Assembly: GCF_900090205.1 (NCBI RefSeq) | Contig: NZ_LT607802.1 | Span: forward strand, 715,846 to 779,845 | Direction of reading: 5' to 3' | Origin: Vogesella sp. LIG4 | GTDB taxonomy: Bacteria > Pseudomonadota > Gammaproteobacteria > Burkholderiales > Chromobacteriaceae | Length of the DNA: 64,000 nt | Shown here: in pieces, positions 1 through 64,000 of the stretch | Layout of the letters: each line of letters starts with the position of its first letter | How positions within the stretch are numbered: position 1 is the first letter of the stretch | Translations under genes and position numbers: made by a program | The notes under the pieces: model-generated | What the model saw: the letters and a program-made list of their open reading frames with translations, nothing else | Told to the model about the DNA's origin: nothing | Databases searched by the model: none

Positions 1-21
1 TGTCACTTTCTCTTGCAGTGC

Positions 22-45
22 AAGTGTCTGGCTTGCCAGGCACTT
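22..45 (-). other. hairpin in the leader of a leftward rRNA operon
   Basis: Ten-base arms AAGTGTCTGG and CCAGGCACTT face each other with a four-base loop and one mismatch. They lie downstream (minus strand) of the promoter and boxA described at 67-147. Such leader hairpins usually lie ahead of 16S rRNA and can form part of the RNase III processing stem. The 16S gene itself would start beyond the left edge and is not seen. Confidence 0.4.
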
Positions 46-66
46 ACACCTATCGGTTATTTGGTT

Positions 67-78
67 TGTTAAAGAGCG
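67..78 (-). promoter_or_regulatory. boxA antitermination site of an rRNA operon leader
   Basis: Read on the minus strand the bases are CGCTCTTTAACA, matching the rRNA boxA consensus TGCTCTTTAACA at 11 of 12 positions. boxA in nascent rRNA leaders binds NusB-NusE (S10) to make transcription termination-resistant. It sits about 40 bases downstream of the -10 of the minus-strand promoter at 119-147, the correct order for an rrn leader, so an rRNA operon probably begins just left of the window. Confidence 0.75.
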
Positions 79-118
79 GGCTGACTTCGTTTCGTTGCGT
101 CGTCAGCAGAGGAGGCGA

Positions 119-147
119 ACTATACCCATCGGCCCTGAGCCCGTCAA
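119..147 (-). promoter_or_regulatory. sigma-70 promoter, probably rRNA P1
   Basis: On the minus strand there is TTGACG (bases 147-142) and TATAGT (bases 124-119) separated by exactly 17 bases. Both hexamers are near consensus, and the discriminator downstream is GC-rich, as is usual for stringently controlled rRNA promoters. A boxA follows downstream. No minus-strand protein gene follows before the window edge, which supports a stable-RNA promoter. The same architecture (TTGAC./TATAGT, 17-base spacer) drives the tRNA pair at 30,690. Confidence 0.8.
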
Positions 148-277
148 CACCCGAAAAGCCGTTTTCTGTAATTAATTATCTAAACAGCTGATTCTACGAA
201 ACAAAAAAATCCGGATTACTCGCTGATGGCGGCAGGCTACACTGCTGTTCGAATTTTCATGACGTGATGTTGTTGCG

Positions 278-907
278 ATGAACTGGCTTTTCGACCTGGA
301 TGAAACCCTGCACCACGCCGGCCACGCGGTATTTCCGCGCATCAGCCAGCGCATGACCGATTACATCGTGACCTACCTGGGTTATGAGGAAGCGCAGGCC
401 AACCAGCTGCGTACCCATTACTGGCGGCGCTATGGCGCGACGCTGGGCGGGCTGGTGCGCCACCACCGTATCTCTGCCGACCATTTCCTGCGCTTTACCC
501 ATGATATGGATGAGCTGCTGCCGTGGATCCAGCGCGACTCGCGCCTGCCGCAGTTGCTGCGCCGGCTGCCGGGCCGCAAATGGATTTTTTCCAACGGCCC
601 GCAACACTATGTAGAGGCAATCACCGAACACCTTGGCATCGGGCAGCTGATTACCGGCTGCTACGGCATGGAGGCGCTGGACTACCAGCCCAAGCCGCGC
701 CGCAGCGCCTACTACCGGGTATTGCGCGACACAGGGTTGGCCGCAAGCCGCTGCGTGATGGTGGAAGATACGCTGGCCAATCTGCGAACGGCGAAACAGC
801 TGGGCATGCGCACGGTATGGATCAACCGCCGCCTGTGCCACCCCGCCTGGGTGGACTGGCGCATCACCAGCCTGCAACAGCTAGCCGGGCTGACGTTTGA
901 TTGCTGA
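278..907 (+). CDS. HAD-superfamily hydrolase, pyrimidine 5'-nucleotidase-like
   Basis: This 209-residue cytosolic protein has the haloacid dehalogenase motifs in order: DLDET at residues 6-10 (nucleophile D6, acid D8), a Ser motif in FSNG (S105), a Lys in QPKP (K139) and the acidic VED near residues 162-164. Its spacing and the helical cap fit the SDT1/pyrimidine 5'-nucleotidase branch, which removes phosphate from nucleoside monophosphates; the true substrate cannot be read from sequence. The ATG at 278 is the first start giving an intact motif I. It is transcribed away from the rRNA promoter, and its 3' end overlaps the convergent VanZ-like gene by 27 bases. A copy of the GTTGGCCGCA word lies in frame as Leu-Ala-Ala at 736-745. 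Confidence 0.8.
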   Translation: MNWLFDLDETLHHAGHAVFPRISQRMTDYIVTYLGYEEAQANQLRTHYWRRYGATLGGLVRHHRISADHFLRFTHDMDELLPWIQRDSRLPQLLRRLPGRKWIFSNGPQHYVEAITEHLGIGQLITGCYGMEALDYQPKPRRSAYYRVLRDTGLAASRCVMVEDTLANLRTAKQLGMRTVWINRRLCHPAWVDWRITSLQQLAGLTFDC

Positions 908-1975
908 CTGCTGCCAGATGCTGAACAGCAGGCAGGCCAGCGCCAGCAGCGGCCACAGGTCGGCCAGGAAATCGACCAGCGCATTCATATTGTGCAGATG
1001 GCCGTAAGGCCAGCGGAACAGCGACAGGAAATCGGCCTGCACCTGACTGAGCGGCCACAATACCGCCGCGGCCTGTGCTGCGGCCAACGCCAGCAGCGCA
1101 ACCAGGGTTTGCAGCATGCGACCGCTGCGGGCAAACAGCCACGACAGCAGGAAGCCGGCGGCCAGCCCGGTCACCAGGTGCGGGTTCACCCACTGGAAGA
1201 AGGCAAATGGCTTGAGCAGCGCACCGGCGGCAAACAGCTTGAGCAGCCAGGCGGATACCACCACCCACAGGATGGCCTGCCCGCTGTCCCGGCGCTGCAA
1301 CAGGAATGCGGTCAGGAACAGGTTGACCGCCAGCATATTGCTGGCCGCACCGCCGGCCTCCAGCAGAAACAGGAACAGCCGCGGGTTGTCGATGGGCGAC
1401 AGGTAGGGCTGCGGCAACCCCTGCGGGTAGGCCACCACACCGAACAACGGCAGTGCCGGGTTGAGCTGGGTGAAGAACCACAGTCCCATGACCAGCAGGC
1501 CATAGTCGGCGGCGCTATCCGCCACGAAGTGGCGCCGCCGCCATTGCCACAAGTGATGCCAGTAGCGGCGCAGCCAGCTGGAGATGGCCAGCGTCGCCCC
1601 CAGAGCGGCGCCGGACACATTGCACAGCAAGTCGAGATTGGACGCCACGCGGCTGGGCAGAAACTGCTGGGTGAACTCCATGCCAAAGCTGGTCAGCCCG
1701 GCGACGCACACCGCAAACAGCAGCGACAGCCAGCGCGGCAACAGCAGCAACGCCAGGCAGAAGCCATAAGGGATGTAGATCAGTACGTTGGCCGCATTGT
1801 CGAATGACGAGGTGTAAAAAGGCAGAGGGTCAAACAGGAACTCCAGCAGCGGCCGGCCGCTATAACGCCAGCCATGGAACGGGTACAGGCTGAGAAAAAC
1901 AATGATGACCGCGTTGATCAGGGCGGCATACAGCGCCACATGGCTGTTGGAGGCGCGGGCGGGAAAGGCGGTCAT
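881..1975 (-). CDS. VanZ-family integral membrane protein
   Basis: The 364-residue polytopic membrane protein has a VanZ-like N-terminal half: a first membrane helix, then a region with DNAANVLIYIPYGF, a GMEFTQQF helix and NLDLLCNVSGAALG, all typical of that family. The C-terminal half adds several more hydrophobic helices. VanZ relatives lie in the cytoplasmic membrane and some confer low-level teicoplanin resistance, but most, including this one, have no known role. I place the start at the ATG at 1975 because residues upstream in the longer open frame (to 2092) read through a terminator and are not membrane-like. The gene converges on the HAD gene with a 27-base overlap. Confidence 0.75.
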   Translation of the reverse strand: MTAFPARASNSHVALYAALINAVIIVFLSLYPFHGWRYSGRPLLEFLFDPLPFYTSSFDNAANVLIYIPYGFCLALLLLPRWLSLLFAVCVAGLTSFGMEFTQQFLPSRVASNLDLLCNVSGAALGATLAISSWLRRYWHHLWQWRRRHFVADSAADYGLLVMGLWFFTQLNPALPLFGVVAYPQGLPQPYLSPIDNPRLFLFLLEAGGAASNMLAVNLFLTAFLLQRRDSGQAILWVVVSAWLLKLFAAGALLKPFAFFQWVNPHLVTGLAAGFLLSWLFARSGRMLQTLVALLALAAAQAAAVLWPLSQVQADFLSLFRWPYGHLHNMNALVDFLADLWPLLALACLLFSIWQQSAIKRQPG

Positions 1976-2050
1976 CGCCGGAGGGAGTGCAGGGTCATAA
2001 CCCGGCAAGCATACCCAGCCCCCTGTGGCGGCACAAGGCGCTGCGCCAGC

Positions 2051-2080
2051 AAAAAAGGAGCGCCATCGCGCTCCTTTTTT
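2051..2080. terminator. bidirectional intrinsic terminator
   Basis: A perfect 13-base-pair stem (bases 2051-2063 with 2068-2080) closes a four-base loop and is flanked by A6 on one side and T6 on the other. It lies just after the stop of the OmpW gene on the minus strand and before the start of the VanZ-like gene, so it probably ends ompW transcription. Confidence 0.9.
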
Positions 2081-2099
2081 GATTGGTGGCAAGTTCTTA

Positions 2100-2693
2100 T
2101 CAGAACTTGGTACCGATACCCACGCTGGTTACCAGCGGGTTTACGTCCAGGGTGCCCAGCTCGGTACCACCAGCGCTTACCTTGGTGCTCATCCAGATTT
2201 TCTTCACGTCGAAGTTGATGAACACGCTCTTGGAAACCGGGATATCCATACCTACCTGCAGCGCCGGGCCGAAGCTGTTCTTCTTCACCGACAGGCCCAG
2301 GCCGGAATCATCGTGCAGGCCGTAGAAGCGGGTGTAGTTGATACCGGCGCCTACGTACGGGCGGAACTGGCCTTCCGGATTGAAGTGGTATTGCACGGTT
2401 ACGGTCGGCGGCAGGGCTTTTACCGAACCCAGGTCACCCAGATTGGAGGTGATGGTGTGCTTGGAAGTACCCAGGATCAGTTCTGCACCAATGTTGTTGG
2501 TGAACATGTAGGTGAAGTCCAGTTCCGGAATGGTGTCATCCTTCAGATCAACACCTACTGCGGACAGGGTGTTGTTTGTCGAAGTCTGCGGATTGACGTT
2601 GGTGATACGGAAGCGGGCCAGGATGTCACCCTGGGCAGCAAAAGCGGAAGTGGACAGCACAGCAACCAGGGCAGCAACAGCAAACTTTTTCAT
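2100..2693 (-). CDS. ompW: OmpW-family outer membrane protein
   Basis: This 197-residue protein begins with a clear signal peptide (MKKFAVAALVAVLSTSAFA) that ends in an AFA cleavage motif. Alternating hydrophobic strands follow and the protein ends in ...GIGTKF, the terminal phenylalanine used by the BAM machinery. OmpW proteins are eight-stranded beta-barrels forming a narrow hydrophobic channel in the outer membrane. The ATG at 2693 is preceded by GGAG six bases away; an upstream TTG at 2705 would overlap that ribosome site and is rejected. A strong terminator follows the stop. The gene stands alone, and regulation is not visible. Confidence 0.88.
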   Translation of the reverse strand: MKKFAVAALVAVLSTSAFAAQGDILARFRITNVNPQTSTNNTLSAVGVDLKDDTIPELDFTYMFTNNIGAELILGTSKHTITSNLGDLGSVKALPPTVTVQYHFNPEGQFRPYVGAGINYTRFYGLHDDSGLGLSVKKNSFGPALQVGMDIPVSKSVFINFDVKKIWMSTKVSAGGTELGTLDVNPLVTSVGIGTKF

Positions 2694-2853
2694 GATTTTC
2701 TCCAAGCATGAACTAGCGATAAAAACGCGATAAAAGCTGGCGCAGCCACTGCAGCCGGTTGACTTGCCGGAAAGCGAGCAGTAGCTTGCGACGTCGAGAG
2801 AAAGCTTAACCCTGCGCCTTCTAGGGCTTTTTGCGCTAGATCATGAAAGCAAC

Positions 2854-4329
2854 ATGAAATACAACGACCTGCGGGACTTCATGTCCCAGCTTGAATCGCA
2901 AGGCGAACTCAAGCGTGTCAAGGTGCCGGTATCGCCGCACCTGGAGATGACCGAAATCGGCGATCGCGTGCTGAAAGCCGGCGGCCCCGCCCTGTTGTTC
3001 GAGACCCCGCAGCAGGGGCAAAAGCGTTACGACATTCCGGTGCTGGCCAACCTGTTCGGCACCCCCAAGCGGGTGGCAATGGGCATGGGCGCGGCCGACG
3101 TGATGCAGCTGCGCGAAATCGGCAAGACCCTGGCCTACCTGAAGGAGCCGGAGCCGCCCAAGGGCCTGCGCGATGCCTGGGACAAGCTGCCGCTCTTGAA
3201 GCAGGTGCTGTCGATGGCGCCAAAGGAAGTAAAGAAGGCGCCGTGCCAGCAGATTGTGTGGGAAGGCGCCGAGGTGGATCTGGCCCGCCTGCCCATCCAG
3301 CATTGCTGGCCGGGCGACGTGGCGCCGCTGATCACCTGGGGCCTGACGGTAACCCGCGGCCCGCACAAGAAGCGGCAGAACCTGGGCATCTACCGCCAGC
3401 AGGTCATCGGCCGCAACCGCGTGATCATGCGCTGGCTGGCGCACCGCGGCGGCGCGCTGGACTACCGCGAATTCCGTGCGGCCAACCCTGATGCGCCCTA
3501 CCCGGTGGCGGTGGTGCTGGGCTGCGACCCGGCCACCATCCTGGGCGCTGTTACCCCGGTGCCGGATACACTGTCCGAATACCAGTTCGCCGGCCTGCTG
3601 CGCGGCAGCCGCACCGAGCTGGTGAAATGCATCGGCTCCGACCTGCAGGTGCCGGCCAGTGCCGAAATCGTGCTGGAAGGCCACATCCACCCGAACGACA
3701 TGGCGATGGAAGGCCCGTACGGCGACCACACCGGCTACTACAACGAGCAGGACAGCTTCCCGGTGTTCACCATCGACCGCATCACCATGCGCGAGAACCC
3801 GGTGTACCACAGCACCTATACCGGCAAGCCGCCGGATGAGCCGGCGGTGCTGGGCGTGGCGCTGAACGAGGTGTTCGTGCCCATCCTGCAGAAGCAGTTT
3901 CCGGAGATCGTCGACTTCTACCTGCCGCCGGAAGGCTGCAGCTACCGCATGGCGGTGATCAGCATCAAGAAGCAGTACCCCGGCCACGCCAAGCGCGTGA
4001 TGATGGGCTGCTGGAGCTTCCTGCGCCAGTTCATGTACACCAAGTTCATCGTGGTGGTGGACGACGACGTGAATACCCGCGACTGGAAGGAAGTGATCTG
4101 GGCAATCACCACCCGCATGGACCCGGTGCGCGATACCACGCTGATCGACAACACGCCGATCGACTACCTGGACTTTGCCAGCCCCATTTCCGGGCTGGGC
4201 GGCAAGATGGGGCTGGACGCCACCAACAAGCTGCCGGGCGAGACCAACCGCGAATGGGGCACCCCCATCGTGATGGATGCCGGCACCCGCCAGCGCGTGG
4301 ACGAACTGTGGCAGCAACTGGGGCTGTAA
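2854..4329 (+). CDS. ubiD: 4-hydroxy-3-polyprenylbenzoate decarboxylase UbiD
   Basis: The 491-residue protein matches UbiD along its whole length (E. coli UbiD is 497). UbiD removes the carboxylate of 4-hydroxy-3-octaprenylbenzoate in ubiquinone synthesis and uses prenylated FMN made by UbiX. Family landmarks seen include the N-terminal [10 protein letters not shown], the central [15 protein letters not shown] segment, the [13 protein letters not shown] segment and the C-terminal [13 protein letters not shown]. It is cytosolic or peripheral to the membrane. No ubiX is in the window, so the cofactor enzyme is encoded elsewhere. The gene is followed 61 bases later by yggL in the same direction. 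Confidence 0.93.
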
Positions 4330-4390
4330 TCGCTGCAAAAGGGAAGCGCTGTTATCATGCGCGCTTTGATGCAACTTGAAAGCACACACC

Positions 4391-4744
4391 ATGACCAACG
4401 CCAATTCCCGTAACCGCCTGAAACGCCTCAACAGCCGCCAGCGCAAAAAGCTGCGCGTGGGCGAGTTCCAGGAGCTGGGCTTTACCCTGCAGGCCACCCT
4501 GAACTGCGACGAAGCAGCCAGCGACGCCTTCCTGAATGCCTGGCTGGAAGTGGTGGATGCCCACGGCGTGAGCTTTGGTGGCAACTACACCAAGGGCGAG
4601 CTGGACGGCATCGTGTTCCCGGTAAGCGACGTGAAGGTCAGCGCAGAACTGCGCACCACCCTGGTAGCCTGGCTGCAGGGCCGCAAGGAAATCGCCCAGA
4701 TCGAAGCGGGCGAGCTGCTGGACGTGTGGCACAGCCGCTGGTAA
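4391..4744 (+). CDS. yggL: YggL-family 50S ribosome-associated protein
   Basis: The 117-residue basic-then-acidic protein carries the YggL (DUF469) pattern: RLNSRQRKKLRVGEFQELGF near the N-terminus, then the conserved core around FGGNYTKGELDG. YggL binds the large ribosomal subunit; its exact role is unsettled. I choose the ATG at 4391; the in-frame TTG at 4376 gives a non-conserved five-residue extension. A terminator hairpin follows the stop. Confidence 0.85.
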   Translation: MTNANSRNRLKRLNSRQRKKLRVGEFQELGFTLQATLNCDEAASDAFLNAWLEVVDAHGVSFGGNYTKGELDGIVFPVSDVKVSAELRTTLVAWLQGRKEIAQIEAGELLDVWHSRW

Positions 4745-4767
4745 GCGCGCGCCAGACCGGCAAGCAG

Positions 4768-4793
4768 AACGGCTCCCCACGGGGAGCCGTTTT
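4768..4793. terminator. intrinsic terminator after yggL
   Basis: Arms CGGCTCC and GGAGCCG face each other around a short C-rich/G-rich loop and are followed by TTTT on the plus strand. It sits between the convergent yggL and the 122-residue minus-strand gene and may serve both. Confidence 0.75.
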
Positions 4794-4805
4794 CATTTGC
4801 GCTGC

Positions 4806-5174
4806 TCAGCGCAGCGCCTGGCGCGCGTAGTCCAGCAGGCCGGCATTGCCATGCCGATGGCAGGTGCTGACGCAACGTTGGCCGCAACGCCACAGCGGCC
4901 GCAGCAGCCGCCCCGGGCGCACCAGTGCCAGCAGCCGTTCGCACAGCTGCATGCCGGCATCGAAACAATCATGCCCCAGGGCCAGATCATGCTGCTGCGC
5001 GGCGCGCTGCCAGTATGACCAGTAGCTGCTGCCGCTGGCCGCCGCCAGCCACAGGTGCGCACACGCCAGCCCCTGCGCACGCTGCCAGCTTTGCCAGCTC
5101 TGCCGCTGCGCGCGCTGGCAATCCAGCCACGCCTGCGGCAAGGCCGTGGGGTAGTGCGGGTGCAGTGTGGTCAT
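4806..5174 (-). CDS. small Trp/Cys-rich protein of unknown function
   Basis: I do not recognise this 122-residue protein. It starts MTTLHPHYPTALPQAW. Its middle is helical and unusually rich in Gln, Trp, Tyr and Ala (for example QSWQSWQRAQ and SYWSYWQRAA), and its C-terminal half is rich in Arg and Cys with a histidine-containing tail. There is no signal peptide or convincing membrane helix. The ATG at 5174 has a strong GGAGG seven bases upstream, which makes this a believable gene. It follows the GNAT gene by 53 bases on the same strand and is probably co-transcribed. The alternating Gln/Trp helix loosely recalls phasins, but that is weak. Confidence 0.65.
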   Translation of the reverse strand: MTTLHPHYPTALPQAWLDCQRAQRQSWQSWQRAQGLACAHLWLAAASGSSYWSYWQRAAQQHDLALGHDCFDAGMQLCERLLALVRPGRLLRPLWRCGQRCVSTCHRHGNAGLLDYARQALR

Positions 5175-5227
5175 GGCACACCTCCGATTGTGCAACGCAA
5201 CAATCCGGTATAGCCCAGCCCACGGCA

Positions 5228-5710
5228 TCACTCCAGCGCTTTTTCCAGCCACACGATGGCATCGTCCGGCGCACGCGGGTGCGGCTCCTCGCCGGTCTGC
5301 ACATATCCGCAGCGCAGATAGAACAGCAGATTGCCCGGCAGATTGCGGCGAATGGACAGCCGCAGCCGCGCATAACCCCGTGCCCGCGCCAGCGGCTCCA
5401 GCCAGGCCAGCAGCTGTTGGCCGCAACCCTGGCCCTGCAACTGCGGCAACACCGCCACACGCTTGATCTCCGCGACATCGGCACTGTCGGTGGGCAGCAG
5501 GCAGGCGGTGGCCACCGCCCTGCCCGCCAGCTCGCCGATGGCGAACAGCTGGCCCTGCGCCAGCCGCTGCGTCAGCGTGGCCGCATCCTCGTCCAGCGCC
5601 GTGGGCCGGCTGGAGACCACGCCCAGCAGCGGGCTGAACGCCGCCTGCAGCAGCGCGCGCAGGGTGTCCACATCGTCCGGCCCGGCCAGCCGGCATGCGA
5701 GCTTGTCCAT
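5228..5710 (-). CDS. GNAT-family N-acetyltransferase
   Basis: The 160-residue cytosolic protein has the GNAT fold signatures: AEIKRVAVLPQLQGQGCGQQLL (beta4 and the Q/RxxGxG/A acetyl-CoA loop, here QGQGCG), then GYARLRLSI and the LFYLRCGY helix near the C-terminus. It should transfer an acetyl group from acetyl-CoA to an amine; the acceptor is unknown. The ATG at 5710 follows a very strong GGGGAGGAG. It heads a likely two-gene unit with the 122-residue protein downstream. The glycine-rich loop GCGQQ is encoded in part by the GTTGGCCGCA word (5416-5425). Confidence 0.85.
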   Translation of the reverse strand: MDKLACRLAGPDDVDTLRALLQAAFSPLLGVVSSRPTALDEDAATLTQRLAQGQLFAIGELAGRAVATACLLPTDSADVAEIKRVAVLPQLQGQGCGQQLLAWLEPLARARGYARLRLSIRRNLPGNLLFYLRCGYVQTGEEPHPRAPDDAIVWLEKALE

Positions 5711-5752
5711 GACTCCTCCCCCTGAAAACCGCTAGCAGCCTAACAGACACAA

Positions 5753-5784
5753 AAAAAATGCCGCAACGCCCTGCGACGTTGCGG
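5753..5784 (-). terminator. intrinsic terminator downstream of aspA, overlapping a GTTGGCCGCA word
   Basis: Arms CCGCAACG and CGTTGCGG pair around an eight-base loop and are followed on the minus strand by a run of T. It lies about 100 bases past the aspA stop. The right arm shares five bases with the GTTGGCCGCA word at 5780-5789. Confidence 0.7.
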
Positions 5785-5882
5785 CCAACCCTTCTTAGGT
5801 GCCTGTGCTCAACCTTCTTGAAGAAGATCATGCCCAGGCTTCGCTTCACACTACATAAGGAGGGGACAAACTCTGTGCGCTG

Positions 5883-7286
5883 TTAGATCTCCACCCAGCG
5901 CGGGCTGGTAAGCGCCGCCGGCTGCAGCACGGTATCCAGCTGCTTCTGGGTGAGCAGACCGCGGCGCAGCACGATGTCGTACACGCTGCCGCCGGTCTGG
6001 TGGGCCTCCGTCGCCACTTCGGTGGCGGCGGCATAGCCGATGTAGGGGTTGAGCGCGGTCACCAGCCCCACCGAGCGGTGCACGCTGTCGCGCAGGAAGT
6101 CGACATTGGCAGTGATGCCCACCACGCAGTTCTCGCGCAGGGTGTCGCAGGCATTGGCCAGGTGGCTGACGCTACGGAACAGGCTGTAGGCGATCACCGG
6201 CTCAAAGGCATTGAGCTGCAGCTGGCCGGCTTCCGCCGCCATGGTCACCGTCATGTCGTTGCCGATCACCTCGTAGGCCACCTGGGTCACCACTTCCGGA
6301 ATCACCGGGTTGACCTTGCCCGGCATGATGGAGGAACCCGCCTGCCGCGCCGGCAGGTTGATCTCGCCCAGGCCGGCGCGCGGGCCGGAGGACAGCAGGC
6401 GCAGGTCATTGCAGCTCTTGGACAGCTTCACCGCCACGCGCTTGAGCACGCCGGACAGCTGCACGAAGGCGCCGCAGTCCTGGGTGGCTTCGATCAGGTT
6501 GGGTGCGGTAATCAGCGCAAGGCCGGTGAGCGCCGACAGCTTGTCGCACACCAGCGGGGTGTAGTCCGGGTGGGCGGTGATGCCGGTGCCGATGGCGGTG
6601 GCGCCCAGGTTGATTTCCAGCATCAGCGCGCTGGCTTCGTACAGCCGCTGCTCGTCCTCGCCCAGCATCACCGCGTAGGTGCGGAATTCCTGGCCCAGCG
6701 TCATCGGCACCGCGTCCTGCAGCTGGGTACGGCCCATCTTCAGCACGTCGGAGAATTCGTCGGCCTTGTCGTCGAAAGCGTCGCGCAGGCGGGCCATGGC
6801 CGCCAGCAGGCGCTGCACGCCCCAGAAGGTGGCCAGGCGCAGCGCGGTGGGATACACATCATTGGTGCTCTGCCCCATGTTGACGTGCTCGTTGGGGTGC
6901 AGATGCTGGTACTCGCCCTTGCCACGGCCCAGCAGTTCCAGCGCGCGGTTGGCGATTACCTCGTTGGCATTCATATTGGTGGAGGTGCCGGCACCGCCCT
7001 GGATCACGTCGACCACGAACTGCTCGTGCAGCTTGCCGGCGCGAATCTCCTCGCAGGCCAGCACGATGGCGTCCTTGTGATGGTCGCTCAGCAGGCCCAG
7101 CTGGTGGTTGGCCAGTGCCGCCGCCTGCTTGATCACCGCCAGCGCGCGGATCAGGTCGCCATAGCTGGCGATGGTCTGCCCGGTGATGGGAAAGTTCTCG
7201 ATGGCGCGCAGGGTGTGCACGCCCCAGTAGACATGAGCCGGCACTTCGCGGTCGCCAAGCAGATCGTGTTCCAGACGGGTTGCCAT
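5883..7286 (-). CDS. aspA: aspartate ammonia-lyase
   Basis: The 467-residue protein belongs to the fumarase/aspartase superfamily and carries the signature GSSIMPGKVNP, whose flexible loop holds the catalytic serine, plus GAGTSTNMNANEV and the TNDVYPTA segment. It fits AspA, which interconverts L-aspartate with fumarate and ammonia, better than class II fumarase. Length agrees with the family (about 470-478). I start at the ATG at 7286 (MATRLEHDLLG), since the frame upstream reads through intergenic sequence. The nearby dicarboxylate/amino-acid symporter suggests aspartate or glutamate use. A terminator follows. Confidence 0.9.
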   Translation of the reverse strand: MATRLEHDLLGDREVPAHVYWGVHTLRAIENFPITGQTIASYGDLIRALAVIKQAAALANHQLGLLSDHHKDAIVLACEEIRAGKLHEQFVVDVIQGGAGTSTNMNANEVIANRALELLGRGKGEYQHLHPNEHVNMGQSTNDVYPTALRLATFWGVQRLLAAMARLRDAFDDKADEFSDVLKMGRTQLQDAVPMTLGQEFRTYAVMLGEDEQRLYEASALMLEINLGATAIGTGITAHPDYTPLVCDKLSALTGLALITAPNLIEATQDCGAFVQLSGVLKRVAVKLSKSCNDLRLLSSGPRAGLGEINLPARQAGSSIMPGKVNPVIPEVVTQVAYEVIGNDMTVTMAAEAGQLQLNAFEPVIAYSLFRSVSHLANACDTLRENCVVGITANVDFLRDSVHRSVGLVTALNPYIGYAAATEVATEAHQTGGSVYDIVLRRGLLTQKQLDTVLQPAALTSPRWVEI

Positions 7287-7477
7287 GATGTGTGTTCGCG
7301 GTGAGGTTGGGTGCTGCGCACTGTAGCCCCGGCCGCCAAAACGCCGCCAATTCCGAATGCCGATCGGATCATGCAAAAGCTGCATGATCGGCAAAAACAC
7401 CGCGTTCAGCCGTAAAAATGGCCGCATCGTGCGGCCAATAAGCAGAAAAACCGAAGCCCGCAGGGCTTCCGGCACCT

Positions 7478-7552
7478 TGCGGCCAACCTGGCCTCACCGG
7501 ATTGGCCATGCCGGCCATGCGGCGGAACGCCCCGGTGGGGCTTCCGCCCTAC
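7478..7552. repeat. composite intergenic repeat, copy 1
   Basis: This copy starts with CCTTGCGGCCAAC (containing the GTTGGCCGCA word in reverse) and ends with an inverted repeat of the form GGCGGAA...TTCCGCC followed by CTAC. A second copy with the same order and spacing lies at 14,642-14,711. It sits between aspA and the LysR gene, and a small GAAGCCC/GGGCTTC hairpin at 7454-7470 precedes it. It could act as a terminator or structural repeat. Confidence 0.6.
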
Positions 7553-7582
7553 GGCGCATCGTAAACATTGGCCGCAGCGGCA

Positions 7583-8494
7583 TCACACCGCCGGGTAGCG
7601 CTGCGCCAGACGCTGCCACAGCGCATCCAGCGCCGGCAGCTCGCGGCGCGCATCGCGGTAGACGCGGATTTCCATCTGCAGCGACCAGTCGTCGTCGCCG
7701 GCCAGTGCCAGCTGCCCGGCGGCCAGCTCGCGCTGCACCGCGCTGTGCGGCAGGAAGGCCATGCCGTGCCCTTCCAGCACCATGGCCTTCAGGCCCTCGG
7801 CCATATCGGTTTCGAAGCAGCGCTGCAGTGCCGCCGGCTCCGGCGAGCGCTCCAGGATCAGCTCCACCATGCGGTGGAAGTAGGCGTTGGGGCCGTAGGC
7901 CAGGAAGGGAATCGGCAGCCGCTCCTCGCCCGGCAGCTGCCACTCCGGCGTGCCATCCGGCAGCTGGCGGGTGAACGGGCGCAGCGTCTCGCTGCCCAGC
8001 ACCAGCGCCTGGTAGCGCTCGGCCGGCAGCTCCACCGGGTGGCGCGGGTGGTGGTAGCACAGCATCAGGTCGGCGTTGCCTTCCGCCAGCGCCACCACCG
8101 CGTCGTGCACATTGTGCGCCAGCAGGCGCCAGGAGATTTCGCTGACCGCCTCGTGCTCCTCCGCCAGCCAGCGCGGCACGAAGCCGAACGACAGCGTGTG
8201 CGGTACCGCCAGCGTCAGCGTGGCGGCATCGGCCGCCTGCAACGCGCGCACCTGGCTGCGGGCTGTGGACAGCTCGCCCACCAGCACGCGCGCCTTGTCG
8301 CGCAGCAGCTCTCCGGCCGGCGTCAGCTGCGTCGGCCAGGTGGTGCGGTCGATCAGGTCGGCGCCCAGCCAGCTTTCCAGCGACTTGATGCGACGCGAGA
8401 ACGCCGGCTGCGTGAGGTGGCGCAGCTCGGCCGAGCGGGTGAAGCTGCCGGTTTCGGCCAACAGCAGAAAGTCTTCCAGCCAGCGGGTATCCAT
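7583..8494 (-). CDS. LysR-type transcriptional regulator, HypT-like
   Basis: The 303-residue protein has an N-terminal winged helix-turn-helix (residues about 1-60, with TQPAFSRRIKSLESWLG as the recognition region) and a periplasmic-binding-protein-like effector domain. The pattern WLEDFLLLAETGSFTRSAE and the LIDR...PTQLTPAGE context resemble the HypT/YjiE subgroup, which senses hypochlorite by methionine oxidation in E. coli. That assignment is only by resemblance. The ATG at 8494 follows AGGAG by six bases; longer upstream frame is rejected. It lies between aspA and the symporter on the same strand, so it may instead regulate amino-acid use. Confidence 0.82.
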   Translation of the reverse strand: MDTRWLEDFLLLAETGSFTRSAELRHLTQPAFSRRIKSLESWLGADLIDRTTWPTQLTPAGELLRDKARVLVGELSTARSQVRALQAADAATLTLAVPHTLSFGFVPRWLAEEHEAVSEISWRLLAHNVHDAVVALAEGNADLMLCYHHPRHPVELPAERYQALVLGSETLRPFTRQLPDGTPEWQLPGEERLPIPFLAYGPNAYFHRMVELILERSPEPAALQRCFETDMAEGLKAMVLEGHGMAFLPHSAVQRELAAGQLALAGDDDWSLQMEIRVYRDARRELPALDALWQRLAQRYPAV

Positions 8495-8640
8495 CAGGTG
8501 CTCCTGCACAAGTTGGCCGCATGCTACACCAGTGCGTGCCCTCATGCCCTTGATTCCGACCTGGCCGGCATAGACGCCCCGGCCACTTGCCCCCAGGCAT
8601 CGCCGGCCAAGCCCAAAAGCATCAGGATAATAAGGCGGTG

Positions 8641-8672
8641 AATGTTGGGCTTCGCTTCGCTCAACCCAACCT
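8641..8672. repeat. short imperfect inverted repeat
   Basis: The element has outer arms of the form GTTGGG and CCCAAC around a core with two TTCGC units. Similar small GC-rich elements are scattered between genes of many proteobacteria. Only one copy is seen in this window. It lies between the LysR gene and the symporter gene. Confidence 0.4.
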
Positions 8673-8688
8673 GGCACTGCCAAAAGAA

Positions 8689-8708
8689 AAGCCGCCCGTA
8701 GGCGGCTT
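8689..8708 (-). terminator. intrinsic terminator of the symporter gene
   Basis: Eight-base arms AAGCCGCC and GGCGGCTT close a four-base CGTA loop. On the minus strand the stem is followed by TTTTCTTTT. It lies 27 bases after the symporter stop. Confidence 0.85.
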
Positions 8709-8734
8709 GTCGGTGCGGCGGCAGGCAGCGGCGA

Positions 8735-10048
8735 TCAGGCCTGCTGCTTGGCGTACGCCGGCTCCACGTCCTGGCGCGGTTCCGGGTCGATGTCGTCGTC
8801 TTCGTCCAGCTCCGGCTGGGCGGCTCCCAGCGCGTTCTCGGTCTTGGCTACCACGCTGGCGGCAATGGCGTTGCCCAGCACGTTGGTGGCGGAGCGGCCC
8901 ATGTCCAGGAAATGGTCCACGCCCAGCAGCAGCAGCAGGCCGGCTTCCGGAATGTTGAACTGCGACAGCGTGGCGGCAATCACCACCAGCGAGGCGCGCG
9001 GTACGCCGGCCATGCCCTTGGAAGTCACCATCAGGATCAGCATCATGGTGATTTCCTGCGACAGCGACAGCCGGATGCCGTAGGCCTGGGCAATGAAGAT
9101 GCTGGCGAAGGTGCAGTAGATCATCGAGCCGTCGAGGTTGAACGAGTAGCCCATCGGCAGCACGAAGCTGGCGATGCGGTCACTGCAACCGAAACGCTTC
9201 AGGCGGTCCAGAGTCTTGGGGTAGGCGGCCTCGGAGCTGGCGGTGGAGAACGCCAGCAGCGCCGGCTCACGCACGGCAACCAGCAGCTCCAGCACGCGGC
9301 GCTTGAGGAACACGCTGCCCATCAGCAGCAGGCACAGCCACAGCATGCCCAGGGTCAGGTAGAACTGGCCCATGAAGCTGCCGTAGGTGGACAGGATGCC
9401 CAGGCCTTCCTTGGCCACCATGCTGGCAATCGCCGCGAACACGGCGAACGGCGCGAAGTTCATCACGTAGCCGGTGACCTTGAGCATGATGTGCGCCACG
9501 GCGTCGATGGCTTCGATCAGTACCTTGGCCTTGTCGCCTACCGCGGAAGCGGCGGTGCCGAAGAACAGCGCGAACACCACGATGGAGAGGATCTCGTTCT
9601 TGGCCAGCGCGTCGAACACGCTCTTGGGAATCAGGTGGCCGATGAAGTCCTTCAGCGTCAGCGCGCTCTTCTCGATGCCGCTGTGGGCGGCAACGTCCGG
9701 CAGCGGTAGGCCCAGGCCCACGCCCGGCTTGAGCAGGTTCACCATGATCAGGCCCAGCGCCAGCGAGACGAAGGAGGCGGTGAGGAACCAGCCCATGGTC
9801 TTGGCGCCGATGCGGCCAACGGTAGCGGAGTCGCCCATGCGTGCGATGCCCACCACCAGGGTGGAGAACACCAGCGGCGCGATGATCATCTTGATCAGGC
9901 GCAGGAAGATATCGGTAAGAATGGTCAGCTGGTCGGCGAAGGCATTGATGGCCTCCGGGCTGCCAGCGGTTTCACGCCAGCCGTAGCCAGCAGCAATACC
10001 CAGCAGCATGGCGGCCAGGATCATTGCGGTAAGTCGGTTGATTTTCAC
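8735..10048 (-). CDS. dicarboxylate/amino acid:cation symporter (DAACS family)
   Basis: The 437-residue inner-membrane protein is a DctA/GltP-type transporter that imports C4-dicarboxylates or acidic amino acids with Na+ or H+. The family landmarks are present: the serine-rich hairpin STASSEAAYP, GYSFNLDGSM, the second hairpin SKGMAGVPRAS and DMGRSATNVLGNA near the C-terminus. A charged acidic tail follows (DEDDDIDPEP). The start codon is GTG at 10,048, with AGGGA upstream. Aspartate lyase is encoded about 1.5 kb further on the same strand, which favours aspartate, glutamate or fumarate as substrate; sequence alone cannot choose. Confidence 0.9.
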   Translation of the reverse strand: MKINRLTAMILAAMLLGIAAGYGWRETAGSPEAINAFADQLTILTDIFLRLIKMIIAPLVFSTLVVGIARMGDSATVGRIGAKTMGWFLTASFVSLALGLIMVNLLKPGVGLGLPLPDVAAHSGIEKSALTLKDFIGHLIPKSVFDALAKNEILSIVVFALFFGTAASAVGDKAKVLIEAIDAVAHIMLKVTGYVMNFAPFAVFAAIASMVAKEGLGILSTYGSFMGQFYLTLGMLWLCLLLMGSVFLKRRVLELLVAVREPALLAFSTASSEAAYPKTLDRLKRFGCSDRIASFVLPMGYSFNLDGSMIYCTFASIFIAQAYGIRLSLSQEITMMLILMVTSKGMAGVPRASLVVIAATLSQFNIPEAGLLLLLGVDHFLDMGRSATNVLGNAIAASVVAKTENALGAAQPELDEDDDIDPEPRQDVEPAYAKQQA

Positions 10049-10441
10049 GGTGGTTTCCCTGTGCTGTCATCACTGAAAAACCTCCTTTGTAGTGCGAAGC
10101 GCTTGTTGTCTTCGGCCTTCTGCGAGGCCTGCACGCCGGCGGGGTCCGGCCTTCATCGCGGCAAGCTGCTGCTTTCCGTCGTGAAGGGGAGGGATTAAAA
10201 CAGAAAACGCTGCGCTTGCCAGCCCTCGCTTTCCCTAATGCCGCAAAAAACCCCGCCGGCATGGGGCGGGGTGTGGCAGGAAAACCAGTGGCAAGTGCAT
10301 CTTGAAAAACGCCTGCTTTCGTCGCGATACTGCGTTGCTCACGAAAAATTTCTCCTTACATATCACTCATATGCTGCGTCGAAATTTTCCGTTCGCGCCT
10401 TGTCTCGCTTAGAAACCAGGGTTTTTCGATATTCACATAAG
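10049..10441. other. intergenic region without a supportable gene
   Basis: These 393 bases separate the symporter from the polysaccharide cluster. The symporter promoter should lie in the left part, but I see no clear hexamers. A terminator is at 10,245-10,273. Bases about 10,290-10,440 are distinctly more AT-rich than the surroundings, carry no convincing ribosome site plus reading frame, and contain two loosely similar blocks (GCGTTGCTCACGAAAAATTT and GCTGCGTCGAAATTTT). Confidence 0.6.
10245..10273 (-). terminator. intrinsic terminator of the polysaccharide cluster
   Basis: Seven-base arms CCCCGCC and GGCGGGG with a seven-base loop are followed on the minus strand by TTTTTT. It lies about 170 bases past the stop of the last cluster gene and is the first strong terminator after it. 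Confidence 0.8.
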
Positions 10442-12328
10442 TCAGGGACGTCGCGCCTGGTTCACCCAGTCCGCGGTGGCCTCGGCGGCGCGGAACTCAT
10501 GCACCACGCCCTGCAGCAGCGCAAACGCCTGCGCCGCATCCAGCGCGTCGCAGGCCGCCGTCAGCGCCGCCAGGTGCCCGTCCAGCTCCGCCGGCGGCAG
10601 GTGGTATTCCTGCGCGCGCATGATGCGCGGGTGGTCGGTGGCCAGCACACCGTCGCCAATCAGCAACTCCTCGTACAGCTTCTCGCCCGGGCGCAGCCCG
10701 GTGCAGCGGATTTCGATATCGCCGTGCGGGTGCTGCTCGTCGCGCACCTCCAGCCCGGACAGGTGAATCATGCGTCGCGCCAAGTCGATGATCTTCACCG
10801 GCTCGCCCATGTCCAGCACGAACACGTCGCCGCCCTGCCCCATCGCCCCGGCCTGGATCACCAGCTGCGCCGCCTCGGGAATGGTCATGAAGTAGCGGGT
10901 GATGTCCGGGTGGGTCAGCGTCACCGGGCCGCCAGCGGCGATCTGGCGCTTGAACAGCGGCACCACCGAGCCGGAGCTGCCCAGCACGTTGCCGAAGCGC
11001 ACCATCACGAAGCGGGTGGCGCTGCCGCGCGCGTGCCGCGCCTGCAGCGTGAGCTCGGCCAGCCGCTTGCTGGCGCCCATCACATTGGTTGGCCGCACGG
11101 CTTTATCAGTAGAAATCAGCACGAAAGTAGCCACGCCGGCCGCCTCCGCCGCCTGCGCGCAGCTGTCGGTACCGAAGGCATTGTTGACGATGCCGGCAAT
11201 CGGGTTATGTTCCACCATCGGCACATGCTTGTAGGCGGCGGCGTGGTACACGGTTTCCACCGCGAACGCCTGCATCACCGAGGTGAGCCGCGCGAGATCG
11301 GTCACCGTGCCCAGTACCGGCACCCGCGCCACCGCCGGCGCCAGCCGCGCCAGTTCCTGGTCGATGCTGTACAGCGCAAATTCGGTGAGTTCGAACAACA
11401 CGATGCGCGCCGGCTGCTGCTTGACGATCTGGCGGCACAGTTCGGCACCGATGGAGCCGCCGGCGCCGGTCACCATCACCACCTTGCCGTGAATGTTGGC
11501 CGCAAGGAGTTCGCCACGCGGCGGCACCGGGTCGCGGCCCAGCAGGTCGTCGATCTCCACCTCGCGCAGCTCGTCCACCCGCACTTCGCCAGACACCAGG
11601 TCGGCCATGCCCGGCAGGCGCTTGATCGGTACGTGCAGGGCTTCCAGCTGCTCCAGGATCTGGCGGTGGCGGCCACGACTGGCCGACGGCATCGCCAGCA
11701 GGATCAACTCGGCATCGGTATCGTCCACCAGCGCCACGATGGTGGCCGGGTCGTGCACCATCAGGCCGCGGTAGGTGCGGCCCCACAGCTGCGGGTTGTC
11801 GTCCACGAAGGCCAGCGGCCGGTATTCGCGGCCTTCCTGCAGCGCCACCATCAGCTGCAGGCCGGCACGGCCGGCGCCGTAGATGATCACCGGCCGCCGC
11901 GGCGCATCCAGCGCGTCGATACGGCGCACCACGCCGCGCAGCAGGAAGCGGCTGCCGCCGATGTAGGCCATGGCGAACACCCAGAAGATGATGATGGAGG
12001 TGCGCGGGAACGGCCCGATGCCGGCCATCAGGATCACCGCCATCAGCACCAGCACCGACAGTGATACGCCAACCACCACGGTATAGACGATGCGGTCGTC
12101 GAGGAATTTGAGCACCGCGCGGTACAGCCCCAGCTTGATGAAGATGGGCAGCACCCACAGCGGCGGCACCGCGAAAATCCACAGGTAGGGGTCCAGCTTC
12201 GGGTCCCAGTTGCCGCCCAGGCGCAGCACTACCGCGCTCCACATTGCCAGCGGCAGCAGCAGCGCATCCAGCAGCATCAACAAGGCCATCTTGTGATGGC
12301 GCGAGAAGGCAAACAGTTTTTCCAGCAT
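10442..12328 (-). CDS. membrane-bound nucleotide-sugar 4,6-dehydratase, PglF/CapD-like
   Basis: The 628-residue protein has four N-terminal membrane helices (about residues 10-135). Next come a first Rossmann-like domain (GAGRAGLQ near 150) and a short-chain dehydrogenase domain beginning TGAGGSIGAELC near residue 285. Its active-site region reads ISTDKAVRPTNVMGASK, the PglF/FlaA1-type S-D-K...M-x-x-x-K arrangement replacing the usual YxxxK. Such enzymes convert UDP-GlcNAc to a UDP-4-keto-6-deoxy sugar, the first step to bacillosamine-type sugars. A matching aminotransferase (13,424) and PglC-like transferase (12,732) are just upstream. It is the last gene of the cluster. Two GTTGGCCGCA words fall inside (11,088 and 11,495), the first encoding part of the conserved RPTN. 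Confidence 0.88.
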   Translation of the reverse strand: MLEKLFAFSRHHKMALLMLLDALLLPLAMWSAVVLRLGGNWDPKLDPYLWIFAVPPLWVLPIFIKLGLYRAVLKFLDDRIVYTVVVGVSLSVLVLMAVILMAGIGPFPRTSIIIFWVFAMAYIGGSRFLLRGVVRRIDALDAPRRPVIIYGAGRAGLQLMVALQEGREYRPLAFVDDNPQLWGRTYRGLMVHDPATIVALVDDTDAELILLAMPSASRGRHRQILEQLEALHVPIKRLPGMADLVSGEVRVDELREVEIDDLLGRDPVPPRGELLAANIHGKVVMVTGAGGSIGAELCRQIVKQQPARIVLFELTEFALYSIDQELARLAPAVARVPVLGTVTDLARLTSVMQAFAVETVYHAAAYKHVPMVEHNPIAGIVNNAFGTDSCAQAAEAAGVATFVLISTDKAVRPTNVMGASKRLAELTLQARHARGSATRFVMVRFGNVLGSSGSVVPLFKRQIAAGGPVTLTHPDITRYFMTIPEAAQLVIQAGAMGQGGDVFVLDMGEPVKIIDLARRMIHLSGLEVRDEQHPHGDIEIRCTGLRPGEKLYEELLIGDGVLATDHPRIMRAQEYHLPPAELDGHLAALTAACDALDAAQAFALLQGVVHEFRAAEATADWVNQARRP

Positions 12329-12359
12329 GTCAGCTCTTGTAATGAGTTACGGCAGCCGT

Positions 12360-12719
12360 TCAGGGCATCGCGGCGCCAACGGCCTGGCGCAGCGGGATGC
12401 CCGTCGGGTCGAAACCCTCCAGGCAGAACACGTTGATGCCGAAATTATCCGGCGTTACGCGCTTGCGGTGGAACGGGTAAATGCCACACACCTTGCAGAA
12501 GAAATGCCGCGCAGTATGGGTATGAAACTGGTACTCCGCCAGCTGCTCTGCCCCGGCCAGCAGGGTAAAGCAGCTTTCGTGCACCTTCACCATCAGCGCG
12601 TTCTTCTTGCGGCACAGCGAGCAGTCGCACATGGTCAGCTCGGGAAAATCACTGCGGATCTCGAACTGCACCGCACCGCAGTGGCAGCTGCCGCGGTAAG
12701 TCTGTTCCGGTCGGCTCAT
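12360..12719 (-). CDS. GFA/CENP-V-fold zinc protein
   Basis: The 119-residue protein has the GFA (glutathione-dependent formaldehyde-activating enzyme-like) zinc pattern: GSCHCGAVQFE near the N-terminus, CDCSLCRKK in the middle and FFCKVCGIYPF later, which supply two zinc sites. Few members have a proven activity, so I do not assign one. The ATG at 12,719 has GGAG seven bases upstream and lies 12 bases after the sugar-transferase stop, so it is in the polysaccharide operon. It is not an expected part of sugar synthesis. Confidence 0.85.
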   Translation of the reverse strand: MSRPEQTYRGSCHCGAVQFEIRSDFPELTMCDCSLCRKKNALMVKVHESCFTLLAGAEQLAEYQFHTHTARHFFCKVCGIYPFHRKRVTPDNFGINVFCLEGFDPTGIPLRQAVGAAMP

Positions 12720-12731
12720 GGCTTGCTCCAC

Positions 12732-13424
12732 TTAACGCGTCACGATCTTCAGCAAGGTGGCGAGGATGATCTGCACATCCCCGGCCAGGCTGTAGCCCTG
12801 CGCATAGCGCAGGTAGTAGGCCAGCTTTTCCGGCAGCACCTGTTCGATATAGGCGCGCTCCGGGTCGGCAGCCTTACCCAGTATCTCGTTCTCGTCGATC
12901 ATGCGGATCGACGCCCAGTCGGTAATGCCGGGGCGCACCGACAGCACGATGTCGCGCACATTGTCCGGGTAGCAGGCCACGTACTTGGGCACTTCCGGGC
13001 GCGGGCCCACCAGGCTCATGTCGCCGAACAGCACGTCCAGGAGCTGTGGTAGCTCGTCCAGCTTGCTCTTGCGCAGGATGTGGCCGGCGCGGGTGACGCG
13101 GCTGTCCGCGCCCACCGTCAGCTGGCCGGCGGCCTCGGCATTGATGCGCATGGTGCGGAACTTGTGGATGCGGAACAGCCGGCCGCCGCGCCCTACCCGC
13201 ACCTGGCGGAAGAACACCGGGCCCGGCGAATCCAGCTTCACCCACAGGCCGATCAGCAGCAGCAGCGGCCAGATCAGTGCCAGCCCGGCCAGCACGGCAA
13301 CCAGGTCGAACAGGCGCTTGAGCAAGGGCGAGCCGTGGCGTGCGGCCAACGTTGGCCGCAAGGTATCCAGCTGCCCAGCGCTACTGCGCGACTCGTCTGC
13401 GGCGTAATCCGGCTTGTCGCTCAT
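12732..13424 (-). CDS. initiating sugar-phosphate transferase, PglC/WcaJ-like
   Basis: The 230-residue protein is a monotopic phosphoglycosyl transferase. A single re-entrant membrane helix (LFDLVAVLAGLALIWPLLLL) precedes the cytosolic catalytic core with FFRQVRVGRGG, the FRIHKFRTM segment, KSKLDELPQL with the catalytic Asp-Glu pair, and the signature MSLVGPRPE. It would move a sugar 1-phosphate from a UDP-sugar to undecaprenyl phosphate, starting glycan assembly on the inner membrane. The start ATG at 13,424 overlaps the upstream stop as TGATG, indicating translational coupling. The non-conserved N-terminal stretch LRPTLAA is encoded by a perfect 20-base palindrome of two GTTGGCCGCA words (13,341-13,360). 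Confidence 0.9.
   Translation of the reverse strand: MSDKPDYAADESRSSAGQLDTLRPTLAARHGSPLLKRLFDLVAVLAGLALIWPLLLLIGLWVKLDSPGPVFFRQVRVGRGGRLFRIHKFRTMRINAEAAGQLTVGADSRVTRAGHILRKSKLDELPQLLDVLFGDMSLVGPRPEVPKYVACYPDNVRDIVLSVRPGITDWASIRMIDENEILGKAADPERAYIEQVLPEKLAYYLRYAQGYSLAGDVQIILATLLKIVTR
13341..13360. repeat. perfect inverted pair of GTTGGCCGCA words inside a gene
   Basis: The 20 bases TGCGGCCAACGTTGGCCGCA are a complete palindrome made of one reverse and one forward copy of the 10-base word. The pair lies in the variable N-terminal coding region of the sugar transferase, encoding Leu-Arg-Pro-Thr-Leu-Ala-Ala. Confidence 0.9.
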
Positions 13425-14602
13425 CACTTGCCCAGCAGCTGGCGCACGGCGGCAATGACGCGGGTCTGATCGTCATCGCTCATGCGGGTGTACAGCGGCA
13501 GCGTCACCTCGGCTTCGAACGCCGCATCGGCCACCGGGAAGCTCTCGCGCTTGAGGTCGTAACCATCACGCCATACCGGCTGGCGATGCAGCGGGATGAA
13601 GTGCACCGAGCAGCCGATACCCAGCTCCGCCATGCGCACGATGAAGTCGTCGCGGCTGATGCCGGCTTCCGGCTTGATGCGCACCGGGTACAGGTGCCAG
13701 GCGTGGTTGCTGCCGGCGTCCACCGGGCGGGCCGGCAGGATCAGCGGCAGGTCGGCCAGCTCGCGGTCAAAACGCACGGCCATCGCCTCGCGTTTTTCGT
13801 GGAAGGCGCGGATTTTCTTCAGCTGGTGGATGCCCATCGCCGCGGCGGTATCCGGCATGTTGTACTTGTAGCCGGGAGCGATTACCTCGTAATACCAGGC
13901 CGGGGTCTTGGAGGTGTAGCGGTCGAAGGCATCGCGGCTGATGCCATGCAGGCGCATCACCTTGCAGCGGGCGATGATGTCCTTGTTTTTCGACACCACC
14001 ATGCCGCCCTCGCCGGTGGTCATGGTCTTGTTGGCGTAGAAGCTGAACACCGTCACATCGGAATCCAGCGCGCCGATCAGCTTGCCCTTGTAGTAGGTGG
14101 GCATGGCGTGAGCGGCATCTTCCACCACCTTGAGATTGTGCTCGCGGGCAATGGCGATGATCGCGTCCATATCGCAGGCGAGGCCGGCGAAGTGCACCGG
14201 CATGATGGCGCGGGTCTTCGGCGTGATGGCGGCGCGAATCGCCTCCGGGCGGATGTTGAAGGTGGCCGGGTCCACATCCACGATCACCGGGTGCGCGCCG
14301 AGATAGCGCACCACCTCGGCGGTGGCGGTAAAGGTGTAGCTGGGCACGATCACCTCGTCGCCCTCGCCCACGCCCACCGCTTCCAGCGCCAGGTGCAGGC
14401 CGGCGGTGGCGGAGTTCACCGCGATGGCTTCCACGCCGTCGCCGATGAAGGCGGCAAAATCGGCCTCGAACTGTTTGGTCTTGGGGCCGGTGGTCACCCA
14501 GCCGGAACGCAGCGCATCGACCACTTCATTGATTTCGTCTTCGCCGATGTCCGGCAGCGCAAAAGGGAGGAATTTCTGTTCAGCCATTGTCTTGTCTTTC
14601 AT
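13424..14602 (-). CDS. PLP-dependent nucleotide-sugar aminotransferase (DegT/DnrJ/EryC1), PglE-like
   Basis: The 392-residue protein is a DegT-family enzyme: the substrate/PLP region [24 protein letters not shown] holding the cofactor-stacking residues, and [15 protein letters not shown] with the Schiff-base lysine. It should transfer an amino group from glutamate to a UDP-4-keto sugar, fitting the product of the PglF-like dehydratase downstream in the operon. Start choice is between ATG 14,602 (AAGG just upstream) and ATG 14,587 (MAEQKFLPF, which begins the conserved part). A longer frame to 14,665 reads through an inverted GTTGGCCGCA pair and is rejected. Its stop overlaps the next gene's ATG. 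Confidence 0.88.
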
Positions 14603-14641
14603 TACCTTGCCGGCGGCACGGTGCCACCGGGTAAAAATCCT

Positions 14642-14711
14642 TGCGGCCAACGTTGGCCGCGTCACTCATGCCATGTATCGGCGGAACTCCGCCTGGCGGC
14701 TTCCGCCCTAC
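14642..14711. repeat. composite intergenic repeat, copy 2, with an inverted GTTGGCCGCA pair
   Basis: The element begins with TGCGGCCAACGTTGGCCGCG (one exact word and one with a final mismatch) and ends with GGCGGAA...TTCCGCC and CTAC. Its layout matches the repeat at 7478-7552. The right end runs into the stop codon of the acyltransferase gene. Confidence 0.65.
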
Positions 14712-15751
14712 TTCAGCTTGTCCGCCAGCCGCTTGCCGATTTTCTGCGTCGGCTGTTCCACAAAGCGGTTGATCGCCAGTGCCAGGCACCAGGTTGCCGC
14801 CAGCGCGATGATCACCATCAGCCACCACGGGGTGCCGTATTGTGCCAGCGTGAACAGGATGGCGTAACCGGGCACCGAGTGGCAGACATACCAGGCGTAG
14901 CTGACACTCGCCACGCGGGTAAGCAGCGGCGCGGCCACCAGTTGCGGCCACAGCGCGCCGGCCAGGAACAGCGCGATGCCGATGCCGTAGCTGGCGTACA
15001 GCTCTACCGAGCCCCAGTTGGTGACCCACACGAACAGCGCCAGCAGCACGATGAAATGCGCAACCGTTTCCAGCTTGCCGGCCTGGCCGCTGCGGTAGAA
15101 GTACAGCCAGCAGCCGGCGAACATCAGCGGGAAGTAGCAGACGATGGTCTGGAAATTATTCGGCTCGGCATAGCGCGTCAGCCACGCCACCAGCGGCAGC
15201 AGCAGCCAGATCGCCCACTTGATGCGCCGGCCGGTAATGGCGAACGCCGCGCCCAGCATGGCGTAGAACCACAGCTCCACTTTCAGCGTCCACATCACCG
15301 GGTCGATATTGCTGCCGCCCAGCCAGTCCTGGAAGGCGATGCTGGCATGGCCCAGCACATCGGCGCGGGTGACGTCGAACTCGCCGTCCGGCAGCCAGGA
15401 TGCCAGCCACAAGGCAGTCACCGTCAGCGCGAGGCCGGCCCAGTAGGTGGGGTAGATGCGGAAGAAGCGCGACACCGCGAAGCGCGCCGCGCCCATGCGG
15501 GTGAGCGACAGCGGAATCAGCAGCCCGGAAATCAGCAGGAACAGCCCCACCCCCACCGCGCCCAGGTTGAACGGCAGCACGAAGGAGGCACCGTGGTAGC
15601 CTTCGACCTGCGGCAGGTTCATCACCTCGGCGATGCGGTCGCGGCGCTGCCAGAAGATCTGCGTGTAGTGGAACAGCACCACGGAGAGCATGGCCAGGCC
15701 GCGCAGGCCGTCGGCGAAGTCGAAGCGGATGTGTGGCTGTTGCTGGCTCAT
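14708..15751 (-). CDS. acyltransferase-3 family membrane O-acyltransferase
   Basis: The 347-residue inner-membrane protein has about ten hydrophobic helices. It carries the acyltransferase-3 start pattern with FDFADGLRGLAMLSVVLFHY, where the histidine after the first helix is typical, followed by LFLLISGLLIPLSL and SRFFRIYPTYW. Members O-acetylate sugars of O-antigen, capsule or Nod factors on or across the membrane. In this cluster it most likely decorates the glycan. The ATG at 15,751 is the only start that keeps the conserved N-terminus. Its stop lies within the repeat at 14,642-14,711. Confidence 0.88.
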   Translation of the reverse strand: MSQQQPHIRFDFADGLRGLAMLSVVLFHYTQIFWQRRDRIAEVMNLPQVEGYHGASFVLPFNLGAVGVGLFLLISGLLIPLSLTRMGAARFAVSRFFRIYPTYWAGLALTVTALWLASWLPDGEFDVTRADVLGHASIAFQDWLGGSNIDPVMWTLKVELWFYAMLGAAFAITGRRIKWAIWLLLPLVAWLTRYAEPNNFQTIVCYFPLMFAGCWLYFYRSGQAGKLETVAHFIVLLALFVWVTNWGSVELYASYGIGIALFLAGALWPQLVAAPLLTRVASVSYAWYVCHSVPGYAILFTLAQYGTPWWLMVIIALAATWCLALAINRFVEQPTQKIGKRLADKLK

Positions 15752-15794
15752 GCTGCTCTCGTTATCTGAAGGTTGGCCGCAAGGCAGGCCCGGC

Positions 15795-17024
15795 TTACTG
15801 CATGCAATGCAGGAAACGTTTCGCCAGCACCGCGTAATCGTGCCTGGCCAGCACGTAAGCTTTGCCGGCAGCGCCCATGCGGCCGCGTTCGTTCGGCGTC
15901 AGCGCCGCCATGCGCTGCAGTGCATCGGCGATGGCTGCCGGATCTTCCGCGCCCACGCTGATGCCGGCGCCTGCCTCGGCCACCATGTCGTTGCCGGCCT
16001 CCACCGAATGCACCACCGGCTTGCCGGCCATCATGTAGTCGAACAGCTTGTTCGGGTTGATGCCGAAGCGGTAGATGGGCAGCTTGCGCCAGCCGATGTA
16101 CAGCGCATCGCACTCGACGAGGAAGGCCGGCACCGCGTGCTTGGGGATGGACGGCAGGAAGGTGACGTTCTGCAGCCCCAGCGCCTGCGCCTGGCTGACC
16201 AGCGCCGCCTTGTCCGGGCCATCGCCCACCAGCACCATGTGCACACTGCTCTCTTGCGGCAGCTGGCTGGCCGCCTGCAGCAGGAAGTCCAGCGCATTGG
16301 CCAGCCCGTGGCCGCCGGCGTAACCGACGATGAAGCGCTTGTCCGCCTTCAGCTGCGCCAGGCGCATGCGATGCTCGGCCGGCAGCGGCTCGCTGGCACC
16401 CTGCCACTCGGCCACATCCACGCCATTGGGAATCACCACGTATTTTTCCGGCGCCATGCCATGCGCCAGCATGTAGTCCTTCGCGCACGGCAGCATCGAC
16501 ACCACGGTGTCCGCCTTGCGGTAGCCAAAGTCTTCCGCCCACTGCAGCAGGCGGATGAACGGATGCTTCGGGCTCATGCCCCCCACTTCCACCGGGGTCA
16601 GCGGCCACAGGTCATGCACCTCGTACACCAGCTTCGCCCCGGTCTTGCCGGCGATGAAGGCCGCCGGGATGGTGTCCAGCGGGTAGGTGGAGGAAGCAAT
16701 CACCACGTCCGGCCGCCATTGCTTGAGGTAGCGCCCGGACAGGCCCATCACCCGCCCCAGGAAGCGGAAGATGTTGATCACCCGCTTCAGGCCGTTGCCC
16801 TCGTAGCGCGGGGTGCGGCACCAGGTGTAGCGGATGCCGTCGATGTCCTGGTCGGCGTAGTTGCTGCCCAGTTGCGGGTTGTGCTGGCGCAGGTGCGAGT
16901 AGTCCGCCGCCAGCATGTGTACCTCGTGCCCGGCCTGCACCCATTCGCGGGCCAGGTAGTAGGGGCGGAACTCCATGCCGTGCTGCGGGCTGCCGGCGTA
17001 GTGGTTGATATACAGAATGCGCAC
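15795..17024 (-). CDS. glycosyltransferase family 4
   Basis: The 409-residue cytosolic enzyme is a GT-B glycosyltransferase. The N-terminal domain has LYINHYAGSPQHGMEFRPYY and the VYEVHDLWP motif; the C-terminal nucleotide-sugar domain has VIPNGVD, VGYAGGHG and a KLFDYMMAGKPVVHS segment holding the E/D-x7-E-like region. This resembles WbuB-type transferases that add an N-acetylamino sugar to the lipid-linked acceptor. Donor and linkage cannot be read. A GTTGGCCGCA word lies 25 bases upstream of the start and another lies 14 bases past the stop. Confidence 0.88.
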   Translation of the reverse strand: MRILYINHYAGSPQHGMEFRPYYLAREWVQAGHEVHMLAADYSHLRQHNPQLGSNYADQDIDGIRYTWCRTPRYEGNGLKRVINIFRFLGRVMGLSGRYLKQWRPDVVIASSTYPLDTIPAAFIAGKTGAKLVYEVHDLWPLTPVEVGGMSPKHPFIRLLQWAEDFGYRKADTVVSMLPCAKDYMLAHGMAPEKYVVIPNGVDVAEWQGASEPLPAEHRMRLAQLKADKRFIVGYAGGHGLANALDFLLQAASQLPQESSVHMVLVGDGPDKAALVSQAQALGLQNVTFLPSIPKHAVPAFLVECDALYIGWRKLPIYRFGINPNKLFDYMMAGKPVVHSVEAGNDMVAEAGAGISVGAEDPAAIADALQRMAALTPNERGRMGAAGKAYVLARHDYAVLAKRFLHCMQ

Positions 17025-17119
17025 GTAAAACTTTCGTTATTGGTCTGGGTTGGCCGCAAAGCGGCCGACGGCTATTTATGATCTCGCGAGCCAAGGCGGG
17101 ACAAGGCGAAATCGCAAGG

Positions 17120-17815
17120 CTAGAACAGCCCGGCCAGGATATTGATCATCAATGCCACCACGGTGATGTTGAACAGGAAGGACAGCGTGCAATGCACGGT
17201 GCCGATGCGGCGCATCTGGCGGCTGGCCAGGCACACGTCCGCCGTCTGTCCCGAGGTGCCGATCACCACCGAGAAATAGAAAAAGTCGCCGTAGTCCGGC
17301 GTGTCGCAACCCGGAAACTGCAGCGCCGGCTCTTCGCCGCGCAGCTGGCCGCTGAAATAGACATGCGCGTAGTGCAGCGCAAACATGGTCTGGGTGAACA
17401 GCCAGGAGGTCAGGATGGTGAGCGCCGACAGCACCACATGGCCGATGCGCACCGCGCCGTGCAGCTCGCGCGCCACCGACAGCTCCAGCACGATGGCCAG
17501 CAGGCAGGTAATGGCCGAGGCCACCACCAGCGCCATGATGGTGCGCTGGCCCACGTCCTCGCGCAGCGCGCGGTGGCGGATGCGCTCCAGGCTGGCGCCG
17601 GACATCATATAGCCGATCAGCAGCAGGTACAGCACGGCGCCGGCGTTCCAGCCCAGGGTGAAGGCGGTGATGCCGCGCACCGGCAGCAGCGTCTGCGCCT
17701 GGGCCAGCAGCGCCACCGCCAGGCCGAACAGCCCGGACGACAGCAGCCGTGGCCGCACCAGCAGCATGCGCAGCGGCATGGTGACGCGGTGGCGATGTTG
17801 ATGCGTGGTAGTCAT
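17120..17815 (-). CDS. DUF1345 membrane protein
   Basis: The 231-residue protein has about five to six membrane helices and matches the DUF1345 pattern: an LGWNAGAVLYL helix, TQTMFALHYAHVYF and DTPDYGDFFYFSVVIGTSGQTADV. Function is unknown; it sits in the cytoplasmic membrane. I start at ATG 17,815 with AAAGG seven bases upstream. It lies between two glycosyltransferase genes on the same strand, 16 bases after the next start, so it is expressed with the polysaccharide cluster although nothing in it suggests sugar chemistry. Confidence 0.82.
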   Translation of the reverse strand: MTTTHQHRHRVTMPLRMLLVRPRLLSSGLFGLAVALLAQAQTLLPVRGITAFTLGWNAGAVLYLLLIGYMMSGASLERIRHRALREDVGQRTIMALVVASAITCLLAIVLELSVARELHGAVRIGHVVLSALTILTSWLFTQTMFALHYAHVYFSGQLRGEEPALQFPGCDTPDYGDFFYFSVVIGTSGQTADVCLASRQMRRIGTVHCTLSFLFNITVVALMINILAGLF

Positions 17816-17831
17816 GGCGTGCCTTTCCGCT

Positions 17832-18941
17832 TCATGCGGCCAACTGTTGGTACAGCGCCACCAGCTTGTCGGCCTCGGCCGCCCAGCTGTACTTGGCCAG
17901 CACTGCGCGCTTGCCGGCATCGCCCATGGTCTGGGCACGGGCATCGTCGGAGAGCAGCGTGGCGATGGCCTCGGCAATGGCATGCGGGTCCTGCGGGTCC
18001 ACCAGCAGGCCGCAGCCGGCATCCTCGACGATGTCGCGCCACAGCGGGAAATCGCTGGCGATCACCGGCATGCCGGCGGCCATGTATTCGAACAGCTTGA
18101 TCGGCAGCGATTCCACGTAGCTGGGCGTGGGCAGCAGCGTCACCAGACCCACCTTGCTCTGCGCCAGCACCGTGGCCACGCCGGCGCGATCCAGCACGCC
18201 CAGGTCGTTCACCCGCGCCCAGCCGGCTTCGCGTTGCAGTGCGGCCTTCAGGTCCGGCTCGCTCCAGATGCCGGCCAGGTTCAGCCGGGTGTCGGTGTCC
18301 GGCAGCGCGGCGATGATGGGCTCGATGCCGCGGGTGCGGCTGATGCCGCCCAGGTAGCACACCTCGTTGCGGCGGCTGGCCCACGGCGTGTCGCGCACCA
18401 GTTCGGCCAGGATCGGGTAGTTGCACACGTCGATGCTGTGGCGGGCGCCGGCGCGTTCGAAGCGCTGGCGGATCACCGGCGTGGCGGCCACGATGGCATC
18501 GAAGCGGCGCGCGGCGTAGTCCTCCAGCGTTTCCACCCCGCGCGACACCCACGGCCGTGCCATGCCGGGAATCCAGTGCTTGGCCAGCACCTGGCGCGGC
18601 ACGTCCTCGTGCACGTCGTACACGATTTTGATGCCGGCCTGCTGCAGGCGCAGCGCGGCAGGAATCAGCTCCGGGTCGTGAAAATGCGCCACGTCCGGCA
18701 TCAGTTCCAGCGCCTTCTGGTACACGCGCTTCACCGTGCCGGTCATGCGCGACAGCCGGCCGCCGCTCTTGGGGCCCACGTCGTGAAAGCGCACGCCGCG
18801 GTTGATCTCCTCGCCCAGCCCGTCGGCCACCACCAGGTGCACCTCGTGCCCGGCGGCCGCCAGGCTGGCGCACTCCTTCACGAAGATGCGGATATCGTGG
18901 CGCGGGTGGGCGCTGCTGAGATGGGCGATTTTCACGTTCAA
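17832..18941 (-). CDS. glycosyltransferase family 4
   Basis: The 369-residue GT-B enzyme starts with HLSSAHPRHDIRIFVKEC, has HFHDPELIPAAL and YDVHEDVPRQVL in the acceptor domain and SLPIKLFEYMAAGMPVIASD in the donor-binding domain, including the conserved E of the EX7E-type motif. It should transfer a sugar from a nucleotide donor to the growing lipid-linked glycan on the cytosolic face. The coding sequence ends in Gln-Leu-Ala-Ala, encoded by a GTTGGCCGCA word that abuts the TGA stop (17,835-17,844). Confidence 0.88.
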   Translation of the reverse strand: MNVKIAHLSSAHPRHDIRIFVKECASLAAAGHEVHLVVADGLGEEINRGVRFHDVGPKSGGRLSRMTGTVKRVYQKALELMPDVAHFHDPELIPAALRLQQAGIKIVYDVHEDVPRQVLAKHWIPGMARPWVSRGVETLEDYAARRFDAIVAATPVIRQRFERAGARHSIDVCNYPILAELVRDTPWASRRNEVCYLGGISRTRGIEPIIAALPDTDTRLNLAGIWSEPDLKAALQREAGWARVNDLGVLDRAGVATVLAQSKVGLVTLLPTPSYVESLPIKLFEYMAAGMPVIASDFPLWRDIVEDAGCGLLVDPQDPHAIAEAIATLLSDDARAQTMGDAGKRAVLAKYSWAAEADKLVALYQQLAA

Positions 18942-18980
18942 ACCTTTCCGGCCGCGGCGCCTGGCGCCACGGCAAAATTC

Positions 18981-20042
18981 TCAATGCGCCAGCAGCTGGC
19001 GGTAAATATCGGCAAAGCGCGCCATATTGTGCTGGTGCAGGCCTTTTTCGCTCACCAGCCGGCGGTTGAGCGCCACGGCCTCGGCCAGTTGTTCGTTGTC
19101 GCCGGCGCGCAGCAGCTGCGCCTTCAGCGCCGTGCCCAGCCGCGCCACGTCCTCGACGATGGCGCCGTTGACGCCGTCCAGCACCCATTCCAGGTTGGCC
19201 GGCAGGTTGGACAGCAGCGGCAGGCAGCCATGGCCCATGGCTTCCAGCAGGCTGATGCTGGTGGCGTCGCTGGTGGGCACGCTGACGAACAGTCGCGCGT
19301 CGCGGTACAGCCCGGCCAGTACGTCCGGCGTCACGAAGCCGGTGAAGTGGATGCGCTGCAGTTGCAGCTTGCGCGCCAGTTGCAGCAGCGCATCGGTTTC
19401 GCTGCCGCTGGCGGCCACGGTGAGCGACCAGCCGGCGAAGCGCGCATCGGCCTCCACCTCGGCCCAGGCGCGCACGATGGCATCGATGCGGTACAGCGGC
19501 TTGTGCAGGCGGCAGGACAGCACGCTCAGCGGCTTGGCGGCGATGTCCGGCTGCGCCGGCAGCTCGTCCATGCCGAAGTTGAGCACGTCCATGCGCCGCA
19601 GCGGCGCCAGCTGGCGGCATACCGCCGCCATGTGCAGCGAATCGCTGGTCACTGCGCTGGCGGCCGCCAGATTGGCCGCCACCATGCTGCGCAGCAGCCG
19701 GCTCTGCTGCGGCAGCAGCAGCACGTCCGAGCCCCAGGCGGTGAGCAGCCACGGCATGCGCCGGCCGGCCAGCGCGCGGCGCGCGTGCCAGGCGACGCTG
19801 TTGGCCTGGTGCACGTGCACGATGTCCGGGCGCAGCTCGTCGATCAGCGCGGCGATGCGGCTGGCGGTGCGCAGTGCGCGCAGGCTGAAATCCACCTGCA
19901 ACACGCGGCCAAGGTTGGCCGCATGGTAGCGCTCCGGCAGCGGGCCGCTGGTAACCAGGTGCACCTCGCTCACCTGTGGCGCAATGCCGGCCAGGTAGCG
20001 GAAGGTATGTACCGAGGCGGAGCCGATCAGCAGCAGCTTCAT
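18981..20042 (-). CDS. glycosyltransferase family 4
   Basis: The 353-residue enzyme has GT-B features: MKLLLIGSASVHTFRYL at the start, HVHQANSVAWHAR and TAWGSDVLLLP in the N-terminal domain, and SISLLEAMGHGCLPLLSN in the C-terminal domain, which carries the donor-binding Glu. It is a predicted glycan-extending transferase of unknown donor. The ATG at 20,042 overlaps the upstream stop as ATGA, which indicates coupled translation. A GTTGGCCGCA word lies inside at 19,914-19,923. Confidence 0.87.
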   Translation of the reverse strand: MKLLLIGSASVHTFRYLAGIAPQVSEVHLVTSGPLPERYHAANLGRVLQVDFSLRALRTASRIAALIDELRPDIVHVHQANSVAWHARRALAGRRMPWLLTAWGSDVLLLPQQSRLLRSMVAANLAAASAVTSDSLHMAAVCRQLAPLRRMDVLNFGMDELPAQPDIAAKPLSVLSCRLHKPLYRIDAIVRAWAEVEADARFAGWSLTVAASGSETDALLQLARKLQLQRIHFTGFVTPDVLAGLYRDARLFVSVPTSDATSISLLEAMGHGCLPLLSNLPANLEWVLDGVNGAIVEDVARLGTALKAQLLRAGDNEQLAEAVALNRRLVSEKGLHQHNMARFADIYRQLLAH

Positions 20043-21265
20043 GCCGCCCCTTTCTGTTCGCGCAGCAACCGTGCCAGCGCCTGCTGCAGATGTTGCAGGC
20101 GGCGCGCCAGCGCGGCATCGGCGGCCAGGTTGATATTCACCGGCAGGTTGAACACGCTGGCGGCCAGTGTCTCGGCATCCGGCGCGCCGCCGGGCAGGTA
20201 ACCGTGGCGGAAGGAGCCGGCCGGGTGGATCACGTCGTCGAACCACACGCCGATGTTCAGCCCGCAGGCGGCGGACAGTTCACGTGCCAGCCGCGCCTTG
20301 TCCACCACGTGGAACGGCAGCGCGAACGGGTAGCGCACCCAGTGGGTGTCCGCCGGCGCCTGCCACTGGACGATGCCGGGCACGCCATCCAGCATGGCGC
20401 GGTAGCGCGTCACCAGTTGCTGCTTGTGCGCCAGCGTAGCCGGCAGCCGCGCCAGCTGCGAGCGCAGCAGCACGGCGGACAGCAGCGGCATCTCGCGGGC
20501 CGGGTGCGGTGCGCCGTCGCGCACTTCGGCATCGCCGGAGCGGTAGATCAGGCCCATGCGCCGCACCATGGCCATGGCGATGCGACCCAGCAACGGCCAG
20601 CGCGCGGACAGCACGTGCGCCTTCAGCGTGGCCAGCAGCCGCCACTGGTCGGCGCAACTTACCTCGGGCAGCGCCGGCTGCGGCTGATAGTCGCCAACCG
20701 GCAGCAGCGCAAAGCCGCCGATACCGCCGGTAAGGTTCTTGGAGTATTCGAAGCTGAAGAAGGCGCCGTCGTGGTAGCTGCCCAGCCACTGGCCGTCGCA
20801 GCGCGAGGCAAAGCCGTGGGCGGCGTCATCGATAAAGCGCACCTGGCGGTGCTTCTCGCGCAGCCAGGTCGGCACCTCGCAGGCGATGCCGAAGTTATGC
20901 GGCACCACCACCACGCGGGTATGGCGGCGGATGGACAGGTCCAGCAGCTGCCAGTCGTAAGTCATGCTGCTGCGGCGGATATCCACGAAGCGCAGGCTGG
21001 CGCCGGTGGGCGGCACCTGGTTGGGCACCACCACGCAGGTGAAGGCCGGCACGAGCACCTCGTCACCAGGCCCGACGCCATGCAGCTGCAGCAAGGCGGC
21101 AAAGGCGGCACGGCCGCTGTCGAACAGGCGGATGCGCTGCTCGTCCACCTGCAGCAAGGCGGCCAGCTCTCGACGCAGCGCGCCGCGCTGGCGCAGGCGG
21201 CCCAGCAGCATGCCGGGCAAGGCGGCAACAAAACGCGGGTAGCTCAGCGAGTTGGCGGTCAACAC
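20039..21265 (-). CDS. DegT/DnrJ/EryC1-like PLP-dependent protein
   Basis: The 408-residue protein has a recognisable but divergent DegT-family core: DSGRAAFAALLQLHGV, GDEVLVPAFTCVVVPNQV, RFIDDAAHGFAS and FSFEYSKNLTGGIGG, where the lysine would bind PLP. The C-terminal half is less typical. It could be an aminotransferase for a nucleotide sugar, but the canonical sugar aminotransferase role in this cluster is already filled twice. The start is GTG at 21,265 (a TTG at 21,262 is possible), overlapping the acyltransferase stop by a few bases. Confidence 0.75.
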   Translation of the reverse strand: MLTANSLSYPRFVAALPGMLLGRLRQRGALRRELAALLQVDEQRIRLFDSGRAAFAALLQLHGVGPGDEVLVPAFTCVVVPNQVPPTGASLRFVDIRRSSMTYDWQLLDLSIRRHTRVVVVPHNFGIACEVPTWLREKHRQVRFIDDAAHGFASRCDGQWLGSYHDGAFFSFEYSKNLTGGIGGFALLPVGDYQPQPALPEVSCADQWRLLATLKAHVLSARWPLLGRIAMAMVRRMGLIYRSGDAEVRDGAPHPAREMPLLSAVLLRSQLARLPATLAHKQQLVTRYRAMLDGVPGIVQWQAPADTHWVRYPFALPFHVVDKARLARELSAACGLNIGVWFDDVIHPAGSFRHGYLPGGAPDAETLAASVFNLPVNINLAADAALARRLQHLQQALARLLREQKGAA

Positions 21266-21786
21266 AGCGGCTTCACCTTTCTGGCCGGCTGGCCGGCATA
21301 CACCCAGCCGCTTTCCAGCTCGCCCTTCACCACGCTGCCGGCACCCACCACCACGTTATCGCCGATGCTGGCGCCCGGCAGCACGATGCAGCCGGCGCCG
21401 ATCAGCACATTGTTGCCAACGGTGATGTCGCCATCGATATGGCATTCGGTGAAGGTGGTGGTGGTCACGTCGGCCGGAATGCCATTGCTGTGACAGAAGA
21501 ACATGCAGCGCGGCCCGACTGCCACGTGGTTGCCGAAACTCAGGCGGCGGTCGGCCACCAGGCAGTAGTGATGCGGCGCCAGGTGGCTGCTGTGCCCGAG
21601 GCGGAACTCGCCGCGCGGCCCCAGCAGCACATCGCCGCCCCAATACAGGCGCGCATGCTCGCCCATTTCGATACCGCGTACCCGGCTGAAACGGCTGCCG
21701 GCGTGGATGCGCGCGCCGCGCGCCAGCCTGGCGCCGCGCACACGCAGGCAACAGGCATGCAACATGAGCAACAGTCGTTCAAGCAT
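21259..21786 (-). CDS. left-handed beta-helix acyltransferase (serine-acetyltransferase-like)
   Basis: The 175-residue protein has hexapeptide repeats of the left-handed beta-helix type, clearest in the C-terminal part: HIDGDITVGNNVLIGAGC, PGASIGDNVVVGAGSVV and the ending GQPARKV. Such trimeric enzymes acetylate sugars or amino sugars from acetyl-CoA. Within this cluster it is a candidate for a PglD-like or O-acetyl step. The ATG at 21,786 overlaps the flippase stop by eight bases. Confidence 0.83.
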   Translation of the reverse strand: MLERLLLMLHACCLRVRGARLARGARIHAGSRFSRVRGIEMGEHARLYWGGDVLLGPRGEFRLGHSSHLAPHHYCLVADRRLSFGNHVAVGPRCMFFCHSNGIPADVTTTTFTECHIDGDITVGNNVLIGAGCIVLPGASIGDNVVVGAGSVVKGELESGWVYAGQPARKVKPLC

Positions 21787-23071
21787 GGCGCACCTCGCGG
21801 CGGGCACAGAGTCGATAAACCCAGGACATGTAGATAATGTAATAGACCGACATCGCCCACGCCTGCACGCGGAATACCATGTGTGCGTCGTGCGCCAGCC
21901 GGTACACCAGGCCCAGGGTGCCCAGGTTGACCACGACCCCGAGCAGGGCGAACAGGAAGGAGGCACGCTGACGCGACAGTACCATGGGCACCATGAAACA
22001 GGGCGTGGCAATGAACATGCAAAAAAACGACGGCGCCAGCAAACCGGCAATCACTCCCGCATCGCGCCACGCCGCACCGAATGCCAGCGCGAACATCGGC
22101 TCGCCCCAGGCCATCAGCGCCGCGAACGGCAGCAGCGCCACCCCGCCCAGCACCAGCTGCGCCTTCAGCAGCAGGGGCCGCAGCGGGCGATGCTGGGCAT
22201 GCGCCTCGGCCAGGTCGCGGTACAGCACCTGCGATACCGCCTGGCCCAGCAAGGCGGCCGGCAGCTTGAGCACGCGCAGTACCAGGCCGTAGTGGCCCAT
22301 TACCGTGGCGCTGGCGATTACCGTCAGGATCTGCACCATCAGCGAGTCCTGCAGCGCCACCACGAAGGCATGCGGGGTATTGATCAGCGGAAACTCGCGG
22401 TATTTCGCCATCAGGCGGCGCACGCCACCGGCGCGCGCCCGTCGTACCCATACGGGCAGGACCTTCAGGTCCGGGCGGCTTTGCAGCAGCCAGGACGCAC
22501 CCTGCCCCGCCAGTTGACCAACAATCAGCCCGGCCGTTCCCAATTTGCCGAAACCGGCGGCCAATTGCACGCTGCTCATCGCCAGCGACTGGCCGATGCG
22601 GCCCTGGGCATTGAGCTGGTAGCGGCGCAGGCGGTTGTTCCAGTTGGTCCAGATCTGGTTGTTGGCTGCCAGCCATACGCCCAGCGGCAGCAGCGGCAGC
22701 CACGGCGCCAGCTCCGGCGCGTCCAGCTGCCGCGCCAGCCAGCCGCCATCCAGCCAGAACGGCAGGCTCAGCAGCACCAGCAGCAGGGTGTTGAACACCA
22801 GCGCCAGCACCAGCAGGCGCTCGGCGTCCTCGTCCTCGCGCGGCAGCACGATGGCCATGTCGTAGCGCCAGGTGGCGATCACCACCAGGTTGGACAGCCA
22901 GGTAACGAAATGGGTAAGCACCCCGAAATCGGCCGGGGTGTACAGGCGGGTGAGCAAGGGGGTGAACAGCACCGGCAGGAACTGCGCCACCGCCGCGCCA
23001 CCCACCAGGGTGGCGACGTTGCGCACGAAGCCGCCGGCGGTCAGCCGTTGCCACAGCGCGGCCGGGTTCAT
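21779..23071 (-). CDS. Wzx-type polysaccharide flippase
   Basis: The 430-residue protein has about twelve to fourteen membrane helices and the flippase start pattern FVRNVATLVGGAAVAQFLPVL followed by LTRLYTPADFGVL, typical of the MOP/PST exporter superfamily. It would move undecaprenyl-linked repeat units across the inner membrane. I start at ATG 23,071; a GTG at 23,089 is possible but adds nothing conserved. Polymerase (wzy) and chain-length regulator (wzz) genes, its usual partners, are not in the window. Confidence 0.88.
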   Translation of the reverse strand: MNPAALWQRLTAGGFVRNVATLVGGAAVAQFLPVLFTPLLTRLYTPADFGVLTHFVTWLSNLVVIATWRYDMAIVLPREDEDAERLLVLALVFNTLLLVLLSLPFWLDGGWLARQLDAPELAPWLPLLPLGVWLAANNQIWTNWNNRLRRYQLNAQGRIGQSLAMSSVQLAAGFGKLGTAGLIVGQLAGQGASWLLQSRPDLKVLPVWVRRARAGGVRRLMAKYREFPLINTPHAFVVALQDSLMVQILTVIASATVMGHYGLVLRVLKLPAALLGQAVSQVLYRDLAEAHAQHRPLRPLLLKAQLVLGGVALLPFAALMAWGEPMFALAFGAAWRDAGVIAGLLAPSFFCMFIATPCFMVPMVLSRQRASFLFALLGVVVNLGTLGLVYRLAHDAHMVFRVQAWAMSVYYIIYMSWVYRLCARREVRHA

Positions 23072-23130
23072 GACTGTCGCCCCAGCCACGCCCTGGCAGG
23101 CGCCCGGGAGTTGGATACCGGCAACGCCAC

Positions 23131-24228
23131 TTAGGCCAGCGCCTTCTTCACCGCGGCAACAATGGCGTCCTGGGTGGCTTCATCCAGGAACGGGTGCATC
23201 GGCAGGCTCATCACACGCTTGCCGGCGGCCTCGGCCAGCGGGAAGCTGCCCTCGCCCTGGCCCAGGTGGGCGAATGCCGGCTGCAGGTGCAGCGGAATCG
23301 GATAGTGCACCGCGGTGGGGATGCCCATGGCTTGCAGCGCCTGCTGCACCGCCTCGCGGTTATCCACCTCGATAGTGTACTGCGCGTAGACGTGGCTATT
23401 GCCCGGCGCAATCACCGGCACGCGTGCCACGTCCTGCAGCAGCGCGCTATAGCGGGCGCCGATGCGCGCACGCGCCTCGACCTCGGCCGGGAAGCTCGGC
23501 ATCTTGGCCAGCAGCACCGCGGCCTGAATGGTATCCAGCCGGCCATTGAGGCCGATTACCGGGTGGTGGTAGCGGCGGTCCTGGCCGTGGATGCGGATCT
23601 CGCGCATCTTCTTGGCCAGCTCGTCGTCGTTGGTGAACACCGCACCGCCATCGCCGTAGCAGCCCAGCGGCTTGCTGGGGAAGAAGCTGGTGGTGCCGAT
23701 GGTGCACAGGTTGCCGGAACGTTTGCCATGCTGGCTGGCGCCGAAGCTCTGCGCACCGTCCTCGATCACCGCAATGCCATGGCGCTCGGCAATGGCGTTG
23801 ATGGCGTCGAAATCGGCACACTGGCCGTACAGGCTCACCGGCATGATGGCGCGGGTGCGCGGGGTGATGGCCGCTTCCAGCAGTGCCGGGTCCAGGTTGT
23901 AGCTTACCGGGTCGATATCGACGAACACCGGCTTGGCGCCCAGTAGGGCGATCATTTCGCCGGTGGCGATGAAGGTGAACGGCGTGGTGATCACCTCGTC
24001 GCCCGGCTTGATGCCCAGCGCCATCAGTGCGATCAGGATCGCCTTGGTGCCGTCGCACACGCCGATGGCGTGTTTGGCACCGGTGTAGTCGGCCAGCTGC
24101 GCTTCCAGCTCCTTCACCTCCGGCCCCATGATGTACTGGCCATGCTCCAGCACGGCGTGGATGCGGGCGTCGATATCGGCCTTGAGATGCTGGTACTGCG
24201 CTTTCAGATCGATGAACTGGATGGACAT
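23131..24228 (-). CDS. wbpE: WbpE-like UDP-sugar aminotransferase
   Basis: The 365-residue DegT-family enzyme begins MSIQFIDLKAQYQHLKADID, has GVCDGTKAILIALMALG, VIEDGAQSFGA and FFPSKPLGCYGDGGA with the PLP lysine, all as in WbpE. WbpE aminates UDP-3-keto-GlcNAcA at C3 using glutamate, downstream of WbpB and before WbpD, in synthesis of UDP-2,3-diacetamido-2,3-dideoxy-glucuronate. Genes resembling wbpB and wbpD lie immediately upstream in the operon, which makes the assignment firm. The ATG at 24,228 has AAGG upstream. Confidence 0.9.
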   Translation of the reverse strand: MSIQFIDLKAQYQHLKADIDARIHAVLEHGQYIMGPEVKELEAQLADYTGAKHAIGVCDGTKAILIALMALGIKPGDEVITTPFTFIATGEMIALLGAKPVFVDIDPVSYNLDPALLEAAITPRTRAIMPVSLYGQCADFDAINAIAERHGIAVIEDGAQSFGASQHGKRSGNLCTIGTTSFFPSKPLGCYGDGGAVFTNDDELAKKMREIRIHGQDRRYHHPVIGLNGRLDTIQAAVLLAKMPSFPAEVEARARIGARYSALLQDVARVPVIAPGNSHVYAQYTIEVDNREAVQQALQAMGIPTAVHYPIPLHLQPAFAHLGQGEGSFPLAEAAGKRVMSLPMHPFLDEATQDAIVAAVKKALA

Positions 24229-24259
24229 GGTAGTGCCTTGTCGGAATGCGTTATGGGGA

Positions 24260-24829
24260 TTACAGCGGTGCGCAGTGGTTGCCGCCGATGTCGTAACGTT
24301 GGCCGCATGCCGCGCAGGCATGCTCGTCGATGCTGTCCGGCAGACGCTCGCCGCACTGGCACATCCAGCCTATGCGCCGCGCCGGGGTGCCCACCATCAG
24401 TGCGTACGGTTTCACATCGCGGGTCACCACCGCGCCGGCGCCGATGAAGGCAAACTCGCCCACGGTATGGCCGCAGACGATGGTGGCGTTGGCGCCGATG
24501 CTGGCGCCGCGCTTCACCACCGTGCGGCGGTATTCGTTCTTGCGGTTGACATGGCTGCGCGGGTTGTTGACGTTGGTGAACACCATGGACGGGCCGCAGA
24601 ACACGTCGTCCTCCAGCGTTACCGCATCGTAGATCGACACGTTGTTCTGCACCTTCACGTTGTCGCCGATGATCACGTCGTTGCCGACGAACACGTTCTG
24701 CCCGAAGGAGCAGCCTGCGCCGATACGGGCGCTGCTGCAGATGTGCACCCAGTGCCAGATGCGGGTATCGGCGCCGATCTGCGCGCCATCGTCGACGATG
24801 GCGGTGGGATGTACGGTGTATTGAGTCAT
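24260..24829 (-). CDS. wbpD: WbpD-like UDP-amino-sugar N-acetyltransferase
   Basis: The 189-residue protein is a left-handed beta-helix acetyltransferase: repeats such as [27 protein letters not shown] and [15 protein letters not shown], then [19 protein letters not shown]-terminal tail holds four cysteines ([15 protein letters not shown]) that look like a small zinc knuckle. WbpD acetylates the 3-amino group of UDP-GlcNAc(3NH2)A. The start is ATG at 24,829. The zinc-knuckle motif ACGQR is encoded by a GTTGGCCGCA word (24,298-24,307). It lies 31 bases before wbpE. Confidence 0.88.
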
Positions 24830-24943
24830 GTAATGCAGCCTCGGACTGCTAAACGATAACGATGCTGAGTTGGCCGCAGCGGCTGCCGCCTGCTGCACAG
24901 GCCGCCAGCCTAGCAGCCACGCGCGGGCATGCCGGCCGGGTAC

Positions 24944-25480
24944 TCAGAAAAACAGGAAAAAGCCGTCGGCAAAGTACACCAGCCCCAGCACGCCCACCGG
25001 CAGTGCAGCCAGCCAGATGATCTTGCGCTTGAACAGGCCGGCAACCGACGAAATCAGGATCGCCACCTGCAGGAAGATCACCGCCACGCCGAACGGCTTG
25101 CCCTGGCGCTGCGCCGCATCGCGGATGCTTTCCAGCTTGCGCGCTTCCTGCTCGATCTGGCTGCGTTCGTTGCCGTAGCGCGTCACCTTGTCGCCCAGTT
25201 TCTTCAGCTGCTGCTGGTAGTGCTCACGGGTGGCGGCCGGCGTACCCGCCGGCAGGTTGTCCAGCTCGAACTGCAGCCGTTCGCGCTCGACATCGTACAG
25301 ATTGCCCTTGATGCCCTTGGCCTGGTAGTAGGCCCACTGGTCGGACGCCTGCGACTGCGCCAGCACGCTGCGGGTGGAATAGCCACCACCCTTGAAGGTG
25401 GACAGCGTGGCGCATACGGCCAGGATTACCGTGGTCAGCGCCAGATAACTCAGCCAGGGTTCTTTCTTTTCTTCTGCCAT
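24944..25480 (-). CDS. DUF4337 inner-membrane protein
   Basis: The 178-residue protein has one N-terminal membrane helix (WLSYLALTTVILAVCATLSTF), a central charged helical stretch that should sit in a soluble compartment, and two C-terminal helices (VAVIFLQVAILISSVAGLF and IIWLAALPVGVLGLVYF). This matches DUF4337, whose role is unknown. It interrupts the otherwise contiguous wbpB-wbpD-wbpE series, with 68 bases to wbpB and 114 to wbpD, so it is probably transcribed with them. Confidence 0.78.
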   Translation of the reverse strand: MAEEKKEPWLSYLALTTVILAVCATLSTFKGGGYSTRSVLAQSQASDQWAYYQAKGIKGNLYDVERERLQFELDNLPAGTPAATREHYQQQLKKLGDKVTRYGNERSQIEQEARKLESIRDAAQRQGKPFGVAVIFLQVAILISSVAGLFKRKIIWLAALPVGVLGLVYFADGFFLFF

Positions 25481-25548
25481 GACGTGCCTCGATCACATCC
25501 TATCTTCACAAGCGCAGCCGGGCGCCCATGGCGCCCGCACACTGCAGC

Positions 25549-26607
25549 TCAGTATTCCAGCGGCAGGCTCACGCGCTTGCCGTCGCGGGCGGACAGATAC
25601 ATACCGATCAGCAGCTCCAGCGACTTCAGCCCTTCGCGGCCGTCGGTTTCCGGCTCCGCCTCGCCACGCATCACCTGGATCACGTTGTCGTAGTACAGCG
25701 GATGGCCAAAACCATACACGCTGGTGGTGGCGTAGCTGGCGTGCTTGATCTCTTCGTCCATTGCGTGCGGCTCGGAGAACTCCCAGTGCTGGATCTCGTT
25801 CACCGCCATGCCGCCCACGCGCACGCTGCCCTTTTCGCCGAGGATGGTGATGCTGCCTTCCAGGTTCTTCGGGTAGGTGAGCATGGTCACGTTCATGCTG
25901 CCCAGCGCGCCGGAACGCCAGCGCAGGCTCACCACGCCGCTGTCTTCCACTTCGATGTCGCGCTCCAGCGTGGCGGTGTAGGCCTGCATGCTTTCCACCG
26001 GGCCGATCAGCCAGTCGATCAGGTCCACGTAGTGGCTGGCCTGGTTCATGAAGGCGCCGCCGTCGTATTCCCAGGTGCCGCGCCAGTCGGCCTGGTCGTA
26101 GTAGGACTGCGGGCGGGTCCAGAACACGTTGATGTTCACCATGTAGATGCGGCCGAAGCGCTTTTCCTGCACCGCGCGCTTGAGCAGCTGCAGGGTGGCG
26201 TTGCGGCGGTTCTGCTTCACCACGAACAGGCGCTTGCCGGCCTGGTCGGCGGCCTTCACCATCGCCACGCCGTCGTGCCAGCGGGTCGCCATCGGCTTTT
26301 CGGTCATCACGTGGAAGCCGGCGGCAAAGCAGTCGATGGCTTGCTGCGGGTGCAGGCCGGACGGGGTGGTGAGAATCACCACGTCGGCATCGCTGCTGGC
26401 CAGCAGTTCGCGCAGCGTGGCATGGCCACGGGCGCCGGTGCGCGTTACCGCGGCAGCCAGCGCCGCCGGGTCGGTATCGCATACGTCCACCAGTTCGCAG
26501 CGCTCGGCATGCTGTTCGATGGCACCAAAATGGTTGGCCGCAATGCGGCCGCAGCCGACCAGCGCGAAGCGCAGCTTGCGGTCGGTAATGGTTTCGTAAC
26601 TGATCAT
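25549..26607 (-). CDS. wbpB: WbpB-like UDP-GlcNAcA 3-dehydrogenase
   Basis: The 352-residue Gfo/Idh/MocA-family oxidoreductase has the NAD-binding VGCGRIAANHFG near residue 18, the catalytic-lysine motif MTEKPMA near residue 100, and the WbpB-type segments KQNRRNATLQLL and GGAFMNQASHYVDL. WbpB oxidises UDP-GlcNAc uronic acid at C3 with NAD. It begins the polysaccharide cluster. The upstream dehydrogenase wbpA, which makes the uronic acid, is not in the window. The motif IAAN is encoded by a GTTGGCCGCA word (26,533-26,542). Confidence 0.9.
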   Translation of the reverse strand: MISYETITDRKLRFALVGCGRIAANHFGAIEQHAERCELVDVCDTDPAALAAAVTRTGARGHATLRELLASSDADVVILTTPSGLHPQQAIDCFAAGFHVMTEKPMATRWHDGVAMVKAADQAGKRLFVVKQNRRNATLQLLKRAVQEKRFGRIYMVNINVFWTRPQSYYDQADWRGTWEYDGGAFMNQASHYVDLIDWLIGPVESMQAYTATLERDIEVEDSGVVSLRWRSGALGSMNVTMLTYPKNLEGSITILGEKGSVRVGGMAVNEIQHWEFSEPHAMDEEIKHASYATTSVYGFGHPLYYDNVIQVMRGEAEPETDGREGLKSLELLIGMYLSARDGKRVSLPLEY

Positions 26608-26648
26608 CGCCTTATTCCTTGCCTGGCCGGCCTGTGGCCAACCTTCAA

Positions 26649-26699
26649 CCTGCCGTCATGACGGCAGGCAAAAAAACCGTTGGCCGCACACGGCGGCCA
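26649..26699 (-). terminator. tandem hairpins downstream of the speE-like gene, one built on a GTTGGCCGCA word
   Basis: Bases 26,681-26,687 (TGGCCGC) pair with 26,693-26,699 (GCGGCCA) around a five-base loop, and on the minus strand a T7 run follows after four bases, which looks like a terminator. A second perfect stem-loop CCTGCCGTCA/TGACGGCAGG lies at 26,649-26,668. Both lie after the speE-like stop and before wbpB. Confidence 0.65.
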
Positions 26700-26715
26700 G
26701 TTTGCACGCCTGCTG

Positions 26716-27516
26716 TTACAGCAGCAGGCGGTTGTCGCTGTGCAGATTCACATCCTTGATGCGGCTGACAAAATCGCAGAACTCCAGGCCGAAACGGCCT
26801 TCCAGCTCGTCGGCACGCTTCTCCAGCGCCTCCCAGCTCAACGGCGCCGGCGTTTCCTTGAACGCCATCACCGCCATATTGCCGTGACTTACCGCCGGCA
26901 ATTCGATCACCCGGCCCTCGAACACCGCCAGCAGGCGCTCCACGAACTGCTGGTAGCGCTTGTCGCCGCTCCACCAGTTGGTGACGAACACGCCGTTCGG
27001 CGTCAGCGCGCGGTGGCAGTCCTCGAAGAACGCCTCGGTGGTCAGCTCGTCCACGATCTGCAGGCCATCGAAGCCGTCCACCAGGATCACGTCGGTGGAC
27101 TCGCGGAACACCTTCACGTACTCGGCGCCATCGGCCTCGATGATCTCGAAGAAGTCGCCCTCTTCCGGCAGCTGGAAGAACGAACGCGCCACCGCGATCA
27201 CCTGCGGGTTGATGTCCACCGCCACGCTTACCGCGTCCGGCAGGTATTCGTCGATCCAGCGCGCGAAGGAGCCGCCGCCCAGGCCGATCTGCAGGATGTG
27301 GCGCGGGTCGTCGTGCCACAGCAGGAAGGCCATCATCGCGCGGCTGTAGGACAGCACCAGGTCGGCGGGCTCATCCAGGTTCATCGAACTCTGGATGGTG
27401 GCCGAGCCCAGGTGCAGCGAGCGGATATTGCCCTCTTCGGAGATTTCCACCTCCGGCATGGCATCCACGCCCTTGCGCACGCGGCGGCGGAACGGGTGCA
27501 GGGCCTTATGCGCCAC
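26716..27516 (-). CDS. spermidine synthase-like protein
   Basis: The 266-residue protein has the Rossmann methyltransferase-type fold of polyamine synthases: [15 protein letters not shown] (the GxGxG-like cofactor loop), [13 protein letters not shown] with the acidic ribose-binding residue, and VILVDGFDG. True SpeE enzymes transfer aminopropyl from decarboxylated SAM to putrescine. This protein lacks some N-terminal substrate features, so it may be one of the many SpeE-like proteins of unknown substrate. I choose the GTG at 27,516 because GGAGG sits five bases upstream; it overlaps the ttcA stop by 11 bases. ATG 27,459 would be a shorter alternative. Confidence 0.8.
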
Positions 27517-28501
27517 AGCCGCCTCCGGACACCTCGGTCGATGCGGCCTTGGGGCGCGAATCCAGGATGCTGATGGTGCGGCGCGGCGCGACGGCCGGCG
27601 CGGCTTCGTCGTCTTCGGCCGGCGGCTGCGGGTCGCGGAATTCTTCCTTGTCGAAGGCGGTATCGCCGCCCTCGAACGGGCTATCGCCGGTCTGCAGGCC
27701 GGCAAAGTCGAACAGGGCAGTGTCGGCCAGGTGCGAGGGCACCACGTTCTGCATGGCGCGGAACATGCTCTCCACGCGCCCCGGGAAACGCTTGTCCCAG
27801 TCGTTCACCATCTCCTTCACCACCTGGCGCTGCAGATTCGGCTGCGAGCCGCACAGATTGCACGGAATGATGGGGAATTCGCGCAGGGTGGCGTAGCGCT
27901 CGATGTCCTTCTCGCGGCAGTAGGCCAGCGGGCGGATCACCATGTGCTTGCCGTCGTCGGACACCAGCTTGGGCGGCATGGCCTTGAGCTTGCCGCCGTA
28001 GAACATGTTCAGGAAGAAAGTGTGCAGGATGTCGTCGCGGTGGTGGCCCAGCGCGATCTTGGTGGCACCCAGCTCGTCGGCCACGCGGTACAGAATGCCG
28101 CGACGCAGGCGCGAGCACAGGCTGCAGGTGGTCTTGCCTTCCGGCACCAGGCGCTTGACGATGCTGTAGGTGTCTTCCTCGACGATGCGGTACTCCACGC
28201 CGATGGACTGCAGGTACTGCGGCAGCACATGCTCGGGGAAGCCCGGCTGCTTCTGGTCCAGGTTCACCGCCACGATGCTGAAATTGATCGGCGCCGATTT
28301 CTGCAGCCCCAGCAGGATGTCCAGCAGGGTGTAGCTGTCCTTGCCGCCGGAGAGGCAAACCATCACGCGGTCGCCCTCTTCGATCATGTTGAAATCGTTG
28401 ATGGCATCGCCCACCTGATGGCGCAGGCGCTTGGTGAGTTTATTGCCTTCAAACTGGGCCTTTTTGGCCTTGGCCTCGGCATCGTGGAGCTGTTCGGACA
28501 T
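27506..28501 (-). CDS. ttcA: tRNA 2-thiocytidine biosynthesis protein TtcA
   Basis: The 331-residue protein carries the PP-loop SGGKDS (residues 51-56) that adenylates tRNA, plus the CSLC and CNLC cysteine pairs that hold the Fe-S cluster and sulfur chemistry. TtcA makes 2-thiocytidine at position 32 of certain tRNAs. It is longer than E. coli TtcA (311) through a low-complexity acidic C-terminal tail. The ATG at 28,501 keeps the conserved N-terminus though the ribosome site is weak. It precedes the speE-like gene with an 11-base overlap. Confidence 0.92.
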
Positions 28502-28627
28502 GGGGTACGGCTAAGAAATTGAAAAACCGGCTATTTTAGTCCGATCACGGCGATTTGTGCCATGCAGCGGCCGGCATTTTTTTGCGCCGCCGCAAGGGTG
28601 AGCGCGAGAAGGTTGGCCGCAAGGCAA

Positions 28628-29380
28628 CTACAGCACCACGCTGCGGCCGCCATCCACCGCCAGGACCTGACCGTTGACATAGTCGGTATCGAACAGCAGG
28701 AAGGCCACCGCGCGGGCAATGTCCTCCGGCACACCGGTGCGCGCCAACGGAATCGACGCCTCGATGGCGGCACGCTCGCCGGCATCGAACGACACCTCGT
28801 CCTCCGGCCACAGATTCACCCCCGGCGACACGCCGTTCACCCGCACCAGCGGTGCCAGCTCCACCGCCAGGCTGCGGATCAGCTGCGCATGGCCGGCCTT
28901 GGCCAGGCTGTACACCAGGTGGCGCTTCATCGGCCGCTCGGCGTGAATATCGACGATGCCGACGATGGCGCCGCGGGTGGCCGCCAGGTAGCTGGCCGCC
29001 GCCTGCGCCAGGAACAGCGGCGCCTTGAGATTGCTGCCCATCAGGTCGAACCAGTCCTGCTCGCGGATGGCGCCCATCTCGGTGGGGTAGAAGCTGGAAG
29101 CATTGTTGACCAGGCCATCCAGGCGGCCAAAGGCGGCATAGGCATCCTCCACCAGCTGCGGCAGCGCGGCAGTATCCAGCAGGTCGGCCTGCAGCAGCAC
29201 CACCGAACCGGGGCGGGTGGCGTTCAGCTCTGCGGCCAACGTCTCTGCCGTCTGGCGCGAGCCGCGGTAGTGCAGCGCCAGCCGCGCGCCACGGGCATGC
29301 AGGTGGCGCGCAATGCCCGCGCCCACGCGTCGTGCCGCGCCGGTAATCAGCACCACCTTGTCATGAACTTCCGCTTGCAT
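28628..29380 (-). CDS. short-chain dehydrogenase, pteridine reductase-like
   Basis: The 250-residue SDR has TGAARRVGAGIAR at the NADP-binding site, where the Arg-rich TGxxxRxG form marks pteridine reductases, the NNAS motif, and the YSLAKAG catalytic Tyr and Lys. It probably reduces dihydrobiopterin or dihydrofolate-type substrates with NADPH (FolM/PTR1-like). The ATG at 29,380 follows GGGAGAGG. It is divergent from the MidA-type gene, with 117 bases between. A GTTGGCCGCA word lies just after the stop (28,612-28,621) and another inside (29,231). Confidence 0.85.
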   Translation of the reverse strand: MQAEVHDKVVLITGAARRVGAGIARHLHARGARLALHYRGSRQTAETLAAELNATRPGSVVLLQADLLDTAALPQLVEDAYAAFGRLDGLVNNASSFYPTEMGAIREQDWFDLMGSNLKAPLFLAQAAASYLAATRGAIVGIVDIHAERPMKRHLVYSLAKAGHAQLIRSLAVELAPLVRVNGVSPGVNLWPEDEVSFDAGERAAIEASIPLARTGVPEDIARAVAFLLFDTDYVNGQVLAVDGGRSVVL

Positions 29381-29497
29381 ACCCTCTCCCGTCGGTATTT
29401 GCTTGGCGACTGCGCGCCGATTAGCGACAATTCCCGCCATTTTAACGCGAACCCGCGCCAGAAAATGGCCGCGCGTTCCGAGCCGCGAGTTTTTACC

Positions 29498-30652
29498 ATG
29501 CCCCTGCCCGAAGCCTCCGCCGACGCCCTGGCCGTCAGCCACACCCTCGCCCGCACCATCGCCGCCGAGATTGCAGACCGCGACGGCTGGATGCCGTTCT
29601 CGCGCTATATGGAGCTGGCGCTGTACGCGCCGGGCCTGGGCTACTACACCGCCGGTAGCCGCAAGTTCGGCGAGGCCGGCGACTTCATCACCGCGCCGGA
29701 GCTCACCCCGCTGTTCGCCCAGTGCCTGGCGCGCCAGCTGGCCGAGCTGCTGCCGCAGACCGCCGGCCACATCGTGGAATTCGGCGCCGGCAGCGGCCGC
29801 CTGGCCGCCGACCTGCTGCTGGCGCTGCAGGAGCTGGGCTGCGAGCCGGCCAGCTACAGCATCGTCGACCTGTCACCGGACCTGATCGAACGCCAGCAGG
29901 CCACCATCGCCACCCTGCCGCCAACGTTGGCCGCAAAGGTGCGCTGGCTGCCGACACTGCCGGACAGCGTGGATGGCATCCTGCTGGGCAACGAGGTGCT
30001 GGACGCCATGCCGGTGGAACTGGTGCTGCGCAATGCCGGCAAGCAGCTGCAGCAGCGCGGCGTCACCGTGCGCGACGGAGCGCTGTGCTTCGAAGACCGC
30101 GCCTTCGACGACCCGCAACTGGCCGCGCTGGCCGATGCCCTGCTGCCGGACATCCCGGATTACGTCAGCGAGATCAGCCTGGCGAATCGCGGCTTCATCC
30201 GCACCCTGGCCGGGGTGCTGACGCGCGGCGCCATGCTGATGATCGACTACGGCCACAGCGCCGGCGAGTACTACCACCCGGAACGCAGCATGGGCACCCT
30301 GCTCGGCCACTACCGCCACCACACGCTGCACGACCCGTTCTACCTGCCGGGGCTGATGGACCTCACCACCCACGTGGACTTCAGCGCGGTGGCGCAGGCC
30401 GGCATCGACGCCGGGCTGGATCTGATCGGCTACACCAGCCAGGCGCAGTTCCTGGTCAACGCCGGCATCACCGGCCTGCTGTCGCACCTGGATGCGGCCA
30501 ACATCAAGGACTACCTGCCGGTGGCCAAGGCGGCACAGCGGCTGCTGTCGCCGCAGGAAATGGGCGAAACCTTCAAGGTGATCGGCTTTGGCAAACAGGT
30601 GGGAATCGACTGGCTGGGCTTCAGCCAGGGCGACCGCTGCTACACGCTGTAA
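29498..30652 (+). CDS. MidA/NDUFAF7-type SAM-dependent methyltransferase
   Basis: The 384-residue protein has the DUF185 features: GWMPFSRYMELALYAPGLGYY at the N-terminus, the SAM loop VEFGAGSGRLAADLL, GNEVLDAMPVELV and the IDYGHSAGEYYHPE segment. The mitochondrial relative NDUFAF7 methylates an arginine in complex I; bacterial members are thought to act as protein arginine methyltransferases, but the target here is unknown. Two in-frame ATGs (29,465 and 29,498) are possible, neither with a strong ribosome site; I take the second. Two GTTGGCCGCA words lie inside. Confidence 0.86.
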   Translation: MPLPEASADALAVSHTLARTIAAEIADRDGWMPFSRYMELALYAPGLGYYTAGSRKFGEAGDFITAPELTPLFAQCLARQLAELLPQTAGHIVEFGAGSGRLAADLLLALQELGCEPASYSIVDLSPDLIERQQATIATLPPTLAAKVRWLPTLPDSVDGILLGNEVLDAMPVELVLRNAGKQLQQRGVTVRDGALCFEDRAFDDPQLAALADALLPDIPDYVSEISLANRGFIRTLAGVLTRGAMLMIDYGHSAGEYYHPERSMGTLLGHYRHHTLHDPFYLPGLMDLTTHVDFSAVAQAGIDAGLDLIGYTSQAQFLVNAGITGLLSHLDAANIKDYLPVAKAAQRLLSPQEMGETFKVIGFGKQVGIDWLGFSQGDRCYTL

Positions 30653-30689
30653 GCATCGCTAGACCATTTTTGGCATTCTGCAGAAATAG

Positions 30690-30718
30690 TTGACACCCCG
30701 AAATCCGCTGCGTATAGT
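30690..30718 (+). promoter_or_regulatory. sigma-70 promoter of the tRNA pair
   Basis: TTGACA (30,690-30,695) and TATAGT (30,713-30,718) are separated by exactly 17 bases; the -35 is perfect and the -10 has one mismatch. The first tRNA starts 32 bases downstream of the -10. Its match to the presumed rRNA promoter at the left edge fits stable-RNA control. Confidence 0.9.
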
Positions 30719-30749
30719 TCGCAACCTCGATGCCAGCGCATCGAAATGT

Positions 30750-30826
<77 letters not shown>

Positions 30827-30861
30827 CAGTTTATCGAGACTGTGTGCAAGCAGAGTCTCAC

Positions 30862-30938
30862 GGCGAATTAGCTCAGTTGGTTAGAGCGATGGAATCATAA
30901 TCCACAGGTCCGGGGTTCGAGTCCCTGATTCGCCACCA
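30862..30938 (+). tRNA. tRNA with anticodon CAU, probably elongator Met (copy 2)
   Basis: This copy is identical to the first except at two bases that pair in the anticodon stem: C30,778-G30,792 in copy 1 becomes T30,890-A30,904 here. The paired change keeps the stem, so both genes look functional. The anticodon CAT is at 30,896-30,898 and CCA is encoded. It begins 35 bases after copy 1 and shares its promoter. Confidence 0.88.
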
Positions 30939-30940
30939 AT

Positions 30941-30971
30941 AAAAAAGCCAGCTCAACGAGCTGGCTTTTTT
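30941..30971 (+). terminator. intrinsic terminator after the tRNA pair
   Basis: Arms AAAAAAGCCAGCTC and GAGCTGGCTTTTTT close an AAC loop and begin two bases after the second tRNA. The stem is perfect and ends in T6. Confidence 0.92.
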
Positions 30972-31010
30972 GCATTTCCGCAGGTCTTTCCCCGCAAAAC
31001 CCAGACAGGG

Positions 31011-31035
31011 AAAAGCCGGCTCCCCGAGCCGGCTT
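31011..31035 (-). terminator. intrinsic terminator after the P1 peptidase gene
   Basis: Ten-base arms AAGCCGGCTC and GAGCCGGCTT close a CCC loop. On the minus strand TTTTCCC follows. It lies 18 bases past the stop of the P1-family peptidase gene. Confidence 0.85.
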
Positions 31036-31053
31036 AGTTCATGTCACCACCGT

Positions 31054-32184
31054 TCACTCCCCGCCGGCAGCGCGCCAGCCCAAGTCGCGCAGCGCACCCA
31101 GCAATGCCGCGTGCGGCAAGGCCCTGGCCTGGTGGCCGTTGTTACCATCGACATCCTCCGCCGCCAGCAAGGCATTGACGATGGCCTCTTCCACCGCCTC
31201 CGCCGCCGCTTCGAACAGCGGCGAGATGTGATCCGGACGCACCATTTCCACCTGCTGGGTGAACGCCCCCTGCTGCGCATAGTCGGCCACCGGCAGCTGC
31301 TGGTTGCCGGTGGCAAACGCCAGGAAGATGTCGCCGCTGGAGTCCTCGGTGCCCCCGCCGGTGCGGGCAATGCCCAGCGAGGCGCGCTGCGCCAGGCGGC
31401 GACACTGCTCCGGCAGCAGCGGCGCGTCGGTGGCCAGCACCACCACGATGGAACCCATGCCCGGCTGCGGCAGCCGACGCTGGCTGAACGGCGACGGGAT
31501 CAGCGCATCGTCCAGCATGCGGCCAACGGGGTAGCCCTGCACCAGCAGCGAGCCGCGCTTGCCGTGGTTGGCCTGCACCAGCGCGCCCACCGTCCAGCCG
31601 CCCTGCGCAGCGCCAAGCCGGCGCGAGGCGGTGCCGATGCCGCCCTTGAACTCGTGGCAGATCATGCCGCTGCCGCCACCGACATTGCCCTCCGCCGGCA
31701 GGCCGCCGTGTGCCGCCTGCAGCGCTTCGGCCACGTGCTCTCCGCTCACGTGAAAGCCGTTGATGTCGTTCAGCAGGCCGTCGAAGGTTTCCATCACCAC
31801 CGGCATGGTCCAGTACACCGCATCGCCGGCGGGCAACTGCTGCCGCTCCAGGCGGATCAGGCTGTCGCGCACCACGCCCACGCTGTGGGTGTTGGTGATG
31901 GCGATGGGCGTGGTGAGCACGCCAGCCTCGCGTACCCACTCCAGGCCGGTGGCGTCGCCGTTGCCGTTGAGCACGTGCACGCCGGCAAAACAGGGCTGCA
32001 GCCGGGCGGCGTCGGGGCGCGGCTCGATCACCGTCACCCCGGTGCAGGCGCGGCGGCCGTCGGCGAACTGCTCGCGTACCGAGCTGTGCCCTACCCGCAC
32101 GCCCGGCACGTCGGTAATGGCGTTCAGCGGGCCGGGGCGGCCGTGGCCGATGCGGATGCCGAGTTGTGTTGCGCGTTGTTTCAT
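31054..32184 (-). CDS. P1-family (DmpA/BapA-like) aminopeptidase
   Basis: The 376-residue protein belongs to peptidase family S58/P1, N-terminal nucleophile enzymes that cut themselves into two chains and remove N-terminal D- or beta-amino acids or L-amino acids from peptides. Family segments are clear: GPLNAITDVPGVRVGH at the start, GNVGGGSGMICHEFKGG, and VGALVQANHG. No signal peptide is visible, so it should act in the cytosol. It lies ten bases after the APC permease stop on the same strand, so the pair probably imports and processes a peptide or amino-acid derivative. The self-cleavage site cannot be placed with certainty by eye. Confidence 0.85.
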   Translation of the reverse strand: MKQRATQLGIRIGHGRPGPLNAITDVPGVRVGHSSVREQFADGRRACTGVTVIEPRPDAARLQPCFAGVHVLNGNGDATGLEWVREAGVLTTPIAITNTHSVGVVRDSLIRLERQQLPAGDAVYWTMPVVMETFDGLLNDINGFHVSGEHVAEALQAAHGGLPAEGNVGGGSGMICHEFKGGIGTASRRLGAAQGGWTVGALVQANHGKRGSLLVQGYPVGRMLDDALIPSPFSQRRLPQPGMGSIVVVLATDAPLLPEQCRRLAQRASLGIARTGGGTEDSSGDIFLAFATGNQQLPVADYAQQGAFTQQVEMVRPDHISPLFEAAAEAVEEAIVNALLAAEDVDGNNGHQARALPHAALLGALRDLGWRAAGGE

Positions 32185-32193
32185 AGTGCTTTC

Positions 32194-33567
32194 CTATCGG
32201 GTTGAGGTTGCCGGTTGCTGTGCCCGCTCTTGCCAGCGGCCGAACAGCAGGCCGACCACGATGATGGCGGCCACGATCAGGAAGTCGCGCAGCGGCGCGT
32301 CCTGCAGGATGGCCCACAAGGTGTACAGGGTGCCGCCTATCGCCAGCAGTACCGGCAGCGGCCACCACGACATGGTGTACGGGTGATGGATATCGCTACG
32401 GCGGCGGCTGACCAGCGCGGCAATGCCCATGCCGAGGTAGGACAGCAGGATCAGGATCACGGTGAACGAGGTCAGGTCCGCCAGGTTGGAGTTGAAGGTG
32501 AGCAGCGCCGATGGCACCGCGAACAGCAGGGTGGCGATCCACGGCGTGCCGAAACGCGGGTGGATGCGCAGCAGCGCTTCGTTCATGCGCGCCGGCCACA
32601 TGCCGTCGCGGCCGCTGGCGTACAGGAAGCGGCTGCTCTGCAGCACGATGGCGATGATGGCGTTGAACACCGACAGGAAAATGCCGCCGCTCACCGCCCG
32701 AGCCAGCAGCGGCGAACTGAGGCTGCTGACCACGTAGCTGATCGGGTCCGCCTGTCTGGCAAGCTCGGTCAGCGACGGTGCGCCCAGCAGCAGCGCGGTC
32801 ATCGGCAGCAGCTCCACCAGCACCACGATGCCCAGCGAAATCAGCACCGCGCGCGCCATGGCCTTGCCGCCCTGGTGACGTTCGTGCATGTCTTCGGCCA
32901 GGTAGATGGCACCGCCAAAACCGTTGTAGGAGAACATGGCGCTGCCGATCATGGCGGCGATCACCGGCACCGACACCGTGGCCAGCACACCATGGCTGTC
33001 GGCCATCACCGGGTGCAGCAGCAGGGCAGCCGACTGATGCTGCTGGCCAAAGCCCAGCACCGCGATCAGCGCCAGTACCAGCACCTCCACGCCGAGGAAC
33101 AGCCCGGTCACCAGCGCGTTGAGCTTGATGTCGAGAATGCCTATCGCGTAGCACAGCACTACCACCACCAGCGCCACACTGGCGCTGTCGAACTGCGTGC
33201 CCAGCGCGGAATTGAGATAGGTGGCGGCGCCGGTGGCCAGCACCGCCGGAATGAACAGCAGCAGGCACAGCACGAACAGATACATCTGCAGGCAGGCCAG
33301 CCGCCCGAACAGCCGCTGCACGATCACATACTCCCCGCCGGCGTTGGGGTGCGCGGCGCCAAGCTCGGCGTAACACAGCGCATAGGTCACCGCGAGGATG
33401 GCCGCCAGCACGAAGGACAGGAAGGCCCCGGTGCCGGCGCCATGAATGGCGAACGGGGCGATCACGAAGATGGAACTGGCCGGGGTGACCCCGGAAACGG
33501 TAATCAGCACCACGTCGGCAATGCCGAGCGAGCGCCGCAATCCGCTGCTGGTATTTTGTTTTGACAC
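32194..33567 (-). CDS. APC-superfamily amino acid permease
   Basis: The 457-residue protein has about twelve membrane helices. Its N-terminal helix-1 segment (VVLITVSGVTPASSIFVIAP) and the helix-6 region (FSYNGFGGAIYLAEDM) match the APC family, which transports amino acids across the cytoplasmic membrane. The start is GTG at 33,567 with AGGAG nine bases upstream. It is the first gene of a two-gene unit with the P1-family peptidase and is divergent from a LuxR-type regulator 116 bases away, which probably controls it. Confidence 0.87.
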   Translation of the reverse strand: MSKQNTSSGLRRSLGIADVVLITVSGVTPASSIFVIAPFAIHGAGTGAFLSFVLAAILAVTYALCYAELGAAHPNAGGEYVIVQRLFGRLACLQMYLFVLCLLLFIPAVLATGAATYLNSALGTQFDSASVALVVVVLCYAIGILDIKLNALVTGLFLGVEVLVLALIAVLGFGQQHQSAALLLHPVMADSHGVLATVSVPVIAAMIGSAMFSYNGFGGAIYLAEDMHERHQGGKAMARAVLISLGIVVLVELLPMTALLLGAPSLTELARQADPISYVVSSLSSPLLARAVSGGIFLSVFNAIIAIVLQSSRFLYASGRDGMWPARMNEALLRIHPRFGTPWIATLLFAVPSALLTFNSNLADLTSFTVILILLSYLGMGIAALVSRRRSDIHHPYTMSWWPLPVLLAIGGTLYTLWAILQDAPLRDFLIVAAIIVVGLLFGRWQERAQQPATSTR

Positions 33568-33683
33568 GGCTACGGTCTCCTGTTGTAGTCAGAACCTTCT
33601 GCTCAGGTCTGTGCGTCACAGTGTAGGGAGCCCCCGGCGGGCGCCCAATTACCAACACCGGTTACCCCAGATAGGTTAGAGAC

Positions 33684-34478
33684 ATGGAAGGTCTGCTTCG
33701 AGAACTGCCGTTGCACCACGGCCTGGCACAGCTGTTCGAGCACTTGGGTGGTGCGCGTTTCTGGCGCGCGCTGGTCTTGCAGCTGCGCCAGCTTGCGCCG
33801 TTCGACAACGCGCTGGCAGTGTGCTTCACCCCGCGGCAAGCGCCGCTGATCCTGGATGAATCCAGCTTCGACGCCGCGCCGGCAGCCTCGCCGATGCCGC
33901 TGTACTGCCAGGGCCTGTACCTGCTGGACCCGTTCTACCAACTGGCCTGCGAGCCGTTTACCGATGGCCTGCACCACCTGCCGGACATCGCGCCGGACCA
34001 GTTCCAGCAAAGCACCTACTACCTGGACTATCACCGCAAGGAGGTAGGCGTGGACGAGGTGCAGTTCCTGCTGCGGCTGGCGCCCGAGCAGGTGCTGTCG
34101 CTGTCGCTGGGCAGCAGCAGCCCCTACCAGGCCGAACAGATCGGCCGCCTGCGCATCGTGCAGGGCTGGGTGCTGGCGGCCATGAAACGGCACTGGCAGC
34201 TACAGGAAGCGCCGCAGGCCAGCCCGCCGCGCAATGGTCTGTCCGACCAGCTGGCGCAGATGCTGGAACAGTTCGGCCGTGGCTGCCTGTCGGAGCGCGA
34301 ATCGGAAATCGCCCGCCTCACCCTGCGCGGCCTGTCCAGCAAGGCCATTGCCCAGCAGTTGGCGATTTCGCCGGAAACGGTGAAGGTGCACCGCCGCAAT
34401 ATGTACAACAAGCTGGGGGTGGCCAATCATTCCGAACTGTTCAACCGCTTCATCTGCCAGCTAAGCCAGAACGGTTAG
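33684..34478 (+). CDS. LuxR-family transcriptional regulator
   Basis: The 264-residue protein ends with a GerE/LuxR helix-turn-helix (about residues 205-255: LSERESEIARLTLRGLSSKA, AISPETVKVHRRNMY). The N-terminal 190 residues do not match an autoinducer-binding or receiver domain that I recognise, so the signal is unknown. It is divergent from the permease/peptidase unit and is a natural candidate to control it. The ATG at 33,684 starts a continuous frame; the ribosome site is weak. Confidence 0.85.
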   Translation: MEGLLRELPLHHGLAQLFEHLGGARFWRALVLQLRQLAPFDNALAVCFTPRQAPLILDESSFDAAPAASPMPLYCQGLYLLDPFYQLACEPFTDGLHHLPDIAPDQFQQSTYYLDYHRKEVGVDEVQFLLRLAPEQVLSLSLGSSSPYQAEQIGRLRIVQGWVLAAMKRHWQLQEAPQASPPRNGLSDQLAQMLEQFGRGCLSERESEIARLTLRGLSSKAIAQQLAISPETVKVHRRNMYNKLGVANHSELFNRFICQLSQNG

Positions 34479-34560
34479 CCGGCGCAGGTTCCGGCCAGGA
34501 ACTCTGCCCGCCCGTCGCCCTCGTATCTATAAAACCAGAACCGGATACCAGGGAGTCACC

Positions 34561-35751
34561 ATGCACGCAACACCCCTCATCACCACCCTTGTCGGCGCCC
34601 TGCTGGCGGCGTTCGCACTGGGCGCGCTGGCACTGAAGCTGCGCCTGCCGCCGCTGCTGGGCTATCTTGCCGCCGGCATCATCGTCGGCCCGTTCACCCC
34701 CGGTTTCGTTGCCGACGGCCACCTGGCCGCCGAGCTGGCCGAACTGGGCGTGATCCTGCTGATGTTCGGCGTGGGCCTGCATTTCTCCATTCACGACCTG
34801 CTGGCGGTGCGGCGCATCGCCCTGCCCGGCGCCATCGCGCAGATCGCGGTGGCCATCGCGCTGGGCTACGGCCTGTCGGTGTTACTGGGCTGGCCGCTGG
34901 CCGAAGGGCTGCTGTTCGGCATGGCGCTGTCGGTGGCCAGTACCGTGGTGCTGCTCAAGTCGCTGGAGGAACACCAGCGGCTGGAAACCCCGGCCGGCAA
35001 GGTGGCGGTGGGCTGGCTGGTGACCGAGGACATCGCCACCATCCTGGCGCTGGTGCTGATTCCGGCCATTGCCGGCAACGATGCGGCCAACCTTGGCGGC
35101 TCGCTGCAGGCCATCCTGCTGACGCTGGGCAAGGTGGCGGCCTTCGTGGCAGTGATGATGCTGGTGGGGCAGAAGCTGATTCCGCTGATGCTGGAAAAGA
35201 TCGTGCACACCGGCAGCCGCGAGATGTTCCGCCTGGGCGTGCTGGCCACTGCGCTGGGCGTGGCCTACGGCGCCAGTGCGCTATTCGATGTGTCGTTCGC
35301 GCTGGGCGCCTTCTTTGCCGGCACGGTGCTGGCCGGCTCGCCGTTCAGCCACCGCGCTGCCGAGGAGGCGATGCCGCTGCGCGATGCGTTCTCGGTGCTG
35401 TTCTTCGTGGCCGCCGGCATGCTGTTCGACCCGCGCGTGCTGCTGGACGACCTGCCGGCGGTGCTGGCCACGCTGGCCATCATCATCGTCGGCAAAGGGT
35501 TGGCCGCATGGTGGCTGATGGCCTCGCTGCGCCAGCCGCGGGCCGACCGCTGGCTGATTGCCGCCAGCCTGGCGCAGATCGGCGAGTTTTCCTTCATCCT
35601 CGCCGGCCTGGGGCTGCAGCTGGAGCTGCTGTCCAGCCGCGGCCATGCGCTGATCATGGCCGGCGCCATCCTGTCCATCCTGCTCAACCCCTTCGTGTTC
35701 AAGCTGGCACTGCGTCGCGGCGGCGGCGCTGCAGCCGGCGTGGCGGTGTGA
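34561..35751 (+). CDS. Kef-type (CPA2) cation:proton antiporter without regulatory domain
   Basis: The 396-residue inner-membrane protein has about twelve helices. Hallmarks are LPPLLGYLAAGIIVGPFTP, LAELGVILLMFGVGLHFS, VGWLVTEDIATILALVL (the ion-binding acidic residues) and FALGAFFAGTVLAGSPFSH. It resembles the membrane half of YbaL/KefB, which exchange K+ or Na+ for H+. It ends after the last helix and lacks the C-terminal TrkA-N (RCK) domain of YbaL. Whether this is a natural short form is unknown; the next frame contains no orphan RCK domain. Confidence 0.86.
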   Translation: MHATPLITTLVGALLAAFALGALALKLRLPPLLGYLAAGIIVGPFTPGFVADGHLAAELAELGVILLMFGVGLHFSIHDLLAVRRIALPGAIAQIAVAIALGYGLSVLLGWPLAEGLLFGMALSVASTVVLLKSLEEHQRLETPAGKVAVGWLVTEDIATILALVLIPAIAGNDAANLGGSLQAILLTLGKVAAFVAVMMLVGQKLIPLMLEKIVHTGSREMFRLGVLATALGVAYGASALFDVSFALGAFFAGTVLAGSPFSHRAAEEAMPLRDAFSVLFFVAAGMLFDPRVLLDDLPAVLATLAIIIVGKGLAAWWLMASLRQPRADRWLIAASLAQIGEFSFILAGLGLQLELLSSRGHALIMAGAILSILLNPFVFKLALRRGGGAAAGVAV

Positions 35752-35812
35752 TAAACTCGCGCGCAAGCTATTCATTCGCCAGCGAAAAAGCGCTTTTCCC
35801 CACGGGAACCGG

Positions 35813-35840
35813 TGCGGCCAACGCTGGCCTTTATTTTTTT
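35813..35840 (+). terminator. probable terminator built on a GTTGGCCGCA word
   Basis: The word (reverse, 35,813-35,822) supplies GGCCA, which pairs with TGGCC four bases later, followed by TTTATTTTTTT on the plus strand. A larger GCCAGCG/CGCTGGC pairing with upstream bases is also possible. It lies after the antiporter gene and before miaB. Confidence 0.65.
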
Positions 35841-35883
35841 GCGGCAGCCGCGCTGCCGCCCATCAGCAGACACACAAGCAGGC

Positions 35884-37218
35884 ATGAAAAAGGTTTACAT
35901 CAAGACATTCGGCTGCCAGATGAACGAGTACGACTCCGACAAGATGGTGGATGTACTGGGCAGCAGCGAAGGCATGATCAAGACGGATAACCCGGAAGAA
36001 GCCGACGTTATCCTGTTCAACACCTGTAGCGTGCGCGAAAAGGCGCAGGAGAAAGTGTTCTCCGACCTGGGCCGCATCCGCCCGCTGAAGGAAGCCAACC
36101 CCGACCTGATCATCGGCGTGGGCGGCTGCGTGGCCTCGCAGGAAGGCGACAGCATCGTCAAGCGCGCGCCGTTCGTGGACGTGGTGTTCGGCCCGCAGAC
36201 CCTGCACCGCCTGCCGGAGCTGATCAAGGGCCGCCAGCAGAGCGGCGCCGCCCAGGTAGACATTTCCTTCCCGGAAATCGAGAAGTTCGACCACATTCCG
36301 CCGGCCAAGGTGGAAGGCGGCGCGGCCTTCGTCTCCATCATGGAAGGCTGTTCCAAATACTGCTCGTTCTGCGTGGTGCCCTACACCCGCGGCGAGGAAG
36401 TATCGCGCCCGTTCGAGGACGTACTCACCGAGATCGCCGGCCTCACCGCCCAGGGCGTGAAGGAAATCACCCTGCTGGGGCAGAACGTCAACGCCTACCG
36501 CGGCAAGATGGCCGATGGCGAGATCGCCGACTTCGCCATGCTGCTGGAGTACGTGCACGAGATTCCGGGCGTGGAGCGCATGCGCTTCACCACCAGCCAC
36601 CCGCGTGAATTCAACCAGCGCATCATCGATTGCTACGGCAAGCTGCCCAAGCTGGTTTCCCACCTGCACCTGCCGGTGCAAAGCGGCTGCGACCGCGTGC
36701 TCACCGCGATGAAACGCGGCTACACCGCGCTGGAATACAAGTCCATCATCCGCAAGCTGCGCGCGCTGCGCCCGGACCTGTGCCTGTCGTCCGACTTCAT
36801 CGTCGGCTTCCCCGGCGAGACCGAGGCCGATTTCGAGGCGACGCTGAAACTGGTGAAGGATCTGGAGTTCGACTTCAGCTTCGTGTTCATCTACAGCCCG
36901 CGCCCGGGCACGCCTGCGGCCAACCTGCCGGACGACACCCCGCACAAGGAGAAAGTGCGCCGGCTGGAAGCGCTGAACGAGGTGATCGAGGCCCGTGGCT
37001 TCGACATCAACAAGAGCATGGTGGGCAGCGTGCAGCACGTGCTGGTGGAAGCCATCTCCAAGAAAGACCCGAACATGCTGGCCGGCCGTACCGCCAACAA
37101 CCGCGTGGTGAACTTCCACGGCAACCCGCGCCTGATCAACCAGATGATCGAAGTAGTGATCACCGAAGCCTTCCCGCATTCGCTGGGCGGCGAGGTGCTG
37201 ACTACCGAGACGGTATAA
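35884..37218 (+). CDS. miaB: tRNA-2-methylthio-N6-isopentenyladenosine synthase MiaB
   Basis: The 444-residue radical-SAM methylthiotransferase has the N-terminal UPF0004 domain ([27 protein letters not shown], three Cys for one Fe-S cluster), the radical-SAM triad C156-x3-C160-x2-C163 in GCSKYCSFC, and a C-terminal TRAM domain. It methylthiolates i6A37 in tRNAs reading UNN codons. The ATG at 35,884 gives the family N-terminus [11 protein letters not shown]. It heads a plus-strand run toward lnt, the same order as in many proteobacteria. Confidence 0.95.
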
Positions 37219-37242
37219 GGCCGCCAGGCCGGGAGCATGTCC

Positions 37243-37536
37243 ATGTACGTGGTTTCGCTGCACTACACCGCACCGCTGAGCCGCATCGACGAACTGGTGC
37301 CGGCACACGTGACCTGGCTGCAGGCAGCCTACCGCGACGGCCTGCTGCTGGCCTCCGGCCGCAAGCTGCCACGCACCGGCGGCGTGATCCTGGCGCGGAG
37401 CATGCCGCGCGAGCAACTGGATGCGCTGCTGGCGCAAGACCCGTTCGCCCGCGCCGGCGTGGCCGAATACGACATCACCGAATTCGCCCCCAGCCTGAGC
37501 GCACCGGAACTTGCCCACCTGCTGGAGCCGGCATGA
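37243..37536 (+). CDS. YciI-like protein
   Basis: The 97-residue protein has the YciI/YCII ferredoxin-like fold pattern: YVVSLHYTAPLSRIDELVPAHVTWL, with the conserved histidine, then GLLLASGRKLPRTGGVIL. Members may be small hydrolases or binding proteins; no role is proven here. Two ATGs six bases apart (37,237 and 37,243) are possible; the second has GGGAG at the right distance. It follows miaB by 24 bases and its stop overlaps the lipoprotein start as ATGA. Confidence 0.82.
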   Translation: MYVVSLHYTAPLSRIDELVPAHVTWLQAAYRDGLLLASGRKLPRTGGVILARSMPREQLDALLAQDPFARAGVAEYDITEFAPSLSAPELAHLLEPA

Positions 37537-37895
37537 GGCGCGCACTGCTGCCGCTGCTGCTGGCGCCCGTGCTGGCCGGCTGCGCCAGCACCCCTGATGA
37601 CGACTTCGTCGCCAGCGACCCGGCCACGCTCGACTGCCCGGCGCTGGCGCGCCAGCTCATCCGCAGCGATGCCCGCCTGCGCCAGCTGCTTGCGGCCAAC
37701 CCCAATATCGACATGAACATCGGCCTTGGCAGCAGCATCGGCAGCCACGGTGCCATCGGCGTGCTGATTCCGCTGCCCATGGGCCAGCTGCGCACGCCAT
37801 CGCAGGAAGCGGTGGCGCTTGAACAATACCAGTCCCGCCTACGACAATGGCAGCAACAACGACACTGCCCGGAAGCCCTCCCCAAGACGCCATGA
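37533..37895 (+). CDS. small predicted lipoprotein
   Basis: The 120-residue protein has a short lipoprotein signal: positively charged MRR, a hydrophobic stretch and the lipobox LAGC (Cys17), followed by STPDDD, which would favour inner-membrane retention if the +2 rule holds (Ser at +2 points instead to outer membrane). The rest is unrecognised, with a glycine-rich middle (IGLGSSIGSHGAIG) and a Gln-rich end. It overlaps both neighbours by four bases (ATGA), so it is translated with YciI-like and ybeZ genes. A GTTGGCCGCA word encodes its Leu-Ala-Ala-Asn. Confidence 0.78.
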   Translation: MRRALLPLLLAPVLAGCASTPDDDFVASDPATLDCPALARQLIRSDARLRQLLAANPNIDMNIGLGSSIGSHGAIGVLIPLPMGQLRTPSQEAVALEQYQSRLRQWQQQRHCPEALPKTP

Positions 37896-38860
37896 GCGAG
37901 CAACAAAGCTGCAGTTACCAGTTCACCCCGGTGGACAACGAACGACTGGCGCGCCTCACCGGCCCGCTGGATGAAAACCTCAAGCAGATCGAAACCGGGC
38001 TGGATGTCAGCATCCAGCGCCGCGCCGAGCAGTTCAACATCAAGGGTGAGCAGGCCACCCGCGCGCTGCTGCTGCTGCAACGCTGCTACGAGCTGGCGGA
38101 AAAGCGTGAGCTGAACGTGCGCGACATCCAGCTGGGGCTGGTGGAAGCGCGCCAGGACAACCCGGCAGACGACGATTCGCCGCAGCTGGCCACCCGCCGC
38201 CGCGACCTCAAGGGCCGCACCCCGCGCCAGAGCAGCTACATCAAGCAGATCTTCAGCCATGACATCACCTTCGGCGTCGGCCCGGCCGGTACCGGCAAGA
38301 CCTACCTGGCGGTGGCCTGCGCGGTGGACGCCATGGAGCGCGACGCAGTGAAGCGCATCGTGCTGGTGCGCCCGGCGGTGGAAGCCGGCGAGAAGCTGGG
38401 CTTCCTGCCCGGCGACCTGGCACAGAAGGTGGACCCGTACCTGCGCCCGCTGTACGACGCGCTGTACGACCTGATGGGCTTCGACAAGGTGGCGCGGCTG
38501 TTCGAGAAGAACCTGATCGAGATCGCGCCGCTGGCCTATATGCGCGGGCGCACGCTGAACAACGCCTTCATCATCCTGGACGAGGCGCAGAACACCACGC
38601 CGGAACAGATGAAGATGTTCCTCACCCGCATCGGCTTCGGCTCCAAGGCGGTGATCACCGGCGACGTGACGCAGATCGACCTGGCCCGCCACCAGAAGAG
38701 CGGGCTGGTGGAGGTCGAGCACATCCTCAAGGACGTGCGCGGCATCCATTTCCATCATTTCAACAGCGAAGACGTGGTGCGCCATCCGCTGGTGCAGAAA
38801 ATCGTCGACGCCTACGACCGTTATCAAAGCAAGCAAGACAATGAAACAAGCCAAACGTAA
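37892..38860 (+). CDS. ybeZ: PhoH-family ATPase YbeZ
   Basis: The 322-residue protein has an N-terminal KH-like region and a P-loop ATPase domain with GPAGTGKT (residues 130-137) and the Walker [10 protein letters not shown]. YbeZ partners YbeY in ribosome maturation and RNA quality control. It starts at ATG 37,892 overlapping the lipoprotein stop, and its end overlaps ybeY by 20 bases, an arrangement conserved in many proteobacteria. Confidence 0.93.
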
Positions 38861-39350
38861 TCCGCTGCTGCAAAGGTTGGCCGCACGCCTGGAACTGAGC
38901 CTGGAAGACCGCCTGGAAAGCGAACAGCCGCTGCCGGAAGGCAAACTGTGGCGCCGCTGGTGCCAGGCCGCGCTGCAAAGCGGTGTGCGCCAGGCACAGA
39001 TCTCGCTTGTGGTGGTGGACGAAACCGAGGGCCGCACGCTGAACCGCGACTACCGCGGCAAGGACTACGCCACCAATGTGCTGTCCTTCGCGCTGAACGA
39101 AGGCGACAGCGTGGCGGGCATGCCACTGTTCGGCGACCTGGTGTTCTGCGCCCCGGTGGTGGCGCGCGAGGCCGCCGAGCAAGGCAAGGCGCTGGAAGCG
39201 CACTATGCGCACCTGGCCGTGCACGGCATGCTGCACCTGCAGGGCTTCGATCACGAGGCCGATGACGAGGCGGACAGAATGGAAGCGCTTGAAACGGCCA
39301 TCCTCGCCAAGTTAGGCTATGCCGACCCTTACGCCACCGAAAAGGCCTGA
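38841..39350 (+). CDS. ybeY: endoribonuclease YbeY
   Basis: The 169-residue metalloprotein has the H3xH5xH zinc motif with H128, H132 and H138 in [11 protein letters not shown]. YbeY processes the 3' end of 16S rRNA and helps remove defective ribosomes. The ATG at 38,841 lies inside the end of ybeZ. A GTTGGCCGCA word encodes Leu-Ala-Ala in its variable N-terminal part (38,876-38,885). Confidence 0.94.
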
Positions 39351-39362
39351 CCCCGCCACACC

Positions 39363-40202
39363 ATGGACGATTCCAGTAAACCTTCCCCCAGTTGGTTCGA
39401 GCGCCTGCTGAACCGTTTCACCCACGAGCCGGAAGACCGCGAGGAGCTGAAAGCCCAGCTGCACGCCGCCTTCGAGCGCAATCTGCTGGATGCAGAAGCG
39501 CTGGCGATGATCGAAGGCGTGCTGTCGTTCTCCGAACGCACGGTGCGCGAGATCATGATGCAGCGCAGCCAGATGGATGTGATCAGCCTGGACGACACGG
39601 TGGAAAAGCTGCTGCCGCGCGTCATCGAGCTTGGCCATTCGCGCTTTCCGGTGATCGGCGACGACAAGGACGACGTCAAGGGCATCCTGCTCACCAAGGA
39701 TTTGCTGCGCTACTTCACCGCGCCGCAGGACTTCAACCTGCAGGCCATGCTGCGCCCGGTGGTGTTCGTGCCGGAAAGCAAGCGCGTGGACAGCCTGCTG
39801 CGCGAATTCCGCGCCACCAAGACGCATATGGCGATTGCCGTCGATGAATACGGCGGCGTGTCCGGCCTGGTGACCATCGAGGACGTGCTGGAGGAAATCG
39901 TCGGCGACATCGACGACGAGCACGACCTGATCGAGTCGGAAGAGGAAATCGTGCCGGTGCGCGGCGGCCGCTATCGCGTGCTGGCCACCACCACGGTGGA
40001 AGACTTCAACACCTTCTTTGAGAGCCAGCTGCCGAACGACGAAGTGGACACCGTCGGCGGCCTGGTCACCGCCAACCTCGGCTATGTGCCGGCGCGAGGC
40101 GAGGGCCTGCAGCTGGATGGCTGGCATTTCACCGTGATCCGCGCCGACAGCCGCCGCCTGCAGGCACTGCTGGTGGAACGCCGCGGCCTGGCACAGGATT
40201 GA
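39363..40202 (+). CDS. corC: CorC/YbeX transporter-associated CBS-domain protein
   Basis: The 279-residue cytosolic protein contains two CBS domains (about residues 65-185, including VREIMMQRSQMDVI and MAIAVDEYGGVSGLVTIEDVLEEI) and a C-terminal CorC/HlyC domain. CorC relatives are linked to Mg2+/Co2+ efflux and, as YbeX, to ribosome function. It starts 12 bases after ybeY and ends two bases before lnt. Confidence 0.92.
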   Translation: MDDSSKPSPSWFERLLNRFTHEPEDREELKAQLHAAFERNLLDAEALAMIEGVLSFSERTVREIMMQRSQMDVISLDDTVEKLLPRVIELGHSRFPVIGDDKDDVKGILLTKDLLRYFTAPQDFNLQAMLRPVVFVPESKRVDSLLREFRATKTHMAIAVDEYGGVSGLVTIEDVLEEIVGDIDDEHDLIESEEEIVPVRGGRYRVLATTTVEDFNTFFESQLPNDEVDTVGGLVTANLGYVPARGEGLQLDGWHFTVIRADSRRLQALLVERRGLAQD

Positions 40203-40204
40203 GC

Positions 40205-41719
40205 ATGCTGTTGCAACTCGCCTGGCTGCTGCTCACCATCGGCAGCGGCGCCGCCACCGTACTGGCCTATGCGCCCTACCGGCTGTTCTTCCTGATGCCG
40301 CTGTGCCTGGCCACCCTGCTGTGGCTCGTGCAACGTTGGCCGCAGCGTGCCTTTACCACTGCCTGGCTGTGGGGGCTTACCGCCTACTGCAGCCAGTTCT
40401 ACTGGATCTACATCAGCCTGCACGACATCGCCGGCCTGCCATCGCCCCTGGCCGGCGGCATGACGCTGCTGCTGCCCGCCTACCTGGCGCTGTATCCGGC
40501 GCTGGCCTGCCACCTGACGGTGCGCATCCACAGCCATGGCTGGGTGCGTCACCTGCTGCTGTTTCCGGCGGCGTGGACGGTGGGTGAATGGCTGCGCAGC
40601 TGGATGCTCACCGGTTTTCCGTGGGGCGCCGCCGGCTACAGCCAGATCACCGAAAGCCCGCTGGCCGGCTACGCGCCGCTGGGCGGCATCCACCTGGTGA
40701 CCTTTGCCGTGGCGCTGAGCGCCAGCCTGCTGGCCTGGCTGCCGCAGCTGCCACGCAAGGGCATGCTGAGCGGCCTGCTGGCCATTGCCCTGCTGTGGGG
40801 CGGCGGTGACCTGGCCAAGCGCCAGCAATGGACGCAGGACAGCGGCAAGCCGCTGACGGTATCGCTGCTGCAGGGCAATATCCCGCAGGCGCTGAAGTGG
40901 GACCCGGCCACCTTCGAATTCACCCTCGCCACCTATTACCGCATGGTGGCGCAGGCGCCGGCCTCGCAGCTGCTGCTGCTGCCGGAAACCGCGCTGCCGG
41001 TGTTCCTGGACGACATGCCTTCCGGCTACCTGACCATGATCAACGGCGCCGCCGACCTGAAGAACAGTGCGCTGATCACCGGCCTGCCACGGCGCACGCC
41101 GGACGGCCGCGGCTATCTCAACGCCGTGGTGGCGCTGAACCAGCCGCAGTTCCCCTACTACGCCAAGGATCACCTGGTGCCGTTCGGCGAGTTCATCCCG
41201 CTGCCGATGATCACCAGCTGGATCTACCAGTTCATGAACATGCCGCTGTCCGGCTTCAGCCGCGGCGGGCCCATGCAGCACCCGCTGCAGGTGGCCGACC
41301 AGCGCATCGCCTTCAACGTCTGCTACGAGGACGGCTTCGGCGAGGAACTGATCGGCCCTGCGGCCAACGCCACCATGCTGGCCAACGTCAGCAACCTGGC
41401 CTGGTTCGGCAAGAGCAACGCCATGAGCCAGCACCTGCAGCTGTCGCAGGCGCGGGCACTGGAAACCGGCCGCGCCATGCTGCGCAGTACCAATACCGGC
41501 ATGACCGCAGTGATCGACCATCGCGGCGAAGTGGTCGCCGTTGCCGCGCCGGACACCCGCCAGACCATCAGCGCCACGGTGCAGGGCCGCAGCGGCCTGA
41601 CGCCGTATATGCAGACCGGCAACCTGCCCATCCTGGCGCTGTGTGCCGCCCTGCTGCTGATCGCCGCCGGCCTGGGCTTGTGGCAACGCCAGCAGCAGCG
41701 TACTGCGCTGGAGCACTGA
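40205..41719 (+). CDS. lnt: apolipoprotein N-acyltransferase
   Basis: The 504-residue inner-membrane enzyme has N-terminal membrane helices and a nitrilase-like periplasmic domain with the catalytic triad Glu261 (LLLPETALP), Lys321 (YAKDHLVPFGE) and Cys373 (NVCYEDGFGE). Lnt adds the third acyl chain to lipoproteins. The frame is open to a TTG at 40,199, but the ATG at 40,205 fits the family. It ends the ybeZ-ybeY-corC-lnt unit and is followed by a strong terminator. Confidence 0.95.
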   Translation: MLLQLAWLLLTIGSGAATVLAYAPYRLFFLMPLCLATLLWLVQRWPQRAFTTAWLWGLTAYCSQFYWIYISLHDIAGLPSPLAGGMTLLLPAYLALYPALACHLTVRIHSHGWVRHLLLFPAAWTVGEWLRSWMLTGFPWGAAGYSQITESPLAGYAPLGGIHLVTFAVALSASLLAWLPQLPRKGMLSGLLAIALLWGGGDLAKRQQWTQDSGKPLTVSLLQGNIPQALKWDPATFEFTLATYYRMVAQAPASQLLLLPETALPVFLDDMPSGYLTMINGAADLKNSALITGLPRRTPDGRGYLNAVVALNQPQFPYYAKDHLVPFGEFIPLPMITSWIYQFMNMPLSGFSRGGPMQHPLQVADQRIAFNVCYEDGFGEELIGPAANATMLANVSNLAWFGKSNAMSQHLQLSQARALETGRAMLRSTNTGMTAVIDHRGEVVAVAAPDTRQTISATVQGRSGLTPYMQTGNLPILALCAALLLIAAGLGLWQRQQQRTALEH

Positions 41720-41738
41720 GCTTCGCGCAGCAGCAAAG

Positions 41739-41767
41739 CAAACAGCCCGGCATGCCGGGCTGTTTTG
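41739..41767. terminator. bidirectional intrinsic terminator
   Basis: A perfect palindromic stem (CAGCCCGGC/GCCGGGCTG with AT centre) flanked by AAA and TTTT lies between the convergent lnt and chemoreceptor genes. Confidence 0.88.
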
Positions 41768-41790
41768 CTGTCGGACCATCCTCGGCCGCA

Positions 41791-43431
41791 CTACACCTGG
41801 AAGCGTGCCACCATGCCGCGCAGCCGCTCGGTCAGCTGGTTCAGCTCGCCCATGGCGCTGGAGGTAGTGCCGGACGCCTCGGCATTGTTGGCCGCAGCCT
41901 GTGCGATCTGCTCCACGTTGCGGGTAATCTCCTCGCTGGCATTGCCCTGCTCCGTCAGCGCCTGCGAAATCTCCTTCACCACCCCCACCACGCCGTTGGC
42001 GCTGTCGCGGATGTGGCGGATGGCTTCGCCGCCCTGCTCGGCCAGCGCGAGGCCCGCCTTCACCCGGCTCACCGCCTCTTCCATATTGGTTCGCGACTGC
42101 TCGGAGCCATGCTGGATGTCGCGGATCATGTCGGCGATTTCCTGCGTGGCGCCGGCAGTACGCTCGGACAGCTTGCGCACCTCGTCGGCAACCACCGCAA
42201 AACCGCGGCCGCTTTCGCCGGCGCGCGCCGCCTCGATGGCCGCATTCAGCGCCAGCAGATTAGTCTGGTCGGCAATGTCCTTGATCACCTGCATGATGGT
42301 GGAGATGGTCTCGGTCTTGCCGACCAGCTCGTCGATGGTCACCGCGGCATGATCCACCGCGGCATTGATGCGCTGCATCTCCACCACCGCGCTGGCGATT
42401 ACTTCGCCGCCCTGGTTGGACAGCTCGCCGGAGTTGGCCGAGACATCGCGCGCATGGTCGGCCAGCTCGGCCACCTGCTTGATGCTGGCAGTCAGCTCCT
42501 CGATCGCCGCCGCCATCTCGGTGGCGGCGTGGCTCTGCTGGTCGGAACTGGCCGCCACGGCGCCGGCGCTGCCGGTAATGTCGCCGGCCATGCCGGCCAG
42601 GCTGCGGCTGCTGTTGGCGATGCCGCCCACCAGTTCACGCAGGTGCTGCTGCATATCGGCCACGGCGGCCAGCAGGCTGTCCTTGTCGCCATCGGCAATC
42701 GGAATCGGCACGTGCAGATCACCCTCGGCAATGCGGTGCACCACATCGCGGGTAACGGCCGGCTCGGCTCCCAGCTGCTGCATCACGCTGCGGCGCAGCC
42801 AGGTGCCGAAAATCACCACCACCACCAGGGCCACCAGCACCTCTACCGCCAGTTGCAGCGCCTGCTGCAGGAAGTCGGCCTGCACGTCATCCAGGTAGAT
42901 GCCGGTGCCCACGACCCAACCCCATTTCGGCGAGGTGGCAACGTAAGACACCTTGGGCTGCGGCGTATCGAATCCCGGTTTGTCCCAGATATAGTGGGCC
43001 TGGCCCTTGCCGCCGCCACGGTTCAGCGTTTCCTCGAACACTTCGCGCAGCGTGCGGCCACCGCCTTCCTTCAGGCTGGCGGCATTCTTGCCGATCATGG
43101 CGGCCTTGGCGCCATGCACTACCCAGTTCCAGTCGCGGTCGAAGGCAAAGAAATATTCACCACCGTTGTAATGCGCGCCATTGAGCACCGCCACCGCCTG
43201 GCGCTGTGCCTCGGCATCGCTCAGTTGCCCGGCCGCGGCGCGCTCCTCGTAACTCTTGACCACCGACAGCGCCACCTCGGCCAGGTTGCGCACCTTGTCT
43301 TCGCGGTCTTGCAGCATGGTGCTGCGTTCATGCAACAGCGACAGCACACCAAGCAGTATCAGGATGGCGGCCACGGCCACCACCTGCAGCAGCAATCGGC
43401 GCTTCAGGGACCAGCGTGTATTTTGCTTCAT
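41791..43431 (-). CDS. methyl-accepting chemotaxis protein with single-Cache sensor
   Basis: The 546-residue receptor has membrane helices at about residues 12-33 and 190-212, a periplasmic sCache-2-like domain between them (with FFAFDRDWNWVVHG and WGWVVGTGIYLDDV), a HAMP linker, and a long cytosolic signalling helix pair with the conserved hairpin tip DIADQTNLLALNAAIEAARA. It should sense a small ligand and control CheA. No che or flagellar genes lie nearby, so it is an orphan receptor gene. The ATG at 43,431 follows GGAGAG. I could not find a clear sigma-28 promoter. Confidence 0.92.
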   Translation of the reverse strand: MKQNTRWSLKRRLLLQVVAVAAILILLGVLSLLHERSTMLQDREDKVRNLAEVALSVVKSYEERAAAGQLSDAEAQRQAVAVLNGAHYNGGEYFFAFDRDWNWVVHGAKAAMIGKNAASLKEGGGRTLREVFEETLNRGGGKGQAHYIWDKPGFDTPQPKVSYVATSPKWGWVVGTGIYLDDVQADFLQQALQLAVEVLVALVVVVIFGTWLRRSVMQQLGAEPAVTRDVVHRIAEGDLHVPIPIADGDKDSLLAAVADMQQHLRELVGGIANSSRSLAGMAGDITGSAGAVAASSDQQSHAATEMAAAIEELTASIKQVAELADHARDVSANSGELSNQGGEVIASAVVEMQRINAAVDHAAVTIDELVGKTETISTIMQVIKDIADQTNLLALNAAIEAARAGESGRGFAVVADEVRKLSERTAGATQEIADMIRDIQHGSEQSRTNMEEAVSRVKAGLALAEQGGEAIRHIRDSANGVVGVVKEISQALTEQGNASEEITRNVEQIAQAAANNAEASGTTSSAMGELNQLTERLRGMVARFQV

Positions 43432-43534
43432 CGATTCTCTCCAAGGGGCATTTTATTGTATATACAGCTTTACTTACGCTTTTTTTATACTGAACAATTT
43501 AAAGACAAAGCCACCGGCTGTCACCACGCGACAT

Positions 43535-43560
43535 AAAAAAAGCCCGGCCAAAAGCCGGGC
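43535..43560 (-). terminator. intrinsic terminator
   Basis: GCCCGGC and GCCGGGC arms surround CAAAA and are followed on the minus strand by a run of T. It lies 113 bases past the aminotransferase stop. Two further small hairpins are at 43,591-43,613 and about 43,642-43,657. Confidence 0.75.
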
Positions 43561-43672
43561 AAACACTGCGAGTCAAGGGTAATCCCCAAGCCTGCCGTGT
43601 GCGGCGGCAGGCCAACGTCATGCGCTTCTGTGCTCCTGACAGCCTGCAACAGCAGGCAAACCGCCAGCAGCC

Positions 43673-44989
43673 TCATTCGGTTTCGTGAATCGCCTCCGCG
43701 ATGGTGGCAAACAGGGTGTCGATCTGCTGTTTGTCGATGATCAGCGGCGGCGATACCGCGATGGTGTCGGCGGTGAAGCGCAGCAGCACGCCTTTCTCCC
43801 AGCACTTGAGGAAGACATCGAAACCGCGCTGCCCTACCGCACCCGGACGGCTTTCCATCTCGATGCCGGCCACCAGCCCCAGGTTGCGGATGTCCTGCAC
43901 GTGGCGGGTGCCGCGCAATGCATGCGCCTGCTGCTCGAAATAGGCTTCAAGGTTGGCCGCACGCTGGAACAGTTGCTCGTCGCGGTACAGGTTCAGCGTG
44001 GCAATGGCCGCGGCACAGGCCAGCGGGTGCGCCGAGTAGGTATAGCCATGCGGAAACTCGATGGCGCGCTCGCCAGCCGCCGCCATGAAGGCATCGTGGA
44101 TCTCCGGCTTCACCAGCACCGCGCCCATCGGCACCGTACCGTTGCTCAGGCCCTTGGCACAGGTAATGATGTCCGGCTGCACGTCGAACTTGTTGGCGCC
44201 CCAGTCGGCACCCAGGCGGCCAAAGCCGGTAATCACTTCGTCAAAAATCAGCAGGATGCCGTATTTGTCGCAGATCTCGCGCAGGCGCTGCAGGTAGCCA
44301 CGCGGCGGAATCAGCACGCCGGTGGAGCCAGCCATCGGCTCCACTATTACTGCAGCAATGGTGGACGGGTCGTGCAGCGTGGTGATGCGCGCTTCCAGTT
44401 CATCGGCCAGCTCGGCGCCAAATACCGGCTCGCCATGGCTGAAGGCGTTACGCGCCAGATCATGGGTGGCACGCAGGTGGTCCACCCCCGGCAGGCCGGT
44501 AGCGAACAGTTTGCGGTTGCCGGCCATACCGCCTACGGCGATACCGCCGAAGTTCACGCCATGGTAGCCACGCTCGCGGCCAACCAGCTTCACCCGTGCC
44601 GCATCACCACGCACCCGGTGGTAGGCCAGCGCAATTTTCAGCGCGGTATCGGCAGCCTCGGAACCGGAGTTGACAAAGAACACCTTGGACAGCCCGGCCG
44701 GCGCCATCGCGGCCAGGGTTTCCGCTGCCTCGAATGCCAGCGGGTGGCCCATCTGGAATGGCGGCGCGTAGTCCAGCACGCCAACCTGGCGCTGTACGGC
44801 TTCGACGATGCTGCGACGGTTATGGCCGGCGTTCACGCACCACAGGCCGGCGCAGCCATCCAGCACCTGGCGCCCGGCATCGTCGCGGTAATACATGCCA
44901 TCGGCGCTGACCAGCATGCGCGGGTCGGCCTTGAAATGGCGGTTGGCGGTGAACGGCATCCAGAATGCATCCATGCTGTACTGGCTCAT
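43673..44989 (-). CDS. omega-amino-acid:pyruvate aminotransferase-like (class III PLP)
   Basis: The 438-residue class III transaminase has GLWCVNAGHNR, FFVNSGSEAADTALK, the cofactor region LIFDEVITGFGRLG and CAKGLSNGTVP with the PLP lysine at about residue 279, then YTYSAHPLACAAA. It resembles beta-alanine or omega-amino-acid:pyruvate aminotransferases. The exact donor is unknown (beta-alanine, taurine, putrescine-derived and similar amines are options). It is divergent from a MocR regulator that probably controls it. The ATG is at 44,989. Confidence 0.9.
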   Translation of the reverse strand: MSQYSMDAFWMPFTANRHFKADPRMLVSADGMYYRDDAGRQVLDGCAGLWCVNAGHNRRSIVEAVQRQVGVLDYAPPFQMGHPLAFEAAETLAAMAPAGLSKVFFVNSGSEAADTALKIALAYHRVRGDAARVKLVGRERGYHGVNFGGIAVGGMAGNRKLFATGLPGVDHLRATHDLARNAFSHGEPVFGAELADELEARITTLHDPSTIAAVIVEPMAGSTGVLIPPRGYLQRLREICDKYGILLIFDEVITGFGRLGADWGANKFDVQPDIITCAKGLSNGTVPMGAVLVKPEIHDAFMAAAGERAIEFPHGYTYSAHPLACAAAIATLNLYRDEQLFQRAANLEAYFEQQAHALRGTRHVQDIRNLGLVAGIEMESRPGAVGQRGFDVFLKCWEKGVLLRFTADTIAVSPPLIIDKQQIDTLFATIAEAIHETE

Positions 44990-45037
44990 GATGGCCTCGT
45001 CGGTGGGGTGTGAGGCCTGTCAATGTAGGCAAAATCC

Positions 45038-45104
45038 CAGTACAGTGACAGATACGGAACCATGACAATCGGCCCGATCGTACCGGTCAATTTTTCAGTA
45101 CAGT
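45038..45104. promoter_or_regulatory. candidate MocR operator: CAGTACAGT direct repeats flanking a promoter
   Basis: CAGTACAGT occurs exactly twice, at 45,038-45,046 and 45,096-45,104, in the divergent region between the aminotransferase and MocR genes. Between them, on the minus strand, TTGACC (45,090-45,085) and TGTCAT (45,067-45,062) with a 17-base spacer make a plausible aminotransferase promoter. MocR proteins commonly bind direct repeats around the divergent promoter. Binding itself is inferred. Confidence 0.6.
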
Positions 45105-45109
45105 TTGCA

Positions 45110-46501
45110 ATGAACAGCCATAACCACCTGCTGGACCGTAGCCAGCGCAGCAAGGTTACCCAACTGGTGCACGGCATCGGCCAGGCCATCCGCCAGGGAA
45201 CACTGCCAGCCGGCTACCGCCTGCCTTCCATCCGCCAGCTGGCCGCCGAACTGGGCTTCAGCGCCTTTACCATCAGCGATGCCTATGACCGCCTGCTGCA
45301 GCAGGGTCTGCTGCAATCGCGGCCCGGCGCCGGCTACTACGTGCTGCGCAAGAGCCTGCCGCCGCTGCCGCAGCAACCGAACCGGCTGGCACAGCTGCCA
45401 CTGGACAGCGACTGGCTGCTGACCGGCATCTACGATGGCCAGGCACGCGGCATTCTGGCCGGCTGCGGCTGGCTGCCGGAAAGCTGGTACGACGCCGACG
45501 GCATCGCGCGCGCCATGCGACGCATCGCCCGCGAGCAATTGCCCGGCCTGAGCTATGGCCACCCGCAGGGCCTGCCGGCACTGCGCCAGTTGCAGGCCGA
45601 CAAGCTGCAAGCAGTGGGCATTCCATGCAGTGCCAACCAGATTCTGCTCACCCAGGGCGCAACGCAGGCGTTGAGCATCCTGTGTGATGCGCTACGACTG
45701 GAGCAGCAGACGGTGCTGGTGGACAGCCCCGGCTACTGCAACCTGATTTCTTCGTTGAAGTTCCGCGGCTGCAAGATCGTCGGTGTGCCGTGGACGGCAG
45801 ATGGCCCCGAGCTGGACAGCCTGGCACGCCTGCTGCAGGAACACCGCCCGCGGGTGTTCTTTACCAATCCGTGGCAGCAGAACCCCACCGGCGCCAGTTA
45901 CTCGGTGCAGACTGCACATGGCGTGCTGCAACTGGCGCGCGAACATGACCTGCTGATCGTCGAGGACAACGTCAGCGCCGACCTGCTGGACAACCCTCTG
46001 CCCACGCTGGCGGCCATGGATGGCTTGCAGCAGGTGATCCACATCGGCAGCTACAGCAAATCGCTGAGCCCGGCACTGCGTGTCGGCCACCTGGCGGCGC
46101 CGCCGCGCTGGGTAGAGGCACTAACCCGTGCCAAGATGTTGGCTGCACTGGGCACCTCCAGCCATACCGAGCAGCTGGCCTACGAGCTGGTGCGCGATGG
46201 CAAATATCGCCGTCACAGCCAGCGGCTGGCCGATCGTATCGCCGAACACAGTGCCGTCGCCATTGCCCGTTTCGAGCAACTGGGCTGGCAGGTATTCCAG
46301 CCAGCCAGCCGCAGCATGTTCATCTGGGCCTGCCCGCCGCCAGGCGTGCACATCGATGCCAGCCGGGCACAGCAGCAGCAGATCTACCTGACCCCCGGCA
46401 CGCTGTTTCACGCCGATGCGGCCAACTGTGCCTACTGGCGCTTCAATTCCGCCTACCTGCAGCCGGATGCCTTCTGGCACTGGCTGCGGCAGCAGCAATG
46501 A
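45110..46501 (+). CDS. MocR-family (GntR + aminotransferase-fold) regulator
   Basis: The 463-residue protein has an N-terminal winged helix of the GntR type (residues about 15-75, with GYRLPSIRQLAAELGFSAF) and a large domain with the type I aminotransferase fold, including GSYSKSLSPALRVGHL, whose lysine would hold PLP. MocR regulators sense PLP with an amino compound such as GABA or taurine. It is divergent from the omega-aminotransferase. An ATG at 45,062 also opens the frame, but it would place the candidate promoter and one repeat within the gene; I prefer 45,110. Confidence 0.87.
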   Translation: MNSHNHLLDRSQRSKVTQLVHGIGQAIRQGTLPAGYRLPSIRQLAAELGFSAFTISDAYDRLLQQGLLQSRPGAGYYVLRKSLPPLPQQPNRLAQLPLDSDWLLTGIYDGQARGILAGCGWLPESWYDADGIARAMRRIAREQLPGLSYGHPQGLPALRQLQADKLQAVGIPCSANQILLTQGATQALSILCDALRLEQQTVLVDSPGYCNLISSLKFRGCKIVGVPWTADGPELDSLARLLQEHRPRVFFTNPWQQNPTGASYSVQTAHGVLQLAREHDLLIVEDNVSADLLDNPLPTLAAMDGLQQVIHIGSYSKSLSPALRVGHLAAPPRWVEALTRAKMLAALGTSSHTEQLAYELVRDGKYRRHSQRLADRIAEHSAVAIARFEQLGWQVFQPASRSMFIWACPPPGVHIDASRAQQQQIYLTPGTLFHADAANCAYWRFNSAYLQPDAFWHWLRQQQ

Positions 46502-46530
46502 AAAAAGCCAGCGCAAGCGCTGGCTTTTTT
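46501..46530. terminator. bidirectional terminator between MocR gene and rplQ
   Basis: A GCCAGCG/CGCTGGC stem flanked by A6 and T6 starts at the last base of the MocR stop codon and ends 14 bases before the rplQ stop on the other strand. Confidence 0.92.
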
Positions 46531-46544
46531 TGAATCGGCTGCGA

Positions 46545-46937
46545 TTACTCGGCAGCTTCTTCCACAACTACTTCACCTTCCGCACGATCCACCAGTTCAA
46601 CCAGTGCCATCGGAGCGTTGTCGCCCTGACGGAAACCGTACTTCAGGATGCGAACGTAGCCGCCGTTACGGGCTGCGAAACGCGGGCCCAGAACGTCGAA
46701 CAGTTTCACAACCACTTCACGGTCGCGGGTGCGGTCGAATGCCAGACGGCGGTTTGCCAGGGACGGCTTCTTACCCAGGGTAATCAGCGGCTCGGCAACG
46801 CGGCGCAGTTCTTTGGCCTTCGGCAGAGTAGTCACGATTGCTTCGTGACGCAGCAGCGAGTTAGCCATGTTGCGGAGCATGGCCAGACGGTGGCTGCTGG
46901 TACGATTCAGTTTACGATTGCTATTACGATGACGCAT
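46545..46937 (-). CDS. rplQ: ribosomal protein L17
   Basis: The 130-residue protein begins [17 protein letters not shown], the L17 hallmark. It lines the exit region of the large subunit. It is the last gene of the alpha operon, 22 bases after rpoA. A short acidic tail ([11 protein letters not shown]) ends it. Confidence 0.97.
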
Positions 46938-46959
46938 TGTAGTGTCCTTTTATCCCGGC

Positions 46960-47943
46960 TCAGGGCTTTTCGAGACCAGCCGGCGGCCAGTTTTCGAGTT
47001 TCATGCCCAGGGTCAGGCCTTTCGAAGCGAGAACTTCCTTGATCTCATTCAACGACTTACGACCAAGGTTCGGAGTCTTCAGCAGCTCGGTTTCCGTACG
47101 CTGGATCAGATCACCGATGTAGTAGATGTTCTCGGCCTTCAGACAGTTGGCGGAACGTACCGTAAGTTCGAGATCGTCTACCGGACGCAGCAGGATCGGA
47201 TCGATCGGCGGCGCCTTTTCAACGACTTCCTCAACTGCGGTGCCTTGCAGGTCTGCAAAGATCGACAGCTGATCAACCAGGATGCGGGCAGCCAGACGGA
47301 CTGCTTCTTCCGGTTCGATCACGCCATTGGTCTCGATATCGAGAACCAGACGATCCAGGTCGGTACGCTGCTCTACACGGGCGCTTTCAACATTGAAGCT
47401 GACACGACGCACCGGGGAGAAGGAGGCATCAAGCTGGATGGTACCGATCGAACGGTTGTCGTCATGGTTGATACGAGCCGCTACCGGCTGATAGCCACGG
47501 CCTTTCTCTACCTTGATTTCCATGTCGATCTTGCCACCAGCAGCCAGATGACCGATGACGTGATCAGGGTTGATCACTTCAACGTCATGCGGCAGCTCGA
47601 TGTCACCGGCCAGAACAGCGCCTTCACCATCCTTTTTCAGGGAGAGGATCAGGCTGTCACGACCATGCAGTTTAAGCACTACGCCCTTCAGGTTCAGGAG
47701 GATGTCAACAACATCCTCCCGTACACCGTCAAGAGCGGAATACTCATGCAAAACGCCAGCGATGGTTACTTCGGTCGGGGCGTAGCCCGGCATCGAAGAG
47801 AGCAGAATGCGGCGCAGCGCATTACCCAGGGTATGGGCATAGCCACGCTCAAACGGCTCCATCGACACACGTGCATGTGTAGCCGATACCGGCTGCACAT
47901 CGATCAGACGCGGTTTCAGAAATTCCGAAGCGCTGTTTTGCAT
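46960..47943 (-). CDS. rpoA: RNA polymerase alpha subunit
   Basis: The 327-residue protein has the assembly N-terminal domain ([16 protein letters not shown]) and C-terminal domain ([16 protein letters not shown], with the UP-element-binding Arg and Lys). Two ATGs are close; the one at 47,943 has AAGGA at the right distance. Confidence 0.97.
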
Positions 47944-47966
47944 AGTCATTCCTTAAGAGCTAGCGA

Positions 47967-48590
47967 TTACTTGGAGTAGAATTCCACAACGAGCTGTTCG
48001 TTGATATCGCTAGACAACTCGGAACGCTCCGGAACAGTCTTGAATACGCCTTCCATTTTCTTGGAGTCAACTGCAACCCAAGCCGGGAAGCCGATCTGTT
48101 CCGCCAGAGCCAGACCTTCTTGAATACGAACCTGCTTCTTGGCCTTCTCACGAACAGCAACCACGTCGCCAGATTTAACCTGGTAAGACGGGATGTTCAC
48201 TACAACGCCATTTACAGTGATCGCCTTGTGGCTTACCAGCTGGCGTGCTTCTGCGCGAGTGGAACCGAAACCCATGCGGTAAACAACGTTATCCAGACGG
48301 GATTCCAGGATCTGCAGCAGGTTTTCACCAGTGGAGCCTTGACGGCGAGCAGCTTCAGCAAAGTACTTACGGAACTGACGTTCCATAATGCCGTACATGC
48401 GGCGTACTTTCTGCTTTTCACGCAGTTGAACACCGAAGCCGGACAGGCGGGTGTTCTTCTTAGCGCCATGCTGACCTGGAGCGGTATCCAGTTTGCACTT
48501 GGAGTCCAGTGCACGGCGTGCGCTCTTCAGGAAGAGATCAGTCCCTTCGCGACGAGCCAGTTTACATTTCGGGCCAGTGTAACGTGCCAT
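47967..48590 (-). CDS. rpsD: ribosomal protein S4
   Basis: The 207-residue primary 16S-binding protein begins [16 protein letters not shown] and contains the S4 RNA-binding domain ([15 protein letters not shown]). It lacks the N-terminal zinc cysteine cluster, as in proteobacteria. In E. coli S4 represses the alpha operon; a site cannot be seen here. Confidence 0.97.
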
Positions 48591-48607
48591 TTCTCAGACT
48601 CTCCAGA

Positions 48608-49003
48608 TTAGATACGACGTTTCTTGGGAGGACGGCAACCGTTGTGCGGAACGGGCGTCACGTCGGAGATGCTGGTCACTTTGAAACCCAGTGCATTCAG
48701 CGCACGTACGGAGGATTCGCGGCCAGGGCCCGGACCCTTGATACGTACTTCCAGGTTTTTTACACCGTATTCTTGGGCAACTTTACCAGCGTGCTCTGCT
48801 GCTACTTGAGCGGCAAAGGGTGTACTTTTACGCGAGCCTTTGAAGCCAGCACCGCCGGAGGTAGCCCAAGACAAAGCATTCCCTTGACGATCGGTGATGG
48901 TAATAATGGTGTTATTGAAGGAAGCGTGCACGTGCACGATGCCATCGCTAACAGACTTGCGTACTTTTTTGCGTACACGACCAGCTGTGTTTGCTTTAGC
49001 CAT
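48608..49003 (-). CDS. rpsK: ribosomal protein S11
   Basis: The 131-residue protein has [18 protein letters not shown] and the C-terminal [18 protein letters not shown], both signatures of S11, which forms the 30S platform. It lies 17 bases after rpsM and 17 before rpsD. Confidence 0.97.
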
Positions 49004-49020
49004 TATCTAAGTTCCTTGAA

Positions 49021-49383
49021 TTACTTCTTACCAGCAATCGCCTTACGCGGGCCTTTGCGGGTACGTGCATTGGTACGGGTGCGCTGACCACGGCACGGCA
49101 GACCACGACGATGACGGAAGCCGCGGTAGCAGCCCATATCCATCAGTCGTTTGATGCTCATGGTGATTTCACGGCGCAGATCACCTTCAACGGTGAATTT
49201 AGCCACTTCAACACGCAGAGCTTCCATCTCGGCTTCAGTCAGATCCTTTACCTTGCTTGCCGGGTTGATACCGGTAGCAGCACAGATGTGCTTGGCGCGG
49301 GTCTGGCCAATGCCATAGATTGCCTGCAGGCCGATAACGGCATGCGCATGATTGGGGATGTTTACCCCTGCAATACGGGCCAT
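49021..49383 (-). CDS. rpsM: ribosomal protein S13
   Basis: The 120-residue protein begins [17 protein letters not shown] and has the C-terminal basic tail [17 protein letters not shown] that contacts P-site tRNA. It follows rpmJ by 69 bases, the widest gap in this part of the operon. Confidence 0.97.
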
Positions 49384-49452
49384 TCTCTTTCCTTAAGCGT
49401 TAAGCTTGAAAAGGTTGCGATTCTAGCACAACAAGTGCTCAGCCAACAAATG

Positions 49453-49566
49453 TTAGCCTTGCTTTTGCTTGTGGCGCGGATCAGTGCAGATCACTCGTAC
49501 AACACGGTTGCGACGAATGATTTTGCAGTTACGGCAAATTTTCTTTACCGAAGGTTGTACACGCAT
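49453..49566 (-). CDS. rpmJ: ribosomal protein L36
   Basis: The 37-residue gene was read directly from bases: [20 protein letters not shown] and an end HKQKQG. It has the zinc ligands C11, C14, C27 and H32, so it is the zinc-binding form. It lies between infA (35 bases) and rpsM, the usual betaproteobacterial order. Confidence 0.95.
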
Positions 49567-49601
49567 TTCAGTTCCTTTCTATCTGAAAAGAGCAAGTGCG
49601 A

Positions 49602-49820
49602 TTACTTCGCACGGAACACGATGCGGGCACGGGACAGGTCGTAGGGAGTCATCTCCACAGTAACCTTGTCACCCGGCAGAATGCGAATGTAGTGCATGCG
49701 CATCTTGCCGGAGATATGTCCCAGCACAACGTGTCCATTCTCGAGCTTGACCCGGAACGTTGCATTCGGCAGCGTTTCCAGGACTTCGCCCTGCATCTGG
49801 ATGGTATCTTCTTTCGACAT
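49602..49820 (-). CDS. infA: translation initiation factor IF-1
   Basis: The 72-residue OB-fold protein starts [20 protein letters not shown] and ends [10 protein letters not shown]. An open frame extends 12 residues upstream to 49,856, overlapping secY, but family length and sequence favour ATG 49,820. Confidence 0.96.
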
Positions 49821-49839
49821 TTGCTCAGTTACCGATTGC

Positions 49840-51156
49840 TTAGCGGCTACCGCCACTCTTGAAGTTCGCCTTCTTCAGCAAGCCTTCATACTGGTGGGAC
49901 AGAACATACGACTGCACTTGCGCCATGAAGTCCATGGTCACGACAACCATGATCAGCAGCGAAGTCCCGCCGAAGTAGAACGGTACGTTCCAGTTCAGGA
50001 TCAGGAATTCCGGCAGCAGGCAAACCAGCGTGATGTAGATCGCACCAATCAGCGTGAGTCGAAGAATGATCTTCTCGATGTAACGGGAAGTCTGTTCACC
50101 AGGACGGATACCGGGGATGAATGCCCCGCTTTTCTTCAGGTTGTCTGCAGTCTCTTTGGGGTTGAAAACCAAAGCGGTGTAGAAGTAGCAGAAGAAAATG
50201 ATCGCCGCAGCGTACAGCAACACATAAACCGGTTGGCCAGGATGAAGCTTGTCAGCGACAGACTTCAGGAAACCCAGACCTTCGGTATTGCCAAACCAGC
50301 CCAGCACGGTAGCAGGGAACAGAATGATACTGGATGCAAAAATCGGCGGGATAACACCGGCCATGTTGAGCTTGAGCGGCATGTGCGTGCTCTGGCCCTG
50401 CATGATGCGGTTACCTACCTGACGTTTTGCATAGTTCACCAGAACCTTGCGCTGTCCACGCTCAACGAACACCACGATGTAGGTCACTGCGACAACGGCA
50501 ACGAACAGCAGGATAACCAGCAGAATCGGCAGCGAACCCTGACTGGTCAGGGTCAACGTCTTGCCAATGGCTGCCGGCACACCTGCAGCGATACCACCGC
50601 AGATCAGCAACGAGATGCCATTACCCAGACCACGTTCGGTAATCTGCTCGCCCAGCCACATGAGGAACATGGTGCCGGTAACCAGGCTTACCACGGTCGT
50701 CACGTAGAACTCGAACTGCGGAGCCACAACGAGGTTGGGTTGCTTGAACAGCATCACAGCAATGCCAAAACTCTGGAACGAGGCCAGAGCAAGGGTGGCA
50801 TAGCGGGTGTACTGAGTGATTTTGCGACGGCCAGCATCACCCTCCTTCTTCAACTGCTTCAGAGTCGGAACGATCTCGGAAGCAAGTTGAAGAACGATGG
50901 AGGCAGAGATGTACGGCATGATGCCCAGGGCAAATACCGTAAATCGCTGAAGGGCACCGCCCGAGAACATGTTGAACATGTCGAGCAGGCCGGTTTGTGA
51001 CGACTGGAACAACTTCGCTAGCGCCGCCGGATCAATACCGGGAACCGGAACATGCGCACCAATGCGATAAACAATCAGCGCGCCGAGCAGAAACAAGATA
51101 CGACGCTTGAGGTCGCCGAACTTGTCGCTGTTTCCAACTAGAGAAGTATTCGCCAC
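49840..51156 (-). CDS. secY: preprotein translocase channel SecY
   Basis: The 438-residue inner-membrane protein has ten helices. The plug and pore segment [15 protein letters not shown] and the cytosolic loop [14 protein letters not shown] are as expected. It forms the Sec channel with SecE and SecG and lies between rplO and infA. Confidence 0.97.
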
Positions 51157-51166
51157 GGACTGAGCC

Positions 51167-51601
51167 TTATTCTACGAAGCTACCACCAGCAGCTTCGACA
51201 GCAGCCTTGGCACCAGCAGTGGCAGCAACGCCACGCAGGGTAAAGGCACGGTCTACGCCACCAGACAGGATCAGCTTGGCACCCAGCGATTGCGCCGGAA
51301 CCAGGCCAGCCTGCTTCAGAGTCAGCAGATCCACTTCCACAACCGGCAGCAGAGCCAGTTCGGACAGACGTACTTCAGCCACGGCACCTGCGGTCAGCGA
51401 CTTGAAGCCGCGTTTCGGCAGACGACGCTGCAGCGGCATTTGACCGCCTTCGAAGCCTACTTTGTGGAAACCACCTGCACGGCTCTTCTGACCCTTGTGG
51501 CCGCGACCACAAGTCTTGCCCAGACCGCTGCCAATGCCGCGGCCAACACGGCGCTTGGCATGCTTGGAGCCGGCACCAGGCTTAATGGTATTCAGCAACA
51601 T
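51167..51601 (-). CDS. rplO: ribosomal protein L15
   Basis: The 144-residue protein has the glycine-rich N-terminus [20 protein letters not shown] and [18 protein letters not shown], typical of L15. It is three bases after rpmD. Confidence 0.97.
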
Positions 51602-51604
51602 TTC

Positions 51605-51790
51605 TCAGCCCTCGAATTTAACCAGGTAGCTGATCTTGTTGATCATGCCACGGTTAGCCGGAGTGTCGATTACCTCGACAGTCTGATTCAGCTTCTTCAG
51701 GCCCAGGCCGCGCGCGCAGGCACGGTGGGACTCGATGCGGCCAATCAGGCTCTTAACCAGCGTTACTTTGATGGTCTTGGTATCACTCAT
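51605..51790 (-). CDS. rpmD: ribosomal protein L30
   Basis: The 61-residue protein starts [18 protein letters not shown]. The ATG at 51,790 overlaps the rpsE stop by eight bases, which suggests coupled translation. A longer frame to 51,814 lies inside rpsE and is rejected. It contains an A-variant of the 10-base word (ATTGGCCGCA, 51,736-51,745) that simply encodes the family motif IGRI. Confidence 0.95.
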
Positions 51791-52301
51791 GGTCAGCCCC
51801 CAGGATCTGCTCAACGGTCAGACCACGCTTGGCAGCGATCTGCGACGGAGTGCAGATCTTGCTCAGGCCGTCCAGGGTTGCACGCACCACGTTGTACGGG
51901 TTGGTGGAACCATGGATCTTGGCGGACACGTTGTGTACACCCAGTGCTTCGAAAACAGCGCGCATCGGACCACCGGCTTTAACACCGGCACCTTCCTTAG
52001 CGGGCTGCATGAATACGGTGGTAGCGCCATGGACACCAACCACTGCATGATGCAGCGTGCCGTTTTTCAGCGGAACTTTGAACATGTTGCGGCGAGCCTG
52101 CTCCATACCTTTTTGTACGGCAGCCGGCACTTCCTTGGAACGGCCCTTACCCATGCCGATACCACCATCGCCATCACCAACAACGGTCAGAGCCGAGAAG
52201 GCCATGATGCGACCGCCCTTCACCACTTTGGTGACGCGGTTTACACCGATCATTTTCTCGATCAGACCGTCGCCACGATCTTCGATCTCGTGCTTAGCCA
52301 T
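51783..52301 (-). CDS. rpsE: ribosomal protein S5
   Basis: The 172-residue protein has the S5 RNA-binding domain ([20 protein letters not shown]) and [19 protein letters not shown] end segment (here [13 protein letters not shown]). It helps decoding fidelity in the 30S subunit. Confidence 0.97.
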
Positions 52302-52313
52302 TCTTAACTCCGA

Positions 52314-52667
52314 TTAGAATACAAGACCGTTTTCGCGGGCTGCATCAGCCAGGGCCTTGATACGACCATGGTACTTGAAGCCGGAACGATCAAAGGCAAC
52401 CTGGCTAACACCTGCTGCCTTGGCCTTTTCGGCAATTGCTTTGCCTACGATAGCTGCAGCAGCGGTATTGCCACCATTCGATGCTTGACCGCGCAGACCG
52501 GCTTCCAGGCTGGAAGCGCTAGCCAGAACACGGCTGCCAGTTTCATCGATGACCTGAGCGTAAATGTGGCCATTAGTGCGATGAACGCACAGACGAGCCA
52601 TCTTGAGCTCCGCAATACGAGCACGGGTTTTGCGTGCACGACGGAGTCGAGTCTGTTTCTTGTCCAT
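52314..52667 (-). CDS. rplR: ribosomal protein L18
   Basis: The 117-residue 5S-binding protein begins [18 protein letters not shown] and ends [19 protein letters not shown], as in the family. Spacing to neighbours is 12-13 bases. Confidence 0.97.
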
Positions 52668-52680
52668 TTCAGTGCCTCAA

Positions 52681-53214
52681 TTACTTCTTCTTGGTCTCTT
52701 TCAGAACCACAACCTCGTCCACATAGCGAACGCCCTTGCCTTTGTACGGCTCCGGCGAACGGTAAGCGCGGATTTCAGCTGCGACCTGGCCAACCTGCTG
52801 CTTGTCAGCACCTTTGATCAGGATCTCGGTCTGCGTCGGAGTTTCACACTTCACGCCAGCCGGCATCTTGTGCACGACCGGATGAGAGAAACCAAGCGAA
52901 AGGTTCAGCGCTTCGCCCTGTGCCTGAGCACGGTAGCCTACGCCAACCAGTTGCAGTTTCTTTTCGAAGCCTTTGCTAACGCCAGTCACCATGTTGTTCA
53001 GCAGGGCACGCAGGGTACCGGACATGGAACGGGCGAATTTGCTGTCGTTCTTGGCAGCAAACTGCAGCTGGTTGTCCACCAGCTTGACTTCTACTTCGCT
53101 GGACAGCGCGGTAGTCAGGGTGCCCAGTGCGCCTTTAACGGTCACATCGGAAACGCCAAACTTAACTTCCACGCCAGCGGGGATAACCACGGGGTTTTTA
53201 GCTACGCGAGACAT
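52681..53214 (-). CDS. rplF: ribosomal protein L6
   Basis: The 177-residue protein begins [17 protein letters not shown] and has the C-terminal signature [15 protein letters not shown]. It binds the 23S sarcin-ricin region. Confidence 0.97.
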
Positions 53215-53227
53215 ATCAACCCTCCGA

Positions 53228-53623
53228 TTAAGCCACTACGCACAGCAGCTCACCGCCGATACCGGCAGCACGCGCTTTGCGGTCAGTCATCACACCACGG
53301 GAGGTCGAAACGATAGCCACACCCAGGCCGTTCATTACTTTCGGGATCTCGGTAGAACCCTTGTAAACGCGCAGGCCAGGACGGGATACACGCTCGATAC
53401 GCTCGATAACCGGGCGACCCACGTAGTACTTCAGTTCGACTTCCAGAACCGGCTTCTTGTCTTCGCCAGTTACCGAGAAGCTCTCGATGTAGCCTTCATC
53501 CTTCAGAACCTGAGCGATAGCCACTTTCAGCTTCGACGACGGCATAGCCACGGAAGCTTTGTTGGCGCGCTGGCCGTTACGGATGCGAGTCAGCATATCG
53601 GAGATAGGATCTTGCATGCTCAT
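53228..53623 (-). CDS. rpsH: ribosomal protein S8
   Basis: The 131-residue protein starts [18 protein letters not shown] and ends with the [13 protein letters not shown] segment. AGGAG lies seven bases before ATG 53,623, which favours it over the ATG two codons later. In E. coli S8 represses the spc operon. Confidence 0.97.
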
Positions 53624-53636
53624 TCTGTATCTCCTA

Positions 53637-53942
53637 TTACCAGCTGGCTTTAACTACACCCGGGATCTCGCCTTTCATGGCGATTTCACGGAGTTTGTTA
53701 CGGGCCAGACCGAATTTGCGGAACACGCCACGCGGACGACCGGTCAGGGCGCAACGACGACGCTGACGTACCGGGCTGGCATTGCGCGGCAGTTGCTGCA
53801 GCTTCAGGCGAGCAGCAAAGCGTTCTTCGTCGGACAAATTCGAATTGTTGATGATGGCGAGAAGTTCTTCGCGCTTGGCAGCGTACTTAGCCACGAGCTT
53901 CGCGCGCTTCTCTTCGCGATTGATCAGTGCAAGAGTAGCCAT
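53637..53942 (-). CDS. rpsN: ribosomal protein S14
   Basis: The 101-residue protein is the long, zinc-free form (one lone Cys; no CxxC pairs), with [19 protein letters not shown]. Zinc-independence contrasts with the zinc-binding L36 in the same cluster. Confidence 0.97.
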
Positions 53943-53946
53943 GTGC

Positions 53947-54486
53947 TTAGCCCTTAAACGGGAATTTGAACGCAGCCAGCAGAGCGCGGGCTTCTTCGTC
54001 AGTCTTCGCGGAAGTGGTGATGGTAATGTTCATACCACGCAGAGCATCGATCTTGTCGTACTCGATTTCCGGGAAAATGATCTGTTCTTTAACGCCCATG
54101 TTGTAGTTGCCACGGCCGTCGAAAGACTTGCCAGACACACCACGGAAGTCACGCACACGCGGCAGAGCGATGGTCACCAGGCGATCCAGGAACTCATACA
54201 TACGCTCGCGACGCAGGGTAACTTTGCAGCCAACCGGGTAGTTATCACGAATCTTGAAGCCAGCGATGGACTTGCGGGCAGCGGTCACAACCGGTTTCTG
54301 ACCTGCAATCTTCTCCAGGTCGCCAACGGCGTGTTCCATTACCTTCTTGTCGGCAACAGCTTCACCAACACCCATGTTCAGAGTGATCTTCTCGATGCGC
54401 GGCACTTCCATTACGGACTTGTAGCCGAACTGCTTGATCAGATCAGGAACAACGGTGCTTTTGTAGAAATCATACAAACGTGCCAT
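53947..54486 (-). CDS. rplE: ribosomal protein L5
   Basis: The 179-residue 5S-binding protein has [16 protein letters not shown] and [17 protein letters not shown] at the end, typical of L5. Confidence 0.97.
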
Positions 54487-54495
54487 TTTTGCTCC

Positions 54496-54810
54496 TTACG
54501 CGCCCACGATTTCGCCGGTGGACTTGAAGATGCGCACTTTCTTGCCATCTTCCAGCACCTTGAAGCCAACGCGGTCAGCTTTCTGAGTGGCGGCATTGAA
54601 GATTGCAATATTGGACACGTCCAGCGGCATGGTCTTTTCAACGATGCCACCAGCGATACCACGCACCGGGTTCGGCTTCTGATGCTTCTTGGCGATGTTC
54701 ACGCCTTCAACTACCAGCTTGCCTTCGAGAACACGCAGAACGGTGCCACGCTTGCCTTTATCTTTGCCAGCGATTACGACTACTTCGTCGCCTTTACGAA
54801 TCTTACGCAC
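54496..54810 (-). CDS. rplX: ribosomal protein L24
   Basis: The 104-residue protein starts [20 protein letters not shown], a KOW motif, and initiates 50S assembly. It is 11 bases after rplN. Confidence 0.97.
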
Positions 54811-54821
54811 TGTTCTTCTCC

Positions 54822-55190
54822 TTACAGAACTTCAGGAGCCAGCGACACGATCTTCATGAAGCGCTCGGTACGCAGTTCACGCGTAACAGGCCCGAAGATA
54901 CGAGTGCCGATCGGCTCAAGCTTGTTGTTGAGCAGAACTGCGGCGTTGTTGTCAAACTTGATCAGGGAGCCGTCAGCACGACGAACACCCTTGGCGGTGC
55001 GCACAACTACGGCGTTGTACACATCACCTTTTTTGACACGACCACGCGGTGCTGCATCCTTGATGCTCACCTTGATGATGTCACCCACGCCGGCGTAGCG
55101 ACGCTTGGAGCCGCCCAACACCTTGATGCACATTACGTAACGCGCACCAGTGTTGTCTGCAACATCCAAAATGGACTGCATTTGAATCAT
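54822..55190 (-). CDS. rplN: ribosomal protein L14
   Basis: The 122-residue protein begins [20 protein letters not shown], the L14 signature. It follows a 174-base gap with its own likely promoter, so it may start a separate transcript. Confidence 0.97.
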
Positions 55191-55248
55191 GTGATTACCT
55201 TTCTATCCAACTTAATTCCGCCTCTTTCCTTCCCAAAGATGAAGGAAA

Positions 55249-55325
55249 CGCCGCAAAAAAATTTGCGGCGTGTCTAGCGGCCAGTCTTGGACCCCGTCAG
55301 GGATGATTTCGAGGGAACCCTCGAA
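55249..55325 (-). other. hairpins in the rpsQ-rplN interval
   Basis: Two perfect inverted repeats lie between the promoter at 55,333 and rplN: CGCCGCAAA/TTTGCGGCG around an A/T-rich centre (about 55,250-55,271) and TTTCGAGGG/CCCTCGAAA around 55,308-55,326. They would form in the 5' leader of rplN mRNA. I see no match to a known ribosomal-protein binding site. Confidence 0.6.
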
Positions 55326-55332
55326 AACAACC

Positions 55333-55361
55333 ATTATACAGAGGGGGAGCCCCCTCTGCAA
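55333..55361 (-). promoter_or_regulatory. internal sigma-70 promoter before rplN
   Basis: On the minus strand TTGCAG (55,361-55,356) and a perfect TATAAT (55,338-55,333) are 17 bases apart. The spacer is itself a hairpin of AGAGGGGG/CCCCCTCT, which sits just after the rpsQ stop and may also end or pause the upstream transcript. Confidence 0.65.
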
Positions 55362-55364
55362 GCC

Positions 55365-55628
55365 TTACGCTTGACGAGCCTTCTCGACAAGCGCAGTTAC
55401 TGCCCAAGCCTTGGTTTTGGAAACCGGACGAGTTTCGCTGATGACAACTACGTCACCAACGTTGTACTCGTTGTTTTCGTCATGGGCATGGAACTTCTTG
55501 GAACGACGGATAATTTTACCGTAGATCGGGTGCTTAACCTTGCGCTCGACCAGGACGGTTACGGTCTTATCCATCTTGTCGCTGACAACCTTGCCGGTCA
55601 GCGTACGAGCCATTTTAGTTTCGCTCAT
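55365..55628 (-). CDS. rpsQ: ribosomal protein S17
   Basis: The 87-residue protein has [20 protein letters not shown] and the [16 protein letters not shown] signature of S17. It begins one base after the rpmC stop and ends before a 174-base gap. Confidence 0.97.
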
Positions 55629-55629
55629 C

Positions 55630-55818
55630 TTAAGCAGCCTTCTCTTTCAGAACGGTGCGAACACGCGCGATTTCACGACGCACACGCTTCAGCTCGCTGG
55701 TTTTAGCCAGCTGCTGGGTTGCGTGCTGCATGCGCAGCGCAAATTGAGCCTTCAGCAGACCGAGCAGCTCGGCCTTCAGCTCATCTACGCTCTTGGCTTT
55801 CAGTTCAGTCGCTTTCAT
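55630..55818 (-). CDS. rpmC: ribosomal protein L29
   Basis: The 62-residue helical protein starts [20 protein letters not shown]. Its ATG overlaps the rplP stop as TAATG. Confidence 0.97.
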
Positions 55819-56234
55819 TACTGACCCACCTGTTTAGTCACGAACACCGTCGGAATCGGCAGCTTGGCAGCAGCCAGACGGAAGGCTTCACGAGCAAGCT
55901 CTTCAGCCACGCCATCCATCTCGTACAACATTTTGCCCGGCTGGATTTCGGCCACGTAGAATTCCGGAGAACCCTTACCCCCACCCATACGAACTTCTGC
56001 AGGCTTGGAAGTGATCGGCTTGTCCGGGAATACACGGATCCAAATGCGACCGCCACGCTTGATGTGACGAGTCATTGCACGACGGGCGGCTTCGATCTGA
56101 CGAGCAGTCAGACGACCACGGCCAACGGCCTTGAGGCCGAAATCGCCGAAGCTTACCTTGTTGCCACGAGTAGCCAGACCGGTGTTACGGCCTTTGTGCT
56201 GTTTGCGGTACTTGAGTCTAGTTGGCTGCAGCAT
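55818..56234 (-). CDS. rplP: ribosomal protein L16
   Basis: The 138-residue protein starts [17 protein letters not shown] and has the [16 protein letters not shown] segment. It overlaps the end of rpsC by 17 bases. Confidence 0.97.
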
Positions 56235-56922
56235 TTCGAGCTCCTGCCTTACGCGGTTTCTTCTCAGGTGCTACCGGCGCAGCCTGAACCTGACCAGGCT
56301 TAACGTCACCCTTGTACACCCATACCTTGATACCGATCACACCGTAGGTGGTGTGAGCTTCGGAAGTTGCGTAGTCAACATCTGCACGCAGAGTGTGCAG
56401 CGGTACGCGGCCTTCGCGGTACCACTCGCTACGCGCGATATCGATACCATTCAGACGACCGGAGCTCATGATCTTGATACCTTGGGCGCCCATGCGCATG
56501 GCGTTCTGCATGGAACGCTTCATGGCGCGACGGAACATCACACGCTTCTCCAGCTGGGAAGCGATGCCGTCAGCGATAATCTGGGCGTCAACTTCCGGCT
56601 TGCGGATTTCTTCGATGTTCACGTGAACCGGCACGCCCATGCGAGCTTGCAGTTCTTTCTTCAGAACTTCGATATCCTCACCCTTCTTGCCAATCACCAC
56701 ACCCGGACGGGCGCTGTGAATGGTAATGCGGGCAGATTTAGCCGGACGCTCGATCACCACGCGACCAACGGATGCGTGAGACAGTTTCTTCTTCAGAAAC
56801 TCGCGAACTTCGATATCTTGCTTCAGCTGGCCGGCAAAATCCTGGGAGTTTGCAAACCACTTGGAAGCCCAATTTTTGGTTACTGCCAGACGGAAACCCG
56901 TCGGATGAATCTTCTGACCCAT
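56218..56922 (-). CDS. rpsC: ribosomal protein S3
   Basis: The 234-residue protein starts [18 protein letters not shown], has a type II KH domain around residues 60-110 ([18 protein letters not shown]) and ends in a basic tail. It helps mRNA entry into the 30S subunit. Confidence 0.97.
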
Positions 56923-56932
56923 AGCTTACCCC

Positions 56933-57262
56933 TTAGTTGCCCACGCTCAGCGTGATGTGGCAGGTCTGCTTCTCGATACGGTTACCGCGGCCTTTAGCGC
57001 GAGCGGTAAAGCGCTTGAGGCTCGGGCCCTTGTCCACGTAGATGCTGGTCACTTTCAGCGTATCGATATCCGCGCCTTCGTTGTGCTCAGCGTTGGCGAT
57101 AGCGGACTCCAATACCTTCTTGACGATGGCAGCACCCTTCTTCGGGCTGAAGGTCAGAATGTTCAGTGCCTGACCAACGGACTGACCGCGGATCAGATCT
57201 GCAACCAGGCGGCACTTCTGTGCCGAAAGGCGTGCATTGTTCAGTTGTGCAGAAACTTTCAT
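56933..57262 (-). CDS. rplV: ribosomal protein L22
   Basis: The 109-residue protein has [17 protein letters not shown] and a beta hairpin near [16 protein letters not shown], which reaches the exit tunnel. Confidence 0.97.
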
Positions 57263-57271
57263 CGCATCACC

Positions 57272-57550
57272 TTATTTCTTCTTGGCCTTCTTATCAGCCG
57301 CATGGCCTTTGAAGGTACGAGTCAGCGAAAACTCACCGAGCTTGTGACCAACCATGTTCTCGGACACGTACACCGGTACATGGGTACGGCCATTGTGAAC
57401 AGCGATAGTCAGACCAATGAAGTCCGGCAGAATGGTGGAGCGGCGAGACCAGGTCTTGATCGGGCGCTTGTCGTTTGTTGCACGCACCGCATCCACTTTC
57501 TTCAGCAGGTGGAGATCAACAAACGGGCCTTTTTTAAGCGAACGTGCCAT
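57272..57550 (-). CDS. rpsS: ribosomal protein S19
   Basis: The 92-residue protein begins [18 protein letters not shown] and has the [19 protein letters not shown] signature of S19. Confidence 0.97.
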
Positions 57551-57563
57551 TACTCATTACCCT

Positions 57564-58391
57564 TTATTTGTGAAAGCGACGGCGTACGATCATGTTGTCG
57601 GTACGCTTGTTGCGACGGGTACGGAAGCCCTTAGTCGGGGTACCCCATGGGCTGACAGGCACGCGACCTTCGCCAGTACGGCCTTCACCACCACCGTGCG
57701 GGTGATCCACCGGGTTCATGGCAGTACCACGAACGGTCGGACGGATACCGCGCCAGCGATTGGCACCGGCTTTACCGATCTTGCGCAGGCTGTGTTCTTC
57801 GTTACCTACTTCGCCAACGGTGGCGCGGCAGTCAACGTGTACCTTGCGGATTTCACCAGAGCGCAGACGCAGCTGGGCGTAAACGCCTTCGCGAGCCAGC
57901 AGCATGGCGGAAGAACCAGCGGAACGCGCCAGCTGAGCACCTTTACCCGGCTGCAGTTCGATGCAGTGGATAGTGGTACCAACCGGGATGTTGCGGATCG
58001 GCAGGGCGTTACCAGCCTTGATCGGGGCTTCCGCACCGGACAGCAGCTCGGCGCCAGCCTTCACACCGCGCGGAGCGATGATGTAGCGACGCTCGCCGTC
58101 GGCGTAGCACAGCAGAGCAATGTGAGCGGTACGGTTCGGATCGTATTCGATGCGCTCCACGGTCGCCGGGATAGCATCCTTGTTGCGACGGAAGTCAACG
58201 ATACGATAGTGTTTCTTGTGACCACCACCCATGTGACGGGTAGTGATGTGACCGTTGTTGTTACGGCCAGCGGTAGAGGTTTTCTTCTCTACCAGAGCTG
58301 CGAACGGCGCGCCTTTATGCAGATCCGGGTTTACAACCTTCACTACAGCGCGGCGACCAGCAGATGTCGGCTTAACTTTTACGAGAGCCAT
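57564..58391 (-). CDS. rplB: ribosomal protein L2
   Basis: The 275-residue protein has the catalytically important loop near [18 protein letters not shown], which contacts the peptidyl transferase centre. Length and ends match the family. Confidence 0.97.
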
Positions 58392-58402
58392 GCTCTATCT
58401 CC

Positions 58403-58711
58403 TTACTCCGCAACGGCCGGGGTGGCAGTCAGGTCAAGTTCTTGACCCGGAACCAGGCTTACATAAGCCTTTTTCCAGTCCTTGCGGCGGCCAACGAAAC
58501 GGCCGAAACGCTTGGTCTTGCCCTTAACATTGACAGTGGAAACACCTTCAACTTTTACGTTGAACAGCATTTCAACGGCAGCCTTGATTTCCGGCTTGGT
58601 CGCATCGGTAGCAACACGGAAAGCAACCTGCTGATGCTTTTCAGCGATCATGGTGCTTTTCTCGGATACGATCGGCGCCAGAATTACTTGCAGCAAACGT
58701 TCCTGGTTCAT
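58403..58711 (-). CDS. rplW: ribosomal protein L23
   Basis: The 102-residue protein starts [20 protein letters not shown]. The ATG at 58,711 overlaps the rplD stop as ATGA with GAGGAG eight bases upstream; an ATG two codons earlier is too close to that site. It docks SRP and trigger factor at the exit tunnel. Confidence 0.95.
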
Positions 58712-59328
58712 GCCCATTGCTCCTCGAGTTGCTTCACGGCATCACGGGTGATGATCACCTTATTGAAGCGAACCAGGCTGAACGGATCAGCTTGCTGTGC
58801 CTCAATAACCAGCACGTTCGGCAGGTTACGGGAAGAGAGATAGAGGTTTTCGTCGAGCTCTTTGGTAATGATCAGAGCGCGATCCAGACCCAGCGACTTA
58901 ACCTTGGCCGCAAACTCTTTGGTCTTCGGCGAGGCAACGGTCAGTTCGTCAACCACTACCAGACGCTCGTCGCGAACCAGCTGCGACAGGATGGTAGCCA
59001 TACCGGCGCGGTATTGCTTACGGTTAACTTTCTGGGTGAAGTTTTCGTCCGGCTTGTTCGGGAAGGTGCGACCACCACCACGCCACAGCGGGGAAGAAGT
59101 CATACCAGCACGAGCGCGGCCAGTACCTTTCTGACGGAAAGGCTTTTTGGTCGAATGCTTAACTTCGGCACGAGTCAGCTGTGCACGGTTGGCGCTACGA
59201 GCATTGGCCAGGAAGGCGGTAACCACCTGGTGAACCAGTGCTTCGTTGTAGTCGCGTGCAAACAGTGCTTCGGAAGCCTGCAGGGCTTCAACCTGCTGCC
59301 CTTGAGCATTGATTACTTTCAATTCCAT
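58708..59328 (-). CDS. rplD: ribosomal protein L4
   Basis: The 206-residue protein has the extended loop with [15 protein letters not shown] that lines the tunnel. In E. coli L4 represses the S10 operon. The ATG overlaps the rplC stop as TAATG. Confidence 0.97.
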
Positions 59329-59972
59329 TATGCACCTGCCTTCACGCTAGGACGCACTACCACGTCACCGTTCTTGGCACCCGGCACTGCGCCTTTGACC
59401 AGAATCAGTTGACGTTCCGCATCGATACGAACCACTTCCAGGCACTGAACAGTGCTCTTCACGTTGCCGTATTGACCAGCCATGCGCTTACCCGGGAATA
59501 CACGACCCGGATCTTGCGCCATACCGATGGAACCCGGCGAATTGTGGGAAACGGAGTTACCGTGCGATGCGCGGTTAGACGAGAAGTTGTGGCGCTTGAT
59601 GGCACCCGAGAAACCTTTACCCTTGGAGGTACCGGTTACGTCTACCAGCTGACCAACCTGGAAAACTTCAACGGACAGCTTGTCACCCACGTTCAGGGAT
59701 GCCAGTTGATCGGCGGACAGGACGAACTCGCGCATAGTGCGAGCAGCCTCGATACCAGCCTTGGCAAAATGACCAGCTTCAGCCTTGTTTACACGATTGG
59801 CTTTACGGGAACCAGCTGCAACCTGTACGGCGGTGTAGCCGTCGGTTTCAGCATTTTTAATTTGCGATACGCGGTTAGCGGACATGTCCAGCACAGTTAC
59901 CGGAACGGAAGCACCGTCTTCGGTAAAAATGCGGGTCATGCCGACTTTGCGACCGACCAGACCTAAAGTCAT
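59328..59972 (-). CDS. rplC: ribosomal protein L3
   Basis: The 214-residue protein begins [20 protein letters not shown] and has [20 protein letters not shown], including the Gln that is often methylated. It is separated from rpsJ by 144 bases holding a hairpin. Confidence 0.97.
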
Positions 59973-60011
59973 GTTTATTTCCTTTACAGGCGCCGATTAC
60001 GATTGACCGGC

Positions 60012-60051
60012 TTGCTCAAAAGAAAAGCGGACTCATCAAAATGATGAGTCC
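60012..60051 (-). terminator. attenuator-like hairpin between rpsJ and rplC
   Basis: Nine-base arms GGACTCATC and GATGAGTCC around a five-base loop (60,029-60,051) are followed on the minus strand by GCTTTTCTTTTG, an imperfect T-rich tail. It lies in a 144-base gap inside what is normally one operon. It could partly terminate str-operon transcription after rpsJ. No clear promoter for rplC is visible after it. Confidence 0.55.
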
Positions 60052-60116
60052 GCGACTGTATCACAGAAAATTCAATGCATGCAAGCACTTAGCCTGCACA
60101 CATCGATTATCCGCAA

Positions 60117-60428
60117 TTACTGCAGCTTGATTTCCACATCCACGCCAGCCGGCAGGTCCAGCTTCATCAGCGCGTCAACGGTCTTGTCGGTAGGATCGAC
60201 AATGTCCATCAGGCGCAGGTGAGTACGGATTTCCAGCTGATCACGGGAAGTTTTGTTCACGTGCGGGGAACGCAGCACGTTGAAACGCTCGATCTTGGTC
60301 GGCAGCGGAACCGGGCCTTTAACTACGGCGCCGGTACGCTTGGCGGTTTCAACGATTTCCTGAGCGGAACGGTCGATCAGGTTGTAATCGAACGCTTTCA
60401 GGCGGATACGGATTTTCTGGCTAGACAT
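60117..60428 (-). CDS. rpsJ: ribosomal protein S10 / NusE
   Basis: The 103-residue protein begins [20 protein letters not shown] and ends [12 protein letters not shown]. Besides its 30S role it binds boxA with NusB in antitermination, linking it to the rRNA boxA at the left edge. It is 14 bases after tuf, joining the str operon. Confidence 0.97.
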
Positions 60429-60442
60429 AAATTTTCCGATCC

Positions 60443-61633
60443 TTAAGCGATGATCTTGGCAACCACACCGGCGCCAACAGTACGGCCACCTTCGCGGATC
60501 GCGAAACGCAGACCATCTTCCATAGCGATCGGAGCGATCAGTTCTACGGTGATTTCCACGTTGTCACCCGGCATTACCATTTCCACGCCTTCGGCCAGCG
60601 TAATTGCGCCGGTCACGTCGGTAGTACGGAAGTAGAACTGCGGGCGGTAGTTCGCGAAGAACGGGGTGTGACGACCGCCTTCATCCTTGCTCAGTACGTA
60701 TACCGAAGCCTGGAACTTGGTGTGCGGGGTGATGGAACCCGGCTTGGCCAGAACCTGACCACGCTCTACATCTTCACGCTTGGTACCACGCAGCAGCACG
60801 CCTACGTTGTCGCCAGCCTGACCCTGGTCCAGCAGCTTGCGGAACATTTCCACGCCGGTGCAGGTGGTCTTAACGGTGGCCTTCAGACCAACGATTTCCA
60901 GTTCTTCACCAACTTTAACGATACCGCGCTCTACACGACCGGTAACCACGGTGCCGCGGCCGGAGATGGAGAATACGTCTTCGATCGGCAGCAGGAACGG
61001 CTTGTCGATGGCACGCTCCGGAGTCGGGATGTAGGAATCCAGTGCGTCAGCCAGACGGAAGATGGCCGGCTCGCCGTATTCGGACTGATCGCCTTCCAGC
61101 GCCAGACGAGCGGAACCGATCACGATCGGGGTATCGTCGCCCGGGAAGTCGTAGGAAGACAGCAGATCGCGCACTTCCATTTCCACCAGTTCCAGCAGCT
61201 CAGCGTCGTCCACCAGGTCGGCCTTGTTCAGGAACACGATGATGTACGGAACGCCAACCTGACGGGACAGCAGGATGTGTTCGCGGGTTTGCGGCATCGG
61301 ACCGTCAGCGGCCGAGCACACCAGGATAGCGCCGTCCATCTGGGCAGCACCGGTAATCATGTTCTTAACGTAGTCGGCGTGACCCGGGCAGTCTACGTGA
61401 GCGTAGTGGCGAGCCTCGGTTTCGTATTCTACGTGCGCGGTGTTAATGGTAATACCGCGGGCTTTTTCTTCCGGCGCGCTGTCGATCTGGGAGTAGTCTT
61501 TAGCTTCGCCACCGAACTTCTTGGACAGAATGGTGGTGATAGCAGCGGTCAGAGTGGTTTTACCATGGTCAACGTGACCGATGGTGCCGACGTTTACGTG
61601 CGGTTTATTCCGCTCAAACTTTTCTTTTGCCAT
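60443..61633 (-). CDS. tuf: elongation factor Tu
   Basis: The 396-residue GTPase has GHVDHGKT (G1), [11 protein letters not shown] (G3) and NKADLVD (G4). It delivers aminoacyl-tRNA. Only this copy is in the window; a second copy elsewhere is common in this group. Confidence 0.97.
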
Positions 61634-61670
61634 TTTGCAAAAATCCTTAATTAAAGAACAAACAGTGTGA

Positions 61671-61694
61671 AGGTTGGCCGCATGCGGCCAACCT
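61671..61694. repeat. inverted pair of GTTGGCCGCA words between fusA and tuf
   Basis: Forward copy 61,673-61,682 abuts reverse copy 61,683-61,692 to form a perfect palindrome extended by AG/CT on each side. It starts 12 bases past the fusA stop. There is no T run, so it is not a classical terminator. Confidence 0.9.
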
Positions 61695-61705
61695 CGTCGC
61701 GCAGA

Positions 61706-63805
<2,100 letters not shown>

Positions 63806-63832
63806 GGCCAGAATCCTTTCGCAGGACTGAGA

Positions 63833-64000
63833 TTAGAAGCGGAAGTGGGAGAAGGCCTTGTTGGCTTCTGCCATACGGTGCACTTCGTCACGCTTCTTCA
63901 TGGCGCCGCCACGGCCTTCGGCCGCGTCGATCAGTTCGCCGGCCAGGCGCAGGTCCATGGATTTCTCACCGCGCTTGCGAGCTGCGTCACGCAGCCAGCG
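63833..64000 (-). CDS. rpsG: ribosomal protein S7, partial at window edge
   Basis: Only the C-terminal 55 residues are in the window, ending NKAFSHFRF before the stop at 63,833. Landmarks such as [20 protein letters not shown] and [19 protein letters not shown] are those of S7. The 5' part and rpsL should lie to the right. Confidence 0.95.

What the first reader, a model, noticed from the sequence alone, without database searches (positions are those of the whole stretch)
736..61692. GTTGGCCGCA: a 10-base word dispersed 39 times, a candidate undescribed DNA uptake sequence
By eye I find 39 exact copies on both strands. Forward copies start at 736, 4877, 5416, 8512, 11088, 11495, 13351, 15772, 17049, 19914, 24298, 24869, 26533, 26679, 28612, 29926, 35499, 38876, 40335, 41887, 43952 and 61673. 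Reverse copies start at 1079, 5780, 7478, 9811, 13341, 14642, 17835, 29231, 30493, 31518, 35082, 35813, 36915, 37691, 41359, 46417 and 61683. A random 10-mer is expected well under once per window strand pair even at this GC content. A longer consensus A-R/C-GTTGGCCGCA-A/T-G is suggested. Occurrence in genes and spacers, on both strands, with inverted pairs and terminators, is the known behaviour of DNA uptake sequences in Neisseriaceae and Pasteurellaceae. The word differs from the Neisseria GCCGTCTGAA family, and I know of no described uptake sequence in Chromobacteriaceae.
Basis: partly seen in the sequence, partly recalled or inferred. Interest (0 to 1): 0.92.

Follow-up and report, generated by a model that had tools for sequence, protein, structure and literature searches.

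The report
New DNA uptake sequence in Vogesella
A ten-letter word scattered about 2,900 times through a Vogesella genome is very probably the "self" tag by which these environmental bacteria recognise and import their own kind of DNA, and it belongs to a set of related tags in a bacterial family that was thought to lack them.

Summary
Confirmed, and stronger than stated. The window holds 41 exact copies (0.6 expected); the genome, a Vogesella, holds 2,895, strand-balanced (reversed-word control 8). All 13 Vogesella genomes held have 1,871-2,895. Related words mark other genera of the family: GTTGGCCGAA in eight genomes of five genera, GTTGGCCGAG in two Crenobacter. In all, 23 of 61 family genomes carry such a word; Chromobacterium, Paludibacterium, one unnamed genus and nine of ten Aquitalea stay near background.

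The best receptor candidate is a minor pilin beside aroB-aroK-pilQ. The three solved neisserial ComP structures are its top PDB matches by sequence and by fold search. Among 53 orthologues, residue 63 is K/R in 22 of 23 word-bearing and 0 of 30 other genomes; N95 with D97, in the predicted beta1-beta2 loop, in 22 of 23 against 5 of 30.

I conclude: a DNA uptake sequence read by a divergent ComP, without the CTG core and the DD region known from Neisseriaceae. Binding, uptake and transformability are untested. The held papers I searched report none in this family; Frye et al. 2013 placed the origin after the split from Chromobacterium violaceum.

The parts
736..745 (+). GTTGGCCGCA, first of 23 forward copies (also 1787, 4877, 5416, 8512, 11088, 11495, 13351, 15772, 17049, 19914, 24298, 24869, 26533, 26679, 28612, 29926, 35499, 38876, 40335, 41887, 43952, 61673)
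   Evidence: exact pattern match
1079..1088 (-). GTTGGCCGCA, first of 18 reverse copies (also 3477, 5780, 7478, 9811, 13341, 14642, 17835, 29231, 30493, 31518, 35082, 35813, 36915, 37691, 41359, 46417, 61683)
   Evidence: exact pattern match
13341..13360 (.). abutting inverted pair TGCGGCCAAC/GTTGGCCGCA (20-bp perfect palindrome); intergenic by the rough gene caller
61673..61692 (.). abutting inverted pair GTTGGCCGCA/TGCGGCCAAC between the EF-Tu and EF-G genes
46427..61672 (.). 15.2-kb stretch without the word: ribosomal-protein genes (S4 at 47967-48590, L3 at 59328-59972) and EF-Tu (60443-61633), GC about 0.53-0.58 in 2-kb steps; EF-G follows at 61706-63805

Best explanation
GTTGGCCGCA, with a loosely kept AAG in front, is the DNA uptake sequence (DUS) of the genus Vogesella. 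Proposed working: ComP, a minor pilin exposed on type IV pili, binds duplex DNA carrying the word with higher affinity; pilus retraction brings that DNA through PilQ; ComEA and ComEC take one strand into the cytoplasm; homologous recombination installs it. Because word-bearing fragments are taken up preferentially, new copies arising by point mutation spread and the genome fills with them, except in strongly constrained genes and recently acquired stretches. Related genera use GTTGGCCGAA or GTTGGCCGAG. Shown here by computation: over-representation, dialects, co-distribution with ComP, relationship and predicted fold of ComP, presence of ComEA, ComEC and PilQ genes. Inferred: that ComP binds the word, that uptake is biased, that these bacteria are transformable.
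Against: No experiment. Two held papers have both 'Vogesella' and 'natural competence' and by title and abstract start neither is about its competence; the one genetics paper on V. indigofera that I searched by terms used conjugation and does not mention natural transformation. The word lacks the CTG core said to be shared and essential in Neisseriaceae. The candidate ComP lacks the double-disulfide DD region. The union of neisserial and Chromobacteriaceae ComP clades is weakly supported (89/41; next wider fork 97/84) and the tree program warns of few columns and long branches. The residue-word association rests on about three independent losses, ignores descent in its test, and residue 63 was picked after scanning. 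G017 carries a word without K/R63; G021 carries one without the N-x-D pair. Pfam ComP_DUS matches all 61 family genomes (60 over its cut-off) and its best own-genome hit is a different pilin, so that label proves nothing. The two genomes without a ComEC match, G001 and G008, are both word-bearing Vogesella (330 contigs, and 88% complete).
Confidence: 0.9

Rival explanations
1. It is an uptake sequence, but the receptor is not the aroB-linked pilin; another minor pilin (FimT/GspH-type or another PF16732 pilin) reads the word, as FimT-type or PpdA/ComN-type pilins are reported or proposed to bind DNA elsewhere.
For: The genome has two other PF16732 pilins and, by eye, FimT-like neighbours of all three; the one directly before comP matches Pfam GspH. 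FimT-mediated and ComN-mediated DNA recognition are described in PMC8897410 (start of abstract in listings) and PMC12616744 (abstract).
Against: Of the three PF16732 pilins only the aroB-linked one has neisserial ComP structures as its best sequence and fold matches; the L001 and L002 pilins match PilE, geopilin and PilA chains (their folds were not predicted). Its orthologues track word status. The FimT/GspH pilins were not profiled across genomes.
Confidence: 0.1
2. The word is a recombination or segregation signal (Chi-like or KOPS-like) or an architectural protein site, not an uptake sequence.
For: Thousands of short dispersed copies are also seen for such signals (recalled, no call).
Against: No polarity between halves of the contig (the replication origin was not located) and near-equal strand totals; close pairs are always inverted; the word changes between genera and is absent from others of the same family; presence follows a pilin's loop residues.
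Confidence: 0.03
3. The word is a methylation-associated motif of the HIP1 kind or a restriction site kept by a methylase.
For: The word holds GGCC; I did not search for methylases.
Against: The word is 10 bp and not palindromic, changes at its 3' end between genera, and is strongly enriched between genes.
Confidence: 0.02
4. The copies are remains of a mobile repeat (REP or MITE-like) or of terminators.
For: 29 inverted pairs in 464 kb, 28 of 29 intergenic by the rough gene caller.
Against: Flank information is small beyond about 4 bp; more than half of the copies lie in genes (167 of 298; 136 of 241) and occur in all six phases, though unevenly; only 4 of 29 pairs have a T-run.
Confidence: 0.01

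Closest known systems
Neisserial DNA uptake sequence (AT-DUS, AG-DUS and dialects) with ComP, family Neisseriaceae
   Same: 10-12 bp, roughly a thousand to several thousand copies, strand-balanced, inverted pairs, lineage dialects, ComP-type minor pilin. AGGTTGGCCGAA matches AGGCTGCCTGAA and AGGTCGTCTGAA at 9 of 12 without gaps (chance about 0.004; for the 10-mer alone, 7 of 10, about 0.03)
   Different: Different family; CCG in place of the CTG core at +6 to +8; ComP with two conserved C-terminal cysteines only, no DD region; comP beside aroB-pilQ (Vogesella) or after the GspH-pilW-pilX-pilY1 genes (G013)
Pasteurellaceae uptake signal sequence (AAGTGCGGT and ACAAGCGGT types)
   Same: Dispersed short word with dialects, presumed uptake tag (words as quoted in PMC3630211)
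   Different: Unrelated word; proposed receptor PpdA/ComN (PMC12616744, abstract) is another pilin type
PilE-type minor pilin of type IV pili (e.g. P. aeruginosa PilE, 4noa)
   Same: The candidate ComP is of the same broad pilin class; databases call its relatives PilE, type IV pilin protein or hypothetical protein

Membership tests
DNA uptake sequence (neisserial kind) | Short word over-represented genome-wide, about 1,000 or more copies, both strands | tested here: met
   2,895 copies, 1,458/1,437, reversed control 8; yardstick 1,863-4,285 in 8 of 11 genomes. In the related words three genomes fall below 1,000 (G022 893, G023 579, G029 183)
DNA uptake sequence (neisserial kind) | Lineage-specific dialects | tested here: met
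   CA, AA and AG endings in different genera
DNA uptake sequence (neisserial kind) | Conserved CTG core at +6 to +8 | tested here: not met
   CCG in all three words; core requirement from PMC3630211 passages
DNA uptake sequence (neisserial kind) | Enhances DNA uptake or transformation | not testable with these tools
   needs an experiment
ComP (DUS receptor pilin) | Sequence relationship to neisserial ComP closer than to other pilins | tested here: met
   Only PDB hits below E 0.1 are 2m3k, 5hz7, 2nba; tree neighbours, but the join has only 89/41
ComP (DUS receptor pilin) | ComP pilin fold | tested here: met
ComP (DUS receptor pilin) | DD region with two disulfides (C76-C125 and C118-C139 in N. 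meningitidis) | tested here: not met
   Only two conserved cysteines, near the C terminus. The candidate ComP of G224, whose loci hold king words, also shows only two there, so the feature may not define all ComPs
ComP (DUS receptor pilin) | Binds the cognate word | not testable with these tools
   needs purified protein
Naturally competent Gram-negative bacterium | ComEC, ComEA and PilQ genes present | tested here: met
   Own genome has all three. In the family ComEC 59 of 61 (missing in two Vogesella drafts) and ComEA 61 of 61, 59 over cut-off

The most novel reading that the evidence does not exclude
The DUS-ComP system is older than the split of Neisseriaceae and Chromobacteriaceae, and the words GCCGTCTGAA, GCTGCCTGAA, GTTGGCCGAA and GTTGGCCGCA descend from one ancestral word whose core itself changed from C-T-G to C-C-G or the reverse. 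The word was then lost in Chromobacterium, Paludibacterium and most Aquitalea, each time with decay of the N-x-D-x-G motif in the beta1-beta2 loop of ComP. That loop (with Lys63) would be the ancestral word reader, the DD region being a later neisserial addition.
Probability: 0.5. Interest if true: 0.85.

Novelty: new variant of a known kind. Interest (0 to 1): 0.75.

Why it matters
How ComP reads a word, and how word and receptor can change together, is open: the abstract of a 2025 modelling paper says the structure of ComP with DNA is unresolved (PMC12061091), and all eight dialects described in Neisseriaceae share one core (PMC3630211). A second family with three words, a different core and several losses gives a natural experiment. 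It names a few residues that can be changed and assayed: 63, 95-99, and residue 100, which is Y in the 13 Vogesella and E (K in G017) in the ten AA and AG genomes. It may move the origin of uptake-sequence-guided sex back before Chromobacterium branched off, and word-poor stretches offer a way to spot foreign DNA in these genomes. Vogesella indigofera is an environmental bacterium with working genetics (PMC12826045, passages).

Tried and rejected
Pfam ComP_DUS (PF16732) as a receptor marker: rejected, it matches 61 of 61 family genomes; its best own-genome hit L001 has no ComP match in the PDB at E 0.01.

Competence machinery as discriminator: ComEC and ComEA are nearly universal in the family.

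Genomic island as cause of the 15-kb gap: rejected, it holds ribosomal-protein genes and EF-Tu.

Terminators as main role: 4 of 29 pairs with T-runs.

Weak GTTGGCCGAG excess in two Paludibacterium (92 and 85 copies) may be a relic, but one Chromobacterium reaches 67, so left open.

Print search: (5 of 5 listed; 20 of 41; 30 of 351; 10 of 44; 10 of 125; 2 of 2; 15 of 34; 2 of 2; 1 of 1) and 108 (the related words as letters, 40 of 130) showed, by titles and abstract starts, no report of an uptake sequence in this family apart from the negative statement of Frye et al. 2013. Only open-licence PMC papers are held; subscription papers and most preprints were not searched. Frye et al. list over-represented 10-mers of five genomes called 'no obvious DUS' (Laribacter, Lutiella, Pseudogulbenkiania and two Chromobacterium) in Table S1D, which I could not read. 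No Vogesella is among them.

My gene caller is rough: it fails in low-GC stretches (coding 0.76 over all 21 stretches). The densities use 16 of 20 sampled stretches (L037, L039, L041 and L044 dropped, window left out).

Rows dropped: three word-free orthologues (G058, G049, G019) fell to my length filter; by eye they also lack K/R at residue 63. G039 and the four g9 genomes gave no clear orthologue.

Full report
What is there. The window lies in a 4,147,242-bp single-contig genome with 1,458 forward and 1,437 reverse copies and only 4 + 4 of the reversed word. It is the top 10-mer in a 400-kb sample (257 against 3.0 expected). Flanks read AAG before (A 56%, A 52%, G 51%) and (A/T)G after (60%, 58%), and fade within about 4 bp apart from weak codon periodicity. 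One-mismatch forms total 108 (my sum) against 298 exact copies in 464 kb; positions 3 to 6 hardly vary, position 10 most.

Which organism. The genus is Vogesella: named V. indigofera DSM 3303 and V. oryzae loci carry ComP proteins identical in the printed part to those of G005 and G010 of the same genus, and 11 and 9 copies of the word in about 21 kb. Other genera were named by identical proteins or equal contig lengths: Crenobacter (G024 C. cavernae, G015 C. luteus; G023 is also called Crenobacter but sits in another GTDB genus), Aquitalea (G038), Chromobacterium (G026) and Paludibacterium (G027). g2, g5, g9 and g10 were not named.

How it is spread. All 12 other Vogesella genomes held have 1,871-2,442 copies; the 48 family genomes of nine other genera have 8-58; 59 further genomes of the order have 0-52. 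De novo counting in samples of nine other genera showed related words in five: GTTGGCCGAA in g2, g3, g5 and g10, and GTTGGCCGAG in g4; the sampled genomes of g6, g7, g8 and g9 had no word of comparable strength. Whole-genome counts confirm this for 61 family genomes and add one Aquitalea, G017, with 1,368 copies of GTTGGCCGAA while its nine congeners have 11-36. In 399 order genomes, drawn from a larger group, no genome outside this family exceeds 47. So 23 of 61 family genomes carry a word, though G029 (84% complete) has only 183 copies. As a yardstick the neisserial GCCGTCTGAA gives 1,863-4,285 in 8 of 11 genomes of family f44 and 2-12 in 12 Chromobacteriaceae genomes; the other three f44 genomes had 247, 4 and 2, of which two show muc or king words in their loci. 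That f44 is Neisseriaceae is my inference from these words and its ComP proteins.

Arrangement. In 16 sampled stretches with reliable gene calls, 104 of 241 copies are intergenic where 33 are expected (2.38 against 0.49 per kb). All 29 close pairs are inverted, 28 intergenic. T-runs follow 4 of 29. There is no polarity between halves of the contig. Low-GC stretches L037, L039 and L041 (GC 0.52-0.55) have 0, 2 and 3 copies per 20 kb against 11-19 in the other 17, as expected of acquired DNA, though I did not identify their genes. The word is also absent from 15 kb of ribosomal-protein and EF-Tu genes in the window.

Co-variation. Searching 61 genomes with this pilin, ranks 1-22 are 22 of the 23 word-bearing genomes, including G017 well above other Aquitalea (62 against 49 bits or less); G021 comes just after the word-free G032. 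Among 53 orthologues, K or R at residue 63 occurs in 22 of 23 word-bearing and 0 of 30 others; N95 with D97 in 22 of 23 and 5 of 30. G017 lacks K63 but keeps N-T-D-A-G; G021 has R63 but lacks the N-x-D pair. In the model, residues 95-99 lie between the strands 85-89 and 102-107, which I take as the beta1-beta2 loop, and residue 63 in the loop before beta1. In N. subflava ComP the DD region and beta1-beta2 loop contact DNA first, with a small part of the alpha1-beta1 loop involved (PMC4906244, one section read). The Fisher tests ignore descent: the word-free orthologues fall in about three clades, and residue 63 was found by scanning, so effective numbers are small. The four g9 genomes lack both the word and a clear orthologue.

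Relation to known words. AGGTTGGCCGAA matches simDUS AGGCTGCCTGAA and mucDUS AGGTCGTCTGAA at 9 of 12 positions without gaps; random 12-mers do as well against seven dialects in 0.4% of draws (no shifts), and the 10-mer alone (7 of 10) in about 3%. The prefix AG is my choice: in G014 position -1 has no clear preference, and in G021 G reaches only 41%. The A/C change at +9 also separates kingDUS from king3DUS (PMC3630211, passages). This hints at common descent but is not proof. Frye et al. 2013 state that DUS arose after the split from C. violaceum, that no ComP was found there by BLAST, and that five genomes of Chromobacterium and its kin had no obvious DUS (passages and one section read). The first point needs revision if descent is common. 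The second is explained by divergence: 16 of the 19 held g7 (Chromobacterium) genomes, among them G018 (labelled Neisseriaceae bacterium TC5R-5), gave rows in the orthologue clade, two more have orthologues dropped by my filter, and G039 gave none. For Chromobacterium the third point is confirmed here.

Verdict. A DNA uptake sequence of the neisserial kind, in another family, with another core and a ComP without the DD region. What it works like is well supported; strict membership fails on two features taken from Neisseriaceae (CTG core, DD region). Function is inferred.

Noticed in passing
own genome, L037 (622,087-642,086), L039 (1,036,811-1,056,810), L041 (1,451,535-1,471,534): 20-kb stretches with GC 0.52-0.55 and 0, 2 and 3 copies of the word against 11-19 in the other 17: probably acquired islands; genes not identified.
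   Followed up: partly
G017 (L133, L282) against nine other Aquitalea genomes: Word presence differs within one genus: G017 has 1,368 copies of GTTGGCCGAA, nine congeners have 11-36, a close pair for studying loss of the system.
   Followed up: partly
G023 (g3, Crenobacter sp. SG2303): Two words at once, GTTGGCCGAA 579 and GTTGGCCGAG 165, possibly a dialect in transition.
   Followed up: no
G021 sample L100-L105 (g10): A second over-represented word, the palindrome TGCTTAAGCA: the both-strand counter gives 18 against 0.13 expected (9 sites in 120 kb); nature unknown.
   Followed up: no
G027 and G036 (Paludibacterium): GTTGGCCGAG 92 and 85 copies, against 21-55 in the four congeners, possibly relics of a lost dialect.
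   Followed up: no
loci L145/L156, L147/L155, L152/L164, L162 of family f44: comP has a tandem pilin gene that branches as its sister (96/83), suggesting a duplication after the split from Chromobacteriaceae.
   Followed up: partly
L161 (G224, f44, king words in its loci): Its candidate ComP has only two C-terminal cysteines, so the DD region may not be shared by all neisserial ComPs.
   Followed up: no
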